A stretch of 64,000 bases of DNA, from assembly GCA_016858145.1 (NCBI GenBank), contig JAEHOE010000062.1, positions 62,001-126,000 of the forward strand. Direction: 5' to 3'. Position 1 is the stretch's first letter, and the number at the start of each line of letters is the position of its first letter. This DNA is from Edaphochlamys debaryana (Eukaryota > Chlorophyta > Chlorophyceae > Chlamydomonadales). Positions 1 through 64,000 of this stretch are shown here, piece by piece. The notes beneath the pieces were generated by a model that saw nothing but the letters and a program-made list of their open reading frames with translations, was not told where the DNA came from and searched no databases. The position numbers were made by a program, and so were the translations under genes.

Positions 1-3000
1 AGGCCTCCGCTGCAACGCTCCCCAGCCCGCCTGAGGCAGGCACAGAGCCGAGCAACGGGTGCCCCTTGCCTGTCCGCTGTTGGAGGGCTGCCAGGCCTCC
101 GCTGCAACGCTCCCCAGCCCGCCTGAGGCTGGCACAGAGCCGAGCAACGGGTGCCCCTTGCCTGTCCGCTGTTGGAGGGCTGCCAGGCCTCCGCTGCAAC
201 GCTCCCCAGCCCGCCTGAGGCTGGCACAGAGCCGAGCAACGGGTGCCCCTTGCCTGTCCGCTGTTGGAGGGCTGCCAGGCCTCCGCTGCAACGCTCCCCA
301 GCCCGCCTGAGGCTGGCACAGAGCCGAGCAACGGGTGCCCCTTGCCTGTCCGCTGTTGGAGGGCTGCCAGGCCTCCGCTGCAACGCTCCCCAGCCCGCCT
401 GAGGCTGGCACAGAGCCGAGCAACGGGTGCCCCTTGCCTGTCCGCTGTTGGAGGGCTGCCAGGCCTCCGCTGCAACGCTCCCCAGCCCGCCTGAGGCTGG
501 CATAGAGCCGAGCAACGGGTGCCCCTTGCCTGTCCGCTGTTGGAGGGCTGCCAGGCCTCCGCTGCAACGCTCCCCAGCCCGCCTGAGGCTGGCACAGAGC
601 CGAGCAACGGGTGCCCCTTGCCTGTCCGCTGTTGGAGGGCTGCCAGGCCTCCGCTGCAACGCTCCCCAGCCCGCCTGAGGCTGGCACAGAGCCGAGCAAC
701 GGGTGCCCCTTGCCTGTCCGCTGTTGGAGGGCTGCCAGGCCTCCGCTGCAACGCTCCCCAGCCCGCCTGAGGCTGGCACAGAGCCGAGCAACTGGTGCCC
801 CTTGCCTGTCCGCTGTTGGAGGGCTGCCAGGCCTCCGCTGCAACGCTCCCCAGCCCGCCTGAGGCTGGCACAGAGCCGAGCAACTGGTGCCCCTTGCCTG
901 TCCGCTGTTGGAGGGCTGCCAGGCCTCCGCTGCAACGCTCCCCAGCCCGCCTGAGGCTGGCACAGAGCCGAGCAACTGGTGCCCCTTGCCTGTCCGCTGT
1001 TGGAGGGCTGCCAGGCCTCCGCTGCAACGCTCCCCAGCCCGCCTGAGGCTGGCACAGAGCCGAGCAACTGGTGCCCCTTGCCTGTCCGCTGTTGGAGGGC
1101 TGCCAGGCCTCCGCTGCAACGCTCCCCAGCCCGCCTGAGGCTGGCACAGAGCCGAGCAACTGGTGCCCCTTGCCTGTCCGCTGTTGGAGGGCTGCCAGGC
1201 CTCCGCTGCAACGCTCCCCAGCCCGCCTGAGGCTGGCACAGAGCCGAGCAACGGGTGCCCCTTGCCTGTCCGCTGTTGGAGGGCTGCCAGGCCTCCGCTG
1301 CAACGCTCCCCAGCCCGCCTGAGGCTGGCACAGAGCCGAGCAACGGGTGCCCCTTGCCTGTCCGCTGTTGGAGGGCTGCCAGGCCTCCGCTGCAACGCTC
1401 CCCAGCCCGCCTGAGGCTGGCACAGAGACGAGCAACGGGTGCCCCTTGCCTGTCCGCTGTTGGAGGGCTGCCAGGCCTCCGCTGCAACGCTCCCCAGCCC
1501 GCCTGAGGCTGGCACAGAGCCGAGCAACGGGTGCCCCTTGCCTGTCCGCTGTTGGAGGGCTGCCAGGCCTCCGCTGCAACGCTCCCCAGCCCGCCTGAGG
1601 CTGGCACAGAGCCGAGCAACTGGTGCCCCTTGCCTGTCCGCTGTTGGAGGGCTGCCAGGCCTCCGCTGCAACGCTCCCCAGCCCGCCTGAGGCAGGCACA
1701 GAGCCGAGCAACTGGTGCCCCTTGCCTGTCCGCTGTTGGAGGGCTGCCAGGCCTCCGCTGCAACGCTCCCCAGCCCGCCTGAGGCTGGCACAGAGCCGAG
1801 CAACGGGTGCCCCTTGCCTGTCCGCTGTTGGAGGGCTGCCAGGCCTCCGCTGCAACGCTCCCCAGCCCGCCTGAGGCTGGCACAGAGCCGAGCAACGGGT
1901 GCCCCTTGCCTGTCCGCTGTTGGAGGGCTGCCAGGCCTCCGCTGCAACGCTCCCCAGCCCGCCTGAGGCTGGCACAGAGCCGAGCAACTGGTGCCCCTTG
2001 CCTGTCCGCTGTTGGAGGGCTGCCAGGCCTCCGCTGCAACGCTCCCCAGCCCGCCTGAGGCTGGCACAGAGCCGAGCAACTGGTGCCCCTTGCCTGTCCG
2101 CTGTTGAAGGGCTGCCAGGCCTCCGCTGCAACGCTCCCCAGCCCGCCTGAGGCTGGCACAGAGCCGAGCAACGGGTGCCCCTTGCCTGTCCGCTGTTGGA
2201 GGGCTGCCAGGCCTCCGCTGCAACGCTCCCCAGCCCGCCTGAGGCTGGCACAGAGACGAGCAACGGGTGCCCCTTGCCTGTCCGCTGTTGGAGGGCTGCC
2301 AGGCCTCCGCTGCAACGCTCCCCAGCCCGCCTGAGGCTGGCACAGAGCCGAGCAACGGGTGCCCCTTGCCTGTCCGCTGTTGGAGGGCTGCCAGGCCTCC
2401 GCTGCAACGCTCCCCAGCCCGCCTGAGGCTGGCACAGAGACGAGCAACGGGTGCCCCTTGCCTGTCCGCTGTTGGAGGGCTGCCAGGCCTCCGCTGCAAC
2501 GCTCCCCAGCCCGCCTGAGGCTGGCACAGAGCCGAGCAACTGGTGCCCCTTGCCTGTCCGCTGTTGGAGGGCTGCCAGGCCTCCGCTGCAACGCTCCCCA
2601 GCCCACCTGAGGCTGGCACAGAGCCGAGCAACGGGTGCCCCTTGCCTGTCCGCTGTTGGAGGGCTGCCAGGCCTCCGCTGCAACGCTCCCCAGCCCACCT
2701 GAGGCTGGCACAGAGCCGAGCAACGGGTGCCCCTTGCCTGTCCGGTGTTGGAGGGCTGCCAGGCCTCCGCTGCAACGCTCCCCAGCCCGCCTGAGGCTGG
2801 CACAGAGCCGAGCAACGGGTGCCCCTTGCCTGTCCGCTGTTGGAGGGCTGCCAGGCCTCCGCTGCAACGCTCCCCAGCCCGCCTGAGGCTGGCACAGAGC
2901 CGAGCAACGGGTGCCCCTTGCCTGTCCGCTGTTGGAGGGCTGCCAGGCCTCCGCTGCAACGCTCCCCAGCCCGCCTGAGGCTGGCACAGAGCCGAGCAAC

Positions 3001-5255
3001 GGGTGCCCCTTGCCTGTCCGCTGTTGGAGGGCTGCCAGGCCTCCGCTGCAACGCTCCCCAGCCCGCCTGAGGCTGGCACAGAGCCGAGCAACTGGTGCCC
3101 CTTGCCTGTCCGCTGTTGGAGGGCTGCCAGGCCTCCGCTGCAACGCTCCCCAGCCCGCCTGAGGCTGGCACAGAGCCGAGCAACGGGTGCCCCTTGCCTG
3201 TCCGCTGTTGGAGGGCTGCCAGGCCTCCGCTGCAACGCTCCCCAGCCCGCCTGAGGCTGGCACAGAGCCGAGCAACGGGTGCCCCTTGCCTGTCCGCTGT
3301 TGGAGGGCTGCCAGGCCTCCGCTGCAACGCTCCCCAGCCCGCCTGAGGCTGGCACAGAGCCGAGCAACGGGTGCCCCTTGCCTGTCCGCTGTTGGAGGGC
3401 TGCCAGGCCTCCGCTGCAACGCTCCCCAGCCCGCCTGAGGCTGGCACAGAGCCGAGCAACGGGTGCCCCTTGCCTGTCCGCTGTTGGAGGGCTGCCAGGC
3501 CTCCGCTGCAACGCTCCCCAGCCCGCCTGAGGCTGGCACAGAGACGAGCAACGGGTGCCCCTTGCCTGTCCGCTGTTGGAGGGCTGCCAGGCCTCCGCTG
3601 CAACGCTCCCCAGCCCGCCTGAGGCTGGCACAGAGCCGAGCAACGGGTGCCCCTTGCCTGTCCGCTGTTGGAGGGCTGCCAGGCCTCCGCTGCAACGCTC
3701 CCCAGCCCGCCTGAGGCTGGCACAGAGCCGAGCAACTGGTGCCCCTTGCCTGTCCGCTGTTGGAGGGCTGCCAGGCCTCCGCTGCAACGCTCCCCAGCCC
3801 GCCTGAGGCAGGCACAGAGCCGAGCAACGGGTGCCCCTTGCCTGTCCGCTGTTGGAGGGCTGCCAGGCCTCCGCTGCAACGCTCCCCAGCCCGCCTGAGG
3901 CTGGCACAGAGCCGAGCAACGGGTGCCCCTTGCCTGTCCGCTGTTGGAGGGCTGCCAGGCCTCCGCTGCAACGCTCCCCAGCCCGCCTGAGGCTGGCACA
4001 GAGCCGAGCAACGGGTGCCCCTTGCCTGTCCGCTGTTGGAGGGCTGCCAGGCCTCCGCTGCAACGCTCCCCAGCCCGCCTGAGGCTGGCACAGAGCCGAG
4101 CAACTGGTGCCCCTTGCCTGTCCGCTGTTGGAGGGCTGCCAGGCCTCCGCTGCAACGCTCCCCAGCCCGCCTGAGGCTGGCACAGAGCCGAGCAACTGGT
4201 GCCCCTTGCCTGTCCGCTGTTGAAGGGCTGCCAGGCCTCCGCTGCAACGCTCCCCAGCCCGCCTGAGGCTGGCACAGAGCCGAGCAACGGGTGCCCCTTG
4301 CCTGTCCGCTGTTGGAGGGCTGCCAGGCCTCCGCTGCAACGCTCCCCAGCCCGCCTGAGGCTGGCACAGAGACGAGCAACGGGTGCCCCTTGCCTGTCCG
4401 CTGTTGGAGGGCTGCCAGGCCTCCGCTGCAACGCTCCCCAGCCCGCCTGAGGCTGGCACAGAGCCGAGCAACGGGTGCCCCTTGCCTGTCCGCTGTTGGA
4501 GGGCTGCCAGGCCTCCGCTGCAACGCTCCCCAGCCCGCCTGAGGCTGGCACAGAGACGAGCAACGGGTGCCCCTTGCCTGTCCGCTGTTGGAGGGCTGCC
4601 AGGCCTCCGCTGCAACGCTCCCCAGCCCGCCTGAGGCTGGCACAGAGCCGAGCAACTGGTGCCCCTTGCCTGTCCGCTGTTGGAGGGCTGCCAGGCCTCC
4701 GCTGCAACGCTCCCCAGCCCACCTGAGGCTGGCACAGAGCCGAGCAACGGGTGCCCCTTGCCTGTTCGCTGTTGGAGGGCTGCCAGGCCTCCGCTGCAAC
4801 GCTCCCCAGCCCACCTGAGGCTGGCACAGAGCCGAGCAACGGGTGCCCCTTGCCTGTCCGGTGTTGGAGGGCTGCCAGGCCTCCGCTGCAACGCTCCCCA
4901 GCCCGCCTGAGGCTGGCACAGAGCCGAGCAACGGGTGCCCCTTGCCTGTCCGGTGTTGGAGGGCTGCCAGGCCTCCGCTGCAACGCTCCCCAGCCCGCCT
5001 GAGGCTGGCACAGAGACGAGCAACGGGTGCCCCTTGCCTGTTCGCTGTTGGAGGGCTGCCAGGCCTCCGCTGCAACGCTCCCCAGCCCACCTGAGGCTGG
5101 CACAGAGCCGAGCAACGGGTGCCCCTTGCCTGTCCGCTGTTGGAGGGCTGCCAGGCCTCCGCTGCAACGCTCCCCAGCCCGCCTGAGGCTGGCACAGAGC
5201 CGAGCAACTGGTGCCCCTTGCCTGCAGCTGTCCGCTGTTGGAGGGCTGCCAGGCC
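1..5255. repeat. 92-bp tandem satellite array, about 57 units
   Basis: A 92-bp unit starting AGGCCTCCGCTGCAACGCTC repeats head to tail from the first base, so the array probably continues upstream of the window. Units differ by a few recurrent substitutions: ACGGG/ACTGG, GAGCCG/GAGACG, GCCCGCC/GCCCACC, TGTTGGAGG/TGTTGAAGG and CCGCTG/CCGGTG/TCGCTG. The last unit is disturbed near 5222-5230, where a few bases are inserted, and the array ends in unrelated sequence. The unit length is not a multiple of three. Short open frames recur every unit only because the repeat happens to lack stops, so this is not read as coding. Variant order shows a higher-order period of 23 units (see findings). Confidence 0.97.
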
Positions 5256-5668
5256 AGGGTGCAGGGGTCAACGGATTTGCGTGCAGGGGTCAAGAGACTT
5301 GATGGGTGAGACAGCTCTAATAAGCTCTGTAGAGCTGTGGAAGGGCATCTTAAATCTCGCGCTCTTGCCTCTGTAACTGTGTACGGCGCAATGCAGAGCG
5401 CGCGAAATCGCTTTGCTGGGGGAGGGGAAGTGGTTGGAGGTTATGGGCGGGTGGGGAGGCTATGGGGGGTGCAAGGCACTCTTGCACCCACCATAATGGG
5501 GGGTGCAAGGCGCTCTTGCACCCCCCATAGCCTTGCACCCCCCATTATGTGGGGTGCAAGAGTGCCTTGCACCCCCCATTATGTGGCACGCCTATACGAC
5601 AAGGAGGCTTCGGCTGAGACGCAAATTCTGTCCGCTCAGACACTGCCTTCCATTAACCACATACTAAA
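5256..5668. other. Non-genic stretch after the satellite
   Basis: No convincing gene is seen. It contains a short imperfect duplication (GTGCAGGGGTCAA near 5261 and 5281) and the palindromic element at 5461-5586. Confidence 0.5.
5461..5586. repeat. Nested inverted-repeat element, MITE-like palindrome
   Basis: Arms of the type ATGGGGGGTGCAAGG and CCTTGCACCCCCCAT alternate several times in about 125 bp. An inner hairpin (TGGGGGGTGCAAG / CTTGCACCCCCCA) sits inside a longer palindrome bounded by ATAATGGGGGG and CCCCCCATTAT. Several mutually exclusive hairpins or a cruciform could form. There is no coding capacity. It could be a small non-autonomous DNA transposon or a fold-back element; terminal target duplications could not be defined. 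Confidence 0.7.
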
Positions 5669-5926
5669 ATGTCAAAGGATTACCGCCACGTGCAGTGCGG
5701 CGAGAAAGGATGCAAGAGGCACGCCGTGAACAAAATGTGCGCGTGTCCACGACTTTGCCTTCAGGACCCAAATAACGCACGTTCCTGTGCTAAGATGTTC
5801 TGCATCGAACACTTCGGACAGCATGCAGCGCGGAGGACTTGTAAAACAGCAACCGGGAAGCCCGGAAGCGGCTATGGGAGCCGAACCCAGCACCGGGGGC
5901 TGACGCCGACGCGGACCCAGGCCTAG
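5669..5926 (+). CDS. Small Cys-rich protein, possible zinc-binding, unassigned
   Basis: An 85-codon open frame starts at the ATG in AAAATGTCAAAGG. The first ~50 residues hold eight cysteines and two histidines in a spacing that could bind zinc (CGEKGCKRH, then CACPRLC and CAKMFCIEH). The last 30 residues are basic and low in complexity. No family is recognised. It may be an exon of a longer gene or a transposon fragment, since it lies between repeat elements. No splice partner could be fixed. Confidence 0.3.
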   Translation: MSKDYRHVQCGEKGCKRHAVNKMCACPRLCLQDPNNARSCAKMFCIEHFGQHAARRTCKTATGKPGSGYGSRTQHRGLTPTRTQA

Positions 5927-6282
5927 GGAAGGCTAGGGACGCTGCGGCGCACTCCGTACCTCTCTGTCATGTTACATATCCGCTGCATTGTTCGAGCATG
6001 TCCCGACCACAGAAGACCCTGCGGGTCAAGCCGCACAAAGATATCGATCCGCGTCCTGCAGGCCCTCAACGAGCAGCGCATGATACAAGCCCACCTACAA
6101 ACAGCATGTCATAACCGCACGCCAACAGCTGCTTCACATATTGGATCTTCGCCACCTACCCCTAGCACCGCTCCACCCTTACCCTGCCCCGCCACGCCAC
6201 GTACGCCCAGGCGCCGCCCCGCCCCGCCACGCCCCGCCCCGCACTAGCTCTATGCAATGACAGCAGCTATGTAGAACAAGGA
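5927..6282. other. Intergenic, C-rich
   Basis: No supported gene. The segment 6160-6245 is a run of CCCCGCCACG-like units, which is low complexity. Confidence 0.5.
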
Positions 6283-7190
6283 CTAGCCCTCCACGACATC
6301 GGGGTCCTCGCTGTCCGAGTCTGTCTGGACGGCGGCGTCCTCCATGGCAGCGGCTCCCTCCTCCTCGTCTGCCTCCTCCAGGTACCAGAGGCCCAGGTGG
6401 GAGGGCATGCGGTCAACCAGAACGGGGTGCATCACGGCGTTGGAAAAAACCGGAGTGAAGGCCAGGGTCACGGTCTCGACCCAGATCAGGCCCTCCACGG
6501 CGCTGATGGCGGGCCAGGGGTCGATGCGGGGCGTGGGGTGAAGGAAAGCCTGGGTGCCATCCCCGTTGAGGAGGCCCCACGCCCCGGTGAAGGGGCACAG
6601 GATGACGGTTCCGGCCTCGACATCCGCCTTGGAGAGCTCCACGAAGGGCAGCTCCGTGCGAAGCCGTGCGACCGTGTCCTCGTAGCTGATGTGGACAAAG
6701 ACGCAGTCCGGGTCCACGCGGCCTCCGCCGTGCACCCTGCCGATGGGAACGGTGCTGGCCGGGATCCAGGACTGTGGGAATGTAGGGCGACGAGGGGGGC
6801 ACATTCAAGCCATTGTGTAATAGTTGTGGCCTTACAGCATTGATCAACCGAGGCTTGCTTCCCCGTGACTAGATCCATGTTTCCGCCGCCCCCCGCTGTT
6901 TCCGCCGCCCCCCGCTGTGAGCTTTGTTAGCATGCATTACAGGAAGCCTCAATCACCTGGACCGGGTGCTCGCCGTTGTCGTTCTTCTGGACGAACGAGA
7001 CAGCGTACACGTCCTGGATCCTGTGCAGGGGCGTGATGGTTCCGCTCCGGCGGAGGGTAGGGGCGACGCAACTCCGGCGGGGCTGGATCAGCTTAAGTCC
7101 CCGAGGGCCACCAAGGACGGTGCCGGGGCGGATGCACCAGTGTGTGCCAGTGCCCATAGCAAGGTAGTGAGAGTCGACCTCGTTAGCCAT
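6283..7190 (-). CDS. Two-exon gene for an acidic-tailed protein of unknown function
   Basis: Predicted exons on the minus strand are 7190-6957 and 6771-6283, joined by a 185-bp intron with donor CAG|GTGATT and acceptor TTCCCACAG|TCC. Both junctions fall between codons, giving about 240 residues. The body has mixed, protein-like composition (for example VILCPFTGAWGLLNGDGTQ and HLGLWYLEEADEEEG) and ends in an acidic Ser/Asp/Glu tail. No known domain is recognised. The intron, compositional bias and absence of stops support a real gene. An upstream exon is possible, because the ATG is preceded by a plausible acceptor (CCACAG). Confidence 0.5.
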
Positions 7191-8266
7191 TTGCCTGTGG
7201 CATCAAGGATGGGAAAGGAGTTGGGGAGGGGTTTGGGGGAATGGGTGGGTGCAGCGGGCGGGAGATGTGCTCTGCAATTGGCGGGAGCACCGGGGGTACT
7301 TGCGCTCGCGATTTGCGAGGTAGGGATATACAGGGGCAGGGCACGCGTCGCTGCTGATCAGAGTCCCCGCCGCCGTAGTGGTGGATGAAGATAGCGCAAG
7401 AATACAAAGACCGCGCCTACTTGATTTGCTTGGTCGCGACGAGAGAGCCGCTGTGCGAGCCGCAGAAGGGCAGTGAAACCGCAGAGACTTGGCTTTGGGT
7501 GCAACGTCCGCAAGGTTTAGGTGCAAGCAGGAGGACTTCAGGCTAAATCGGGGTCGAGGCCTCGTTCCAGAACTGTACGGGGTAATATAAAATTGTCTGT
7601 TGACGTGCGGGAAGGCGCAAAACGCTGCGGACGGAGGGTGGTGCCAATGGGGAAATCCATTATGGGGGGGGGGGGGGGTTATGGGGGTAAGCCGACCCTA
7701 TGGGGCCGTAATGGGGGGAAGTAGTTCCATAGGGAAAGGCGAAAAATTTGGGGTGGTTACCCCTTCGGTGGTCATACTCTTCCCCGTGGCACACCGGCGT
7801 GTCGCCGAGGGTGATTCCACCCTTAGCCCCGACCCCGTACCTTTGAATGGAGCTCTTTCATTCCTCCCACCCGCTTTGTCTAGCTAGCATTGTTGTGAAG
7901 CCGTGGCCATAAAAGGCACCTCGCGGCTATGGCGCGCTGCTTACAGAGTTGCCTCCACTCCCCGGTCATGGCCACATCGCTCACTCTTCCGCGCCTGCTA
8001 GCGACTCCAGCCAGGTCCAGTGGCTAGCTCTTATCGTCGGTATTCAATTCGTCAAGCGACAGCTTCCTTGCTGGGTATCTAGGTGCTTGGACGGCGCCCG
8101 GGCGCCATGTCGCGGCCGATCCTTGGCACGCGGAGTAGCGGAGGGTCGTCGAGGACGCAGCAGGCAGTGACCAACGAGAAGCAAGCTTGCTCGAAGTGCG
8201 CGCCAAAAGTTGTCGCAGCTCTACGGGTTTGCCCCCTGGTCCCGACCAGGGGTCAAAGCCGGCCTG
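7191..8266. other. Intergenic with G-rich low-complexity stretch
   Basis: No gene is supported. Around 7659-7730 a G-run (14 consecutive G) is embedded in repeated ATGGGGG motifs (TTATGGGGG, CTATGGGG, TAATGGGG). These resemble the arms of the palindrome at 5461-5586 and may be its degenerate relative. Confidence 0.45.
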
Positions 8267-8512
8267 TTAGGATAGCACGGGCATTGACGAATTCCCCTGC
8301 TGCTTGCCCAACAGGTAGTCCACAAGACCCTTGATGTCGTTAACATACTTATGCGGCTCAGCCGCATACTCGCGACTGTGGTGCCATGGTATTGCGTCCA
8401 GGTTCAGAGGAATGGAGCTGTCATCTCCGCTCGTGATGGTCACGACCGAAACAAGAAAGGACAGCGTGAGGGCCACAAGTCCTGACGGCATGGCAGCAGC
8501 ATAGAATGGCAA
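8267..8512 (-). CDS. Possible small secreted protein, 81 residues
   Basis: An 81-codon frame begins with a hydrophobic segment (residues ~8-29, MPSGLVALTLSFLVSVVTI) that looks like a signal peptide. A short polar region follows (WHHSREYAAEPHKYVNDIKG). No family is recognised. Nothing else supports it, so it could be a chance frame or one exon of a larger gene. Confidence 0.3.
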   Translation of the reverse strand: MPFYAAAMPSGLVALTLSFLVSVVTITSGDDSSIPLNLDAIPWHHSREYAAEPHKYVNDIKGLVDYLLGKQQGNSSMPVLS

Positions 8513-9070
8513 GCGCGGGCGTAACAGCCGACTGCAAGCGCGGAAGTGGCTAAGTACTTCTGCGCGGCTTGCTCTTAATGCTTTTAATTACGCTCAGTTG
8601 CAAGTCTTGACGGGGTCACAAGTGTCACATCACAAGCTATCTTGCCTATCGCGGCATAGGCCGTACACCGGCTGGTACAGTGGGGTGCAGTGTCGTCAGA
8701 CCGTATTCCAGGCTGGGGCAGTGGGGCCCTCTGGCTCTGGGGGAGCCCATCCAGGGGCAGCAGGGGGCAGCCCCGCCCAGCTGCGCCCAGCCAGCCACCT
8801 CTGGTCCCATGGCGCAGCATGTCCCCCCCCCCAGTCTGGTCCCATGGCGCAGCATGTATGTGTCGATACCCCTAGGTAAGGGAGGGAGCCGCAGAGTGGG
8901 AGTAGGTAACAAACGGGAGGGAGCCGCAGAGTGGGAGTGAATGTGGGGCCGGGAGAGCCAGGATCGAGAGGTGTACGGCCAACAGTGTGAGCACATGATG
9001 AACGGTGAACGATTACTGGTAGGAGGCGCGGCCGAGGAGGGGCCATACATCGATACAAGCTGAGCATGGT
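8513..9070. other. Intergenic with two short direct repeats
   Basis: No gene is supported. A 22-bp segment beginning CTGGTCCCATGGCGCAGCAT occurs at 8801-8822 and 8836-8857. GGGAGCCGCAGAGTGGGAGT occurs at 8884-8903 and 8919-8938. These are local tandem duplications. Confidence 0.6.
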
Positions 9071-9120
9071 TGTCAGGACACACTATGGGCTACGGCAAAG
9101 TGCAGCCGGCTGACCGAACT
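9071..9120 (-). repeat. Partial extra LTR start (50 bp) outside the 3' LTR
   Basis: This 50-bp segment repeats 9563-9612, the first 50 bases of the LTR in element orientation, with one mismatch. It sits immediately outside the full LTR. The right-hand LTR lacks exactly this segment. Confidence 0.85.
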
Positions 9121-9612
9121 AAATCGGCGAGCGAAGACGCAGGCGGTGCCTGGGCTCACTTCTAGGACCAGCGCCGGGGCTCGGCGGCTGGGTTGAGCGA
9201 AGGCTCCACGCGAAGTCGTCGGATGGCACAGAGACTGCGCCGAAGGCGCTAGAGGCAGCAGAACAGCGACACTCTAGTAGTTACAGTCACAGCAGCGTAG
9301 ATCCGCAGCAAGTAGTGCTTCCGACTTGACAGTCGGAAGCTGGGCGTTCGCCGAAGTCCCCCGATCGGAAGGGCCCATTGCCGTACCTCAGGTGCTGATG
9401 CCACGTGTCTCACGAGACCAACCCTGGTGTCACAACCCTAGTCACAACCCTAGACGTACCCTCCGGTACAAACCAGCAGACCAACCACAAACCTCCAGCA
9501 ACCTACCTCAACTCCCAACCGGCAACCATACTGTGACAGTGACGGTACCGTGCTCTGTCAGCTGTCAGGAGACACTATGGGCTACGGCAAAGTGCAGCCG
9601 GCTGACCGAACT
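9121..9612 (-). repeat. Full-length LTR (3' LTR of the element)
   Basis: 492 bp lying directly beyond the polypurine tract. Bases 9121-9560 match 21943-22383. Bases 9563-9612 match 9071-9120 with one mismatch. It contains a perfect 10-bp-stem hairpin (GCTTCCGACT / AGTCGGAAGC, 9317-9340) and, on the element's strand, a TGTAA poly(A) signal (9286-9282) shortly downstream of it. The ends are not the usual TG...CA. Confidence 0.85.
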
Positions 9613-9622
9613 CCCCCCCTTG
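9611..9622 (-). other. Polypurine tract
   Basis: The minus-strand sequence AAGGGGGGGAG immediately precedes the 3' LTR, the expected location and composition of the plus-strand primer site. Confidence 0.75.
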
Positions 9623-9809
9623 GCGACTCTAGAGCCAAAAACGCGAAGTCAGGCGGCCTCGAAGCCATACGCTAAGTCAGAAGCAGTTCGCTCAGGCTGT
9701 ACACAACAGTTCCCTCCAGCAGAGAAACCTCAATCCTCCCCCATGCTCGCTAAGTGCTTTCACCAGGCTACAGCCAGCAGGACTCATGTCCCTCGGTTCA
9801 CCACCCTAT

Positions 9810-12700
9810 CTACGCATGCACCCAGTGCCCAGCGCGTCCCTTCCCGATACCCCTCATCAGCTGCGCCCTCATGGTCGCATCCCGGAACACTAACAGCCAA
9901 GCTCCAGGCTTTCCGTTGACGTATCCACAGGTGTCTCCAGTGATGATGGCCAGCCGCTCGTCCTCCGTGAAGGTGTTGAGCAGGGCGGCCCATGCGCCCG
10001 GCGGGGCCGTGAGCATGCGCCGTGGGATGAAGGCCACGACTAGCGGCACCATGGCGACGGCCAGGGGCAGCCAGAAGGGCAGAAGCTCTGGGTGCGGAGC
10101 AGAGATGATGAGCCAGGACTCGCCGGGCGTGGCGAGGCGGCGGTAGGTCCCAGGTTGCAGGGGATCCAAGCGGGGCCAGCCCGGGGCCTCGGTGGCCCGG
10201 CCCCCGTTGGCGCAGACGGAGTAGCCTCTCGCGCGGAGCGCGTTGGCCAAGGTCTCATCGCCGGCGCACGGGTCCAGAATGACGGGCGATCGGCTCGCGT
10301 CCAGGTGGTCCAGCAGCAGGTTGAGCGCCTCCTCAGCGGGCGCCGGGTGCGGACCTGTGGGCAAGGACTCAGGCAGGCTGGAGGCCAGCCCGGGCGCGGA
10401 GCGTAGCTGCAGCAGTGCAGCAGCTCGGGCGCTTGGCGAGGACAGGTCCCAGGCGTCGGGCAGGACTAAGGGCGGAGCCCCAGGTGCCGTGATGAGGGCC
10501 GTGGCGGACGGTTGAGCGCATGCCTTGGCTGCTCGCAGAGTCAGGCGCTCCACGGTGCCGTCAGTGTAGCGCACCTCAATGGGGCGAGAATGCGGTTCGT
10601 CCGACGTGTAGTGCAGGGTGCCCCTACGGTTCACGAAGGTGTTGGTCGCGGGGTCTCGGACCTTGCGGGAGCAGGGAATGCCCTCCAGCGCCTTGGCGTC
10701 GTTGAGCCGGCGGCGCGCTTGAGCGGAGGGAAAGATCTGCGGTTGTGGTGCCTCGCGAGGTACGGGGGCAGGCAGCTGATCAATTGTTGCCGGTGTCACG
10801 CCGCGGGCATGGCAGTCGGGGCAAGTCCAGGTGCCGCGGGGCACACGCTGGAGCGGGGGTCGAAGGCAGTACAGGTGCCAGCCGGTGCCGCACCCGTCGC
10901 ACATGACCATCTTGGACTCGTCACCTGGGAAGGCACAGATCTCGCAGGGCAGGTCCAGCGGCGGTACTGCGATGCGGGGATCGACGATTGGGTCCAGGTC
11001 TTGGAGGTGGCAGGGGGCAAGGTTGCTCACGTGCTCCTTGCGGATGGTGCCGTCGCGGCCCATCAGCTCGGCAACTCCCTCTGGGCTCACGGCCACGATG
11101 CAGAGCACGGTGTCGCGGACGGGCAGTTGGAGCGTGTTGTTCTGGTTGCGTAGGATGACGTAGACGTAGTCACCCACGTTGAATTTAGTAAAGCGGGGCT
11201 TGTAGCCGCCAGCTCGCACGCGGGCGTAGTTGTGGCGGTCTCGCCACTGGTGGCGCGTCAACAGGTTCTGGCCGTTGAAGGGCGCGGCCTGTTGCACGTT
11301 GTGTGAGCGCAGCATGACGAGTTGGTCTGCCCGTTGCGGGTCGGCATCAGGGTCGATCGCCTCTGCCCACAGCTCGGCGGCGCCGTGGGGCACAGCAGGC
11401 GGTGCGCCGTACATGAGCTCAAACGGGGACTTGCCGGTGGACTTCTGAGGGGAGCAGCGGTAGCCCATCAGGACCCAAGGCAGGTACTCGTCCCAGCGCT
11501 CGGTGGAGGCGTACTGAGCGCAGTACTTGCGCAGAGAGCGTTTGCAGACCTGCACGACCCTTTCTGCAGCGCCGTTGGCCTGCGGGTGGTTGGGCGACAT
11601 GTGACGATGGTCGATGAAGCATTGCTCGAGCAGGGCGGCAAAGGCGCCTTGGAACTCGGAGCTGCCGTCGGTCACGACTTCCGTGGGCGCCGAGAACGGG
11701 CGGGCTAGGACGTTGGCTAGGAAGGCGTTGGCCACCTCCTCAGAGCCCTTGGAGCGGAGCGGGATCATCTCCACGTGCTTGGTCCAAGCCTCAACGCAGA
11801 CCATGACGTACTCGTAGCCGGAGCTCGTGCGCGTGAGGGGCCCAGCCAGGTCCACGTGCCAGCGGAAGAAGGGCCCGCGGATTGGCAGAGGGTGCAGTTC
11901 GGGTGGAGTGACGTTGCCGACAATGTTGGCGCGATTGCACAGGGGGCAGCGCTGAACCACATACTCGACATCCCTGGACATGCCTTGCCACCAGTAGCCG
12001 TTCTGGACCAGGCACAGGGTGCGGCGAGCTCCCCAGTGCCCCAGGCGGTGGTGGGCCTCCTGGATGATGGCTTGGCGGCGCTCCGGTGGAGGTACCTCGC
12101 GCATGGTGCTATTAGGCATGCGGCGGTACAGGCGGTTGCTCCGGTCGTCAAAACGGTAGTTGATGGCGCGACGCGCCACCCGTCTAGCCGCTTCTCCGAC
12201 AATGCCGGCGGGGCAGGTGCCCTGGGCGAGGTAGTGGAGCAGTTGCTTGTCCTCCCAAGGGTCGCAGTAGCGGGACTCCTGGGCGTCGGCGACGGCCGAG
12301 ACCAGGGCGGAGGTCCAGTGCTCGTTGGATTGGTGGTGCTGCAGCGCGGCGGTGACCAGGGCTGCAGGCTGCGCCGCTGTGTTGTCTTCAATCTCCCTAC
12401 CCCCCCCCAGCGGAGCAGCCGGTGGCGCCTGCTGAGGTGGCATGCGAGCCATGTGGTGCGGGGTGAGGAAAGCGCGTTGAAGGGCTTGTGCGCAGAGAAA
12501 GAGGCGTGCAGCCACTGGGGTCTGCAGGCCTTGCTGCAGGGCGTCGATGGCGGAGGGCACGGTGAGGGTGCCGTCGTTTCGCCGCTCCAGCAGCGAGGCG
12601 GGCTCCAGGGCGGCTATCTCTTCTGGCAGCAGAGGCGACGGCGCGGCCGAGGCGGTGGAGGTTAGCTGTACAGTGGCGAGGTTGGCCCTCGGCCACTCGG
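9810..12700 (-). CDS. Retrotransposon integrase with PHD finger and methyltransferase-like C-terminus
   Basis: The frame is open from about 12700. The first ATG-type start is at 12560, giving 916 residues to the stop at 9810. Domains from residue 1 of that start are as follows. An HHCC zinc domain lies at ~168-210 (HHRLGHWG ... CPLCNRAN). The DDE catalytic core follows (WHVDLAGPL, VVTDGSSEF, then E in NGAAERVVQ, with 34 residues between the second D and E). A C4HC3 PHD finger lies at ~540-585 (CEICAFPGDES, CDGCGTGWHLYC, WTCPDC). A segment at ~755-916 resembles a SAM-dependent methyltransferase (ILDPCAGDETLANALRARGY; an SAPH motif where active N6-adenine enzymes have NPPY/F). The integrase inserts the cDNA; the PHD finger presumably targets chromatin. 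The N-terminus continues the RT frame upstream after an indel near 12700. Confidence 0.85.
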
Positions 12701-14357
12701 CGGGGGCGCGGCGGCAGGAGCAAGGTTGCTCGGAGGGCGTCTCGGGCCTCGCGCACGATGCGGTTGGCGGTGAGGTTGGCCTGTCGGGTCAGGAGCTGAG
12801 CCGCAGTGCACTCGGGATCGGCGAAGCGCTCGACGGGGTCAGAGGCCGTGCCGTTGCCGCCAGCGAGCCACTCGTCAGGAGAGGGAGCGAGGGCGGAGCC
12901 CTGTCCCGTGACGGTGGCCAGCAGGGAGTACTCCTCGCGAGCGCGCAGCGCCAGGACTTGGACTGCAGACATGAGCGCCATGGGTTGCGCTGAGGGCGTG
13001 ACGGTCGGATACGGGACGAGCCAAGGCGGCGGCGGCTTGGCGTCGGAGTCCTCGTCCATGCGGGCTCCGGAGCCGTCAGCGCTCGAGGGCAGAGGCGAGC
13101 GGCTGAGGGTGTCAGCGTTATAGTGAAGCTGGCCTGGCCGATGGGCGACATCAAAGTCGTACTCTTGCATCAGGAGGGCCCAGCGAGCGTACTGCCCCAC
13201 TAGGTTTTGGTTCTCCATCAGCCAGAGCAGGGGCGCGTGGTCGGTGACCAAGATGAAGCGTGGCCCTATCAGGTACGGGCGCAGCATCTTCATTGCCCAG
13301 CAGGCAGCCAGCATCTCACCCTTGTAGGAGGTGTAGTTGCGCTCGTGCAGGTTGAGCGAGCCCGAGATGCAGGCAACCATGTACTCATGCCCCTCGTCAT
13401 CCAGTTGGCCCAGGACGGCGCTGATGCCTACGTTGGAGAAGTCAGTGTGCAGGATCAGTTGACGGTTGGGATCAGGTTTGCGGAGCAGCCGGTCGTTGGT
13501 CGAGAACTCGGCCTTGAGCTGGTCCAAGGCCTCCTGGTGGCGCGGCTGCCAGGTCTCGGGGCCCCACGCGACGCCCTTCTTGGTGAGCTCGTAGAGCGGG
13601 TTGGCGATGCAGGCGAAGTGGGGGATGTAACAACGATAGTAGTTGCAGAGGCCGAGCAGGGCTTGGAGCTCGGTCAGCGAGCGAGGGGGCTGGATGGCTT
13701 GGATTGCAGCGACCTTGGCCTGAACCGGGCGGAGCCCGTCAGCACTCACCATGTGGCCCAGGAACTCTATCTTGTCCGCCGCGACCACGGTCTTGTCGGG
13801 ATGCAGCTTAATGTTGATCTCGTCCAACATCGCGAGAAACCGTGCGAGATTCTGCTCGTGCTCCTCTGCCGTACGGCCGGTTACTGCGGCGTCATCGACA
13901 AAAAGGAACACGCAGTCCTGCAGGCCGTACTTCCGTACGTGGTGCGAAAGTACTCGCTGCCAAGCTGCCGTGGCGTTGACATCAACCGTTTGTACCGCCA
14001 GAGGGTGTTGTTCTACCAGAACGAGGTCTTGTCGTGATCCTCCTTGGCGAGCGGCAGTTGGTTGAACGCGGCGCGGCAGTCGCACTTAGTAATGAATTGC
14101 GCGCCCAGGATGCGATCGAACAGGTCTTCCGGCGCCGGCGGCTGGAAATAATCGCGCACGCTCGCTGCATTTATACGGCGTGCGTCCGCACAATAGCGGT
14201 ACTCGTTGGATTCGTACGAACCGTCAATTCCCTTCTTACGTGGCAGGGTTACATTCATCGCGTACTGCGTGGAGTTGGACGGCTCAATAATGTGGGCACC
14301 GTACAGCTCGCGGCACTTGGCATCCTCGACCAACCGCTCGGCAGCGAATGTCGTCAC
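12700..14357 (-). pseudogene. Reverse transcriptase / RNase H, broken
   Basis: RT starts at ~14357 in one frame (LYGAHIIEPSNSTQYAMN; CRAAFNQLPLAKEDHDKTSF). It hits TAG at 14013 where a Trp codon is expected. Homology then resumes in another frame from about 13990 (AAWQRVLSHHV; catalytic FVDD at ~13900; HPDKTVVAADKIEFLGHMV). RNase H follows (LILHTDFSNVGISAVLGQ near 13450; YTSYKGEMLAACWAMK; LVTDHAPL near 13240). A further frame change near 12700 leads into the integrase frame. Motifs required for polymerase and RNase H are present but split, so this copy should not make an active enzyme unless these are sequencing errors. Confidence 0.88.
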
Positions 14358-16069
14358 GGCGCTTCAAATATAGGATTGTTGTGCTTGAGTTTGAGTCTCA
14401 CTGGCCCCAACTCTCCTCTATAGCACCCAATGTCCTTCAGGCTTCGCGCAAACAAGTGATCGTACTTGTCAAACAACGCCCTCAGACCATCACGCTGTGC
14501 CTCGGTCATGTCGGGGCGTATGCATAAGGTATAGCCTGCCTCCTGCTTGACTAAAGTGGAGTCTTCGGGCGGTGCCCTAGCCCCGTCGGGAGTCGTCACA
14601 TTCGCAGGAGAAGGCCCAAGTGCAGCTACGTCAGGCGGCTCTGTCGGCGGAGCCGCAGGCCTCTCTACACTAGATGCGTTTGCAGGTGCTGTGCCCGCGA
14701 CAAAGGTGCTCGGTGGCTCTGCTAGAGGTGCCTCAGCCGAGGGCGTGCCCGCAGGCGGGGCCTGGGGCGGTGAGCGCCTCGCCGGCGGTGCCGGGTCACG
14801 CAGCTGGATGCGCCGCATGGCTTGCTCCAGCGGGGTGGTGGCGGGCGACTGCTCCAGCTGCGCCCAGCTCGGAGCCAGCCACTGCCCCCCCTGAGGGTAA
14901 GCCGGATGCGGAACGCAGTTGGGCGCCGCGTCTGACAGCCGCCAGCAGCCCAGGAAGACCAGCATTACGATGGCAAAGGTGAAGGCCTTGTAGGTGTTGC
15001 AGCGCCAGCGTGCTGGTGTCGCCGACTTGGTGTTGGCGTCGGGCAGTGCGTGCTTGCGCTTGGACACCTTGGCGCCCGCCGCGGCTGCCCAGCGCTCCGC
15101 CCGTTGCTGCAGGAACTGTCGCTTGACCAGGCTCAGGTACCGGCGACGCGCCTGCTCCATAGCGGCAAAGGCCTGCGCACGCAGCTCCTCCTGTCGGCGC
15201 AGCTCGCGCCTTGCTTGGCGGGCCAGCTTGCGGTTGATGCTGCGCGTGACGTGGCGCAGGATCATGCAGCCCAGCCTCCACTGCACGTGCTCCATCCAGT
15301 CATCCAGCTGCTCGTCCAGCTCCGCGTCGTCATCAGACTCCTCCTCACTGCTGGTCGAGTGCCAGTCCTCGTCCTCGGTGTCAGTGGTGTTGGCACCGAA
15401 GGTGTCGTACGGCTGCACGGGGCCGTAGACGGGGCTGGCCACGATCAGGCGCGCGATGGCCCTGGGGCAGTGCAGGAGGGGAACCCAGATGCCGAAGGTG
15501 GTGGCACCGTAAGCAACAGTGCGGGCACCAAGATCGCAGAGCAGGTGCAGGGCGCGAGCGAAGGACACGCCGTAGACGTCGTGGTCAATCAGGCCGCAGC
15601 TAGGGAGGGAGCCGGAGCCCTTGGCCTGCGACTCTGCACCGGCGGCGCCGGGAGCCGAGGACTCACCAGCCTCGAGGGGCTCCGCAGCAGGGCTGACACC
15701 GGCGGCGCCGGGGCCGTTGATGCTGCGCTTGGCGGGGGTGTTGGCCTTGACCCAGGAGGGCAGCTGGTGCGGAGTCGCACCGCACCTGCTGTGGGGCAGC
15801 CCCTCCTTCCTCCGTTCGCCGGCGGAGCCGGGGCAGGAGTTCTCGCTGGCGGAGGCGGGTTGCTCGTCCTGCGCGGTGGCGTCAGCGCAGGCCTCGGGCT
15901 TGGTCGCGAGCGGCGGGGCCGGCTCGAGCAGCTTTGAAGACGAGGCGAGCTCGGACTCGGGCTCAGGCTCGGACTCCACCCCCCCCCTGCTCGAGGCCGG
16001 GGCTGCCGTCAGGGCGCAGAAGCGGATGGCGTTGTCGGTGTACCGGTTGCAGAGCCAGAGCCGGGTGCG
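14354..16069 (-). CDS. Protease-RT spacer frame with membrane segment and coiled coil
   Basis: This frame continues directly in phase after the TGA at 16070 and stays open for ~570 codons. It has an acidic start (SEPEPESEL), a His/Cys-containing central block (SFARALHLLCDLGARTVAYG), an Arg/Glu-rich probable helix (RRELRRQEELRAQAFAAMEQ), and then a strongly hydrophobic segment (AFTFAIVMLVFLGCW) that could cross a membrane. The last ~60 residues are the usual pre-RT segment (MTEAQRDGLRALFDKYDHLF ... NNPIFEAP), and the frame breaks at 14354 before the RT core. It could be made by stop-codon readthrough or be an inactivated continuation of the upstream frame. The function of the spacer is unknown. 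Confidence 0.65.
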   Translation of the reverse strand, partial: RTRLWLCNRYTDNAIRFCALTAAPASSRGGVESEPEPESELASSSKLLEPAPPLATKPEACADATAQDEQPASASENSCPGSAGERRKEGLPHSRCGATPHQLPSWVKANTPAKRSINGPGAAGVSPAAEPLEAGESSAPGAAGAESQAKGSGSLPSCGLIDHDVYGVSFARALHLLCDLGARTVAYGATTFGIWVPLLHCPRAIARLIVASPVYGPVQPYDTFGANTTDTEDEDWHSTSSEEESDDDAELDEQLDDWMEHVQWRLGCMILRHVTRSINRKLARQARRELRRQEELRAQAFAAMEQARRRYLSLVKRQFLQQRAERWAAAAGAKVSKRKHALPDANTKSATPARWRCNTYKAFTFAIVMLVFLGCWRLSDAAPNCVPHPAYPQGGQWLAPSWAQLEQSPATTPLEQAMRRIQLRDPAPPARRSPPQAPPAGTPSAEAPLAEPPSTFVAGTAPANASSVERPAAPPTEPPDVAALGPSPANVTTPDGARAPPEDSTLVKQEAGYTLCIRPDMTEAQRDGLRALFDKYDHLFARSLKDIGCYRGELGPVRLKLKHNNPIFEAP

Positions 16070-19000
16070 TCAGGAGGCAACGTCATCGATGGGGTAGCTG
16101 AGCCAGCACTCGTCGCCGGAGGTGCCGATGCAGATGTTGGCCCTCAGCAGGGAGAGGAAGGGGCGCCCAAACACGATGCCGTAGGGCAGGTCTTCCTCGG
16201 GCAGGACGGGTGCCACGGGCACGTCCACCATGATTGCGGCGGGCTCATCTGGGGCGCCGTTGTGGGCCAGGGTGCCGTTGATGAACACGCGCACGTCGCG
16301 TGCCGTGCAGTTGGTGGTGTACTTAGCGTTCTTGGTGCCGCGCGCTCCAAAGATCCTGATGGTCTCGGTTTCGTGGTTGAGCCCGGGCACCCCGATGGGT
16401 CCTGTAGAGACGGGCATGTGGCCAAAGAGATCGCGACGCATGAGGCAGCTCGCCCCGGTGAGACCCATGTCGACGCTGTACGCTGCCGTCGTGATGTCGA
16501 ACCCATCGCACATGATCTCGATTTTGGGGAGGCCTTGGGACTCCCATCGGGCTCGCTCGTTGTCGCCAAACAGCAGACCGGTGCTCAGGTCGTTGCCGTC
16601 CCCGGGCGTGACATCGTCGCTGCACGAGGTGCCGTAGTAGCGGGTAGACGCCAGGGCGCAGACGGGAGGCGGTGGCCTTGGCTGAGCTACGGTGGCCTCG
16701 CGTTCTGCACCGCGCGGATACGGTGCCGCCATGGTGTCTTCACCGAAGACCACGTCTCCGACCAAGATGGCCGAAGGCCGGCGCCACATGTAGGCCTGCT
16801 GGCTGGCCGGCGGGGCTTGGAGTTCCAAACTGGGTTGCTCGGCCGGTTGCGGTGGCACCAGGGCATCGTGGACGGTCGAGGCAGGCAGCGGCGGCGGCAG
16901 GTAAGGGTACCGCGACACCAAAGTCGCAGTCAACTCCGGGGCCTTGGGGGCGAGTCTGACCCCCGCGGGACGCGGGCCTTGGTCCGCAGAAGCTGCCGCC
17001 TCCGGAGCTGCGGGCGGAGCCCGAGTCGCGGGAGTCGCGGTCGCTTGGCGCTTGGGCGAAGGCACTGCAGGCGAGGCCTGGACGCCAGCCTCGAGCGCTT
17101 CTCGGTTGCGCGCCTGGGCGTTGCCGCTGGGACCTGCCGCCGCGGCGTCGCGCTGGAGCGCCACCGAGGTCGAGGGCCCGGCGGCTGCGGCAGGGGGCGC
17201 CCCAGAGCGCCGGCTGCGCTCCTGGCGCGGCGGCGGTGGGGCAGGCTGAGGTGCCGGGAGCGGTCGCTGCTCCCGCCAACCGATGGCTTGCTCCTTGAAG
17301 GTGAGCCAGTCCCTGAGCTTGCGGCACCAGTCGATGTATGCACTGATGAAGTAGGTACTGGAGTGGACGTGGCGCTCACTCTGACGGTAGACAGAGACGT
17401 TGGGGTGATCTAGGTCAGGGCCCATGCGCGCCAGCACTTCCTCCGTCCACCGGCACTCGCGGCGGAGCTGCTTGTCGCCTCGGTCGTACGCCTTGGCCAG
17501 GGTAAGCGCAGGCAGGTCCTCGGGCCACGGTTGCAGATCGATTTCGTTGATGGGCTGGAGTAAGCCCTTGATGTCCAGGCTGCCGAGCGAGTCCTGCAGC
17601 TCCGGGGTCCACCGTAGCAGCGTGGGTCCGCCCAGCAAAGCGTGCAGCAGGCAGTAGTCCTGGCTGTGCCGTGACCAAGGTGGGTAGCGCAGCGGGCTGC
17701 CCAGCCGAGGGCCAGCCCCTTGGTAGTTCTCGTGACCGGGGAAGACGGCCAGATCTTGGTAAGCCTGCAGCTTGGTCGCTTCGCGCAGGCAGTTGCAGAG
17801 GGTGCAGGGGCGGCGCGAGCCTGAGAGCCGTCCAGGTGTCCCAGGGGATCGACTGCGGGATCTCTGCGGAGAGCCCGACGGTCTGCGGCCGCCAGCTCCA
17901 CCACTGCCGCTACGGCGGGGTTGGCGGTCGCCTGAACGCTCGCGCTCGTGGTCACGGCCTCGGCTCTCGGCGCCTCGGTCGCGGGAACGGGAGCGACCGC
18001 GGCTGGACTGGCGCCCCTCATCTTGGGATGAGGCGGGGCGCCGCGGGTGGTCGTGCGTGGCCAGGGACTGGATCTTGGGGCCTCCCTTCGGCGGAGCCGA
18101 GGCGGCCGACGTCGGCGCTTGGGTGTGTTGCGGTTCCACCTCCTCAAGTTGGGGCCCAGGCAGCTCTCCACGCGCGTCCGCCTCCGCCAGCTCCTCGTCC
18201 TCGTACTCGAGCATCTCCTCCTCGACCACCTCTTCTGCAGGGTCGACGCTGGTGGCGAAGGCCACGCTGGCGCCGTCAGTGGGGCTCCAGTCCCAAATGC
18301 GGATGCGGCGGTCGCTCAGCCCCAGCGAAGACGTCAGCGGTCGGGCGTAGTCGCTGGGATCGAACCGCATGGTGGGAATGTGCACGGAGACGGTCTTGAG
18401 CTGGGCCCTGGCCTCGTCCACCGGAGGTGGCGAGGGCGCAGAGGGCAGCAGGGCCGTGGCGCAGCAGGCGCGGAGCGAGGCTGCCACCTTCTCCAGCTCC
18501 GGCGGGGCCGGCACCAGCGCCACGTGGCCGTTGATGGTCTCGTCGCCCTGGTGCAGTCCGGAGCGGAAGCGGAGGTGCGGGCGCGGGTAGTAGTCGTACA
18601 GCATGCCGCACTGGTGAAAGAGCGGCCCGCCCCACAGCATGGTGAAGAGGCCAGCCGCCCAGTCGTCGGGGACGACCAGGAAGTCTCCGCAGACGCGCAG
18701 CTCGGACGCGGTGCTGGGCGTGATGACGTTCCACACGCGGGCGATGCCGAGGGGTCGGCTGCTCTGGCGCAGGGACTTGACGCCGGTGTTGCAGGGCTCC
18801 AGCTTGACGCCGAGGCTCTCGTACAGGCTCTGGATCATCAGGCCTACCGTGTTGCACATGGTGTCGGGACCGATGCCGGGCGGGAAGATCAGGGTGCCGT
18901 CGGCCTTGAGCAGGCCAGCACCGCGCTTGGGGTCGCTGTTGTCGACGTAGTGGAGGGAGCCGGCGAGCTCGCTGTTCAGGTACTGCTTGATCTCCTCCAT

Positions 19001-21109
19001 CTTGGAGCCGGTGGTGGCGGCCGTGGATGAGCAGGCCAGGGCGGAGGCCTCGGGCGGCACCTCGGGAGCCTTGAGCAGATCCAGCAGCTCGGCCATCATC
19101 TTGCCCAGGATCTCGAGCGCCGCCGCCGTCTTGCCCGGCGCCATGGGGCCGAAGCGGACGTTAGAGCTGCCGTCCTTCATGTGCGAGAAGGAGACCTGCT
19201 CCACGGGAGGCAGGCGCATGGAGCTGGGCAGCGGCCCGGGGGGCAGCTGCCGGAAGCTGGCAGGCATGGGCTCCTTGGTGGTGTTGAAGGCCGCGGCCGA
19301 GGAGGCCTGCGGCGGCCACACGGTCTGGCCCTGGATTGGCGTTGGCGGCCCAGTCGGGGACACGGCGGGGCCGGTCTCCTTGCTGGCGAAACTGCCGATG
19401 CTGTTGCACGCGCTCATACCCCCCCCCAGCTGGGAGACCGAAGCCGACGTGGCCAGGGCTGCCCCGGGGGTGCCGTACTCCACGTAGGTGACGAATGTGC
19501 TGTTGTACGGGTGCTGGGCCACCGAGAGGACGTCCGTGTGCAGAGCGGAGGCCGAGCTCGGCGCGTACGAGGATGGCGGTGGGTGCGAGAAGGGCGGAGC
19601 CCCGTAGCCCATGGGCCAGGACGGTGGCGGCGGCACACCGGGCGGCGGGGCCGCCGGGGCCCGGAAGGAGGCCGAGGACGCAAGGGCGCCTGCAGGCGGA
19701 GCCTGAGGGCCCTGGCCGTAGCCGTAGCTGTGGCCGTACGACGAGGGCGGCGGCGTGGAGTAGCCGTAGCCATAGCCGTAGGACGCGGGACCCTGGCCGT
19801 AGTGCAGCGCTGCAGGCGGAGCCTGGGACTGCAGGTACGGCGAGGCCTCAGCAGCGTAGGCCACGTGCTGCGGGTTGCCCTTGCCTCGGTTGTTGTCCTT
19901 GGGCTTGGCGTAGTCCTGCCTGCGGGGGCGGTCGCCCTGCAGCTGCTGCTGGCGCGGCGCCGAGAGCAGCGCCGCGTACTCCGGCTTCTTGCGGACCAGC
20001 TCCGCCCAGGCGTTGTCCATGTTGACGGACTTGGGGTGGCCGGGCAGCGCCGTCAGGTTGCCGGCCTTGGCGTTGGCCGTGCAGAAGTCCACCGAGTGGT
20101 GCTTGGCGTTGCAGAAGGAGCAGTCGCCCGTGGAGCCGGTGGCGGGGCCGGGCTCCGCCTTGGGCCAGCGAGGCTTGCTGCCGCCGCTCGACTGCTGCTG
20201 CTGCTGGCGCCCGCCCGCCTGGCCGCCGTAGCCCCTGCCGTTGTCCTGGCGACCTGAGTGCGTGGCCAGGGCCGAGACGCTGTTGGCCATGCGCTCGATC
20301 TGCGAGGAGAGGCGGGCAATGTCGGCCGAGCCCACGCCGGGGGCGTTGGTGCTCTCGGAGACGGGGCCAGCGGACGTGGCGAACGCCTTGACCTTCTTGG
20401 GGTCCTTGACCTTGCTGTCGGCCACCTCCTGCTCGATCCGGAAGGCACTGTAGATCTCGTGGCAGCGGATGATGGCCTTGGCAAGGTCCCAGGCGGTGGG
20501 GTCGCTGTCCTCCTTGCCCAGGTAGCTGACCTTGATGGTGTCGTTCATGAAGCTGGCCTTGACCCAGTGCGACTCCATGACGGCCCGGAGCCAGCGCTCG
20601 GTGCGGACGCGCCTCGAGATGCTGGCCTCGCTGATGGGCCTGACGATGGAGAGGAAACGAGCGCCCGCCGTCATGGGGTCCTCGAGGGGCTCGACGCCGA
20701 AGTTGTCGTAGCTCTTCTTGGACGTGGGGTCCTCGCGGCCAAACTTCTTGGCCAGGGCCTCCAGCAGGTACTCGCAGGCGTCAAGCTTGAGGTCAGGGAG
20801 CTTGGCTTGACCCTTGTACTCGGGGGGATTGGCGTCGCCGGCGTGGAGCAGGGTCCACTTGTCCTTGTGCTCAGCCAGGGCCTCGGCGCCCTCGGTCGCG
20901 CACCAGCCTTGCACGACCAGGTTGAGGTTGTTGCCCCCATCCTTGGTGAGCCCCCCGGCCATGCCGGCGAGGATGAGCTCGGCAATCAGGGCCTTGTTGT
21001 CGCCTCTGTCGCTCATGGCCCACTGCTTGACGAACAGGCGAGCGGACTGCAGGAAGGCGGGAAGGGAAGTGGGCTTAGCATCGAAGCTGGGGCAGTTGCG
21101 GTCGCCCAT
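16070..21109 (-). CDS. Gag-like polyprotein with CCHC knuckle and two retropepsin-like regions
   Basis: 1679 codons from ATG (MGDRNCPSFDAKPTS) to TGA. Residues ~1-260 are helical and capsid-like. A CCHC zinc knuckle lies at ~329 (CSFCNAKHHSVDFC). A long Pro/Gly/Tyr-rich stretch follows. A first region resembling a retropepsin lies at ~740-870 (PDTMCNTVGLMIQSLYESLG ... LWGGPLFHQCGMLYDYYPR), then an SR-rich basic block (RGRSRSRDRG), a small Cys cluster (CTLCNC), a Pro/Ala-rich linker, and a second retropepsin-like region at ~1540-1679 (SVDMGLTGASCL ... GIVFGRPFLSLLRANI). Both have altered catalytic triads, DTM and DMG instead of DTG/DSG. The protein is far longer than ordinary Ty3 Gag. It is expected to form the particle, bind RNA and perhaps mature the polyprotein. 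Confidence 0.8.
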   Translation of the reverse strand: MGDRNCPSFDAKPTSLPAFLQSARLFVKQWAMSDRGDNKALIAELILAGMAGGLTKDGGNNLNLVVQGWCATEGAEALAEHKDKWTLLHAGDANPPEYKGQAKLPDLKLDACEYLLEALAKKFGREDPTSKKSYDNFGVEPLEDPMTAGARFLSIVRPISEASISRRVRTERWLRAVMESHWVKASFMNDTIKVSYLGKEDSDPTAWDLAKAIIRCHEIYSAFRIEQEVADSKVKDPKKVKAFATSAGPVSESTNAPGVGSADIARLSSQIERMANSVSALATHSGRQDNGRGYGGQAGGRQQQQQSSGGSKPRWPKAEPGPATGSTGDCSFCNAKHHSVDFCTANAKAGNLTALPGHPKSVNMDNAWAELVRKKPEYAALLSAPRQQQLQGDRPRRQDYAKPKDNNRGKGNPQHVAYAAEASPYLQSQAPPAALHYGQGPASYGYGYGYSTPPPSSYGHSYGYGQGPQAPPAGALASSASFRAPAAPPPGVPPPPSWPMGYGAPPFSHPPPSSYAPSSASALHTDVLSVAQHPYNSTFVTYVEYGTPGAALATSASVSQLGGGMSACNSIGSFASKETGPAVSPTGPPTPIQGQTVWPPQASSAAAFNTTKEPMPASFRQLPPGPLPSSMRLPPVEQVSFSHMKDGSSNVRFGPMAPGKTAAALEILGKMMAELLDLLKAPEVPPEASALACSSTAATTGSKMEEIKQYLNSELAGSLHYVDNSDPKRGAGLLKADGTLIFPPGIGPDTMCNTVGLMIQSLYESLGVKLEPCNTGVKSLRQSSRPLGIARVWNVITPSTASELRVCGDFLVVPDDWAAGLFTMLWGGPLFHQCGMLYDYYPRPHLRFRSGLHQGDETINGHVALVPAPPELEKVAASLRACCATALLPSAPSPPPVDEARAQLKTVSVHIPTMRFDPSDYARPLTSSLGLSDRRIRIWDWSPTDGASVAFATSVDPAEEVVEEEMLEYEDEELAEADARGELPGPQLEEVEPQHTQAPTSAASAPPKGGPKIQSLATHDHPRRPASSQDEGRQSSRGRSRSRDRGAESRGRDHERERSGDRQPRRSGSGGAGGRRPSGSPQRSRSRSPGTPGRLSGSRRPCTLCNCLREATKLQAYQDLAVFPGHENYQGAGPRLGSPLRYPPWSRHSQDYCLLHALLGGPTLLRWTPELQDSLGSLDIKGLLQPINEIDLQPWPEDLPALTLAKAYDRGDKQLRRECRWTEEVLARMGPDLDHPNVSVYRQSERHVHSSTYFISAYIDWCRKLRDWLTFKEQAIGWREQRPLPAPQPAPPPPRQERSRRSGAPPAAAAGPSTSVALQRDAAAAGPSGNAQARNREALEAGVQASPAVPSPKRQATATPATRAPPAAPEAAASADQGPRPAGVRLAPKAPELTATLVSRYPYLPPPLPASTVHDALVPPQPAEQPSLELQAPPASQQAYMWRRPSAILVGDVVFGEDTMAAPYPRGAEREATVAQPRPPPPVCALASTRYYGTSCSDDVTPGDGNDLSTGLLFGDNERARWESQGLPKIEIMCDGFDITTAAYSVDMGLTGASCLMRRDLFGHMPVSTGPIGVPGLNHETETIRIFGARGTKNAKYTTNCTARDVRVFINGTLAHNGAPDEPAAIMVDVPVAPVLPEEDLPYGIVFGRPFLSLLRANICIGTSGDECWLSYPIDDVAS

Positions 21110-21942
21110 GTCTTCGTCTTCACTCCTCCTGGGCGGAGCCCGGGGAGCTAGCTGAGCCGCAGGTGCCGGCGCAGGCAGCGCCGGGGCGGGAAGCGGAAGG
21201 CCGTCCCCCTCAGCAGGTGCTAAGCCTAGGGCCCCCTCAGCCGCAGGCTGGGGGTGCTGTGCTTGATCGGTGCCGGCAGGCGATGCCCGAGCTCCTCAGC
21301 GAGTGCAGGTAGGGCCCCCGCAGCCGAGGGCTGCGGGGCAGGCGGAGAGGGAACGCGGGCGGGGCCCGGTCCCGAAGACGCTCCAGCAGCGTGGCCACCG
21401 GAGTTGAAGCCAGAAGGACCTGCAACGTCGTTGCGGGTTGGCTCAGTCGCGAGGTCGGCCGAGGGCGCACGACGATGTCGAAGCTCACTGGAGCCTCCGG
21501 AGCTCGACTGCCCAGCACCGGCGGAGCCGGTGGGGTCTTGCTCAAATAGCGGGTTGCCGCGAAGAGCAGTTGTAGCCGCTCGCGGGTCAGCAAGGCCTCG
21601 TCCGCGAGTTGGGCTTGCAGGTGCCGAGCGTATGGGAGTACCTGCGTTTCGGGCGTTCAGCAGAGCAGCCAAACGATCAATAGGGAGATTAGCCTCCTGC
21701 TCTTCTTGTCTACGGAGCTCGCGCGCCGCAGCTTGACTCGCGGTCGTGGACACAGGCGTGAGCTGAGGAATCGGCAGAGGCGCGGCCGCGGGCCCACGCC
21801 TATCAGCACCAGACGCAGTCTGTTGCTTAGACTTCCTAGAAGACTCCTTGGAAGCCAGGTCGCAGCGCAGGCGGGGCCCGGAGCGATCTAGTCTGGATGT
21901 CCGTAGCGCGCGGTGCCCGCGGACGAAAGAGAAGTCGGAAGC
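21110..21942 (-). other. 5' leader of the retrotransposon
   Basis: The region lies between the 5' LTR and the gag-like ATG. A 280-codon frame (21226-22065) without an ATG start runs from inside the LTR through most of it. It is Ala/Pro/Ser-rich, and its reading is not supported by any motif. Confidence 0.4.
21931..21942 (-). promoter_or_regulatory. Candidate primer-binding site, complementary to an LTR hairpin arm
   Basis: Directly downstream of the 5' LTR in element orientation the sequence reads GCTTCCGACTTC. Its first 11 bases are the exact complement of AAGTCGGAAGC in the LTR hairpin (22149-22139). No recognisable tRNA 3'-end complement was seen. This is the arrangement expected for a self-primed element of the Tf1 kind, in which the transcript 5' end anneals to the primer site. 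Confidence 0.5.
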
Positions 21943-22383
21943 AAATCGGCGAGCAAAGACGCAGGCGGTGCCTGGGCTCACTTCTAGGACCAGCGCCGAG
22001 GCTCGGCGGCTGGGTTGAGCGAAGGCTCCACGCGAAGTCGTCGGATGGCACAGAGACTGCGCCAAAGGCGCTAGAGGCAGCAGAACAGCGACACTCTAGT
22101 AGTTACAGTCACAGCAGCGTAGATCCGCAGCAAGTAGTGCTTCCGACTTGCCAGTCGGAAGCTGGGCGTTCGCCGAAGTCCCCCCGATCGGAAGGGCCCA
22201 TTGCCGTACCTCAGGTGCTGATGCCACGTGTCTCACGAGACCAACCCTGGTGTCACAACCCTAGTCACAACCCTAGACGTACCCTCCGGTACAAACCAGC
22301 AGACCAACCACAAACCTCCAGCAACCTACCTCAACTCCCAACCGGCAACCATACTGTGACAGTGACGGTACCGTGCTCTGTCA
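21943..22383 (-). repeat. Truncated 5' LTR
   Basis: 441 bp matching 9121-9560. Differences noted are GCG/GCA, GGG/GAG, CCG/CCA, a loop base (CTTGAC/CTTGCC) and one extra C in a C-run. Compared with the 3' LTR it lacks the first ~50 bases in element orientation. The hairpin is conserved at 22139-22162, with a change only in the loop. Confidence 0.88.
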
Positions 22384-22572
22384 TGGTCATTGCGTGCCAA
22401 GGACTAAGGTGGGACCTGAGTGTGGTCAGTGCAAGTTATGACAGGGACTTGCGTTCTGGCTTGCAGGGGGCAAGCCCGTGAGGGTCGCTTGGCCCCAGCG
22501 TTCAGGACAATACACACAATACACAATACACAATACACACCACGCATAGGACCTAGCCCTACGGTAGCCGCC
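22384..22572. other. Flank between LTR and the next ORF
   Basis: It contains the hairpin at 22458-22476 and a microsatellite of ACACAATAC units (about 22508-22540). It may be the 5' UTR of the ORF at 22573. Confidence 0.5.
22458..22476. repeat. Perfect hairpin, copy 1
   Basis: GGCTTGC-AGGGG-GCAAGCC followed by CGTG. The same stem recurs at 23588-23606 with one loop change, so the two copies bracket the ORF at 22573-23436. Confidence 0.75.
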
Positions 22573-23436
22573 ATGTCTCGCTCCTATGGAAGGAATTGGC
22601 TACACAACATTGGCGCACCAGCCGAGCAGGCGGCTCACCGGAAGGCTAGGGCCGAAGCGAGAGCTGAGCACAAGGCTCGCGAGGCGGAGCGAGCTGAGGG
22701 CGAGGCTGCCATGTGTCCCGAGGCGAAGCTGATTCAGGACGACTTTGTGGCGCTCCTGGATTCGGTGCTAGAGAAGCTGCGCTGCATTCACTCGCCCGCC
22801 CTGAGGGAGGGTATTGTCCACGCGGTCAACGAGCTGGCCGCCAAAGTCCGCGACGAGCTGCGGGCAGCCGCTGAGCGGCACGCTGCCCTGCAGCGCGACG
22901 TATCCACTCTTAGGGAGGAGCTCGCTTCCCACAAAACCAATGTCTTCGAGGCGTTCACGCTCGCCGACAACGACGTCGACAAAATCTTCAAGGACATCAA
23001 CCGCGTGGAGCGGATTACCGAGCTGATCGTGGCAAACACCCCCATGGAGGACCCAGGCCGGCTGCTGCTGCGGGGGGTTTCGGACCAGATGGCCGACCGG
23101 CTGAAGTCGGGCGACATGTCAGGCCTGGGCCCATCAGGCGCCAGCCAGCTTAGCGCGTCAGTCCAGCGGTGCTGGAAGGGTGAGGGGGGCTGGAACGTCA
23201 TGCTGGGGGTGACGACCGCACAGCGGGCGGAGTTCCGCCTGCAGGCTAAGGAGGTGCGGGAGGCGAGCGGGGTGGTGGTGGCGCCCTACCTCACGGCCCT
23301 AGGGAGGGCGCTGCGGAAGAAGCGGCAGCCAGTCTTCGCTAGGCTCCGCACAAAGGGCCTCAAGCCTCGCTGGATCAAAGGGGCGGATATCCTGTACTTA
23401 GAGGGGGAGGGGTGGATGCGGCAAGGTTATCTGTGA
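22573..23436 (+). CDS. Transposon-type ORF, coiled-coil and nucleic-acid-binding-like (LINE ORF1-like?)
   Basis: 287 residues from ATG in GCCGCCATGTCTCG, uninterrupted. Residues ~15-50 are a charged Ala/Arg/Glu helix (KARAEARAEHKAREAERAEG). Residues ~60-125 are a probable coiled coil (LRAAAERHAALQRDVSTLRE). The C-terminal ~120 residues combine a compact basic domain (AQRAEFRLQAKEVREASGVV ... RKKRQPVFARLRTKG) with an aromatic end (WIKGADILYLEGEG). This order (coiled coil, small fold, basic C-terminal domain) recalls ORF1 proteins of non-LTR elements, but no pol lies beside it. TGTAA signals follow at 23668 and 23708. It is bracketed by two identical hairpins. It may be a non-autonomous element or the 5' half of a truncated one. 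Confidence 0.6.
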   Translation: MSRSYGRNWLHNIGAPAEQAAHRKARAEARAEHKAREAERAEGEAAMCPEAKLIQDDFVALLDSVLEKLRCIHSPALREGIVHAVNELAAKVRDELRAAAERHAALQRDVSTLREELASHKTNVFEAFTLADNDVDKIFKDINRVERITELIVANTPMEDPGRLLLRGVSDQMADRLKSGDMSGLGPSGASQLSASVQRCWKGEGGWNVMLGVTTAQRAEFRLQAKEVREASGVVVAPYLTALGRALRKKRQPVFARLRTKGLKPRWIKGADILYLEGEGWMRQGYL

Positions 23437-23587
23437 GCCCGGGGGCATGGTGTGTGGCTGTCCAGCCCTTGCGGTCGGTGGCCCACGGACGGGCGGGGAC
23501 ACTCCCCTTGGCGGCTCCCTAGCTGAGGCTTCGTTGGTGATAGCCGTGGCTCACCGCCCTTGTGGGCTGCTGTTAGGGGGCACCCAG

Positions 23588-23606
23588 GCTTGCAGGCGGC
23601 AAGCCC
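23588..23606. repeat. Perfect hairpin, copy 2
   Basis: GGCTTGC-AGGCG-GCAAGCC followed by CGTG, the counterpart of 22458-22476. Confidence 0.75.
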
Positions 23607-23656
23607 GTGTGGTCGACCAGCCGGTCGGAGCGTTCTGCGCTTAGACCCCCTCGAAG

Positions 23657-23724
23657 GGGTCCCTCATTGTAACCACCGATGACTGTGAACCCAGGGGGGT
23701 CCTTCATTGTAAACACCGAGGACT
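23657..23724. repeat. Two ~28-bp direct repeats containing TGTAA
   Basis: GGGTCCCTCATTGTAACCAC (from 23657) and GGGTCCTTCATTGTAAACAC (from 23697) are near copies, each ending CCGA(T/G)GACT. Each holds a TGTAA motif, the chlorophyte poly(A) signal, downstream of the ORF at 22573. Confidence 0.65.
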
Positions 23725-25195
23725 AGGTACGTACAGCCTTACTTCGGGGTAGCCCACTAGCCCCGCCGCCCAAGCGCCCTCTCAAGCAAAGTTCCAGCTC
23801 TCCAGTTAGGCTAGCTGCTCCAGTACACGCTAGCAAAGCCGCGAGGCCACTGGCCCGACTAAACTGCCCTTCTTGGTCCGCCCTAAGCCTCCGCGAGGCT
23901 CGCTGGGCTCACTTCACCCTCATTATGGCTTTGAGGTTTGGCGGGGTAACAACAAGGCAAGTTCTACCCATCCCACGGCGTGCAGCTCCCAGGTCCCAGC
24001 CCGCCCACTGTCGTCATCCCCGGCAACCCCCCGCCCTCCGTCCGGCAGAAGGGGCAGATAAGTAGAGCTACCACGTTTTGATTGCCCTTAGCCCCCTTGA
24101 AGCCTTACTGCAACTGTCCTTGCCTGGGGCCAAATCAGACGACTGCGCACCTAGGTCACGAGCTTAAGAATTACAAACCATCCCAGCCCCTGGCCCTGCC
24201 CCAGCGGATGTATCCAGCCCAGCCCAGCCGCCCAGGCAGCAGGGGCCAGCAGCAGCAGCCGGCAGCGACCACTGCTGCCGGAGAATGCCACCTTTCCACG
24301 CGCAGCTATTGAGCGCAAGGCTCCCCGACCATCGACTCCAGGGACTCTCGAGAGCGCGGATGGAGTGCGTGGCGGTATTCAAGCAACGTTCTAGCAGCAT
24401 CAACTCACGAAGGAGGGGTGACGCTGGGGAGCGGGAGCACGAGGCAATGGAGTATGGAGGCAGTCAGGGTGCAAACGGCTAGTGGGGCGGGCCCTGTGGA
24501 GACAAGCTGAGGAGCCCTGAGAGGCTGCCCAAGTGCAACCAAGAGGAGCATTTGTCCCGCATCGACCTCGGCATGTGCCTGCACCTCAAATGCGTTTCGG
24601 GCCCAGGTAAAGTAGCAACGCTGACCATACACTGCAAAGCTATGTTCCCCCCCCCCGAGCTTTATCAAGTCTGAGCAGAAACTTCAGTTTTGTTTCTCGT
24701 CACAACTGTCACAAGAGAGTCTCGCGCCCCTCCCGTCGAGTGTCGATTCAGGGCTGCCGTGGCCATTAGGGCCCCACCCGCCCTCCCGTCTGAGGTAGGG
24801 ACAGCTTAGCAGCTGCTGCGCCCGCGAGCACACTCGCGCACTCTTCGCCCGAGCTACCCCAGCCGAGCGTGCTGTGAGCGTGTGCACAAGTCGGGCTATC
24901 GCGCGGCGCAGCAGCTGGGGCGTGCTGCGCGATTCCCGAGCGCCACACTCCGTCACACGTGGCGGGGCCTCCAAGGCGGCAGCGGCTCGCGCGAGCCCCT
25001 GGCGTCGAGCCGTTGCTACTGAGCGCGAGGATACTGCAGCGGGTACTTCATCGCGTCTGCGCGGGGCTGCGGGCCCGGGCGAGTCGAGCAGTCCCGAGTC
25101 GTGAGCATCGGCACCCGAGCCGACGACCCGACCCGACTCGCGAGCAGCTTACCGCACGCGTGAGGTATTCAACAGTCTCCGGCGTGTTATGCTAT
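23725..25195. other. Intergenic, nothing recognised
   Basis: No frame with protein-like composition or convincing splice structure was found on either strand. There is a CAG-rich patch near 24230-24265 (GGGGCCAGCAGCAGCAGCC). Confidence 0.4.
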
Positions 25196-26561
25196 CTATA
25201 TGAGCAACTCACAGCGACTCGCGACGGCCCAGCCGAGTACGCAGAGGTCGGCGACATGTTCGCTCGGGCGAACACGCGGGAAGCTACAGCACCCCCCCTT
25301 GCGCCCCGACCACCACCGCTTGCTGACGCGGCCACGTTCCGACCCCGCCTTCTCCTCCGCTACCGCTGCCTCCCCCTCCTGCACCTGCTCTTCCCTCGCG
25401 TCCTCCTCCCCCGCCTGCTGCTGCGCCGCCTGCCGCTGCCCCTGGCTCCGCAGCTCCATCTCGGCCTTCCACTCCAGGAAGCGGGGGATGTTGTGGCGCC
25501 CCCCGCCGATGAGCAGGAACGTCTCCACCGTCAGAGACTCGGGGAACGCGGGCGCGGGGCCGAGGCCAGAGGCGGGGGCGGAGGCTCCACCGGAGGCGGG
25601 GGCGATGGCGGGGGCGGGGCTGTTGCCGGCTGAGGGCTTGGCTGGGCTCGAGGCACAGCAGGGCGAGGCGGCGGGTGCGAGAGCGGTGCCCGGAGCCGCC
25701 GCGGCGAGGGAGGTCCGTGAGGAGGCGGGGGAGGCCCTCGAGGGCGTCGACATGAGGGAGGCGAAGGCGCAGCTCGAGCGGCAGGAGGAGGCGCGGGAGG
25801 TGGGGGCCGAGGGCGGTGCGGAGTGGCAAGACGATGAGTCGCCCTCAGCGGAAGAGCCACCGCCTAGAGAGGAGCCCGGGCCGCTGAAAGAGCCCGAGGC
25901 CGCCGCCGCCGCCGCCGAGGCGAGCTGGGACGCATCAAACCCCGCCACCCAGCACGCCCCGCCGCCAGGTGCCTGTACGGCGGGCGCCCACTCGTGCGCG
26001 GCCGCCTCCTCTTGAGCCAGGGCTGCCGCTGCGTCGTACGCAGCGGTGGTGATGACCACTCCGCCCTCCTCCTCCTCCCCCTGCTCACTCCCCTCCTCCT
26101 GTGCCTCGTCGGTGTGTTTGCGGTAGGGGCGGCGGCGGAGCGCCTGCTGGGCCCTCCGGCGGGCGGCCCGGAAGGCGTCCTGCACGGCCTGGGTAGCGCT
26201 TGAGAGGGTGGGGTGCTTGGAGCGGACGAGCCTTGACAGGAGAGCGGTCCAGGCGCCGTGCTGTGAGTAGGGCCTGGGGGCAAGAGATGTAGGAGGGAAG
26301 GGAGGGTGAGCAGCAAGCACTCCTTTGCCCCGCCTGTCCTGCATTCCGTTCCACGCCATACTGCCTCAACCCAACCCCTTGCCCATCCACTCACTGCGAT
26401 GGGGGGTGCATGGCTCCTGCTTGGCGCGTGGGGGCCCGGAAGCTGCCCAGCGCCGCCGACGAAGAGGAGCCGCCGGCGGAGTCAGGCAGCAGGGTGTGGG
26501 TGACGGAGTCATGAGATCTACATACACGCGGCAGCGGAGGGGGCCGAGCGAGAGTATGCAT
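25196..26561 (-). CDS. Possible two-exon gene, low-complexity protein of unknown function
   Basis: Predicted exons are 26561-26395 and 26273-25196 (minus), joined by a 121-bp intron. The donor is GCA|GTGAGT and the acceptor CTTGCCCCCAG|GCC, with phase preserved (two bases plus one). The product would be roughly 410 residues. It starts at ATG (MHTLARPPPLPRVCRSHDS). It has an Arg/Ala-rich helical block (AVQDAFRAARRRAQQALRRR), an acidic patch, Ser/Ala-rich linkers, and a short ordered segment near the C-terminus (LTVETFLLIGGGRHNIPRFL) followed by a Gln/Glu-rich coil. No known family is recognised. Further 5' or 3' exons are possible. The good splice pair and the ordered segment are the main support. 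Confidence 0.4.
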
Positions 26562-28668
26562 GGAATTAGAGGTTTGTAGGCTCGTGTCCGAAGGGTGCGG
26601 TAGGACGGGGATAGGGAGGCCGAAGGCAGGGGCGCAAACAGAGGGGCTCAGGCTCCATGCCCCCCTGGACTGAACTGGTTGCTTGGGAGGAACTCACCGC
26701 ATGCCCTCGCCGCCTCCGTGTGAGAGCTTGCGACCTTGTCCTAGCCACACCTCTTCAAAAGGCCTGCGGCAAGAGGCGAAGCAAGGGCCTGGGTGTCAAG
26801 CGACGGCGTCGCCAGAGCATGGAGGATGGCGCGAGGGCCGCGCTACCGCACCGGCCCCGCGATTGTGCTCGCTGAGAAGCAGGACAACAATAGAAGCTAT
26901 ACCACGCCGGGGCTGCACCGATGACTCACATGTCGGCGAGGTCGCGCCGTGCCGCCAGCGTGCGCATCGACGTCGCCATGGTCCGTCGTCGTCCCTGCGC
27001 ACCAGGATAGGAGGCATGGGCCATTAGCGTAAGAGCGATGAATGCATGTATTGGGGCCGGGTCCAGGTTGACGACGTTACGCTCGGGTTTGCCAGTTGCG
27101 CGACTACAGGATCGGCATGAACGACCGCTGAGGCCCCGAGCCAGCGCCCTGCCCCCCCGACCCCCGCCAGACTCACTGATACTGGGGTTAAGAAGGTAAT
27201 GCGCGGTCGCACGGGCCGAGCGCTTGCCGACGTCGGGGAAGGCGGCCGAGATGACACGCGACGACGAAAGCCAGGAAGAGCCGCTGCTTGTGGGGCTGTT
27301 CGGGGGTCAATGTTAACGAGCTGATTGAGCTGAAAGGAAGCTGATCGGGTAATGAAAGGGGCCAGGCGAGCTGGGGCGGCTTATCTCCAGCCCCATCGAA
27401 GGCGTGTCGGCCTGTGCGTGTCGCTACCGTACGGTCCATGTTGGGTGAAGGGCAGCCGCTGAGGCGGCCTTCGCAGCCCACAGGGCAGCTTAATCCACGA
27501 GCTCCCGAGCGCCATCTGAGGAGCCGGGCGCTCCGCCGTAGCGGTCAAAGGCGGTCAACGCTGACCGCTGGCCTAGCGAAGCCGCCCGCCCTGGCCAGAA
27601 AGGCTGAGGGCGACCGCTCCTTCATATGTCGGAAGCGACCCAGCAGCATTCTGGACTGTGCTGAAGCAGCTCTGGCGTCCTTGCGCGAGTTTGTTTGCGG
27701 CGATGCTCCCGATGGCGATTCTCAGCCGCAGGCAGCCTTGCAGTATTCCTAGGTCCAGACCGCGAGATCAAGCTAGGATCTAATCAGAAGGTTTGTGCGA
27801 GGCTAGCGAGCGACTGCAGCGTGTCTCCTGTCTCAGCACGCCCGAACGGGCCCAGAGTCGTCCCCTATCGTGCCCAAGGCGTGCAGGGCTGCTTTCGTGT
27901 GGGGGCTGAGCTTCCTGGAGTGTGACCTGTGTTGCTATGTGGGCGGAATGCGCGTTGTTGGGGAGGGGCGCCGCTTTGCAGCGCGGGCCCATCGCGCGCG
28001 GGAAGGCCGCAGTGCGGGAGGGGGGGCAGCAGCAGCGCCGGCGCTTCCCTCTCTCGCCTGCTGCAGCATCAGCAGGCCTGCACCCGCCGCGGGCCTCAGC
28101 GAGTCAGCGTCCTGCCGCACCACGCAGCAGCGTGCGCCAGGGCCGCGCAGCTCGTTTGCAGTCTTTCGCCAGGACATGCCTCTCCCCCAGGCTCCCCCCG
28201 CCTCGGCCCCTCGCCGGCTCGCCCCTGCTGCAAGCCCCTTGCTACGGCTTCTAGCCCGCGCTTCGTCCCGTCGCGCCGGCCTCCCTCGCCCATGGACATT
28301 TCCACCGCGAGAGGGGGCCCATCTTCGTGCCGTGCTGCCGTGCTGCTGTGGCCTCTCCAGCCATCCTGGGAAGCCCCTCTCCCTGCAGTGGAGTTGAGGA
28401 CCCACCCAGTAAGGCTCCTCTCCTCTCCGCCACAGTGTCCGCCGCATTCTCCAGTCCCGCTGCAAGCACGCCATGCATCCCGCTTTGGCCGTGGCCCCTG
28501 TCAGGCCGTCAGGACAGGAGGAGCCTCCGCGCCAATAGGTGGTCAGGGATAGGGGAGAGCAGCCGTGCGGCCCTTCAGTAGCGCTTCAGCTGCCGACCCA
28601 CATCATCAGCTGCCGGGTATCCCCCCCCCACACACACACACTCTCCGTCTCACAGAGAGACCCCATGA

Positions 28669-28699
28669 AGACGCGCCTTTCACCAGGAAAGAGGCGTCT
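28669..28699. repeat. Imperfect hairpin
   Basis: AGACGCGCCTTTC and GAAAGAGGCGTCT face each other across a 5-base loop, with two adjacent mismatched positions in 13. Confidence 0.6.
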
Positions 28700-28920
28700 G
28701 CGTCCCCCCCCCCACCTCCGTGCAAGTTGCTCCCTGCGCTGACCCACTTAGTTATGGGCTGGGCCGCCCCTGGCGCTTGTGACCTGGCTGGGTCCTGCCC
28801 GCCAGAGCTTTCGCCCTCAGCCTGCCCCATCCAACCAGCGGCCATCGTCCAACAACGCTTCCAGTGTGCCAAGTGGTCCGTAGAGTTTGATGGGACCATA
28901 ATCCAACGGCACTTCCGGAC

Positions 28921-28975
28921 AGGGTCCAGAGGGTCCAGAGGGTCTAGAGGTAGGGTCCAGAGGGTCCAGAGAGCA
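28921..28975. repeat. 9-bp minisatellite
   Basis: AGGGTCCAG-type units repeated about six times, some with CT for CC or a short gap. Confidence 0.8.
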
Positions 28976-30131
28976 GGAGCTTCCCGGCCCCTCCGCCGTG
29001 GCACGTCTGTGTAGTAGATGCGTCTCTAAAGACAGGTCTAGACTTGACAGGAACCCCTCTCGCGAGCCATCGCCTCCGTATCGGGGGCGGCGGGTAGCGT
29101 GCCTGCTACAGTCCGCCCCTGTCTGCCCCAGCAGCTGCCCGACTCGCTCTGGCCAGGGCCGACGGCCGACGCCTGGAAGGCTGGCGGGGGTATTCTCCCT
29201 GAGCTGTGGCAGGAGCATGGCGGGAGGGTGGTCCCGCTTCTATGGTAGCGTTGCCGTGGCCCCGTGGCATGCAAGACCTTGGCCGCCTCCACGTTCCAGG
29301 TCTGCGAGGTCCAAGATCCCGCCTGAATCCCGACTAGGTCTGACCCGCAGCAAGTGGACCTCGCAGTGAATGCACATGACGCAAAGGCATGGTTTCAAGG
29401 TGCAAGTCTGGCCGGCACGCTGCTTCGAAAGCTAGCGCATGTCGAGCGCATGCCGCGATGTCGCGGCGCGGCGTCTTGAAGTCCAGGTTAACGATCTGAG
29501 CTGCATGTAAGGTGATGCTCTGTCGAGCGTTAACGGGCTGCCAGCCCATGGGAGCCCGGGGCGTGCGCGAGTTGGGATTAGGTCGACGGCCAGCCAGGGT
29601 TCATGAGAATTATTCCGAGCATGCGGTCGCCCTGCCACACGCGCGTTGCATACACTGAGCCTGCCGCACACTTCCAGCGGCTCCCAGGTCAAAGGCACAG
29701 CGAGCCTACCACCCACTCCACGTCGACTTGCAGAAGGTGTTTTTGCTTTCATCGCGCCTGTTGCGAGCCCGTGTGGTGCAGTGCTGCAAGAGCATCAACT
29801 GTTTAGTCCAAACGGCAGCGTAGCTCGCGCAAATGCTTCTCCAGGGGCCCGGCCTGGGGGCCAAGTGCTCGGCAAGGCGAAAGCGCCAAGGGCTGTCCAG
29901 CGGCCGGGAATGCGTCAGTGGAGGTCCAGCGCATGCGCATGTCACGGCTACAGGGCGCGCGGCGCGGCCAGCCAGGTGCGGAGGAGGGAATTGCGGTCCG
30001 GTGGTTGTTGCGCGCGGCTCCAGCCCGTGTACCCAAACCCTCGTCGAGGCTAGCGCTACTGCTGTTGCTATCCAGCGCCAGTTGGATACGCCTGCGTGCG
30101 TGAAGCAGAACCTCGTGGCAGTGGATAACGC

Positions 30132-33100
30132 ATGCCAAACGAACTTGCCCGCAATTGCTCTCGCAGCCGCCCGCTGGCCCCGCCGCGGGTCGTCTCCATT
30201 GACCTGGAGACGCCAGTTCTGACCAGCAACCCCGCGGTGGTCAGCACGAAGAAGCTCTTCTTCGAGCCATCCGGCCAACCTGGCTCGCCCTTCCATGGCC
30301 CCGCCTTGACCGGCCGGCCAGAGCCGCTGGGCGCGAGCATCGACGCTGACTCGGTGAGGCGAGGAGGGTGGTGAGAGGACAGCCACAGCGGCTGGGGGGC
30401 TGGTGCCGGGGGTTGCTGGGGGTGCGTGTGTGGGAGTGAAGGTGCTTGCCATCAACGCCGGAGGAAGCCAAGCACAGTCCAGCCCCCGATAGCTCCCCCT
30501 GTAGAAGAGGCGAGGGCCAGACGCTTCCGTTTAGCTGTACCCAGGTGCTTGAGCCCCACGCCTTGGCCTCCAGCCCCCCCTAAACTCTTCACCTCCAGCC
30601 AAGCCCTAATACCCTCCCTGCGCTTCCAGCTTCCTTCCTGCCATTCCCTGCTCCCCGTTCTCCTGCCTTTCCTCAACTCCTCGCCAACCCCTGCGTTCCC
30701 ATCCCATCCCAAATCTGCTTTCTCAGGGCGCCATCAACTTCGCCATCTTCTCGTCCACCGCCTCCACGGTCTCTTTGGTGCTGTTCACGGAGTCAGACCT
30801 GGCGGCGGGTCGGTCAACGCTCGAGGTGGGGTGCGGAGGGCTCGAGGGAGGGGGGAATGTGTGACTTAGACTTGAGCAGGGTTGGGTTTGGGTTGGGTGT
30901 ACGCGCGCGAGGTGGGGTGCAGAGTGGTGGAGGGGGGGGGGTACCCAGGCAAGGGGCCTGGGGTGAACTGGGTGCATCCGCGAGAGGTGGGCCTGAGGCG
31001 CGGGACACAGAGGGTCAGAGGGACGGGGCGTGGGATAGGAGAGGAGGGGGGATAGGAGCATTGGGACGGATTTGCACGGGGCCTGGTTGCAACGACGGGC
31101 GGGAGGACTGGGGGGACAGCGCGGAGGGAGCTCCGCTGTGCGGAGTCGACGCTGTGAGCACTCCACCACAGCCAGTGAGAGCTTACGCATGGGCCAGCCC
31201 CACACGTCCCAACCCCACCCGCCATGGGGCAGGTGCTACGCCCCCCATCCTCGCGAAGGTTTCCCTGGCGTCGGCGCGTTCCCGCTCAGCAACAAACACC
31301 CCCATCCTCGCCCCCCGGGCCCCTCTTCTGCATCCCCCAGCGGTACGCCCAGGCAGCCCACGCTCTCCCTCCCTCCTGCCCCGCCCCCGTCCCCCCCTCC
31401 CCCCAGATCCCCCTGGATCCGTACGTCAACCGTACGGGGGACGTGTGGCACGTGATGCTGCCCAGCCTGCAGGACGACCTGCTGTACGGTGAGCGCCGTA
31501 CTCTGGGGCTGGGAGCTGGCGGGTGGGGTTCAGGAGGCCGGCCTTCGCTTCGCTTCAAGATGCGTGGCGGAAGTATTTGACCGTCAGTCTTATGAGTGCG
31601 CACTGCAAAGCTGTTTGCCATCGCTGGAGCCTTTCTGGGCTGAGTGGGGACTGGTGTGTGTGGGCTCATCATGGCTTCCGCATGGGCGGTCCATAGGCTT
31701 GAGCGGACCCCACTGGAGCTCGGCTTGAACCGCCCCACTTTCCCGACTTACAGCATGAATGGTCTGCACCGAAATGGCACGCATTGCAAAAGCACACGAG
31801 TGACCTCCCCCCGCCCCCCTCCTCCCCTCCCTCTTCCCCAGGCTACCGCATGGGCGGCCTGCACCAGGAGAAGGACAAGGACTACCCGGGCATGCGGCAC
31901 GACGAGGTGGGGGGCGGGGGGAAGCAAGGGGCGGAAGGGGGAGAGAAGCGTGTGTGTTTTGGGCACGCGTGGGGGCGAACAAGCCCCGGGAGTACAGTAC
32001 CCGGGCATACGGCAGGGACCAAGGGGGGGGGAGGTGGGGGCGGGGAGTCGACTGCATTCGGATGACTCTGTGCGACCCCGTGTGACGAGGCCCACGATTC
32101 CCTCCATCTCGGAATACCGGTACCCCTCTGTCTCCACGGACTCCCTGGCGTCGGCGCGATCCCGCACAGCAACAAATGCCCCTCTGTCCCTCCCCCTTGC
32201 TCCCCCCCCCCCAGACCCGGGTGGTCCTGGACCCCTACGCCGAGGCGGTGCTCAACCGCCGGCGCTGGGGCCAGATGGGGCCCAATCTGCCGTACGGGGA
32301 GCCGGGGGTGCTGGGCGTCATGCCCACGTGGCCCCAGGTAGGGGCGGGGTGGGGGAGGGTGTTGCAGTGGGGGGGGGGCGGGAGGCGGGAGGCCTGCAAG
32401 ACGGAGGCGGAGGCCATGGGTGGTGGGCTACTTCGGGCGTGGCAGGGGGAAGGCGCGGGCTGCGGGCGTGAGTGCGAGGGGCGGGGTGCGGGGTTCTCAG
32501 GGGGCAGGGGTCGAAGAAGGTTAGCCCTAGACTCGTAAGCCGCAGCCCTCGAGCCCCCTCCCCTCCCCTTCCCCCCTTCCCCTCCCCCTCCACCCCCCAA
32601 GGCCGCCGCCGCGCTGCCCTCGCTGTCGCACCCCCCCTTCGACTGGGAGGGCGACCGCCCGCTCAACCTGCCCATGGAGTCCATCGTCATTTACGAGGCC
32701 CACGTGCGGGGCTTCACGGCGCACCCCAGCTCGGGCGTGGCCAAGCCGGGTGAGCAGGGGGGGGGGAGGGGGGGCAGAGGCGCGGGGGCGGTTGCAAGTA
32801 GCCGGCAATGGGAGGCTCAAAGGTTCTCGACGCACGAGGGGCAGGGTTTAGGGACGAGGGGCAAAGCACAGCTCGGATGTCTCCAAGCCCCCTCCCTTCT
32901 CCACCCCCCCAGGCACGTACGCGGGTATGATTGAGAAGCTGGACTATCTGCAGGTGGGAGGATGGGGGGAAAGGGGGGTAAGGTTGCTACAGCCGGTGCA
33001 GCTCCTCCCAGCGGCAGCCGGCAGCTTTCGCCATGGGCACTAGAACCCCGGGGTCCAGGGGCCCGACCGACTGCTCAGCCCTGTACCGCTTCCACACCGC

Positions 33101-36100
33101 TCCAGTCCTCCACCGTCTCCTCGCCTCCCTTGCCCCCTACCCCCGTCTCCCTGGCGTCGGCGCGATCCCGCTCAGCAACAAACACCCCTGTCTCCCCCCC
33201 TGACCCCCCCTCCCCCTCTACCCCTGCCCCCCCCAGTCCCTGGGCATCAACGCCATCGAGCTGCTGCCCATCTTTGAGTTCAACGAGCTCGAGTACTACT
33301 CGCAGATCCCCGGCACGGACGAGTACAGGTGGGGCTGCGAGGGAGGGGGCCGTGCTGACGGGGCCTCCGGCCGCCGGAGGCGCTTCGAAGTTGTCGTGCT
33401 GCGGGCTCCCAATGCCTTCCTCCTTGTATTGGAGTACAAGCGCAGTGGTGCCCGACCACTTTCCCACGTGCCCGCCCCCCGACACACATGCCCACATGCC
33501 CATACACACACGTTTTCCCCCCTTGTTTCCGCCCTCCCCCCGCTCTCCCCCGCTCCCCCCCCCCAGGTTCAACTTCTGGGGCTACTCCACCGTGTCCTAC
33601 CTGTCGCCCATGGGCCGCTACTCGGCGGCGCTGGCGGACGGGCGGCCGGTGCGGGCGGCGCGGGACGAGCTCAAGCAGCTGGTCAAGGAGTGCCACAAGC
33701 GGGGCATCGAGGTGGGGTGGTTGAGGGGGTTGTGTGGCCGGAGATAATCTGGGTGGAGGGGCGTTTTGAGCAGCCGGGGTGGTTTCAAACGGAGCAGCAG
33801 TAGCCCGCAGAAACCAGCAGCAGCACGAGGTACCTGGGCGCTGGCGCAGGGGGTTGGGCTGAGTCCCCCTTGCCTCAGCCTCCTTTCCCCTCCCCCCCTC
33901 CCCCAGGTGATCCTGGACGTGGTGTTCAACCACACGGCGGAGGGCAACGAGCGGGGTCCCACCATCTCGTTCAGGTGGGAGTCGGGGGAGGGGGGGGGGG
34001 CTTTGGGGAGCGTGCGGGGGGAGGGGGGCATCAGGGCAGGTCGCTTCTTCCGTCATCCAACTCCCCTGTATCCTCCCCCCTCCTTGCCCCCCTCCCCCCC
34101 CTGACAGGGGCCTGGACAACCGGGTGTACTACATGCTGGCTCCCGGGGGGGAGTACTACAACTACAGGTGGGGCCAGAGGGGGGGGGAAGAGACTAGGGA
34201 CATACGCGGGGGAGTCTGGGGAAGTGGGTTTTGCGGCGACGGGGAGGGAGCGAAAGGGTGGCTATGGAGGTTGCCGACCTTGTTATGAGGAGCAAAGGGG
34301 GAGGGGAGGCAAGAGAGGACGATGGCAAGGGGGGCCGCGGGTGCCATGCCGTGGCAGGGGGGTGCATAGTGCGTGAGCTACTTCTCCAGTCTAGTTCAGA
34401 GCTCAAAACGTTGTCCCTCTCCCCCCCGAATCCCGTCTCCCCCTCCCCCCCAGCGGCTGCGGCAACACGCTCAACTGCAACCAGCCCGTGGTGCGCAAGT
34501 TCATCCTCGACTGCCTGCGCTACTGGGTCACCGAGTACCACGTGGACGGCTTCAGGTGGGGGGGGGCAGCTGGCTACGGGTAGTGCTAGGGAGGGGCTCC
34601 GTGTGGTTACACGCAAGTCTGTGGGGAAAAGGTGCATCAAGTCGAAGGTACCAGCCGCGCTCGGGCTACGGAACGCTCTCCCCTTCTTCCCTCAACAACC
34701 CCCCCCCACCACCCTAAACAACCTCCCCAACCTTGCCCTTGTCCTCTCCCCTCCCCCCCCGCCTCCCTTCCCCTCCCCCTCTCCCCCTGACAGGTTCGAC
34801 CTGGCCTCCATCCTGACCCGCGCCCACAGCGCCTGGGCCCCCCAGCAGTACGACGAGGTCACGGGGGAGCGAGTGGCCATGAGCAGCGGGGGGGCCATCG
34901 TGTCGGCGGAGGGTGAGGGGGGGGGAAGGGAAGGGAGAAGGGGGAAGGCAACTAGGCAAGGGGGAGGGGCAGGCAAGAGGGCGGGGGGAAGTGGAAGGGG
35001 GAATGGGGGGAAGGGGAAGAGGGTTTGAGGAGGGGCGGGGGAGCCGCGTTCGCAGGCTCTTGATTGACATGCGATGCGTCCAGGGGGGAGTGGATCATAC
35101 TACCCGTCGGCAGTCGCTGATGTTCCGATGCCGATTCACAACCTGACAAGACACACTCGCAATCCCCCCAGGCATCATGACCGACGGCGCGGGCGTGCCC
35201 ACGGGCTACCCCCTGGCCGACCCCCCCCTGGTGGAGGCCATCAGCGAGGACCCCGTGCTGCGGGACACCAAGATGATCGCCGAGGCCTGGGACTGCGACG
35301 GCCTGAACCAGGTGGGGGAAAAGGTCTGGGCAGAGGTTCAGGCATGTCGGGAAGGGGGGCCCGAGGAAGGAAGCAAGCATGCGCGGCAACTGGGCTGCGC
35401 AGGGGTGCTCGCGCTCTTGACCGTGCTGACCTTCCCGCCGCCTGCTGTCCCCCCATCCCCCGCGCTCACCCCCCCTCCCACAGGTGGGCGCCTTCCCGCA
35501 CTACGGTGGCCGCTGGAGCGAGTGGAACGGTGCGTGGTGGAGGGGGGGTGGGGTGGGTAGGTGAAAAGGCGGGCACCCGGCGAGGGGCCGCTGTCTGCGC
35601 TGTGACCACGGGCAGGTTCCCCCTCGCCGACCATGCTCCCTCTTTCTGCTCCCATAATCATTGTCATATGGTTAACTTACATTCCGGTGTTGTTTACTTG
35701 GTATCGCAGGCAAGTTCCGCGACGTGGTCCGCAACTTCGTCAAGGGCACCGACGGCCCCTGGGCGGGCGACTTTGCGTCGGCGGTGTGCGGCTCCCCCAA
35801 CATCTACGCCAACAACCAACCGCACGAGACAGACTGGTGGGAGGGAGGAGGGGCCAAGGGATCCGGAGGGAGGGGTATGGCAAGGTCTGACTGGGGACCG
35901 TGCGCCACGTTCGCAGCCCCACGCCCCGGTCCACTCTGGAACCCAGCTCATCACCCCATCCTCACCCGACGCTCACCCCCACCCCCACCCTCGCCCACCA
36001 CCCCAGGTGGGCCAACAACGGCGGGCGGCAGTGGAAGGGCGGGCGCGGCCCCACGGCCTCGGTCAACTTCGTCACGGCGCACGACGGCTTCACGCTGGCG

Positions 36101-39100
36101 GACCTGGTGAGGGGGGACCAGGATCGAGGAGGGGGTTTGAGGGGGGCTTGTTTCGTGTAGGGGCCGGAGGGGCCGGGTCCTCGCACGCTGGGCCGAGGCG
36201 GCACGTCCTCCCCTTTCCGGGGACCGAAATTCTGAGATCCTGTGTCTGGAGCCGCCCCTTCTACACGCCCCGCATCCCCCTAGAGTCGCTTGAACCCTTC
36301 CCCGCTCCCCTCCCTCCCCCCCCAGGTTGCCTACAACAACAAGCACAACGAGGCCAACGGCGAGGGCAACCGCGACGGCGAGCAGCACAACAACAGCTGG
36401 AACTGCGGCGAGGAGGGGCCGTCGGGGCGCTGGGACGTCAACGTGAGGAGGCCTTGGGAGCGGGGGGGGGGGGGCGGGGGGCTTGGGGGTTGAGGAGGGG
36501 AAGCGCCAGGGCAGGATTCGGTCCTCGGAGGGAAGGACGCGGCGAATGTCGAATCCTCCCGCCGGTTTGCTTTGCTGCGCCATACTTTGTCCATTCGGGG
36601 GTCCATTCGGGGGTCCCTGACCCTGTCCCCGCTGTGTGCACCGCCAGATGCGCTGCCAGATGCACAACTGGGCACAACTCCATGACACCATGCCCTTCTC
36701 CCCCCCTCTCCATTCCCTTCCCCCCCAGCGCCTGCGCCAGCGCCAGATGCGCAACCTGGCCTGCTCGCTGCTGCTGGCGTGCGGGGTGCCCATGGTGACC
36801 ATGGGGGACGAGTACGGCCACTCCAAGGCCGGCAACAACAACACCTACTGCCATGACTCGGACCTCAACTACCTGCGGTGAGCGCCAACGGCCGGTTTCG
36901 GTTGGATTCGGTTGGGTTCGGTTGGGCGGTTGGTTGGTGACATACCAGTAGTCGGTTAGGCTTCCGTTGAGTGCTGGCGCCGAGGGCAGAGCAGTGGGCA
37001 GAGGCCTTGTCCGGCCTCCCCAAACCATGCCCCCCTCGACCCCGCCTCCCCTCTCACCCTCCCCCCCTCCCCCCCCTGACAGGTGGGACCAGGCCGCCGC
37101 CGACCCCAACGGCTTCCTCCGCTTCATGCGCCTGCTCATCAATTTCCGCCGCGCCACGCCGGCGCTGCAGCGCACCACCTACGTCACGGACCGCGACATC
37201 CAGTGGCACGGGGAGGTGGGTTTTAGCGGGTTTTGGTGGGTTTTAAGGGTTTTAGGGAGGGGGGCAGGTGGGGGAGGTGGGAGGGAGAGGCGGGGCCGAC
37301 GAGGGGTCTGGGAGAGGAGGCCATCCACTTCCCAACCCATTTCCTTACACGGCTTTACCCTGTCCTCTCCTCTACCCCCTTCCCTCCGCTCCTCCCCCAC
37401 CTTCCCCCACCTTCTCCCAGCTCCCCAACACGCCCGACTGGACCGAGCAGTCCCGCCTGGTGGCCTTCACGCTGTCCGACGGGCAGGGCGGGGGGCTGTA
37501 CGTGGCCTTCAACACCTCGCACCAGCCCCGCCTGCTCAAGCTGCCCGCCTGGGGGGGACGCACGTGGTCGCCGCTGCTGGACACGGGCAAGGTGGGCAGG
37601 GGAGGGAAGAGGGTGGAGGGGAGGAGGGGGGGAGAGGGATGGGTTGGAAGAGGGAGGGGGGGGGGAAGGGGGGGAGGCAGAGGGAAGGGGAGAGAGATGG
37701 GTTGGAGGAGGGAGGGAGGGAAAAGGGATTGGCAGCCGCTGCTGGACACGGGCAACGGTGGGGAGGGGAGGGGAGAGGGTGGAGGGGAGGAGGGAGGGAG
37801 AGGGATGGGTTGGAGGAGGGAGGAGGGGGGGGGAAGGGGGGGGGGCGCCGCTGCTGGACGCGGGCAAGGTGGTGGGGAGGCAATGAGGAGGGAGGGGAGG
37901 GAGGGGGTGGCCAACGAGGTTTGCGACGGGGAGGGGAAGGGCGCGGGTGGAGGGCGGTCGTAACAGAGGCTGGGTCTGGATACGGGCAACGTGGGGCGCA
38001 GGTGCGGAGGCTGGGTTGTAGCTCTACAGTCAAGACCTCCCCCCTCTTCTCCCTCTCCCCCCCCCCTTCCCCCCCTTGCCAGGTGGCGCCCTACGACTTC
38101 CTGGCCCCCGACGCCGCCCTCTCCCCCGAGGACGCCGCCGCCGCCCGTCGCTCCCTGGCCATGTGGACCGCCGACCACACCTACCCCGTGCTGCCCTGGA
38201 CGTGCGTGGTGCTGGTGTCGCAGCTGGAGGACCCCTCCAGCACCGCCATGATCAAGTGAGCGGTTGGGAGTTGGCGGTTGGGAGTTGGTGGTGGTGCGGG
38301 GGCCCCAGGCACCCGGCACGCCTGCCCCGCCGGTTCTTCCGCCCCGCTATGGTGCTAGCTTCCGGCTCCTCCGCTGAACTACTGGCAAACGCCTTGTTGA
38401 AGCCCCACACTAAAACGCCACGCGCTCTCCGCCCCCATTCCCCCTCCTCCCCCCCCCTCGCCCCGCAGGCGCTCCGCCTCCTCCTCCGCGGGCGCCCCCC
38501 GCTCCGCCTCCGGCCCCGCCAACCCCATGACCTGGGCCAGCAACCTCATCAGCAGCCAGGTGGGGGGGGGAGCGGATGGGGTTTCGGGGTATGGGGCGGA
38601 CGCTGGTGTGAAGTGAAAGCCGCATTGGCACGCCACTGCCCTTGATAGAGCCCAGCGCGTGCTGACCGTTGCCTGCCCTTCGCCCCTTCCCCGCTCCCCG
38701 CAGCCGCCGCCCATGCCGGGCCAGCGCTCGCCGGCGCCCGCGCCCTCGTATGCCTCCGCCTCCCCCATCGCCGCCGCTGCCTCCCCCACGATGCGCGCTG
38801 CCACCACCTTCGACCCCCCCGCCGCCGCCGCCTCCAAGCCCGCCGCCGCCGCCAGCTCTGGCGCCGCCGCGGCTAACGGCCGCAGCAGCCACTCCAACCC
38901 CGTGGTCGCCGCTGCGGCGGCGGCAGCGGCCGCCGCCAAGTCAGCGGCAGCGGCAGCCGCCGCTGCTGCCGGCCGCGGCCCGGCGCCGGCCGCCAGCCCG
39001 GCCCACGCCAACGGCAACGGCAACGGGAATGCTGCCGCCGCCGCCGCCGAGGGCAAGCGGGCGTCCGCGCGTCTGAACTGGCGGGCGATCGCTGAGGCTG

Positions 39101-39447
39101 AGGAGCCGTCGGCGGACCACGCCGGGCACAAGGTAGGGGTTGTGGGGGAGCGCGGGTGTGTGGCTTGTGTCCGGGCTCGGGTGCTGCGGGACCGCCCCTC
39201 CTCTATCGCCCGTCTTTGCGTTGCGCGCCTCACCCCGGCCTCACCTCGCCCCCTCCTTACCTCCCGCCCTCTCTCCCTCACCTCACCCCCTCGCCCCCTC
39301 CCCTTCCCCCCTCCCGCCCTGCTTCCCCCCCAGGCCCCGCCCTCGCTCACCGCCGAGGAGGCCGCGGCGCTGGAGCTGGCGCTGCGGGAGAACGCGGAGC
39401 TGCGCCGCCGCCTGCAGCAGAAGAAGGACCCGCGGCACAGGGCCTAG
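30132..39447 (+). CDS. Isoamylase-type starch debranching enzyme (ISA1-like), 25 exons
   Basis: Predicted exons: 30132-30353, 30727-30825, 31407-31488, 31842-31906, 32215-32337, 32602-32749, 32913-32953, 33237-33328, 33567-33711, 33907-33974, 34108-34167, 34454-34555, 34794-34912, 35172-35311, 35484-35529, 35710-35836, 36007-36106, 36326-36442, 36729-36877, 37083-37215, 37421-37591, 38083-38255, 38469-38559, 38704-39132, 39334-39447. These give 1051 in-frame residues. An N-terminal CBM48-type segment ([20 protein letters not shown]) precedes the GH13 barrel, with DVVFNH, nucleophile D in DGFRFDLAS, acid E in IAEAWDC and TAHDGF. The signature WSEWNGKFRD and KGTDG resemble plant/algal ISA1. The enzyme hydrolyses alpha-1,6 branches of pre-amylopectin in the plastid. 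The 5' end is uncertain: a good acceptor (TTGCTCTCGCAG) inside exon 1 suggests a missed transit-peptide exon. The C-terminus carries an unusual ~200-residue extension. Confidence 0.93.
31262..31301 (+). repeat. Intronic ~40-bp repeat, copy 1
   Basis: TCCCTGGCGTCGGCGCG then TTCCCGCTCAGCAACAAAC. The same element recurs in two further introns of the debranching-enzyme gene. Confidence 0.85.
32142..32181 (+). repeat. Intronic ~40-bp repeat, copy 2
   Basis: Same element with ATCCCGCACAGCAACAAAT. It lies about 35 bases upstream of the C-rich acceptor of exon 5. Confidence 0.85.
33148..33187 (+). repeat. Intronic ~40-bp repeat, copy 3
   Basis: Same element with ATCCCGCTCAGCAACAAAC. It is upstream of the C-rich acceptor of exon 8. 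Confidence 0.85.
37592..37990 (+). repeat. Intronic G-rich minisatellite with copies of the exon 21 end
   Basis: [24 protein letters not shown] purine-rich sequence, interrupted by three copies of the sequence spanning the exon 21 donor: GCCGCTGCTGGACACGGGCA (37734), GCCGCTGCTGGACGCGGGCA (37849) and a weaker GTCTGGATACGGGCAA (37974). The original ends at 37591. Confidence 0.85.
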
Positions 39448-42056
39448 AGGGGCGCCGAGCGCGCCTTAGGGGGCCGCGGCGGCCCTAGGGGCACAGGCGG
39501 CTGCTGACGCCGGGGGCGCATCCACCGCGGCTAGAGGGGCGCCGCCGAGCGGGGGAGGAGGGACTCTGGGGCGGTGGGGCGGACGGTCTGGAGCCTTGGC
39601 CACCGCGCCTGGAGGGCCCAGAGGCGGATGCTGACGGCGGGGCTGCGCCTCCGCGCCTAAGGGGCGCGATGTAGAGGGCCTGAGGGGTGGACAGGGCGTG
39701 AGCCTCCGCCTGACTTCACCTGAAGGCACGCCTGATGGCGGGGAGGAGGGCCAGGCGGTCCCGGTGGCGGCGGGCGAACACCTAGCGCCGTCCCTGCCTG
39801 CCCCGGGGCTGGCAACCCGCGGCAGACCTGGGGAAGAGGGTCCCGTACAGTGCCGCACGGCACGGCAGGGGCACGGGGGCAGTGCTTACTTTGCGGCAGC
39901 TGTGCCGAGAGGTTGCAGCAGCTGAGGGCGGCGAAGAAATTACCTTTTCCCGACAGGCGTGGCGCGTGTGAGTCTGCAGCAAGGCAAGCAAAGGCGAGGC
40001 CAGGTCAGGCGGCGAGTGCGAGAGCCTGTGGGAAAATTCCCGTCCCGTCCCGACCATGAGAGATGTGCTGGCAGGGGCAGGGGCGCGAGAGCTGCATGGA
40101 GCGTCAGCGGTTGTAGAAACTGGTTACTCGGCTGAGGGGGGTGGGTCCATCGAGTTTGTTGCGGTGGCGCGGTTAAGCTCGTGGTTGCAACCGCGTGCTT
40201 TGGACCTGCGAAGGGGTGTTGGGGCAGGGCTTGGGTGGGGTGCATAGGGAGTGGAGTCATCTGTGCGCGCATACGGTAGCGTCGGGATCAGCTGAGGGTA
40301 TCGGGTTGTTTGGGGCTTTGTCGCGGTTGGTTCAACGGGAGGCCACACAACATCCAGGGCCCACGGCACATGTTTTGTTTCCTGCGGGCGGCGCTTTTGA
40401 CTTGACTAGATCTTCTCGCTCGCGCTTTTATGGTGCGCACACGAAGCAAGGCACAGCTTTCCTCACCCCACGAAAGGAAAGCACGCTCGCCCGCATTTTC
40501 TTCAAAAAGTTCTTGGGGCAGTTTTGTGGCACCGAAAACAAATCAAAGCGGGTCCCGCCGGAACGTAAGCTGACCGGCGCCCCACGCCTCGGCGACGGTG
40601 CATGCCTCATAACTTGGTGGCTGCTGTGTGGGTTGCGTGTGTGTGTGGAAGTTTGGGTGAGCCCCAAGACTGAACACCCATGACCCATGAAACCAGGGCT
40701 GGGTGCGGTGTGAGAGATGGAGGGAGGGGGCTGCCGAGCCGGCGTAACGCGCTCGGGTTGGGCACGCACCCATTGGTCTGTCTGTTCCCCTTGTGCCGTG
40801 TACTTTGCAGTGCCCCGCTGGCGGTTGAGGCGTATTTCTTGGGAGTTGACTCGCAGTTGCGTCGCCGCACTGAAACTGCCGTATCAGTTGTGCCTCGTTG
40901 CACTTGCAGCTAAACGAGAGGGGGGTGGGTAGGCGGCCGAGTGGGCCGCTCCGTTGGCAGAGTTGTCTTGTGCATTGTGCATGTGCTTACGGTCGTCTCT
41001 ACCTTGTTTGGTTATCGTGTAGTGGGCCGGCTGTTGCGACTGCCTCGCCTCAAGAGCGCCGGTCACGGCCCGCCTAGCATTCCTTCTCACCTCTTTTGGA
41101 GTGCTTTCGGCAGCACTACTCTCCGTATTGCGCCCCCCGGCTGCCGGTAGATCCCTTGCTAGTAGACCAGTATGTGGGATTGCTTTGGCAGTGGGCGCCG
41201 TCGGCGTCATTGGCCGACGCGCAGCCCGTTGATGCAGCCTTTCCACCTAAACGCCGTTCGCGGCGCTTGTAAACTCTAGCAATACCGGCTCTGGCCCTTG
41301 CCTGCATCCGTGCAGATGCAGCATTCCGAGCCCAGGACGTCTGGGGTACACTATGTGCCGCTTTGCTTGCTAATCCTTGAGCACTCCTCAGGGGACTGCT
41401 CGGAATGGGGACTACAGCTACATATGTTGAGCAGAAGTGGGGCCGAACATTGCACCCCTAGCCGCTTTGCTGGCCATGCCTTTCGCGAATCTCGTCCCCG
41501 TTTCTCCTTTAGCCAGTAGCCACAGTGCGGCTGGCATCCGGGTCAACACGATGCGCCGTTGCACGAAAGTTTCTTGCCGGTCAGTCTCCTCCCGTCAGAG
41601 GTCTGCCTGCCGCGCCTGGGATCTCATTTGCAGTGTGCAGAGACCGGCTATCCCCGATCGCCTTGTGGCCTGAGCCTCCTAACTCCCGTCCGAAAGCCCC
41701 GCTGCCAGCAGCCTTTCCAGCCGCCCTCCTCCTTCTGTGCGTCAAAACCCCTTCGCAGACCCTGTATCGGCCCCGTGCCTGCCTCGCACCCTCGTCGCAC
41801 ATCGTCTCTTGACACCTGGCCTGCACCAGTCACCTTCCCGCCTGACAGACCCATCCGTCCCGCCCTCGAACGGAAGTGCGGCTGCCCCCTCCACCTACTG
41901 CGTCCCTGCACCGCCCCTCCACCCCGCCCCCCCCTCGCGTCTCACACAACACCAGACCCGGCACGCCATCCGGGCACGCCGTCCGCACACCGATGCCTCG
42001 CCGCAGATGACCTGCCGTACTGCTGTCGTACACGTGTCCTCGTATGACTAATCTGA
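39448..42056. other. Convergent intergenic region
   Basis: The region lies between the 3' ends of the debranching-enzyme and lyase genes. The first few hundred bases are GC-rich probable 3' UTR. The remainder has lower GC and no supported gene. A GT-rich microsatellite lies at 40628-40650. Confidence 0.45.
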
Positions 42057-45000
42057 TCACGGCGTCAGCATCACGTCCTGGTACGCCACCAGGAACTCGC
42101 CCACCATTCCGCGGTCGGGCGCCGAGTTGGCCATGCCGTACACCGGCGCCGAGCCGCCGCCGTCGCCCTTGCCGCCGCCGCCGCGGCCCTTGGCCGCTGC
42201 CGCCGCCGCCAGCACCTCCGTCACGCCCTGGCGCAGCGCCGCCACCAGCGGGGCCGAGGAGCGTGCGTTCATAGCGGTGAAGCAGAAGTGCAGCGCCGGG
42301 GGTTTCTGTGGGCGAGGGAGGGGAAGGGAGGGCAGCAAAGGCGGGTGCAGGAAGGGTAACGGCGCAGGGATTTCTGTACGTGGAGGGAGGCAACGCGGGT
42401 GGCCGGGGGTTCTTGTAATCGAGACGGCAAGAGAATGGAGCGGAGGTGAGCGGAGGAGCGGTGAGGGACTCTGGGGTTGGAGGGCCGGGCGCTAAGGCAC
42501 GCAGGGAGCAAACGCTGAGGACGCGCACTTGGACTTGGCGCAGGACCGCCCCCCGACCGCCCCGCCGCAGCCTCCTCGCCCGCTCAGGCCGACCTCCGCC
42601 ACACGCTCCCTTCCCCTGAGGACTCAGGGCCCACCGCCTTCAGTCGCCCACCCCACCTGCAGCGCGTTCAGGTGCCAGCCGTGCGCCGTGAGCCAGTCGT
42701 TGAGCAGGTAGATGTTGAGCGGGGGCTGGCCGCGGGGGCGGCGCCAGCGGGGGTTGGGGCGGAAGGCCACCACGCCCATCTGCGGGGAGGGGGGTGGGTG
42801 GGCGGGGGGGTGGGGGTCAGCGTCGTGGGAACGCAGAGAAGAAGGGCTTGGAGAGGGAGGGGGCGGAAGGCCAACGCGCCCGTCTGCGGAAGCGGGGTGG
42901 GGTGGGGAGTGGCGTGGCGGGAAAGGGCGCGGATGGAAGCCGGGCAGGCGCAGGAGACGCGCGCGAGGGGGGCACGCCCGCGCTGCTGCGCTGAGCAATG
43001 AGCGAGGGGGTGCGGAGCGTGACGCGGTGGCGAGGGGCGAGACGCCCAATCCCTACCGCCCCTTACCGCCCGCCCCCCGTCCCTCACCTCGGGCTCCCCG
43101 ATGACCTGAAGCTCGGGGATGGTCTCGCGGATGCCCTTGACCAGCGTGTCCCTGGAAGGCGAAAGGGCGCGAGACAAGGAGGTCAAATGGACGATGGAGG
43201 GCTCTTTTCAGCGCTCAATGGACGCAACAGAAGTCAATAAAAACGGTGAGGGGTCGAGGCGAGGGCGGTCGTGGGCAACGGCGGTTCCCGCTCTCAGGCT
43301 GCAATTTTGGATTGAGCACCAGCCAGCGGCCCGTCCCGGCCTCTAAAGCCTGCCACACCGCGGTACCCGCCGACGGGCCCTGTCCCTGCCCTAGCCCTAG
43401 CACTGACCGTCATGCCGCCTTCCGCAAAGGCTCCTCGCCCCCTGACACGACAGGCGTGTCCCCCCTGCCGAAAACCGTGCACTGCTCCCCCCCCCCAGGC
43501 ACCCATCGGCCCCCCCCGGCACCCACCTCGCCGACAGGATGGCCCCCGTGGCCGCCAGCAGCCCCTCCTCGCCCACCGCCACCAGCGCCGCCCAGGCCGT
43601 GGCGATGAGGGCACCGGGGCGGGAGCCGGCCAGACCCGGGGAGATGTACAGGCCGCCAGACCTGCGGGGGGTTGGTTGGGGCCGGGGGCGGGGGGCATCA
43701 GGTGGACCAGCCTGAGAGGTGTTTGGCGGTGGGGACCCCGCAAACCCCTTTCCTTTGAGCAAACTCCCGGAAACGCCCTCCCCCGCCGGACCCTCGCTCC
43801 GTAACGCACGCCCACTGACCAGTCCGTGACGCGCGTGTACTGGTGCTGCCGTATCTCGGGGCTGCCGTACAGCACCACCGACGTGCCCTTGTGCGCCATG
43901 CCGAACTTGTGTGCGTCCACCTGACAGGGGGGGGAGGGGGGACGACCTTGCTGTCCGGCCTGATCCTGATCCTGACCCTATTCGGCCGGCTCCTGCCTGA
44001 TCTTCCTCCCCGGCCTCCCCGACGCGTCTGACCCTTGTCTGCTCCCCCCCCCTCTTTTCCCCCCTCCCCCCCACGCACCGACATGCTGGTGACCCCCGGC
44101 ACGCTGAAGTCAAAGGGCGGCACCGCCGCGCCCAGGCGGGTCGCGAAGGGCAGGCAGAAGCCGCCCAGGCAGCCGTCCACGTGGCAGCACACGCCGGCGC
44201 GGAGGGCCAGGCCGGCGATGCCCTGGGGTGGTGGGGTGGTGGAGGTTGGGGGGTCGGGGGGTGTAGGTACACAGCAACTAACTGAGGGTCTGAGTGTGGA
44301 ACGCAGAGGGAGGCGAGGGAGCCAGGCAGACGATGCCCTGGGGGTGGGGAGGCGGAGTCGGGCGTGGAGGATCTGACCAACCATGCCGTGGGGTGTGCAG
44401 CGGGTGGGATGGCGGGACTTCTCTTGACACTTTACACGCGTGGGTAGGGATGGCATTGGACAGACGTACGATGTACGACAGATGCCGTACGCACCTGCAC
44501 GTCGTCCACCAGGCCGTGCGGGAAGCCGGGCGCCGAGGCCACCACCAGCACCGTGTTGGGACCCATGCGGCGCCGTACGGCGGCGGGCGAGAGGCGGAAG
44601 TCGGCGCCCACGGGCACCACGTGCAGCTTGATGCGGAAGTACTCGGCCGCCTGTACGGCAGTTCGTACGGCAGGAAGGGAGAGGTTCGAGCCGTTAGCAT
44701 CGGCCACATGTACAGAGTGCAAGGCAGTGCAGACGCTTGGTGACAGTAGGGACCTGACCGGGCGGGAGGAACAGGAAGCGAGCCGTGAGCACGAAACACC
44801 CGCACGGGACGCAGGGCAGATTGGTGTGCGAACGGAATGCACGGAAACGACTCCGAGCTCGGGCCCGGACCGGACTCACCTTCCAGTATGCTGCGTGCGC
44901 GGACACTCCGATGATCATCTCCGGCTCCCGAATGCCCTTCTTGGCGCACACGTAGTCGCGCGAGGCCTTGACGGCCATGAGGATGGACTCGGTGCCCCCT

Positions 45001-48000
45001 GAGGTCATGGCGCCGCAGACCTGACAGGGGGGGGAGAGGGATGGGGGGGGGAGGAGAGGGAAGGGGAGAGGGGGAGCAGGGGAGGAGGCCATGGGTAGCA
45101 CAAAGGGAGGAGGAGGAGGAGGAGGCTGGGAGCGGGGCGTTCCTCCAGAGCAGGGCGGCTGATGGCGAGCGGTGAGGCGGACGTGTGTGCGGGGTCAGGT
45201 AGCGTTCACGGGCCGCTGCGGCTAGGGCCCCGCGGTTGGATGCGGCCGCCGCCCCACGCACCCACCTGCGGGTTGGCTCCCTTCTCTCCGCCCCCCAGCA
45301 GCCCCGCAGTCATGGCCACAACCTCGGCCTCCATCTGCCGTACACTGCAGGGGGAGGGGGGAGGGATGGGGGGGCGTTGGTGCTGCTGTGGAGGGCCCCC
45401 ATCGCTATCGCCACCATAACCAAGCCTCCGCGGTTGGTGAAGCGTAGGCCAGGACACGAGGGGAGGCGAGGGGGGGCCCTCTTGAGGCCCATGACAACTC
45501 CATTTTGCCCCCCCATTTCGGCTCTGCGCCGGATTCGCGCGGACTGACTGACAGACTGTGTACAGACACCCCTTGCTGGCTGTGCAGGAGCCGCCCTGTT
45601 AGTCTAAAACGCCTTGCTGTTAGTCAGGCGGCAGGTCGATTGCCGCATCACGCACGCACCTGGGGAATGCGTCTGCGTGCAGGGGGTTGGCGAGCGCGAA
45701 GAGGCGGTAGGCATCGTCCAGGAGCGCCCGGTGGGGGGAGAGCGCGGGCATGTAGACCGCACCGGAGAGCGTCGAGGTGCCGTCGCCGTGGAACTGAGGT
45801 GGGGGGTGGGGGTGGGGAGGGGCCTGTTGAGGGCGACGCGCACGTCCGTCCGCGCACGGCCCGGTCAGCTTCCCCTCTGGGCTCCCTGATGCCACCATAC
45901 GCGCGCTGCCCGCGCCTCCGCAGCACTGCAGAGGCTCTCTCCGCCTGCCGTACCCGCATCGGCCGCTCCGCCAGCCCCCCATGAGATCCCCGTACCAACC
46001 CCCTCCCCCCCACCCCCGCACCACCGACCCCCCCAATTCACAAGCCCCCTCCCCCCACCAGCCCCCCCCCCACCTGCACGTCCTTGCTTGCGCGCTGCTG
46101 CAGCCACGTCAGCACCACGCCCGGTGGGGTGCTGCGGGCGGGCAGCGCCAGCAGGCGCGCGGGGGCGGCGGAGGGCACTGGGGCGCCCAGGACCATGCCG
46201 GGCAGGTGCTCGGGCGCCGCGGCGGCCTGCGGGGTGTGGGTCAATGCTGGCAAGGTGGGAGGAGTGAGAGAGGGAGGGGAGTCGGGAGCGCCGCGCCGAC
46301 CAACACCTGTGAAGGTCTCTAGCTTCGTGGTCAACTGGACCCTCCTGCCCCCGCATTGGAACTGGGCCTCCCTGCTGGCCCAAGATCCCTCTCCCCCCCC
46401 CTCCCCTTTCCAGCTCCCCCTTCCCCTCCTCGCCCCACCTGCGCCCCCCTGGCCCAGCACCCCCCTTTACCCGTGCTATCACCGCCCCCCCCCAACTCTG
46501 CGCCCTCCCCACCCCTCCACACACGCACACACCACCTCAGCAGACACCCCCCCCCCACCTGCGCCTCCCTGCTGGCCAGCATCCCCCTTGACCCGTGCTA
46601 TCCCTTTGAGCTCTGCACCCCCCCTCCCATCCTCCCTCCCTTCCCCTCCCATCCTCCCTCCCTTCCCCTCCCATCCTCCCTCCCTTCCCCTCCCTCCCTT
46701 CCCCCTCCCCTCCCCGCCCCCCACCTGCGCCTCCCTGCTGGCCCAAGGTCCCCCTCCCCTCCTCCCCCCCTCCCCCCTCCCCCACCTGCGCCTCCCTGCT
46801 GGCCAGCAGCTGCGCCTTGAGCTTGGCCTTCTCCCGGGCCAGCATGGCAGCCACTGGGGGGAGGCGGCGGAGAGCGTCGAAGAACACGGGCAGCAGGCCG
46901 CGCTCCTGAGGGCGGACAGGCGGGGGGGGAGGGCGGGGGTTAGGGGGGGCAGGGGGTTGTGGAGGCGGGGGTTGGGGGGGCAGGGGGGGAGGGCGAGGGA
47001 GAGGGGGGAGGGTTTGTAATGCGGGGGGTGCCGGCAGCCATGGGATGGGGGTGGCAGGGGCGAGGGGCCCTGGAGGCGGGGCCGGGAGGACGAGGGGCCG
47101 GGGTGGGACCGCGCTGGCAGCACAGGGGCCTCGCCTCTAGCGCCGCCGCCTTGTGAGTGCCTCGCCTCTAGCTCCACAGCTCCTCAGGACCCCCGTCTGC
47201 TCCCCCCGGCTGCTCCCCCGTGCCGGCTCCCGGCCGTGACGGCGCAGCGGCTGCCGCGTGCTTGCGCCTGCTGGCCCCCGTGCCTCAACCCTCGCCCCTT
47301 GCTCCCCGTCCTGTGCCCCAAGAATCCCGCCTGCTCTCCACCCGTGTGTTCGGTTCCCGTCCCGTGGAGACAGTGGAGGGGTTCCTGTGGCGCCTCTCTG
47401 AGCTGCCGCAACGCTCTTCCCGTGCCCCCGCTCCCCATCCCGTGCCCCCGCTTCCCGTCCCTTGCCCCACTCCCCCACTCCCCTCCGTGGCGGCGACGCG
47501 GCGGCTGCTCACCCGGAAGGGCCGCAGCACCCACCCCACCCCACCCCACCCCACCCCGCGCCACCCCACCCCACCCCTACCCGGAAGGGCCGCACCGCCC
47601 ACGCCAGCAGGCGCAGGGCCAGGTAGAGCAGCAGGCAGGCGACACAGGTGCCTGCAGCGGAGGGGAGGGGACGGGGAGGGGAGGCGGGAGGAGGGGGGTT
47701 GGAGTGGACAGGCGAGAGGGAGCGGGGAGAGGACGTGAGGGGAGCGGAGCGAAAGCGGGACGCGGGTGCAGTGGTTGCGGAAGGGGGGGCGGTGAAGGCA
47801 CTATGCTGGGCAGAGCTCGTCCACGGTCCAGGTCCAAGGCGTGCGCATAGCCGGCCTCGCACAAACGGAGGGTTGGGCGCCGGGCAGCTGGGAGCTGGGA
47901 CACGTGTCCGGGCCTTGGCACTCCGGCCATACCCCGGCCGCTCGAGGCGCCTAAATCCTGCTAGAGGCGCTCTCAGCAACCCAGGGTGCAGACCGGGTGC

Positions 48001-48429
48001 TGAAAGGTCCAGGGGGGTGAGTGCACAGCTGACCGGCCCGGCCTCCGGGTCAGAAGCACGGGCCGGAAGGTGCCCACGCTGACACGACGTCGCGGCGCGC
48101 CAGAACTTTCACCCAACAGCATGGTCCTTACCCGCGATGATCGTGGCCGCGTCCAGGCCGTCCAGGCTGCTGTTTATGGTCTCTCGCAGCGCGAGGAATC
48201 GCGCCCGTGCCTCCACCACGACCGTCCCAACATAAGGCTCGACCTCTGCGTATGCATTTTGTGCATAGCCACTGGCCTTCTCCACAAGCTCGGGTGGCAG
48301 GTGCTCGGCCGCTCGCGCAAGCAGGCCTCGCGCTGTGGCTCCCAGAGCCTGCAAGTGTTCCATGGTGTTCACTACTATGCGAAGACACACGGCTCGAGCG
48401 CAAAACCAATTCACGTTGATGGGAGTCAT
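42057..48429 (-). CDS. Sphingosine-1-phosphate lyase, PLP-dependent, 14 exons
   Basis: Predicted exons (minus): 48429-48132, 47651-47581, 46905-46786, 46226-46074, 45793-45660, 45344-45266, 45020-44880, 44650-44495, 44222-44079, 43920-43820, 43661-43527, 43151-43088, 42779-42657, 42305-42057. These give 655 in-frame residues. The enzyme cleaves phosphorylated sphingoid bases to an aldehyde and phosphoethanolamine at the ER membrane. Evidence: a hydrophobic segment in exon 2 ([16 protein letters not shown]); the family core [27 protein letters not shown]; the PLP-lysine motif [11 protein letters not shown]; then [11 protein letters not shown] and [20 protein letters not shown]. It is longer than usual (family ~550), owing to the N-terminus and a Gly/Lys-rich insert near the C-terminus ([13 protein letters not shown]). 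An internal ATG at 48363 is an alternative start. Head-to-head with the gene at 48643. Confidence 0.93.
46621..46712. repeat. 22-bp intronic minisatellite
   Basis: Roughly four units of TCCCATCCTCCCTCCCTTCC plus CC in the intron after lyase exon 3. Confidence 0.85.
47514..47597. repeat. Pentamer minisatellite bounded by two copies of a donor site
   Basis: CCACC units (47530-47580) lie between two copies of CCCGGAAGGGCCGCA. On the minus strand these are two copies of the exon 2 end plus 5' splice site, the proximal GTAGGG and the distal GTGAGC. Confidence 0.8.
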
Positions 48430-48642
48430 GGCCCGCGGATCGAGCCCTCATCCCGGCGCGACAGCCAGCGAAGCCGGGGCAGGTCGACTGCACGCCGCTA
48501 CCAAGCCGCATACCACCCACAGTAGCGAGTCATAATAATTAAGGGGGACAGGGGCCGCAGCTTGCCCTACACCGCGCGAGCCAGCATATTACGCTTCAGG
48601 GGACCAGTATCGGGGGACAGCGTGCAGAGCCCCCGCAGCAGA
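48430..48642. promoter_or_regulatory. Candidate bidirectional promoter
   Basis: Only 213 bp separate the first ATG of the lyase (minus) and that of the coiled-coil gene (plus), so both 5' UTRs and start sites must lie here. No TATA box stands out. There is a short AT-rich patch at 48529-48543 (GTCATAATAATTAAG). Confidence 0.6.
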
Positions 48643-51600
48643 ATGTTTGGCTTTGGGAAGCGTGGGAAGGACCAGGACTTCAAGAAGCTGCAAGAGGACC
48701 TCCAGGAGGTGAGCCAGGTTCGGAGCAAACGATGGTCGCAGCAAACTTGTCACGACCGCCTAAGCCTCGCACCCGCTGCGACAGCTCCAGCGGAGGTCGC
48801 TGACCTTCAAGCCCACTTGTTGACTGCTAGCACAAGCTAGCTCGAGCTAATTCCATCGTAATTGCGACCGACACCCCGCAGGAGAAGCAGAGGAACGAGA
48901 ACCTGGCATCGGTGAATCGTGCTCTTGCAGCGAAGGTGGGGCACTCGGGCTGTTGGGGCCCGAAAACCACTTTGACTTTGCATGTCGACACAGGTCCCGG
49001 GTTTGGGCCCGGCCAGCAACCCCCTTCCCCGGACGGGAGGTCCCACCCCCGTCCGGTGCGACCCACATGCCACGGAAGCCGTGTCGTTCGCTACTTCGCA
49101 CTCACTTTGAAGCCCGCTGTTTTAACCCCAGGTACACCGCCTAGCGCTTCAACGTGAGGAGCTGAGGAATGACCGCGACAAACTCACGCGTGAGAACCGG
49201 GAGCTGGTGGTGTCCAACCTTACCCTCTCCACCGAGGCCAAGGTCGCTCGTGACGCCAACGCCGACGCCTGGGAGGTACGTCGCGCGGATGCGCCTGTCC
49301 AGTTTTCCCTCAAGCCGCGCCCTCTCCTATCCCGGCCCAAAGGCATTTCATGTCCCCTCCTGTCCAAACCACGTCACAATTTACAGCGCCTTCTCGCAAC
49401 CACTCACTCCGGCCCCTCTCCCTTCTTTCAACACCAGGTACCCAAGCTCAAGGCGGCCCTGAGGGCGCAGGCCGCTCAACACGAGTCCAAGATCAAGACG
49501 CTCAAGCGCCGGACCAAGGCCCTGCTCACAGCTGTCATTCCGGGCGCCAGCTCGGGGCCCCGCGGCGCCAGCAGCAGCGCCGGCGGCGCGGGCGCGTCGA
49601 CCCCGGCCGCCGCCCGGCTGTCGACCCGCTCCATGCCTGGATCGCCCGGCGACGACCTGGCGGAGGAGGAGCTGTGGGACATGCCGCTCAGCCCCTCGAG
49701 CAGCGCCGAGCTGCCCTCGGCGCTGCCCGACCCCGCCCCGTCCGCCAGCGCCAGCGAGGTGGTGAGAGCTCCTGGGTGCAAAGCGTCGGGCGCAGTTGCT
49801 GTGACATGGTGCACAGGTTACAGGAATGAGGGGAGCAGGCGCGGCCGATGGCCGGGAGTTTGTAAAGCTAGGCTCGTGGCCACCGTCCCACACGTTCGGA
49901 CTCTTGCCCTGGCCTTGCCCCGCAGGACGTCAACGACCGGGTGCGGCAGATCATCAGCTGCCTCTACGACGACACGCTGTCGGAGGTAGGGCCTGGGCGC
50001 TCGGGAATGAAGGCGTGTCGACTCCAACATTCCCCTCACAGTCGTGCTGCGTCATCTTGGATCGTGCGGGTCTGCTGATTGCCGTGGTGTCTGAACACTA
50101 ACACTGACTTTGTCTCCTCCTGACTCCTCCTCCACCCGTTTCCTGACTGTGTGATCTCTCTCTCCCCCCCCCCCACAGGACCAGGCGCTGGAGCAGATGA
50201 CGGAGCTGACGCAGGGACTGCAGGCGCTCACGCTCCCCTCCTCGGCGGCCGCGGGCGGGGCCTCGGCCGTGCAGTCGCGCGGCTGCAGCCCCCTGGTGCC
50301 CCGCCTGGGCCTGGCCCGGGCCGGGTCGGGCGCGGGCGGTCCCGCCTCCGAGATGGTGGACGCAGCCACCGACCCGCCCCTCCACTCGGCCCGCGGCCGC
50401 TTCGGCCTGGTCGACGCAGCCACCGAGACCCCGGCGGGTGCGTACGTTACGGGAGATCCAGGCCCCTACTTATGCTTAAGAAGAGGGCCTGGGGCTGATC
50501 ATGTCCCTTCCGAGGAAGCCGCTGCACGCTAGCCGCCTTGCCAGCCCTCCAGCCAGCCCCGTATGCGGCCCGTTCACGTGCTAGCTGTCCTGTGCGCAAC
50601 AATAGACGATGCCCATGCCCATTCCCGCCTCTCTCCATCACTCTGCTCATCCGTACACAGAGATGTCGTACCTGGGCTCCCCGCGCGATACTGCCTCCGC
50701 CACCCCCGCCGAGTCCGCCACGCCCAAGCGCATGGGCCTGGGCCTGGGCGGCGCCGGCGTGCCCCCCCTGGACCTGGCAGCGCTCGTGGCGCAGGTGGGC
50801 TGACCAGCGTGGTGACCGGCCCGGGGCAAGCGGGTTCTTTTGATGCCAGGCGAATACCCGAAGGCTTACGTGCCGTCAACTTCGCTATACCACATGTTTT
50901 TTGCACGGGGTGGGCAGGGTCGCGAAGTAGCAACCACCACCACCACCGCTTCCCTCCCCCCAAACACCGGTCACACCGCAATCTCGACCCCACGCCCCCT
51001 CAGGCCATGGAGTCTGCGCCGCTGTCCAACCGCAGCTCCGCCTCCACCACCGCCGGCTCCATGGCGGGCGCGGCCTCGTTCAACGCCTTCAGCCACTTCG
51101 TGCTGGCGCAGCCGGAGAAGCTGCAGGTGCGGCCCTGGGGGCATCTGGGGGCGTCGCACAGAGCTGTGGCGTGCTGCGATGCGCGCTGGCGTCCCCTCGT
51201 TCCACTTAAAGCAGCTCTCGTCCACTCCCTCAATCGCAATCCACTTCCGTGTGGGCCCTGTGGACCCACTCTTTACGCCTGCCCCTCCTCTCCTCTTCCC
51301 ACTGCCCCACCCCGCAGCGCCTCATCATGCGCCACGCCGCCGCCACCCGCCCGGGCCTGCAGCTGCAGCAGGGACCCGCCTCCAGCGCCGGCACGGGCAC
51401 GGGCGCCTCCCCCTTCGCCGCCTCCGGCGCCCGCACCGACTCCATGCCCTTCGCGGCCTCGGGGTCCGCCTCCGGCTCCGGCGGCTCCTTCACCGCCCGC
51501 ACCGCCAACGCCCTCACCGCCCGCCTCCTGGGCCTGGGCGCCTCCAGCAGCGCCGCCAACGTCCAGCGCCAGACCAACCCCGCGCCGTCCGTCAACCCCT

Positions 51601-51977
51601 CCACCGCCCAGCAACCCGCCGTCGGCGGCGGCACCGCGGGCGTGCTCCTGCCCGCGGCCGCCAGCCCCTCCAAGGGCGCAGGCGGCAAGCGCATCGGTCC
51701 GTCCGTGCCGCCCAAGTTCGTGTCCGGGTCCCTCCTCGAGGGCCCCGGCTCCACCGCCGTGGGCCCTTCCGCGGCCAAGGCCCCCGCGCAGGGCCCCTCC
51801 TTCGTGCCCGCCGTCAGCTTCCCGGGCCTCATGGGGGCCAAGGAGGCCTCGCCGGAGCTCAAGCCGCTGTGGGGCCGCGCCGCCGGCAGTGCCGTGGGCG
51901 GGGTGGACCTGGACGCGGCCTTTGGGGACCTCCTGCCCGGCAGCGGGAGCAGCGGGCAGCTGGCCGTGAGGCGATGA
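48643..51977 (+). CDS. Coiled-coil protein with Ser/Ala-rich C-terminus, unknown function, 9 exons
   Basis: Predicted exons: 48643-48708, 48882-48935, 49132-49275, 49438-49761, 49926-49985, 50179-50437, 50661-50794, 51004-51126, 51318-51977, giving 607 in-frame residues. The start is ATG in MFGFGKRGKDQDFKKLQEDL. Residues 1-130 are a heptad-like coiled coil (LALQREELRNDRDKLTRENR; AALRAQAAQHESKIKTLKRR). A short conserved-looking helix DVNDRVRQIISCLYDDTLSE follows, then DQALEQMTELTQGLQALTLP. The remainder is Ser/Ala/Gly/Pro-rich with small ordered islands (FNAFSHFVLAQPEKLQ). It could be a tethering or cytoskeletal/flagellar scaffold, but no family is recognised. All phases close and every intron is GT-AG. 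It shares its promoter region with the lyase gene. Confidence 0.75.
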
Positions 51978-52916
51978 GCGGCCCGTGGTAGCGGCGGGTG
52001 CAGGGTGCTAGCGCTTGACTCTCAGCAACGGCCGGATGTCGAAGATGGTGACAGAGCAGGAGCGGGTGGCTGGAGGCGGTTATGGTGTGGCTGTGCGTAC
52101 GGCAGCAGGGCGCCGGACTGCGGATGGTATTGTGATTTGTGAACATAGGATGGATGGTAGGTCTTTACGTGGTCACTGTGATCGCGCTTGATGATGTAGG
52201 ATCATGCAGCAATCTGCAGGGGGGTTGGAGGACGAGGCGGGGCGGCCGCAGGGGGTGGGGCAGGGTGCATGGGCCCATGCGGTCGGCTGGTAGGGCTGTC
52301 CGGGCTTCGGCGTGACGGTAGTGGGCTGGTGGATGAAGTGGTGGTGCCGGTGGGAGCGTGTCAGGGCGTGCCCTGCAGGCCAGGAAGCGTGCCGTGAAGG
52401 GGATGTGTTCCTGGCAGCATGATTAGGGCTGGTGCTCCATTGGCCCACGTGCGGTGACTTGAAACGTGTGAGGGCGTGGCGAGGAACGGTTCACGGCGCA
52501 GTGCGGCAGCATATGAGCCAAGCTACCACCCCCTACGCCTGAGCGGCTCAGCGGGGGAGCGTCAGCCGTGGCGTTGACCTCAGGCTTACAGGGCGGCATA
52601 CGGGCAGAGGCCCTGGCCAGCTGCGCTTCACACAGCGGAAGACGGCCACGCACCAAGACATTAGGTAAGCTCTGCCTAGTTGATGCGGGGTTGAGTGAGT
52701 GGAGAGGAGAGGCGAAGAACAGGCCCGGGGGCTGCCAGGGTCGCGCTGTATTTGCCGCGCGCCATCTGGGCGGTTACTCGCGTACCCCGCGCCCACCCCC
52801 ATAGAAATCGGGTCGTCTTACGCTGCTGCTCACAGCCTACATGTTACCTGGGTAGTGCGATCAACTCCAACACAACTTGTAGCGACGCGCTCTGATGTGA
52901 GCCCGAACGCCGCGAC
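51978..52916. other. Intergenic
   Basis: 3' UTR of the upstream gene plus the promoter of the PLAC8 gene; no further gene is supported. Confidence 0.5.
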
Positions 52917-55043
52917 ATGTCCTCAACGCCGCCCCCGCCCGGCACACCACCTCCTGCGCCGGACGCAGCGCACGACCCGAATGCCCAGCATCAGCCAACA
53001 CAGGCTCTGGATGCTGGCGCGGCTCCGCCCGCTGAGCCGGGTTTCTCTCACTTTGACAACCCCCCGGCCGGCTTTGGGAGTTGGACGACAAGCCCGTGGT
53101 ACTGCTGGGGCTGCTCGCGAGGGAACTGCTGCTCGGGATGCTGCGCATTGCAATGCGGTGAGTTCAGAAGCGATGCCGCTCTCGTATGCTCACTGTGCCC
53201 CCTCGCGAGCTCTTACACGCAAAGTATATGTACACGTGACAACAGCTGCCGGGATGCGGGGGCTCGTTGGCCGCTCGGCTTCAGCCCGGCGCTTACAGCC
53301 GTGTGCCCGCCGGAGCACACCCTTCTACCTTCCACCCCCTTGGTCCTCTTTCTGGGCGCCGCGACTAGCACTTCCGCCTTCCCTGGGGTGGAGGACAATA
53401 CTTACATTGCTGCGGACACTGATACGATGCCAGCTCATGGTCCCATAGAGGTTGGGCCCAGTTGGGCGCACCCCAACGCGCCTGCCCCTCTCTCTTGCCC
53501 CGCCCTGGCCCGCCTCCTTAAAGCTCTTAATTCCCAGGCCCCTGCGCGCGAACATCAGCTTCCCACCTAACCTGTCCCAGCTCCCGCCCACCCTCCCTCA
53601 CCCTCCCTCACCCTCAACCCCCTCTCCCTAGGCTTCTGTTTTCCCTGCATCCTGTACGCGGACACTCACTTCCGCCTCCACGGCGACTTCTTCTGGAGCC
53701 GCTGCTGCCTCTTCCTGTGGTGCTTCCCCTTCATGCGGTGCATATTCATGGCCAACACGCGCAAGGTGGGGCCCGGGCTGGGCCCGGGGTTGTGAGATGG
53801 GGCCCGAGGCTGGGCCGGAGCCGAGTGCTGTGCAGCAAGGCGGGGTCCCTTGAGCGCTGTGGGGCGAGGTGGGGCCCGGAGCTGAGAGCTGGGGGGCGAG
53901 GCTGGGCCCGGGGCTGGGTACTGGGGGTGAGGTGGGGCAGGGCAGACGGGCTCGGGCTGCCTGCGAGTCCGCATGGGCCAGGCACAAGCAGGGCTACAGC
54001 AGAGGAGCGATGGGCGCAGACGCATGGAGCCACACACTCTAACCAGCTCTGGTCAGGAATCATGGCCGACTCAGGTCTTGTGGCAAGCTAATGCGCATCT
54101 GCGCCCTGTCCTGATGCCCGGTCGCCAACGCGTTTGTCCTTCCTGTTCTGGATACTGGTACCCCTCAGGCTCTGCGCATTAAGTACGCAGACGCAGGGCG
54201 CCACACAGTTTAAACGCCTGTTCTGGCAAGCTCATTCGCATTTGCCTCTTGTGCCCTGTTCTGGATACGCCCCAGGCTCTGCGCATGAAGTACGCCCTGC
54301 CCGAGGGGCCCTGCAGCGACTGCTGCCTGCACTTCTGGTGGGAGGGTCGGGCAGAGGGGCCTGCACTTCAACCGGGACTGAGGGAGGGGGTCCTGAGGTG
54401 CAAGGCGCGCCTTGCAGGGGAAGCAAGGGCGGTGCAGAGGCAAGGGAAGGCAGGGAGCCGGCAAGTGCTGCCAGCACTTCTGGTGGGGTGGGAAGGGTGG
54501 GAAGGGGGGCAGAGGGGCCTGCACTTCTGGTGGGAGGGAGGGAGGGGGTCTGGGCGTGGTTGGGGCAGTCTGCAGTGAAGGGCTTGGAGCAATGAGGGCG
54601 CCTGGCGGGTGAAGGTTCCTGTGCCTGCATCCACCCCGCCTGTGGGGTTTTGACTGCTCAACGGCACGTACGGTAATGACCCATCCACCGCCCCTCCTTG
54701 CTGCAGGTGCCCCCTCTGCGCGCTGTGCCAGGAGGCGCGGGAGCTACAGCAGCGCGGGGCGCCGTCGCCCGCCGCCACCGCCCCCGAGCCGGGGGCAGCG
54801 GGCGCCGCAGGCCCGGGCGGGGCCCACGCGCTCGCACAGCCCGGGGCCTCGCCCCAGCACCCACCCCACCCGGGCGCACCGCCGCCCCCGTACCCGCAAC
54901 AGCAGCCGTACCCGCAGCAGCAGCCGTACCCGAACCCGGGTGGCCCCATGACACCGCCAATGCAGCAAGCGGGCATGGGCCCGGGGATGGGGCCGCCGCA
55001 GATGCCCCAACCGGGCGCGTACCCAGGCGGGCGACCATACTAG
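52917..55043 (+). CDS. PLAC8-family Cys-rich protein, 4 exons
   Basis: Predicted exons: 52917-53157, 53632-53765, 54276-54337, 54707-55043, giving 257 in-frame residues. The PLAC8 core spans the exons: GCCALQCGFCFPCILYADTH, then a hydrophobic stretch (WSRCCLFLWCFPFMRCIFMA), then LRMKYALPEGPCSDCCLHFW joined to CPLCALCQEARELQQRG. The CC-LPC-like pair and the terminal CPxCALCQExRELxxR signature are diagnostic. Family members are small, often membrane-associated; in plants they affect cell size and metal or calcium handling. The role here is inferred only. The N-terminal 40 residues are Pro/Ala-rich. The C-terminal ~75 residues are Pro/Gln/Gly/Met-rich with YPQQQP repeats, an extension seen as cytosolic linkers in other PLAC8 proteins. 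Confidence 0.92.
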
Positions 55044-55067
55044 GCGGCGGGCGCGCGAAAGTGGTCG

Positions 55068-55116
55068 TGGATCTGGATCTGGCTGCGCCTGGATCTGGAT
55101 CTGGATCTGGATCTGG
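55068..55116. repeat. GGATCT hexanucleotide repeat
   Basis: TGGATC units, seven in total, split by one GGCTGCGCC interruption. Confidence 0.9.
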
Positions 55117-55286
55117 CACGGACCGTTATGGATCCGCTGGACTGAGAGCTTGGGCGGGGCGTCCCGGCAGGCTGCTGCTGGGCGGAGGCTGCGCGTCCGG
55201 AGGGCAAGCCCTGGGTGGACGGCGGCCGTCAGCTCCCGGCCCTGGGCCCGATAACAGGAGCTGCATGCGGCGAGAGGCCACAGCCG

Positions 55287-55340
55287 GGTCTAGGGGGGTG
55301 CTGTGGGGGTCTAGGGGGGTCTAGGGGGGTCTAGGGGGGT
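55287..55340. repeat. TCTAGGGGGG tandem repeat, G4-prone
   Basis: Four units of GTCTAGGGGG plus G, the first separated by GTGCTGTGGG. G-runs of five or six spaced by three to four bases could form a G-quadruplex. The array is bracketed by CACAGCCGGGT copies. Confidence 0.85.
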
Positions 55341-56353
55341 CACAGCCGGGTATAGCGTGGTGTGTGGTGCGCACGGCATACCGCCGCACGCCAACAGCGG
55401 ACGGTCGGTGCGGGAGGGTGAGTGAGGGACTTCCCAGGGGTTCCAGGGGTTACCGCGTGGGTACTTTTCATGGGTACCAGGGGTTACCCGTATCGGCTTG
55501 TTTACTTGGGCCAGAGCCCTGACGGTGTGGTCTGGCCAGACATGAAAGGCGGTGCGGTGTTGTTGACTTGAGAGGCACGGCTCTGTCTACCTCTTTGCCT
55601 GACGGGCTGGGCTGCCCTGGACGGCGGCAGTCATCAAAGTGACTTGGCAGGTTTGTTGGGCCTGCATGCCAGCCTCCTGCTGCATGCCCTGTGTGTGCCT
55701 CAAAGCGGGGACACCTTTTGGCATGGCTGGTGTGGTGTTTGGGTCTGGGGGCAGATTGCTGAAATGGGAGCCCGGGAGCACAGGGCGCAGTGCCATGGGG
55801 ATGTGCGTACCGTCGCACATGTTCGACCGACTTTTTTGTTGACCATTCCACGGAACAACGAACGATGATACCGGTAGAAGCATGAGTGACGCGTGCACTG
55901 GTCATGGGGCTAATCGCAGGTCCTGGCGGGGACCGGAAGCTTGGACGGACGTACATTAAAGAACTGAGAGTGCTTTGCGTGGGAGTGCTAAGGTGCAGGC
56001 CTTCCGCTTGACTGGTCAACCCTAGGGGTTGGGGCTGAACGGCCTCTGTTGGCAAGACTGGGGTGAGTGCAAGGGAAGCGCACGCAGGCCAGGAAGGCAC
56101 GTGTTGTCGTGTAAGTGGACGCTCCTGCCTCGAGCACGAGCCCTCCCCGAGCCTCTTCCAGCACGTGCGTCGGGCGGCGCGCTGTCGCCCCCGCGGCACT
56201 TGCTTCCTACCTCGTGCAATCATCCCTCACCTCGGATCACCTCACCACCGCGCTTCCCTAATGCCAAGTACGGCCAGATATTGTACTGCCGCTATCAGTT
56301 GAGGAGCTGCGGGCCTCTGGGGAGATCACAATAGCACCAACGCTATCTGTACG

Positions 56354-59300
56354 ATGTACCCGTATTGTGGCCGATGCCGATGGGGCCTGCTAGCGCTACT
56401 CTGCTCATTAGCGCTTCCGATGAGCCTTCTCGGTGGCCACTGGGAGCCGCGTCCAGAGTGTGTCGAGGCTTGTGACACCTACGGCAGGCGAGTTAGTTAT
56501 AGCCTTGGGCGTGTGCAGTGTCGGCAGTCGTTTCGGCAGTGTCGGCAAAATGCAACGCGATGCACGAGCGCTGCGAAACGGATAGCTGCTATGCTCGCAG
56601 ATGCTTGACTGCGGAGACGTACGAGAGCTCCATTAGCTGCTGGACGGTGCGTTGCGCGCGCGACGAGTTGGAGTACGCACCACGAACCAGCAGGGTTTGC
56701 CCCCTCCTGCCCCCGCGCTTGGCCCCAGGGCCCTGGGCCATTCCCCGCCCAAGCACACACGTGCCTATCATGAATTGCTGAGGTGAATATATCTGCCTTG
56801 TTGCGCTGATATGTCTAGCTTGCGGCGGATGCCCCTGGATGCCCAGGATGACAAGACCGAGATCCAGACGTGCACTCAGGCGCGCAGCAGCGCATGCGGT
56901 GAGGTGAGCAAGGTGGCTGCTGGCTGGCTGCCTGGCCGTTGCCCCTTCCGGCCCCTATCTCGCCCCTGCATGTCCCCTGTCCTCACGAAACCCACTGCCT
57001 TGTTCGTCACCATTTGAAAGGACACCCAGGGCGAGCTACATTGGCTCGACCTCCTCCGCTGTCCTTGCAAATACGGTACAGGACCGGTACGAAATCTCGA
57101 GGCGTGTGGAGAAGAGCGTGCACCTGAACAGCTGCAAGAGGACGGGCTGCGACGGCGGCGGCTGCCCGTGAGTCGTACATGTACGAGGCACATTGTACGG
57201 CAGGCTGGGCGGGTCGCAGTGCACCGGCGCTTGCCTCCTGGGATGGAGTGCCGTCGTGCCTTTGGGGAGGGTCGCTGTTTGGACCCCTCCGGGTATCAGT
57301 AATGGTATTCGGCTCCTGAAGCCACTTGCTCACCACGTCACCAGTGTCATGGTGCCGTCTTGCCATTGTCGTCTGCAAGGGCCTGATGTCTGCAACAGTC
57401 TTTTAGGGCCCCTCGAGTCTGTACATGCGGTTGCGTGACTCCCAACCCTGTGTTGCGCAGGTCCGGTTGGGCCCAGGTGGATCGAGTCAAGTGCGAGGAC
57501 TGGCTGTGGCGGGACTACCACAAGGTACGGTCTGTACCGTACTGCCAGAAGGCCGACAGGGGCTATGCATGGCCGCGGCAGGGACGGAGTCACGGAGGGC
57601 CATGGGCGGGACCGCGAGTCCGCGAGCGACCGGGACCGTGGGGCCAGGGGCGGGGCCCTCCCTCGAGCAGCTGATGCTGCCGCCCTGCTGACCTGCCTCC
57701 TGCATGCATGCCTCGGGCCCACAGCTCCACGCCCCACCCCGCCTGCCGAGCAGGAGAAGTGCTGCCAGGAGTGGACCGTGTGGACGACCACGTGCGCCCT
57801 CACCACGTGAGCGGTTGGGTGCCGTGGAGCACAGTAGCGGAATCACAACTCACGAGGGACGGAGTGGGTACACTGTTGGGGCCCAGAGGAGATCTGACAT
57901 ACGTGAGCCAGGACCCGTGCCCATGAGAGTGCATGCGGTGCCTGGGGGCGGGGGCACGCATGCGTGGGCCTACGGGCTCGAGCAAGGCCCAGCCAGGACC
58001 CACAGTACGGTGTCTTGTTCTCGCAACTTGAAATTCGTCACCCTCGCTCTCTCGCAGGGCGTGCACATGGGTCGAGGAGCCGCCCCCGCCTCCTCCGCTG
58101 ACGCCCCCGCCTCCTCCTCCGCCCCCTCCGCCACCTTCGCCCAACCCATCGCCTCCGCCCCCCCCACCCGCGACCCCCCCGCCTCCGCCCCCGGACCCCC
58201 CGGCACACCCTGCCCCTCCAGACCTCTCGCCGCCTTCACCTTGGCCCCCGCCACCGAACCCTTCACCTCCGCCCCCACCACCCGACCCGCCCCAGCTCCC
58301 ACCATCCCCTCCCCAGCTCCCGTCACCTCCCCCACCCCCGCCCCCGTCCCTGCCCCCATCTGTGCCCCCAGCCCAGCAGGAACCTTCCCCACCCCTGCCA
58401 GACAGCTTACCATCACCTTCTGCACCCCCTGTAGTGCCCAGCCCACCCGCCGACCCTCCACCTGCGGCAACCCGCCGCCCCCGCCGTCCGTCTCGCCCTC
58501 CGAGACAGCCCGCGCCTCCTCCCGCGCCGTTTTCAGGCGGGCGGGGCCAGTGCCGGGCGGTGTGGTCTTTAGACCCGCCCATAGGCTTCGAGGGCAGTCG
58601 GGAGCTGGATATCAAGGTCCGGCTGAAGGGGTGAGCGTGCTGTCGCAAGAATGCGAGGTACCGGTGTCCCTCGGGCCAAGGGAGGGGGGAGGAACAGCGA
58701 ACGGTATGGGATAGGGCCAGTTGAGTACTGGCAAGGAAGGCGGTAAGGCGCGTAAGCCCCCGTGGGTGTCACTCTGTTTCACCGACTTCCGTCCTGCTTC
58801 CCGATTAAACCTCTTGCCGCCAACAGCTGTACGACCAGGCCGATCAAGCCCTCACAGATCGAGGTGGGGGTGGCAGCTCCGTCGTCACGCACGCAGCCCC
58901 TCGCCGCCCTGGTACCCCCCTCCCCCCGCGCCCCTCCCCACGCGCAAATCCTTTGGCCCCATCGATGACACTCCATCCCAAATCCCACGTGGCACATGCA
59001 CGCTGTGTGCTCTTAACAAACAATCACTGATTCCCCACACTGCAGGTTCGGGTTGGCATCACGCACCCTAACGCGAGTGCGCTCGAGTTGAGCCTCATCA
59101 GTCCCAAGGGCGTAGTGCTCAGCCTCCTGCGGAGGCCAGGTGCGTGTACTGATACAACTGCCCTCATGCCACCTTGGCTGCCAGTTCCCTTTCCTCTTGC
59201 TAAGAGATTTCAGACATACATCCCTCTCCGTCATTCCTCGACCGTTGTACCCCATCTTTCTTAGCAAGAAGCCTCGCCCTAGACGGGGTGTACGTCTTTA

Positions 59301-59740
59301 GATCGGATGGGAGGCGCATTACGGCGGAAGGCGGTACGGACGGCGGCGGCGGCGTGATCCAGCCGGGGGCCTTACGGCCCGTGACGCCTCTCGCCGCCCT
59401 CAAGGCCGCAAAGCCCAATGGCGTGTGGGCCTTGCACCTGGAGCAAATCCTCCTTGACGAGGGCTCTGCCTCGCATAAGCAGGTGACCGGGGTGGAACGC
59501 ACGGGGAAAGGGGGCGCGGGGGCACAGGTTGAAGCGCGATGGGGAGGGCGGCTTCCCACACACCGGTCCGCCGTTGACATGTCCAGCCGAAAGCCAAGGA
59601 TCCTCGGCCAACCGCTAGGGTACGTGCAGCCCCAGGCCTTCCTCCCAAGGACTCACCCTGTGTCCACACGTCTTGCGCTACCTCAGGCCTACAGCCTTCG
59701 CCTCTTCGACGTCGACATTGGCCCCCTGCAGAGGGCGTGA
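56354..59740 (+). CDS. Secreted Cys-rich protein with poly-Pro linker and P/Homo B-like domain, 10 exons
   Basis: Predicted exons: 56354-56487, 56819-56903, 57082-57167, 57461-57524, 57754-57806, 58058-58630, 58827-58863, 59046-59139, 59265-59482, 59687-59740, giving 465 in-frame residues. The signal peptide (WGLLALLCSLALPMSLLGG) is followed by HWEPRPEC. The Cys module is CKRTGCDGGGCPSG, then KCEDWLWRDYHKEKCC. A ~130-residue Pro-rich linker (PPPPPPSP runs) suits hydroxyproline O-glycosylation in the algal matrix. The last ~150 residues read as a beta sandwich like the P (Homo B) domain of proprotein convertases: VRVGITHPNASALELSLISP, NGVWALHLEQILLDE, YSLRLFDVDI. No protease domain precedes it. 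Intron 1 appears to use a GC donor (GGCAG|GCGAGT). It is paralogous to the next gene. Confidence 0.8.
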
Positions 59741-60423
59741 CGAAGTTAGGGGCAACGCCAGGCGAGCGGTCAGGGCTGGTGTTGTGGTGCAGCGGTACGA
59801 GGTATTGCGTTGAAATGGCCTCAGGTCGGGAAGAGGCTGTGTGAAGCCCTGATGGGCTGAATGCACAAGAGGCACAGGCTAGGCGTCCGTCGCTAGGCGG
59901 ATAACCCCGATTCGGCCAAGTGGACGGCACGGCCAGCCACAGAGGATGAAGGACGCCAACTACAGCGGGGCATGAGAGGTCAGGGCAGGGAAAGGGGCGC
60001 CTTCCGCTGTTGTGCCGCATGTTTGTGCTACATTAATGATTCTGACAAGCGAGGAGGCTCCAGCCACGATTACCGGTTTTTGGACAATCAGGATGTAGTT
60101 TCCAGGAATGGACCTTGGGCTCCCTCGCTCAGTCGCTCTCCTCTTGAGGATACCCGGAGGCACCCTCAGGAAGGAGTGGGGGCGGAGTGGGCCGGAGTGG
60201 GGGTGCGCGGGGCATTGCCGGAAGCGGTGCCATCATTACCGGGAGCAAGCAACTGGAGTGCAGCCCCTCCCAGAGCTTGTTCTTCCCAGGAGGGGGCCCA
60301 GGTTGCGGGGGCGGCGGTGTGTTTTACGAAACGTGCCGCAGTACAACCGCGCCCGCCCAGAGCCTCCTTGGGTTCTCCGCACAAAAACGCTGCATCGACT
60401 GTAAGGGCGTCCCGAATAAAAGG
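59741..60423. other. Intergenic between tandem paralogues
   Basis: No gene is supported. It must hold the 3' end of the first paralogue and the promoter of the second. Confidence 0.5.
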
Positions 60424-63400
60424 ATGTCGCGAAGGCACGGGCGCCTGAAACAGCTGCTGGTCACTCTGGTGTGGTGCATCGCGCGGCCTTCGCCTTCTAT
60501 CGCGAGCCACTGGGAGCCCAATCCCAACTGCGGCACCTGCAACCTTTCATTCGGCAGGTCGGTCACGTAGAGCGTTAGTACGCTGCAGGCGGATAGCGAG
60601 GTGAACACTCCGAGACGGCATTTACGCCAGCTGACTTCAATTATCGCTCTCAACGTGCTAGGTGTTGGTCACGAGATGCTCAAGAGTTCATCGCGGTTTG
60701 CCCCGAGGTGAGGCGCGGCCGTCCTTGGGAGTAGTACACTGACTTGCCCGTGCCCGTTCGGTGCGTGCCTCGCCTCCCTCCGCCCCTCCGCCGCTTCCAG
60801 GCCCTTGTGCCTCACGACGGTTGCAGATGATGCTGCCTGAGGCTGTTTGCATGCTAGCGTACCGGGGACCCACAAGGTCTTCACCTCACTTTGCGAATCA
60901 CACCTAATTCCTACCCAACCCCTCTCTGATCCCGCCCTCCCTCGTTGGCCGAAGTCCATGCCCGAACAGGGGCCTCTAACCCCGCCCCTGCCTAACCCTC
61001 AATTCTCCCTTCCTGGCCCCCCTATAACGACAGGGCTGGGACGAGGTCGGCTGCCGGGTCTGATCGTGATCAATCCTACCCTCTCCCTACCTGACAGGGC
61101 TGGGACGAGGTCGGCTCCCGGGTCTGATCGTGATCAATCCTACCCTCTCCCTACCTGACAGGGCTGGGACGAGGTCGGCTGCCGGGTCTGATCGTGATCA
61201 ATCCTACCCTCTCCCTACCTGACAGGGCTGGGACGAGGTCGGCTCCCGGGTCCAGAGCGACGTTGACCTGAACGACTGCAAGTGGACGGGCTGCGACGGA
61301 GGAGGCTGCCCGTGAGTCCCCTCCGGCGGGTGGCCGCGGTTGTTCAAAATAGATCCCTTCGGTTGGCCTCGTTGCATGGGGGTGATGGGCCTCCCAAGCA
61401 CAACATGTCATTGAGCCACGACCTACGGCTGAGGGTTACATCCGGGCATGAGGAGTTACGCTGTGCCTGACAAGAGATCCGTATTCGTCCCACCCCACCC
61501 TGGAATGCGTGTGCGTCCTTTGTAGCTCCGGACGCAAGGAGGTGGATCGAGTCAAGTGCGAGGACTGGCTGTGGCGAGACTACCACAAGGTGTGTTCGGG
61601 GTGTCAGGGCGGCCGGGGTGCCTCAGGGCAGGGCACGGCTGCGCGTTGACTTGGGCCGCCCGCTGATGAACCTCCTGGCCCCCCCTCCTTGGCGCTTCAG
61701 GAGAAGTGCTGCCGACAGTACCTGACCTACTACAAGACCTGCCGGGAGATCCTGTGAGAACTTATCATGCGCGGGGTACGCTGGCCCCTACGCCGTACAT
61801 ACCGATACTCTAGGCAAACCTGTCACTACCCCGCCTTATCCTACCTTCACACCTCACCCTCACCACGCTCGTGTCGCTCGCTCCATGCCCCGCCGCCCCG
61901 CAAGCCAATCTACCGGTATAACCGGTAGCTATGAGCTCGCCTTCTCCTATCTGCCCAACTTCTCATTCCAACCACCTCATGCATCCTTCCTCGTTCCACC
62001 CTCACTACCCCACAACAAGCAACCACTCACCCAACCCCGCTCGCCCCCAGGCCCTGCATTCTGACCGATGAGCCGCCCCCGCCGCCCCCGCCGCCGCCCG
62101 CGCTCGGCTACTGGCGCTACACCCCTGTGCACGGCTGCATGGGACACGACTGCGAGACCGACTTCTGCAACGAAGTCAGCTGCAGAGCTGGGAAGCCGGA
62201 CGAACACGTGTAAGCAAAGGGCCATGTCAGAGGGGCGTTAGTCTGGGGGGTGTTCTGCTCTGTACGGTACGTCCTGATGCCTGGATGCCCCTGGAGGGTC
62301 CGATTAAGGGCTCTGAGGCAGGCAGGGGCTCCTGACTGCAACCCTGGTGGTGCGCGGCTCGCTCGCTCGGAGCTAGCACAGTCGTTCAACCGGGCCCGCG
62401 CGCTGTCCCCGTGGTGCCACACTGCACGCGCCTGGGCCTGCCCGCGCCTGGGCCTGGACCTGGACCTGGGCCTGGATGGGCCTGCCCGCACCCCGACCTT
62501 GCCGCGTGCCACGCCGCCACCCGCTGGAATCTGCCCGCAGGTGTGAGACCCAGTGGTATGAGGAGTTCGGAGGGAAGGCGTGCCCGGAGGGCTACGCACC
62601 CAGCAACCCCTTCCCCTTCGCCACGGACTGCATGTGTGAGACGAGCCTCGATCGATGGGACCGCAGGCTCAGGACTTTGCTCAAGTCTTGTCCGTCAGTC
62701 TGGGCAGTTTGGGTTTAGGGTTGAGGGCTTGATGTGCAGGTGGTGTGGCCGTTTGCCCGTGTGGCCGCAGGGACCGGATGCGAGTTCGGAGGCTGTCCGT
62801 AAGTAGGGTACCGGTGCTCAGCGTGCATGGCCATTACGTACACATGACGTGTACGACTAGGCGCTGAACTTGTCACGCAAGCCCCGCCCGTGACCTTGGG
62901 CGTCCCTTGACAAGCTTCCTTCCCGGTTACTCACAGGAGTGGTTACGTCCAGCAGGAAAGCAAGGACTGCGCCTGGTACCAGCCCACAAACGGTGGGGCG
63001 GAGCCTCCGGCTGGGCGAGCCGAGCGAGCGGAGACATGTAGCGAACGGCACCGGGCGGGGGCCTGACAGGGGCTTGGGAGGGGGCCCGTGCAGCCGCGGT
63101 GGGCACTTGAGGCAGCACAGCGGGTTTCAGGTTGAGGCTGGGACGTTGCGCCCCTTTGTTTCCGCGGCCGCCTGCTCTCCGCTTCGTCATCACGCACGGG
63201 CTTAGGGGACAGGTCCCTATGAGTTTTCACTCCCTCACTCCCTTCCCCCCACGCGCACGTGCCCCCCCAGAGAAGTGCTGCAAGACCATCTGGCTCATCA
63301 ACTGCCGCAGATTGCTGCCCTGTGATGCTGAATGGATCGCCTACCCGTCCAGTGAGCGGTTGTCGGTTGGGCGTTGCTTGGCATACGATGGGCCGCACAG

Positions 63401-63994
63401 CCTGATAAGGAGGCAGGTCTCAAGTCCTATGCCTCTCGTTTCTCTGCAGGTCTCCCCCCGTCACCGCCCCCACCCTCTCCACAGCCGCCCTTCTCTCCAC
63501 CCCCACCCCCGCCCCCTCCGCCACCGCCCCCAAAGCCGCGCCCACCCAGCCCGCCTCGCCCGTCCCTCCCACCTCGCCCTTCCCTCCCACAAGCGCCCAG
63601 CCCCAAGCCCCCGTCGCCCCCCATGCCACCCCGCCCCCCGTTTCCCCCTTCTCCTCCCCCGCCGCCGCCTTCCCCTAGGCCCTCGCCACCCAAGCCCCCT
63701 CTACCCTCCAGAAAGTCAATTCCCCCGCGTCAACCCCCATTCATGCCCTCCGTCCTCCAGCCCCCCCCACCGCCACCGCCTCCCCGGCGTCGCCCTCCCC
63801 GCCCAGCACGCAAGCCACCTGCTCCCAAGCCGCCTCCTAAGACCCCGTCCCCTCCTCGTCCGCCCAGCCGCCGCCGGCCCCCGCGGCCGACCCGCCTGCC
63901 CCCGGCCGTCAAGCCGTCGCCCCGTAGTCCGCCCTCACCTCGCCCTCCCCCTGTGCGCAAGCTTCCGCCCCCATCCCGCCAGCCCCCTCCATAA
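60424..63994 (+). CDS. Secreted Cys-rich protein with C-terminal poly-Pro region, 11 exons
   Basis: Predicted exons: 60424-60557, 60662-60707, 61226-61311, 61526-61589, 61701-61753, 62051-62209, 62541-62635, 62771-62798, 62937-62992, 63271-63351, 63450-63994, giving 338 in-frame residues. A signal peptide ends before HWEPNPNC. Two copies of a Cys module are present, CKWTGCDGGGCPSGR...EKCC and WTGCEFGGCPSGY...EKCC. Between them sits a different Cys block (HGCMGHDCETDFCNEVSCRA; WYEEFGGKACPEGY). The last ~180 residues are Pro-rich ([15 protein letters not shown]), basic, and end in TAA six bases before the window edge. It is likely an extracellular matrix or cell-wall glycoprotein. Exons 1, 3, 4 and 5 have exactly the lengths of those in the upstream paralogue (134, 86, 64, 53). 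Splicing past the window end cannot be excluded. Confidence 0.78.
61030..61248 (+). repeat. 64-bp tandem repeat containing an acceptor site and exon start
   Basis: Units begin at 61030, 61094 and 61158, with the genuine acceptor at 61222. Each carries ACAGGGCTGGGACGAGGTCG. The three intronic copies run into TGA after nine codons, while the last continues as exon 3. Confidence 0.9.
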
Positions 63995-64000
63995 GCTCAT

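What the first reader, a model, noticed from the sequence alone, without database searches (positions are those of the whole stretch)
30819..61248. Splice-site-spanning duplications recur in introns of at least four genes
Short segments covering an exon edge plus its splice site are copied into the neighbouring intron. Donor cases: debranching enzyme exon 2 (30819 copied at ~30900), exon 4 (31885 at ~31998), exon 21 (37570 at 37734, 37849, 37974); lyase exon 2 (47581 at 47514) and exon 3 (46784 at 46557, 46721 and weakly 46438); PLAC8 exon 3 (54328 at 54482 and 54520). Acceptor cases: lyase exon 9 (44222 at ~44335 and ~44388) and exon 13 (42779 at ~42885); PLAC8 exon 3 (54276 at ~54171); Cys-rich gene exon 3 (61226 at 61030, 61094, 61158). 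All sit in GC-rich introns and each creates decoy or alternative splice sites. The junction is favoured over exon interiors, which random slippage does not predict. It could reflect intron growth, a splice-coupled duplication process, or selected alternative splicing.
Basis: seen in the sequence. Interest (0 to 1): 0.86.

Follow-up and report, generated by a model that had tools for sequence, protein, structure and literature searches.

The report
Splice sites copied into neighbouring introns
In this green-alga-like genome about one sampled intron in fourteen holds a same-direction copy of its own exon edge, usually with the splice site, typically about 120 bases from the original; the copies most likely come from small tandem duplications that lengthen introns and are predicted to be harmless because the original splice site would still be used.

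Summary
With a gene finder of my own on 344 kb (window plus nine other stretches), and after dropping three doubtful cases, 25 of 341 predicted introns carry a direct copy of an adjacent exon edge (15 donor, 10 acceptor). Filtered local repeats are 99 direct, 1 mirror, 2 inverted. Spacing has median 122 bp; the exon piece is short (up to 53 nt) and shorter than the intron piece in 25 of 25; no exon-intron copies were found from 600 to 4000 bp. Junction-spanning pairs exceed rotated annotation, 23 against 10.6 (P = 0.0005). Introns with copies are about one unit longer than expected, so the best account is small tandem duplication across the border, which grows introns. Much of the junction excess follows from geometry and from exon copies staying recognisable longer. 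A splicing sieve is inferred. Selected alternative splicing is not supported: mismatches ignore codon position, spacing ignores frame, and using the copy gives a frameshift or stop in 21 of 25. Against the simple version, flanking intron is recognisably duplicated in 10 of 26 cases where about 22 were expected, so junction-directed short copying is not excluded. No RNA data or related genomes were available. New variant of a known kind.

The parts
31883..31906 (+). donor edge of debranching-enzyme exon 4; copy from 31998 (offset 115)
31841..31857 (+). acceptor edge of debranching-enzyme exon 4; weak copy at 31673-31689 (offset 168, 16 exon nt)
   Evidence: near the score limit, AG not kept
30819..30836 (+). 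donor edge of debranching-enzyme exon 2; weak copy near 30906 (6-7 exon nt)
   Evidence: by eye; not in the 25 counted
37566..37595 (+). donor edge of debranching-enzyme exon 21; copies at offsets 165, 277 and 399
   Evidence: flanking intron also duplicated
47581..47598 (-). donor edge of S1P-lyase exon 2; copy ending at 47513 (offset 68); the copy is followed by GTGAGC, the original by GTAGGG, so which is used is open
   Evidence: not in the 25 counted
46774..46808 (-). donor edge of S1P-lyase exon 3; copies ending at 46725 (offset 61) and 46559 (offset 227), weakly a third near 46438
   Evidence: offset 227; offset 61; third: by eye
44206..44228 (-). acceptor edge of S1P-lyase exon 9; copy at 44321-44343 (offset 115)
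42756..42816 (-). acceptor edge of S1P-lyase exon 13 (24 exon nt and intron part); copy at offset 104
54266..54295 (+). acceptor edge of PLAC8 exon 3; copy at 54159-54188 (offset 107)
   Evidence: not in the 25 counted, because my gene model starts inside this exon
54321..54346 (+). donor edge of PLAC8 exon 3; copies at offsets 145 and 192
61029..61252 (+). 64-bp tandem array, 3.5 copies, across the acceptor of Cys-rich gene exon 3; no such array at the paralogue near 57.1 kb, whose exon 3 has the same length
   Evidence: not in the 25 counted, because my finder did not call the gene

Best explanation
Direct copies of exon edges, most with their splice site, lie about 120 bp from the originals in the adjacent intron, and they most likely arose as small tandem duplications straddling the exon-intron border that would be tolerated because the exon-side splice site remains the one used. 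Shown: same orientation, local only, spacing 100-140 bp in 16 of 25, exon piece shorter than intron piece in 25 of 25, introns longer by about one unit, no sign of coding use of the copies. Inferred: the DNA event is an ordinary small tandem duplication (slippage or fill-in repair of staggered breaks) that can occur anywhere; duplications inside exons are lost when they change the protein; those across a border survive if the outer site still wins. Inferred sieve: the copy must carry little exon, so that it is a poor competitor, and must lie far enough from the true site. What survives decays as neutral intron and stays recognisable because its source exon is conserved.
For: Orientation and range: 99 direct, 1 mirror, 2 inverted matches. 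Exon-intron matches at score >=17, block C4 left out: 18 direct at 20-200 bp, 5 at 200-600 bp (two from the dropped satellite, two further copies of counted cases, one to another exon's edge), none from 600 to 4000, none inverted or mirror. Length budget: introns with copies median 353 bp, other introns 208; minus one unit 224, length-biased null 238. Flanking intron similarity beyond control in 10 of 26, pooled P 4e-9 (dropped satellite included). Neutral copies: mismatches 14/188, 16/187, 21/190 over codon positions; spacing mod 3 is 10/7/8; use of the copy gives a stop or frameshift in 21 of 25. Outer site used: the predicted isoamylase aligns without a gap across the exon 2, 4 and 21 borders to 4j7r, the lyase without insertion across the exon 9 border to 3mad (exon 2 and 3 borders lie outside that alignment). 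Gain: the Cys-rich paralogue has no array and the same exon 3 length. Sieve: acceptor-like sites near true acceptors against control: 3 v 35 within 40 nt, 14 v 35 at 40-80, 12 v 19 at 80-120, 10 v 7 and 5 v 5 beyond; acceptor-side copies leave at least 67 nt of intron (my subtraction, table). Literature: the upstream 5' site wins under exon definition, the intron-proximal site under intron definition (PMC9225289, passages).
Against: Flanking intron is visibly duplicated in 10 of 26 cases, where neutral decay of a whole unit predicts 21.6-23.5 (16.3 with very frequent indels). One case (C5 38703) has 31 of 31 identical exon nt and no flank similarity. Exon pieces are much shorter than random breakpoints predict (mean 23-29 against 54-55 nt, P <= 5e-6); a minimum intron piece of 80 nt removes this only for gapped lengths (P 0.77), not for ungapped ones (P 0.01). 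For donors decoy depletion is mild and only within 40 nt (37 against 55), so the donor sieve rests on inference. Junction share 25 of 30 exceeds several geometric expectations. The splice site itself is not kept in 3 of 15 donor and 3 of 10 acceptor copies (one of these by a 1-nt shift), and in C2 11771 the copied stretch starts 14 nt inside the exon. A length-squared bias would weaken the length test (null 281, 97.5% at 350). Exon-exon pairs are not depleted against rotation (15 against 13.6).
Confidence: 0.6

Rival explanations
1. Junction-directed short copying: a process tied to splice junctions or transcription inserts a 20-50 nt patch (exon edge plus splice site) about 100 nt into the intron, without duplicating the intron between.
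For: No visible flank duplication in 16 of 26; most copy ends lie just past the splice site; exon pieces 9-44 nt ungapped, 12-53 nt gapped; junction share 25 of 30.
Against: Introns are longer by a full unit, not by a patch: minus 35 nt leaves 318 bp against 238, P 0.0003 (0.02 in the no-flank subset; not significant under length-squared bias). No inverted or distant copies. Flank is duplicated in 10 cases.
Confidence: 0.17
2. Ordinary tandem duplications with no splicing sieve at all: geometry, loss of exon-internal events and longer visibility of exon copies explain everything.
For: Expected junction share up to 0.68-0.73 against 25 of 30; direct local repeats are also common outside genes, though many of those are satellites.
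Against: Exon pieces are too short for uniform breakpoints (P <= 5e-6 without a minimum intron piece); decoy acceptors are depleted near true ones.
Confidence: 0.13
3. Selected alternative splicing: the copies are kept because the duplicated sites are used.
For: GT kept in 12 of 15 donor copies; 9 of 16 donor copies as strong as the original, one of the 16 later dropped.
Against: That retention is about what the 9% divergence of the copies predicts; no codon-position or frame signal; 21 of 25 would give a stop or frameshift. Regulated unproductive splicing is not excluded.
Confidence: 0.05
4. Chance, low-complexity or assembly artefact.
For: G- or C-rich introns; one of my own hits (C5 39981) proved to be a satellite edge.
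Against: Mirror, inverted and mismatched controls are near zero; most copies differ from the original and have different flanks.
Confidence: 0.02

Closest known systems
Intron gain by tandem genomic duplication of a proto-splice site (PMC2891723, passages; PMC4974935, listing only)
   Same: Local tandem duplication interacting with splice sites; can leave the mRNA unchanged.
   Different: There the duplication makes a new intron between two copies of a proto-splice site. Here an existing intron is lengthened; the hallmark (upstream exon end resembling the intron end) is absent beyond chance.
Small tandem duplications from slippage or staggered-break (patch-mediated) repair (recalled; three papers using the term seen in the listing, none read)
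   Same: Direct, adjacent, about 100-bp units.
   Different: Here the survivors are sorted by splice junctions and have a short exon side.
Splice-site competition in duplicated-site constructs (Reed and Maniatis, as described in passages of PMC9225289)
   Same: Two near-identical sites compete a short distance apart.
   Different: Natural rather than engineered, and the exon-proximal site appears to be the one used (protein alignments only), as expected for exon definition.
Introners (definition recalled)
   Same: A source of recurrent intron sequence.
   Different: No dispersed family seen: exon-intron copies are only local within the sampled blocks.

Membership tests
small tandem duplication | copies in direct orientation | tested here: met
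   99 direct, 2 inverted, 1 mirror
small tandem duplication | copies close together | tested here: met
   no exon-intron match from 600 to 4000 bp
small tandem duplication | locus longer by one unit | tested here: met
   353 minus unit = 224, null 238; weaker under length-squared bias
small tandem duplication | whole unit, intron part included, is repeated | tested here: inconclusive
   10 of 26 visible, about 22 expected
intron gain by AGGT tandem duplication | upstream exon end resembles intron end, or intron start resembles downstream exon start | tested here: not met
   0 introns at >=13 of 20 on either side, 0.23 and 0.50 expected; one partial case, L022:5297-5502
introners | one sequence family dispersed over many introns | tested here: inconclusive
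   no distant exon-intron matches within blocks; five whole-genome DNA searches gave self, one paralogue and otherwise short matches or, many matches to G- or C-rich parts by position
duplicated or mutually exclusive exon | whole exon with both splice sites copied | tested here: not met
   copied exon piece at most 53 nt with one splice site at most
selected alternative 5' or 3' splice sites | both sites used in mRNA | not testable with these tools
   no RNA data; frame and codon tests are negative
templated insertion by alternative end joining | some copies inverted (recalled feature) | tested here: not met
   no inverted exon-intron copies

The most novel reading that the evidence does not exclude
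A splice-junction-directed copying process is active in this alga: it reprints the last or first 20-50 nt of an exon together with its splice site about 100 nt into the neighbouring intron, seeding introns with full-strength decoy sites, so that splice choice must run by exon definition.
Probability: 0.17. Interest if true: 0.8.

Novelty: new variant of a known kind. Interest (0 to 1): 0.5.

Why it matters
About 7% of sampled introns carry a duplicate of their own splice-site region, typically about 120 bp away. That is a natural version of the classical duplicated-splice-site experiment, with very roughly ten thousand cases in the genome if the sample is typical (360 predicted introns in 344 kb, scaled to 142 Mb), in which cDNA can say which copy wins and how much exon a site needs. 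It also names a concrete way in which introns of these algae, noted as conspicuously long with the cause unknown (PMC8226300, passages), could grow in steps of about 120 bp. It argues against reading such decoys as functional alternative sites without RNA evidence.

Tried and rejected
Intron gain by duplication of AGGT was tested and not found. Inverted, mirror and distant copies were tested and not found. Paralogue comparison by whole-genome DNA search helped in one case; the others gave only self and short matches or matches in G- or C-rich parts (their composition was not checked).

Dropped from the count before the final figures: intron 276 (C5 39981; scored as a donor case until one search showed at least 11 copies of a 115-bp satellite running off the block edge), intron 284 (match of intron start to downstream exon start), intron 110 (copy from exon interior, 52-74 nt inside). 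Introns under 80 nt were left out (18 of 360). The complexity filter can remove real G-rich copies; the nearest lyase exon 3 copy (offset 61) is missing from the scored list. still include intron 276 (numbered 278); searches do not. Exon and spacing values were entered by hand, with a slip (65 for 61 at lyase exon 3) mended; automatic values there give the same picture (spacing mean 127, median 123; exon piece 9-44 nt). The five intron-only events used for the junction share are those with 60-190 bp spacing in introns without a junction copy (introns 52, 55, 124, 134, 345); five further introns with such pairs hold a junction copy or the dropped satellite.

Literature searches on duplicated or decoy splice sites, tandem duplication with intron gain, intron length in Chlamydomonas, mutation accumulation and patch-mediated duplication showed no report of this pattern in the rows listed (several lists were capped, and the library lacks most subscription journals), so this is not proof of absence.
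Full report
WHERE IT IS. The window lies on a 141.9-Mb, 502-contig assembly; its GC is 66.8%. That paper's passages describe conspicuously long introns in all six annotated species and leave open what sets the length.

GENE MODELS. No annotation was available, so I wrote a hidden-Markov gene finder and trained it on the fetched DNA. It predicts 45 genes and 360 introns in 344 kb. It misses the Cys-rich gene and lyase exon 2, and its PLAC8 model starts inside exon 3. The predicted isoamylase aligns without a gap over 753 residues to PDB 4j7r, across exon borders 2, 4 and 21. The lyase aligns to sphingosine-1-phosphate lyase 3mad from residue 76 on: no insertion at the exon 9 border, a one-residue gap near exon 13, and the exon 2 and 3 borders not covered. 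PLAC8 and decarboxylase domains are found by Pfam.

IS IT REAL. Last 30 exon nt against own intron: 15 of 270 score >=14; reversed intron 0; inverted 0; other introns 0.05 expected. First 30 exon nt: 3 of 270 at >=14 and 7 at >=12, against 0.05 and 0.88 expected. Windows 50-80 nt inside exons: 1 of 190 and 1 of 197 at >=12, as in their controls. With filtered ungapped matches over 342 introns: 99 direct, 1 mirror, 2 inverted. The position profile is 0.4-1.4% more than 24 nt inside the donor-side exon, about 5% at the donor and 2.5-6.2% over the first 100 nt of intron (mirror background 0.2-2.2%); at acceptors it is 0.6-1.0% more than 24 nt inside the exon, 2.6% at the border and 1.2-4.6% in the intron. 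So the junction stands out against the exon, not clearly against the intron.

ANATOMY. After dropping three cases, 25 of 341 introns in 14 genes have a copy: 18 of 266 in the first 264 kb, 7 of 75 in the later 80 kb. Spacing to the nearest copy: mean 120, median 122, 16 of 25 between 100 and 140; automatic list mean 127, median 123. Exon piece: 9-44 nt ungapped, 12-53 nt with gapped extension. Intron piece: at least 38 nt (70 in the automatic list). Exon piece shorter than intron piece in 25 of 25. Exon-intron copies are direct and local only.

WHAT MADE THEM. Three lines favour tandem duplication. First, orientation and range. Second, length: introns with copies have median 353 bp against 208 for the rest; subtracting one unit gives 224, the length-biased null is 238, and subtracting only a 35-nt patch leaves 318 (P 0.0003); a length-squared null (281) would not reject the patch. 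Third, flanking intron similarity beyond control in 10 of 26, pooled P 4e-9. One line pulls the other way: with exon-copy divergence as the clock, about 22 of 26 flanks should be visible and 10 are. Rapid turnover of G-rich intron sequence could explain this but was not measured. A single gain is polarised by a paralogue in the window: the Cys-rich gene at 61 kb has the 64-bp array, its paralogue at 57 kb has none and the same exon 3 length and frame; loss in the paralogue is the less simple reading.

WHY AT JUNCTIONS. Junction-spanning pairs: 23 of 64 against 10.6 with rotated annotation (P 0.0005); exon-exon pairs are not depleted (15 against 13.6). Geometry predicts a junction share of 0.39-0.51 with equal visibility and 0.56-0.68 with twofold visibility, or 0.62-0.73 with the visibility ratio of about 2.6 suggested (my arithmetic). 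Observed: 25 junction against 5 intron-only events, one-sided P <0.0001 at 0.39, 0.0015 at 0.56, 0.010 at 0.62, 0.049 at 0.68 and 0.14 at 0.73. A modest residual preference is possible, not established.

WHY THE EXON PIECE IS SHORT. Uniform breakpoints predict a mean of 54-55 nt; 23 (ungapped) to 29 (gapped) is seen. Requiring at least 80 nt of intron removes the discrepancy for gapped lengths (P 0.77) and leaves P 0.01 for ungapped ones. For acceptors there is independent support: acceptor-like sites are depleted up to 80-120 nt upstream of true acceptors. For donors the depletion is mild and within 40 nt, so I infer instead that a decoy with little exon is a poor competitor. PMC9225289 (passages) reports that under exon definition the upstream 5' site wins while intron definition favours the intron-proximal one; tolerated decoys with conserved outer-site use would fit exon definition here. 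Not tested with RNA.

FUNCTION OF THE COPIES. None detected. Mismatches to the exon are spread evenly over codon positions (14/188, 16/187, 21/190), spacing is a multiple of three in 10 of 25 (8.3 expected), and using the copy gives a frameshift or stop in 21 of 25. GT survives in 12 of 15 and AG in register in 7 of 10, about what 9% divergence predicts; so copies seem neither kept nor purged for their sites. Of 16 donor copies scored (one later dropped), 9 equal or exceed the original in strength.

VERDICT. A real, recurrent feature that is best read as intron growth by border-straddling small tandem duplications filtered by splicing. The bolder reading, junction-directed short copying, stays open because of the missing flanks.

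Noticed in passing
window 1-5255: Tandem array of a 92-bp unit, about 57 copies at 98% identity.
   Followed up: no
window 9813-13830 and 14725-21109, minus strand: Two long predicted genes whose translations look like retrotransposon polyproteins (named by eye, no domain search).
   Followed up: no
window 57122-57526 and 61266-61591: Paralogous Cys-rich gene pair: two exons 91 and 98% alike, the intron between not matching.
   Followed up: partly
L021:9135-10000 and L033:1-600: 115-116-bp tandem array with at least 11 copies; each copy seen holds a donor-like CAG/GTGGGG.
   Followed up: partly
L022:5297-5502: Predicted 206-bp intron whose first 17 nt resemble the start of the downstream exon, as expected of an intron made by tandem duplication; single case.
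   Followed up: partly
sampled introns of 80 nt or more: Acceptor-like sites are depleted up to about 80-120 nt upstream of true acceptors, a wide exclusion zone.
   Followed up: partly
L007:1522-1551: A 30-nt stretch 14-44 nt inside an exon is copied into the upstream intron without the acceptor; it is one of the 25 counted cases.
   Followed up: no
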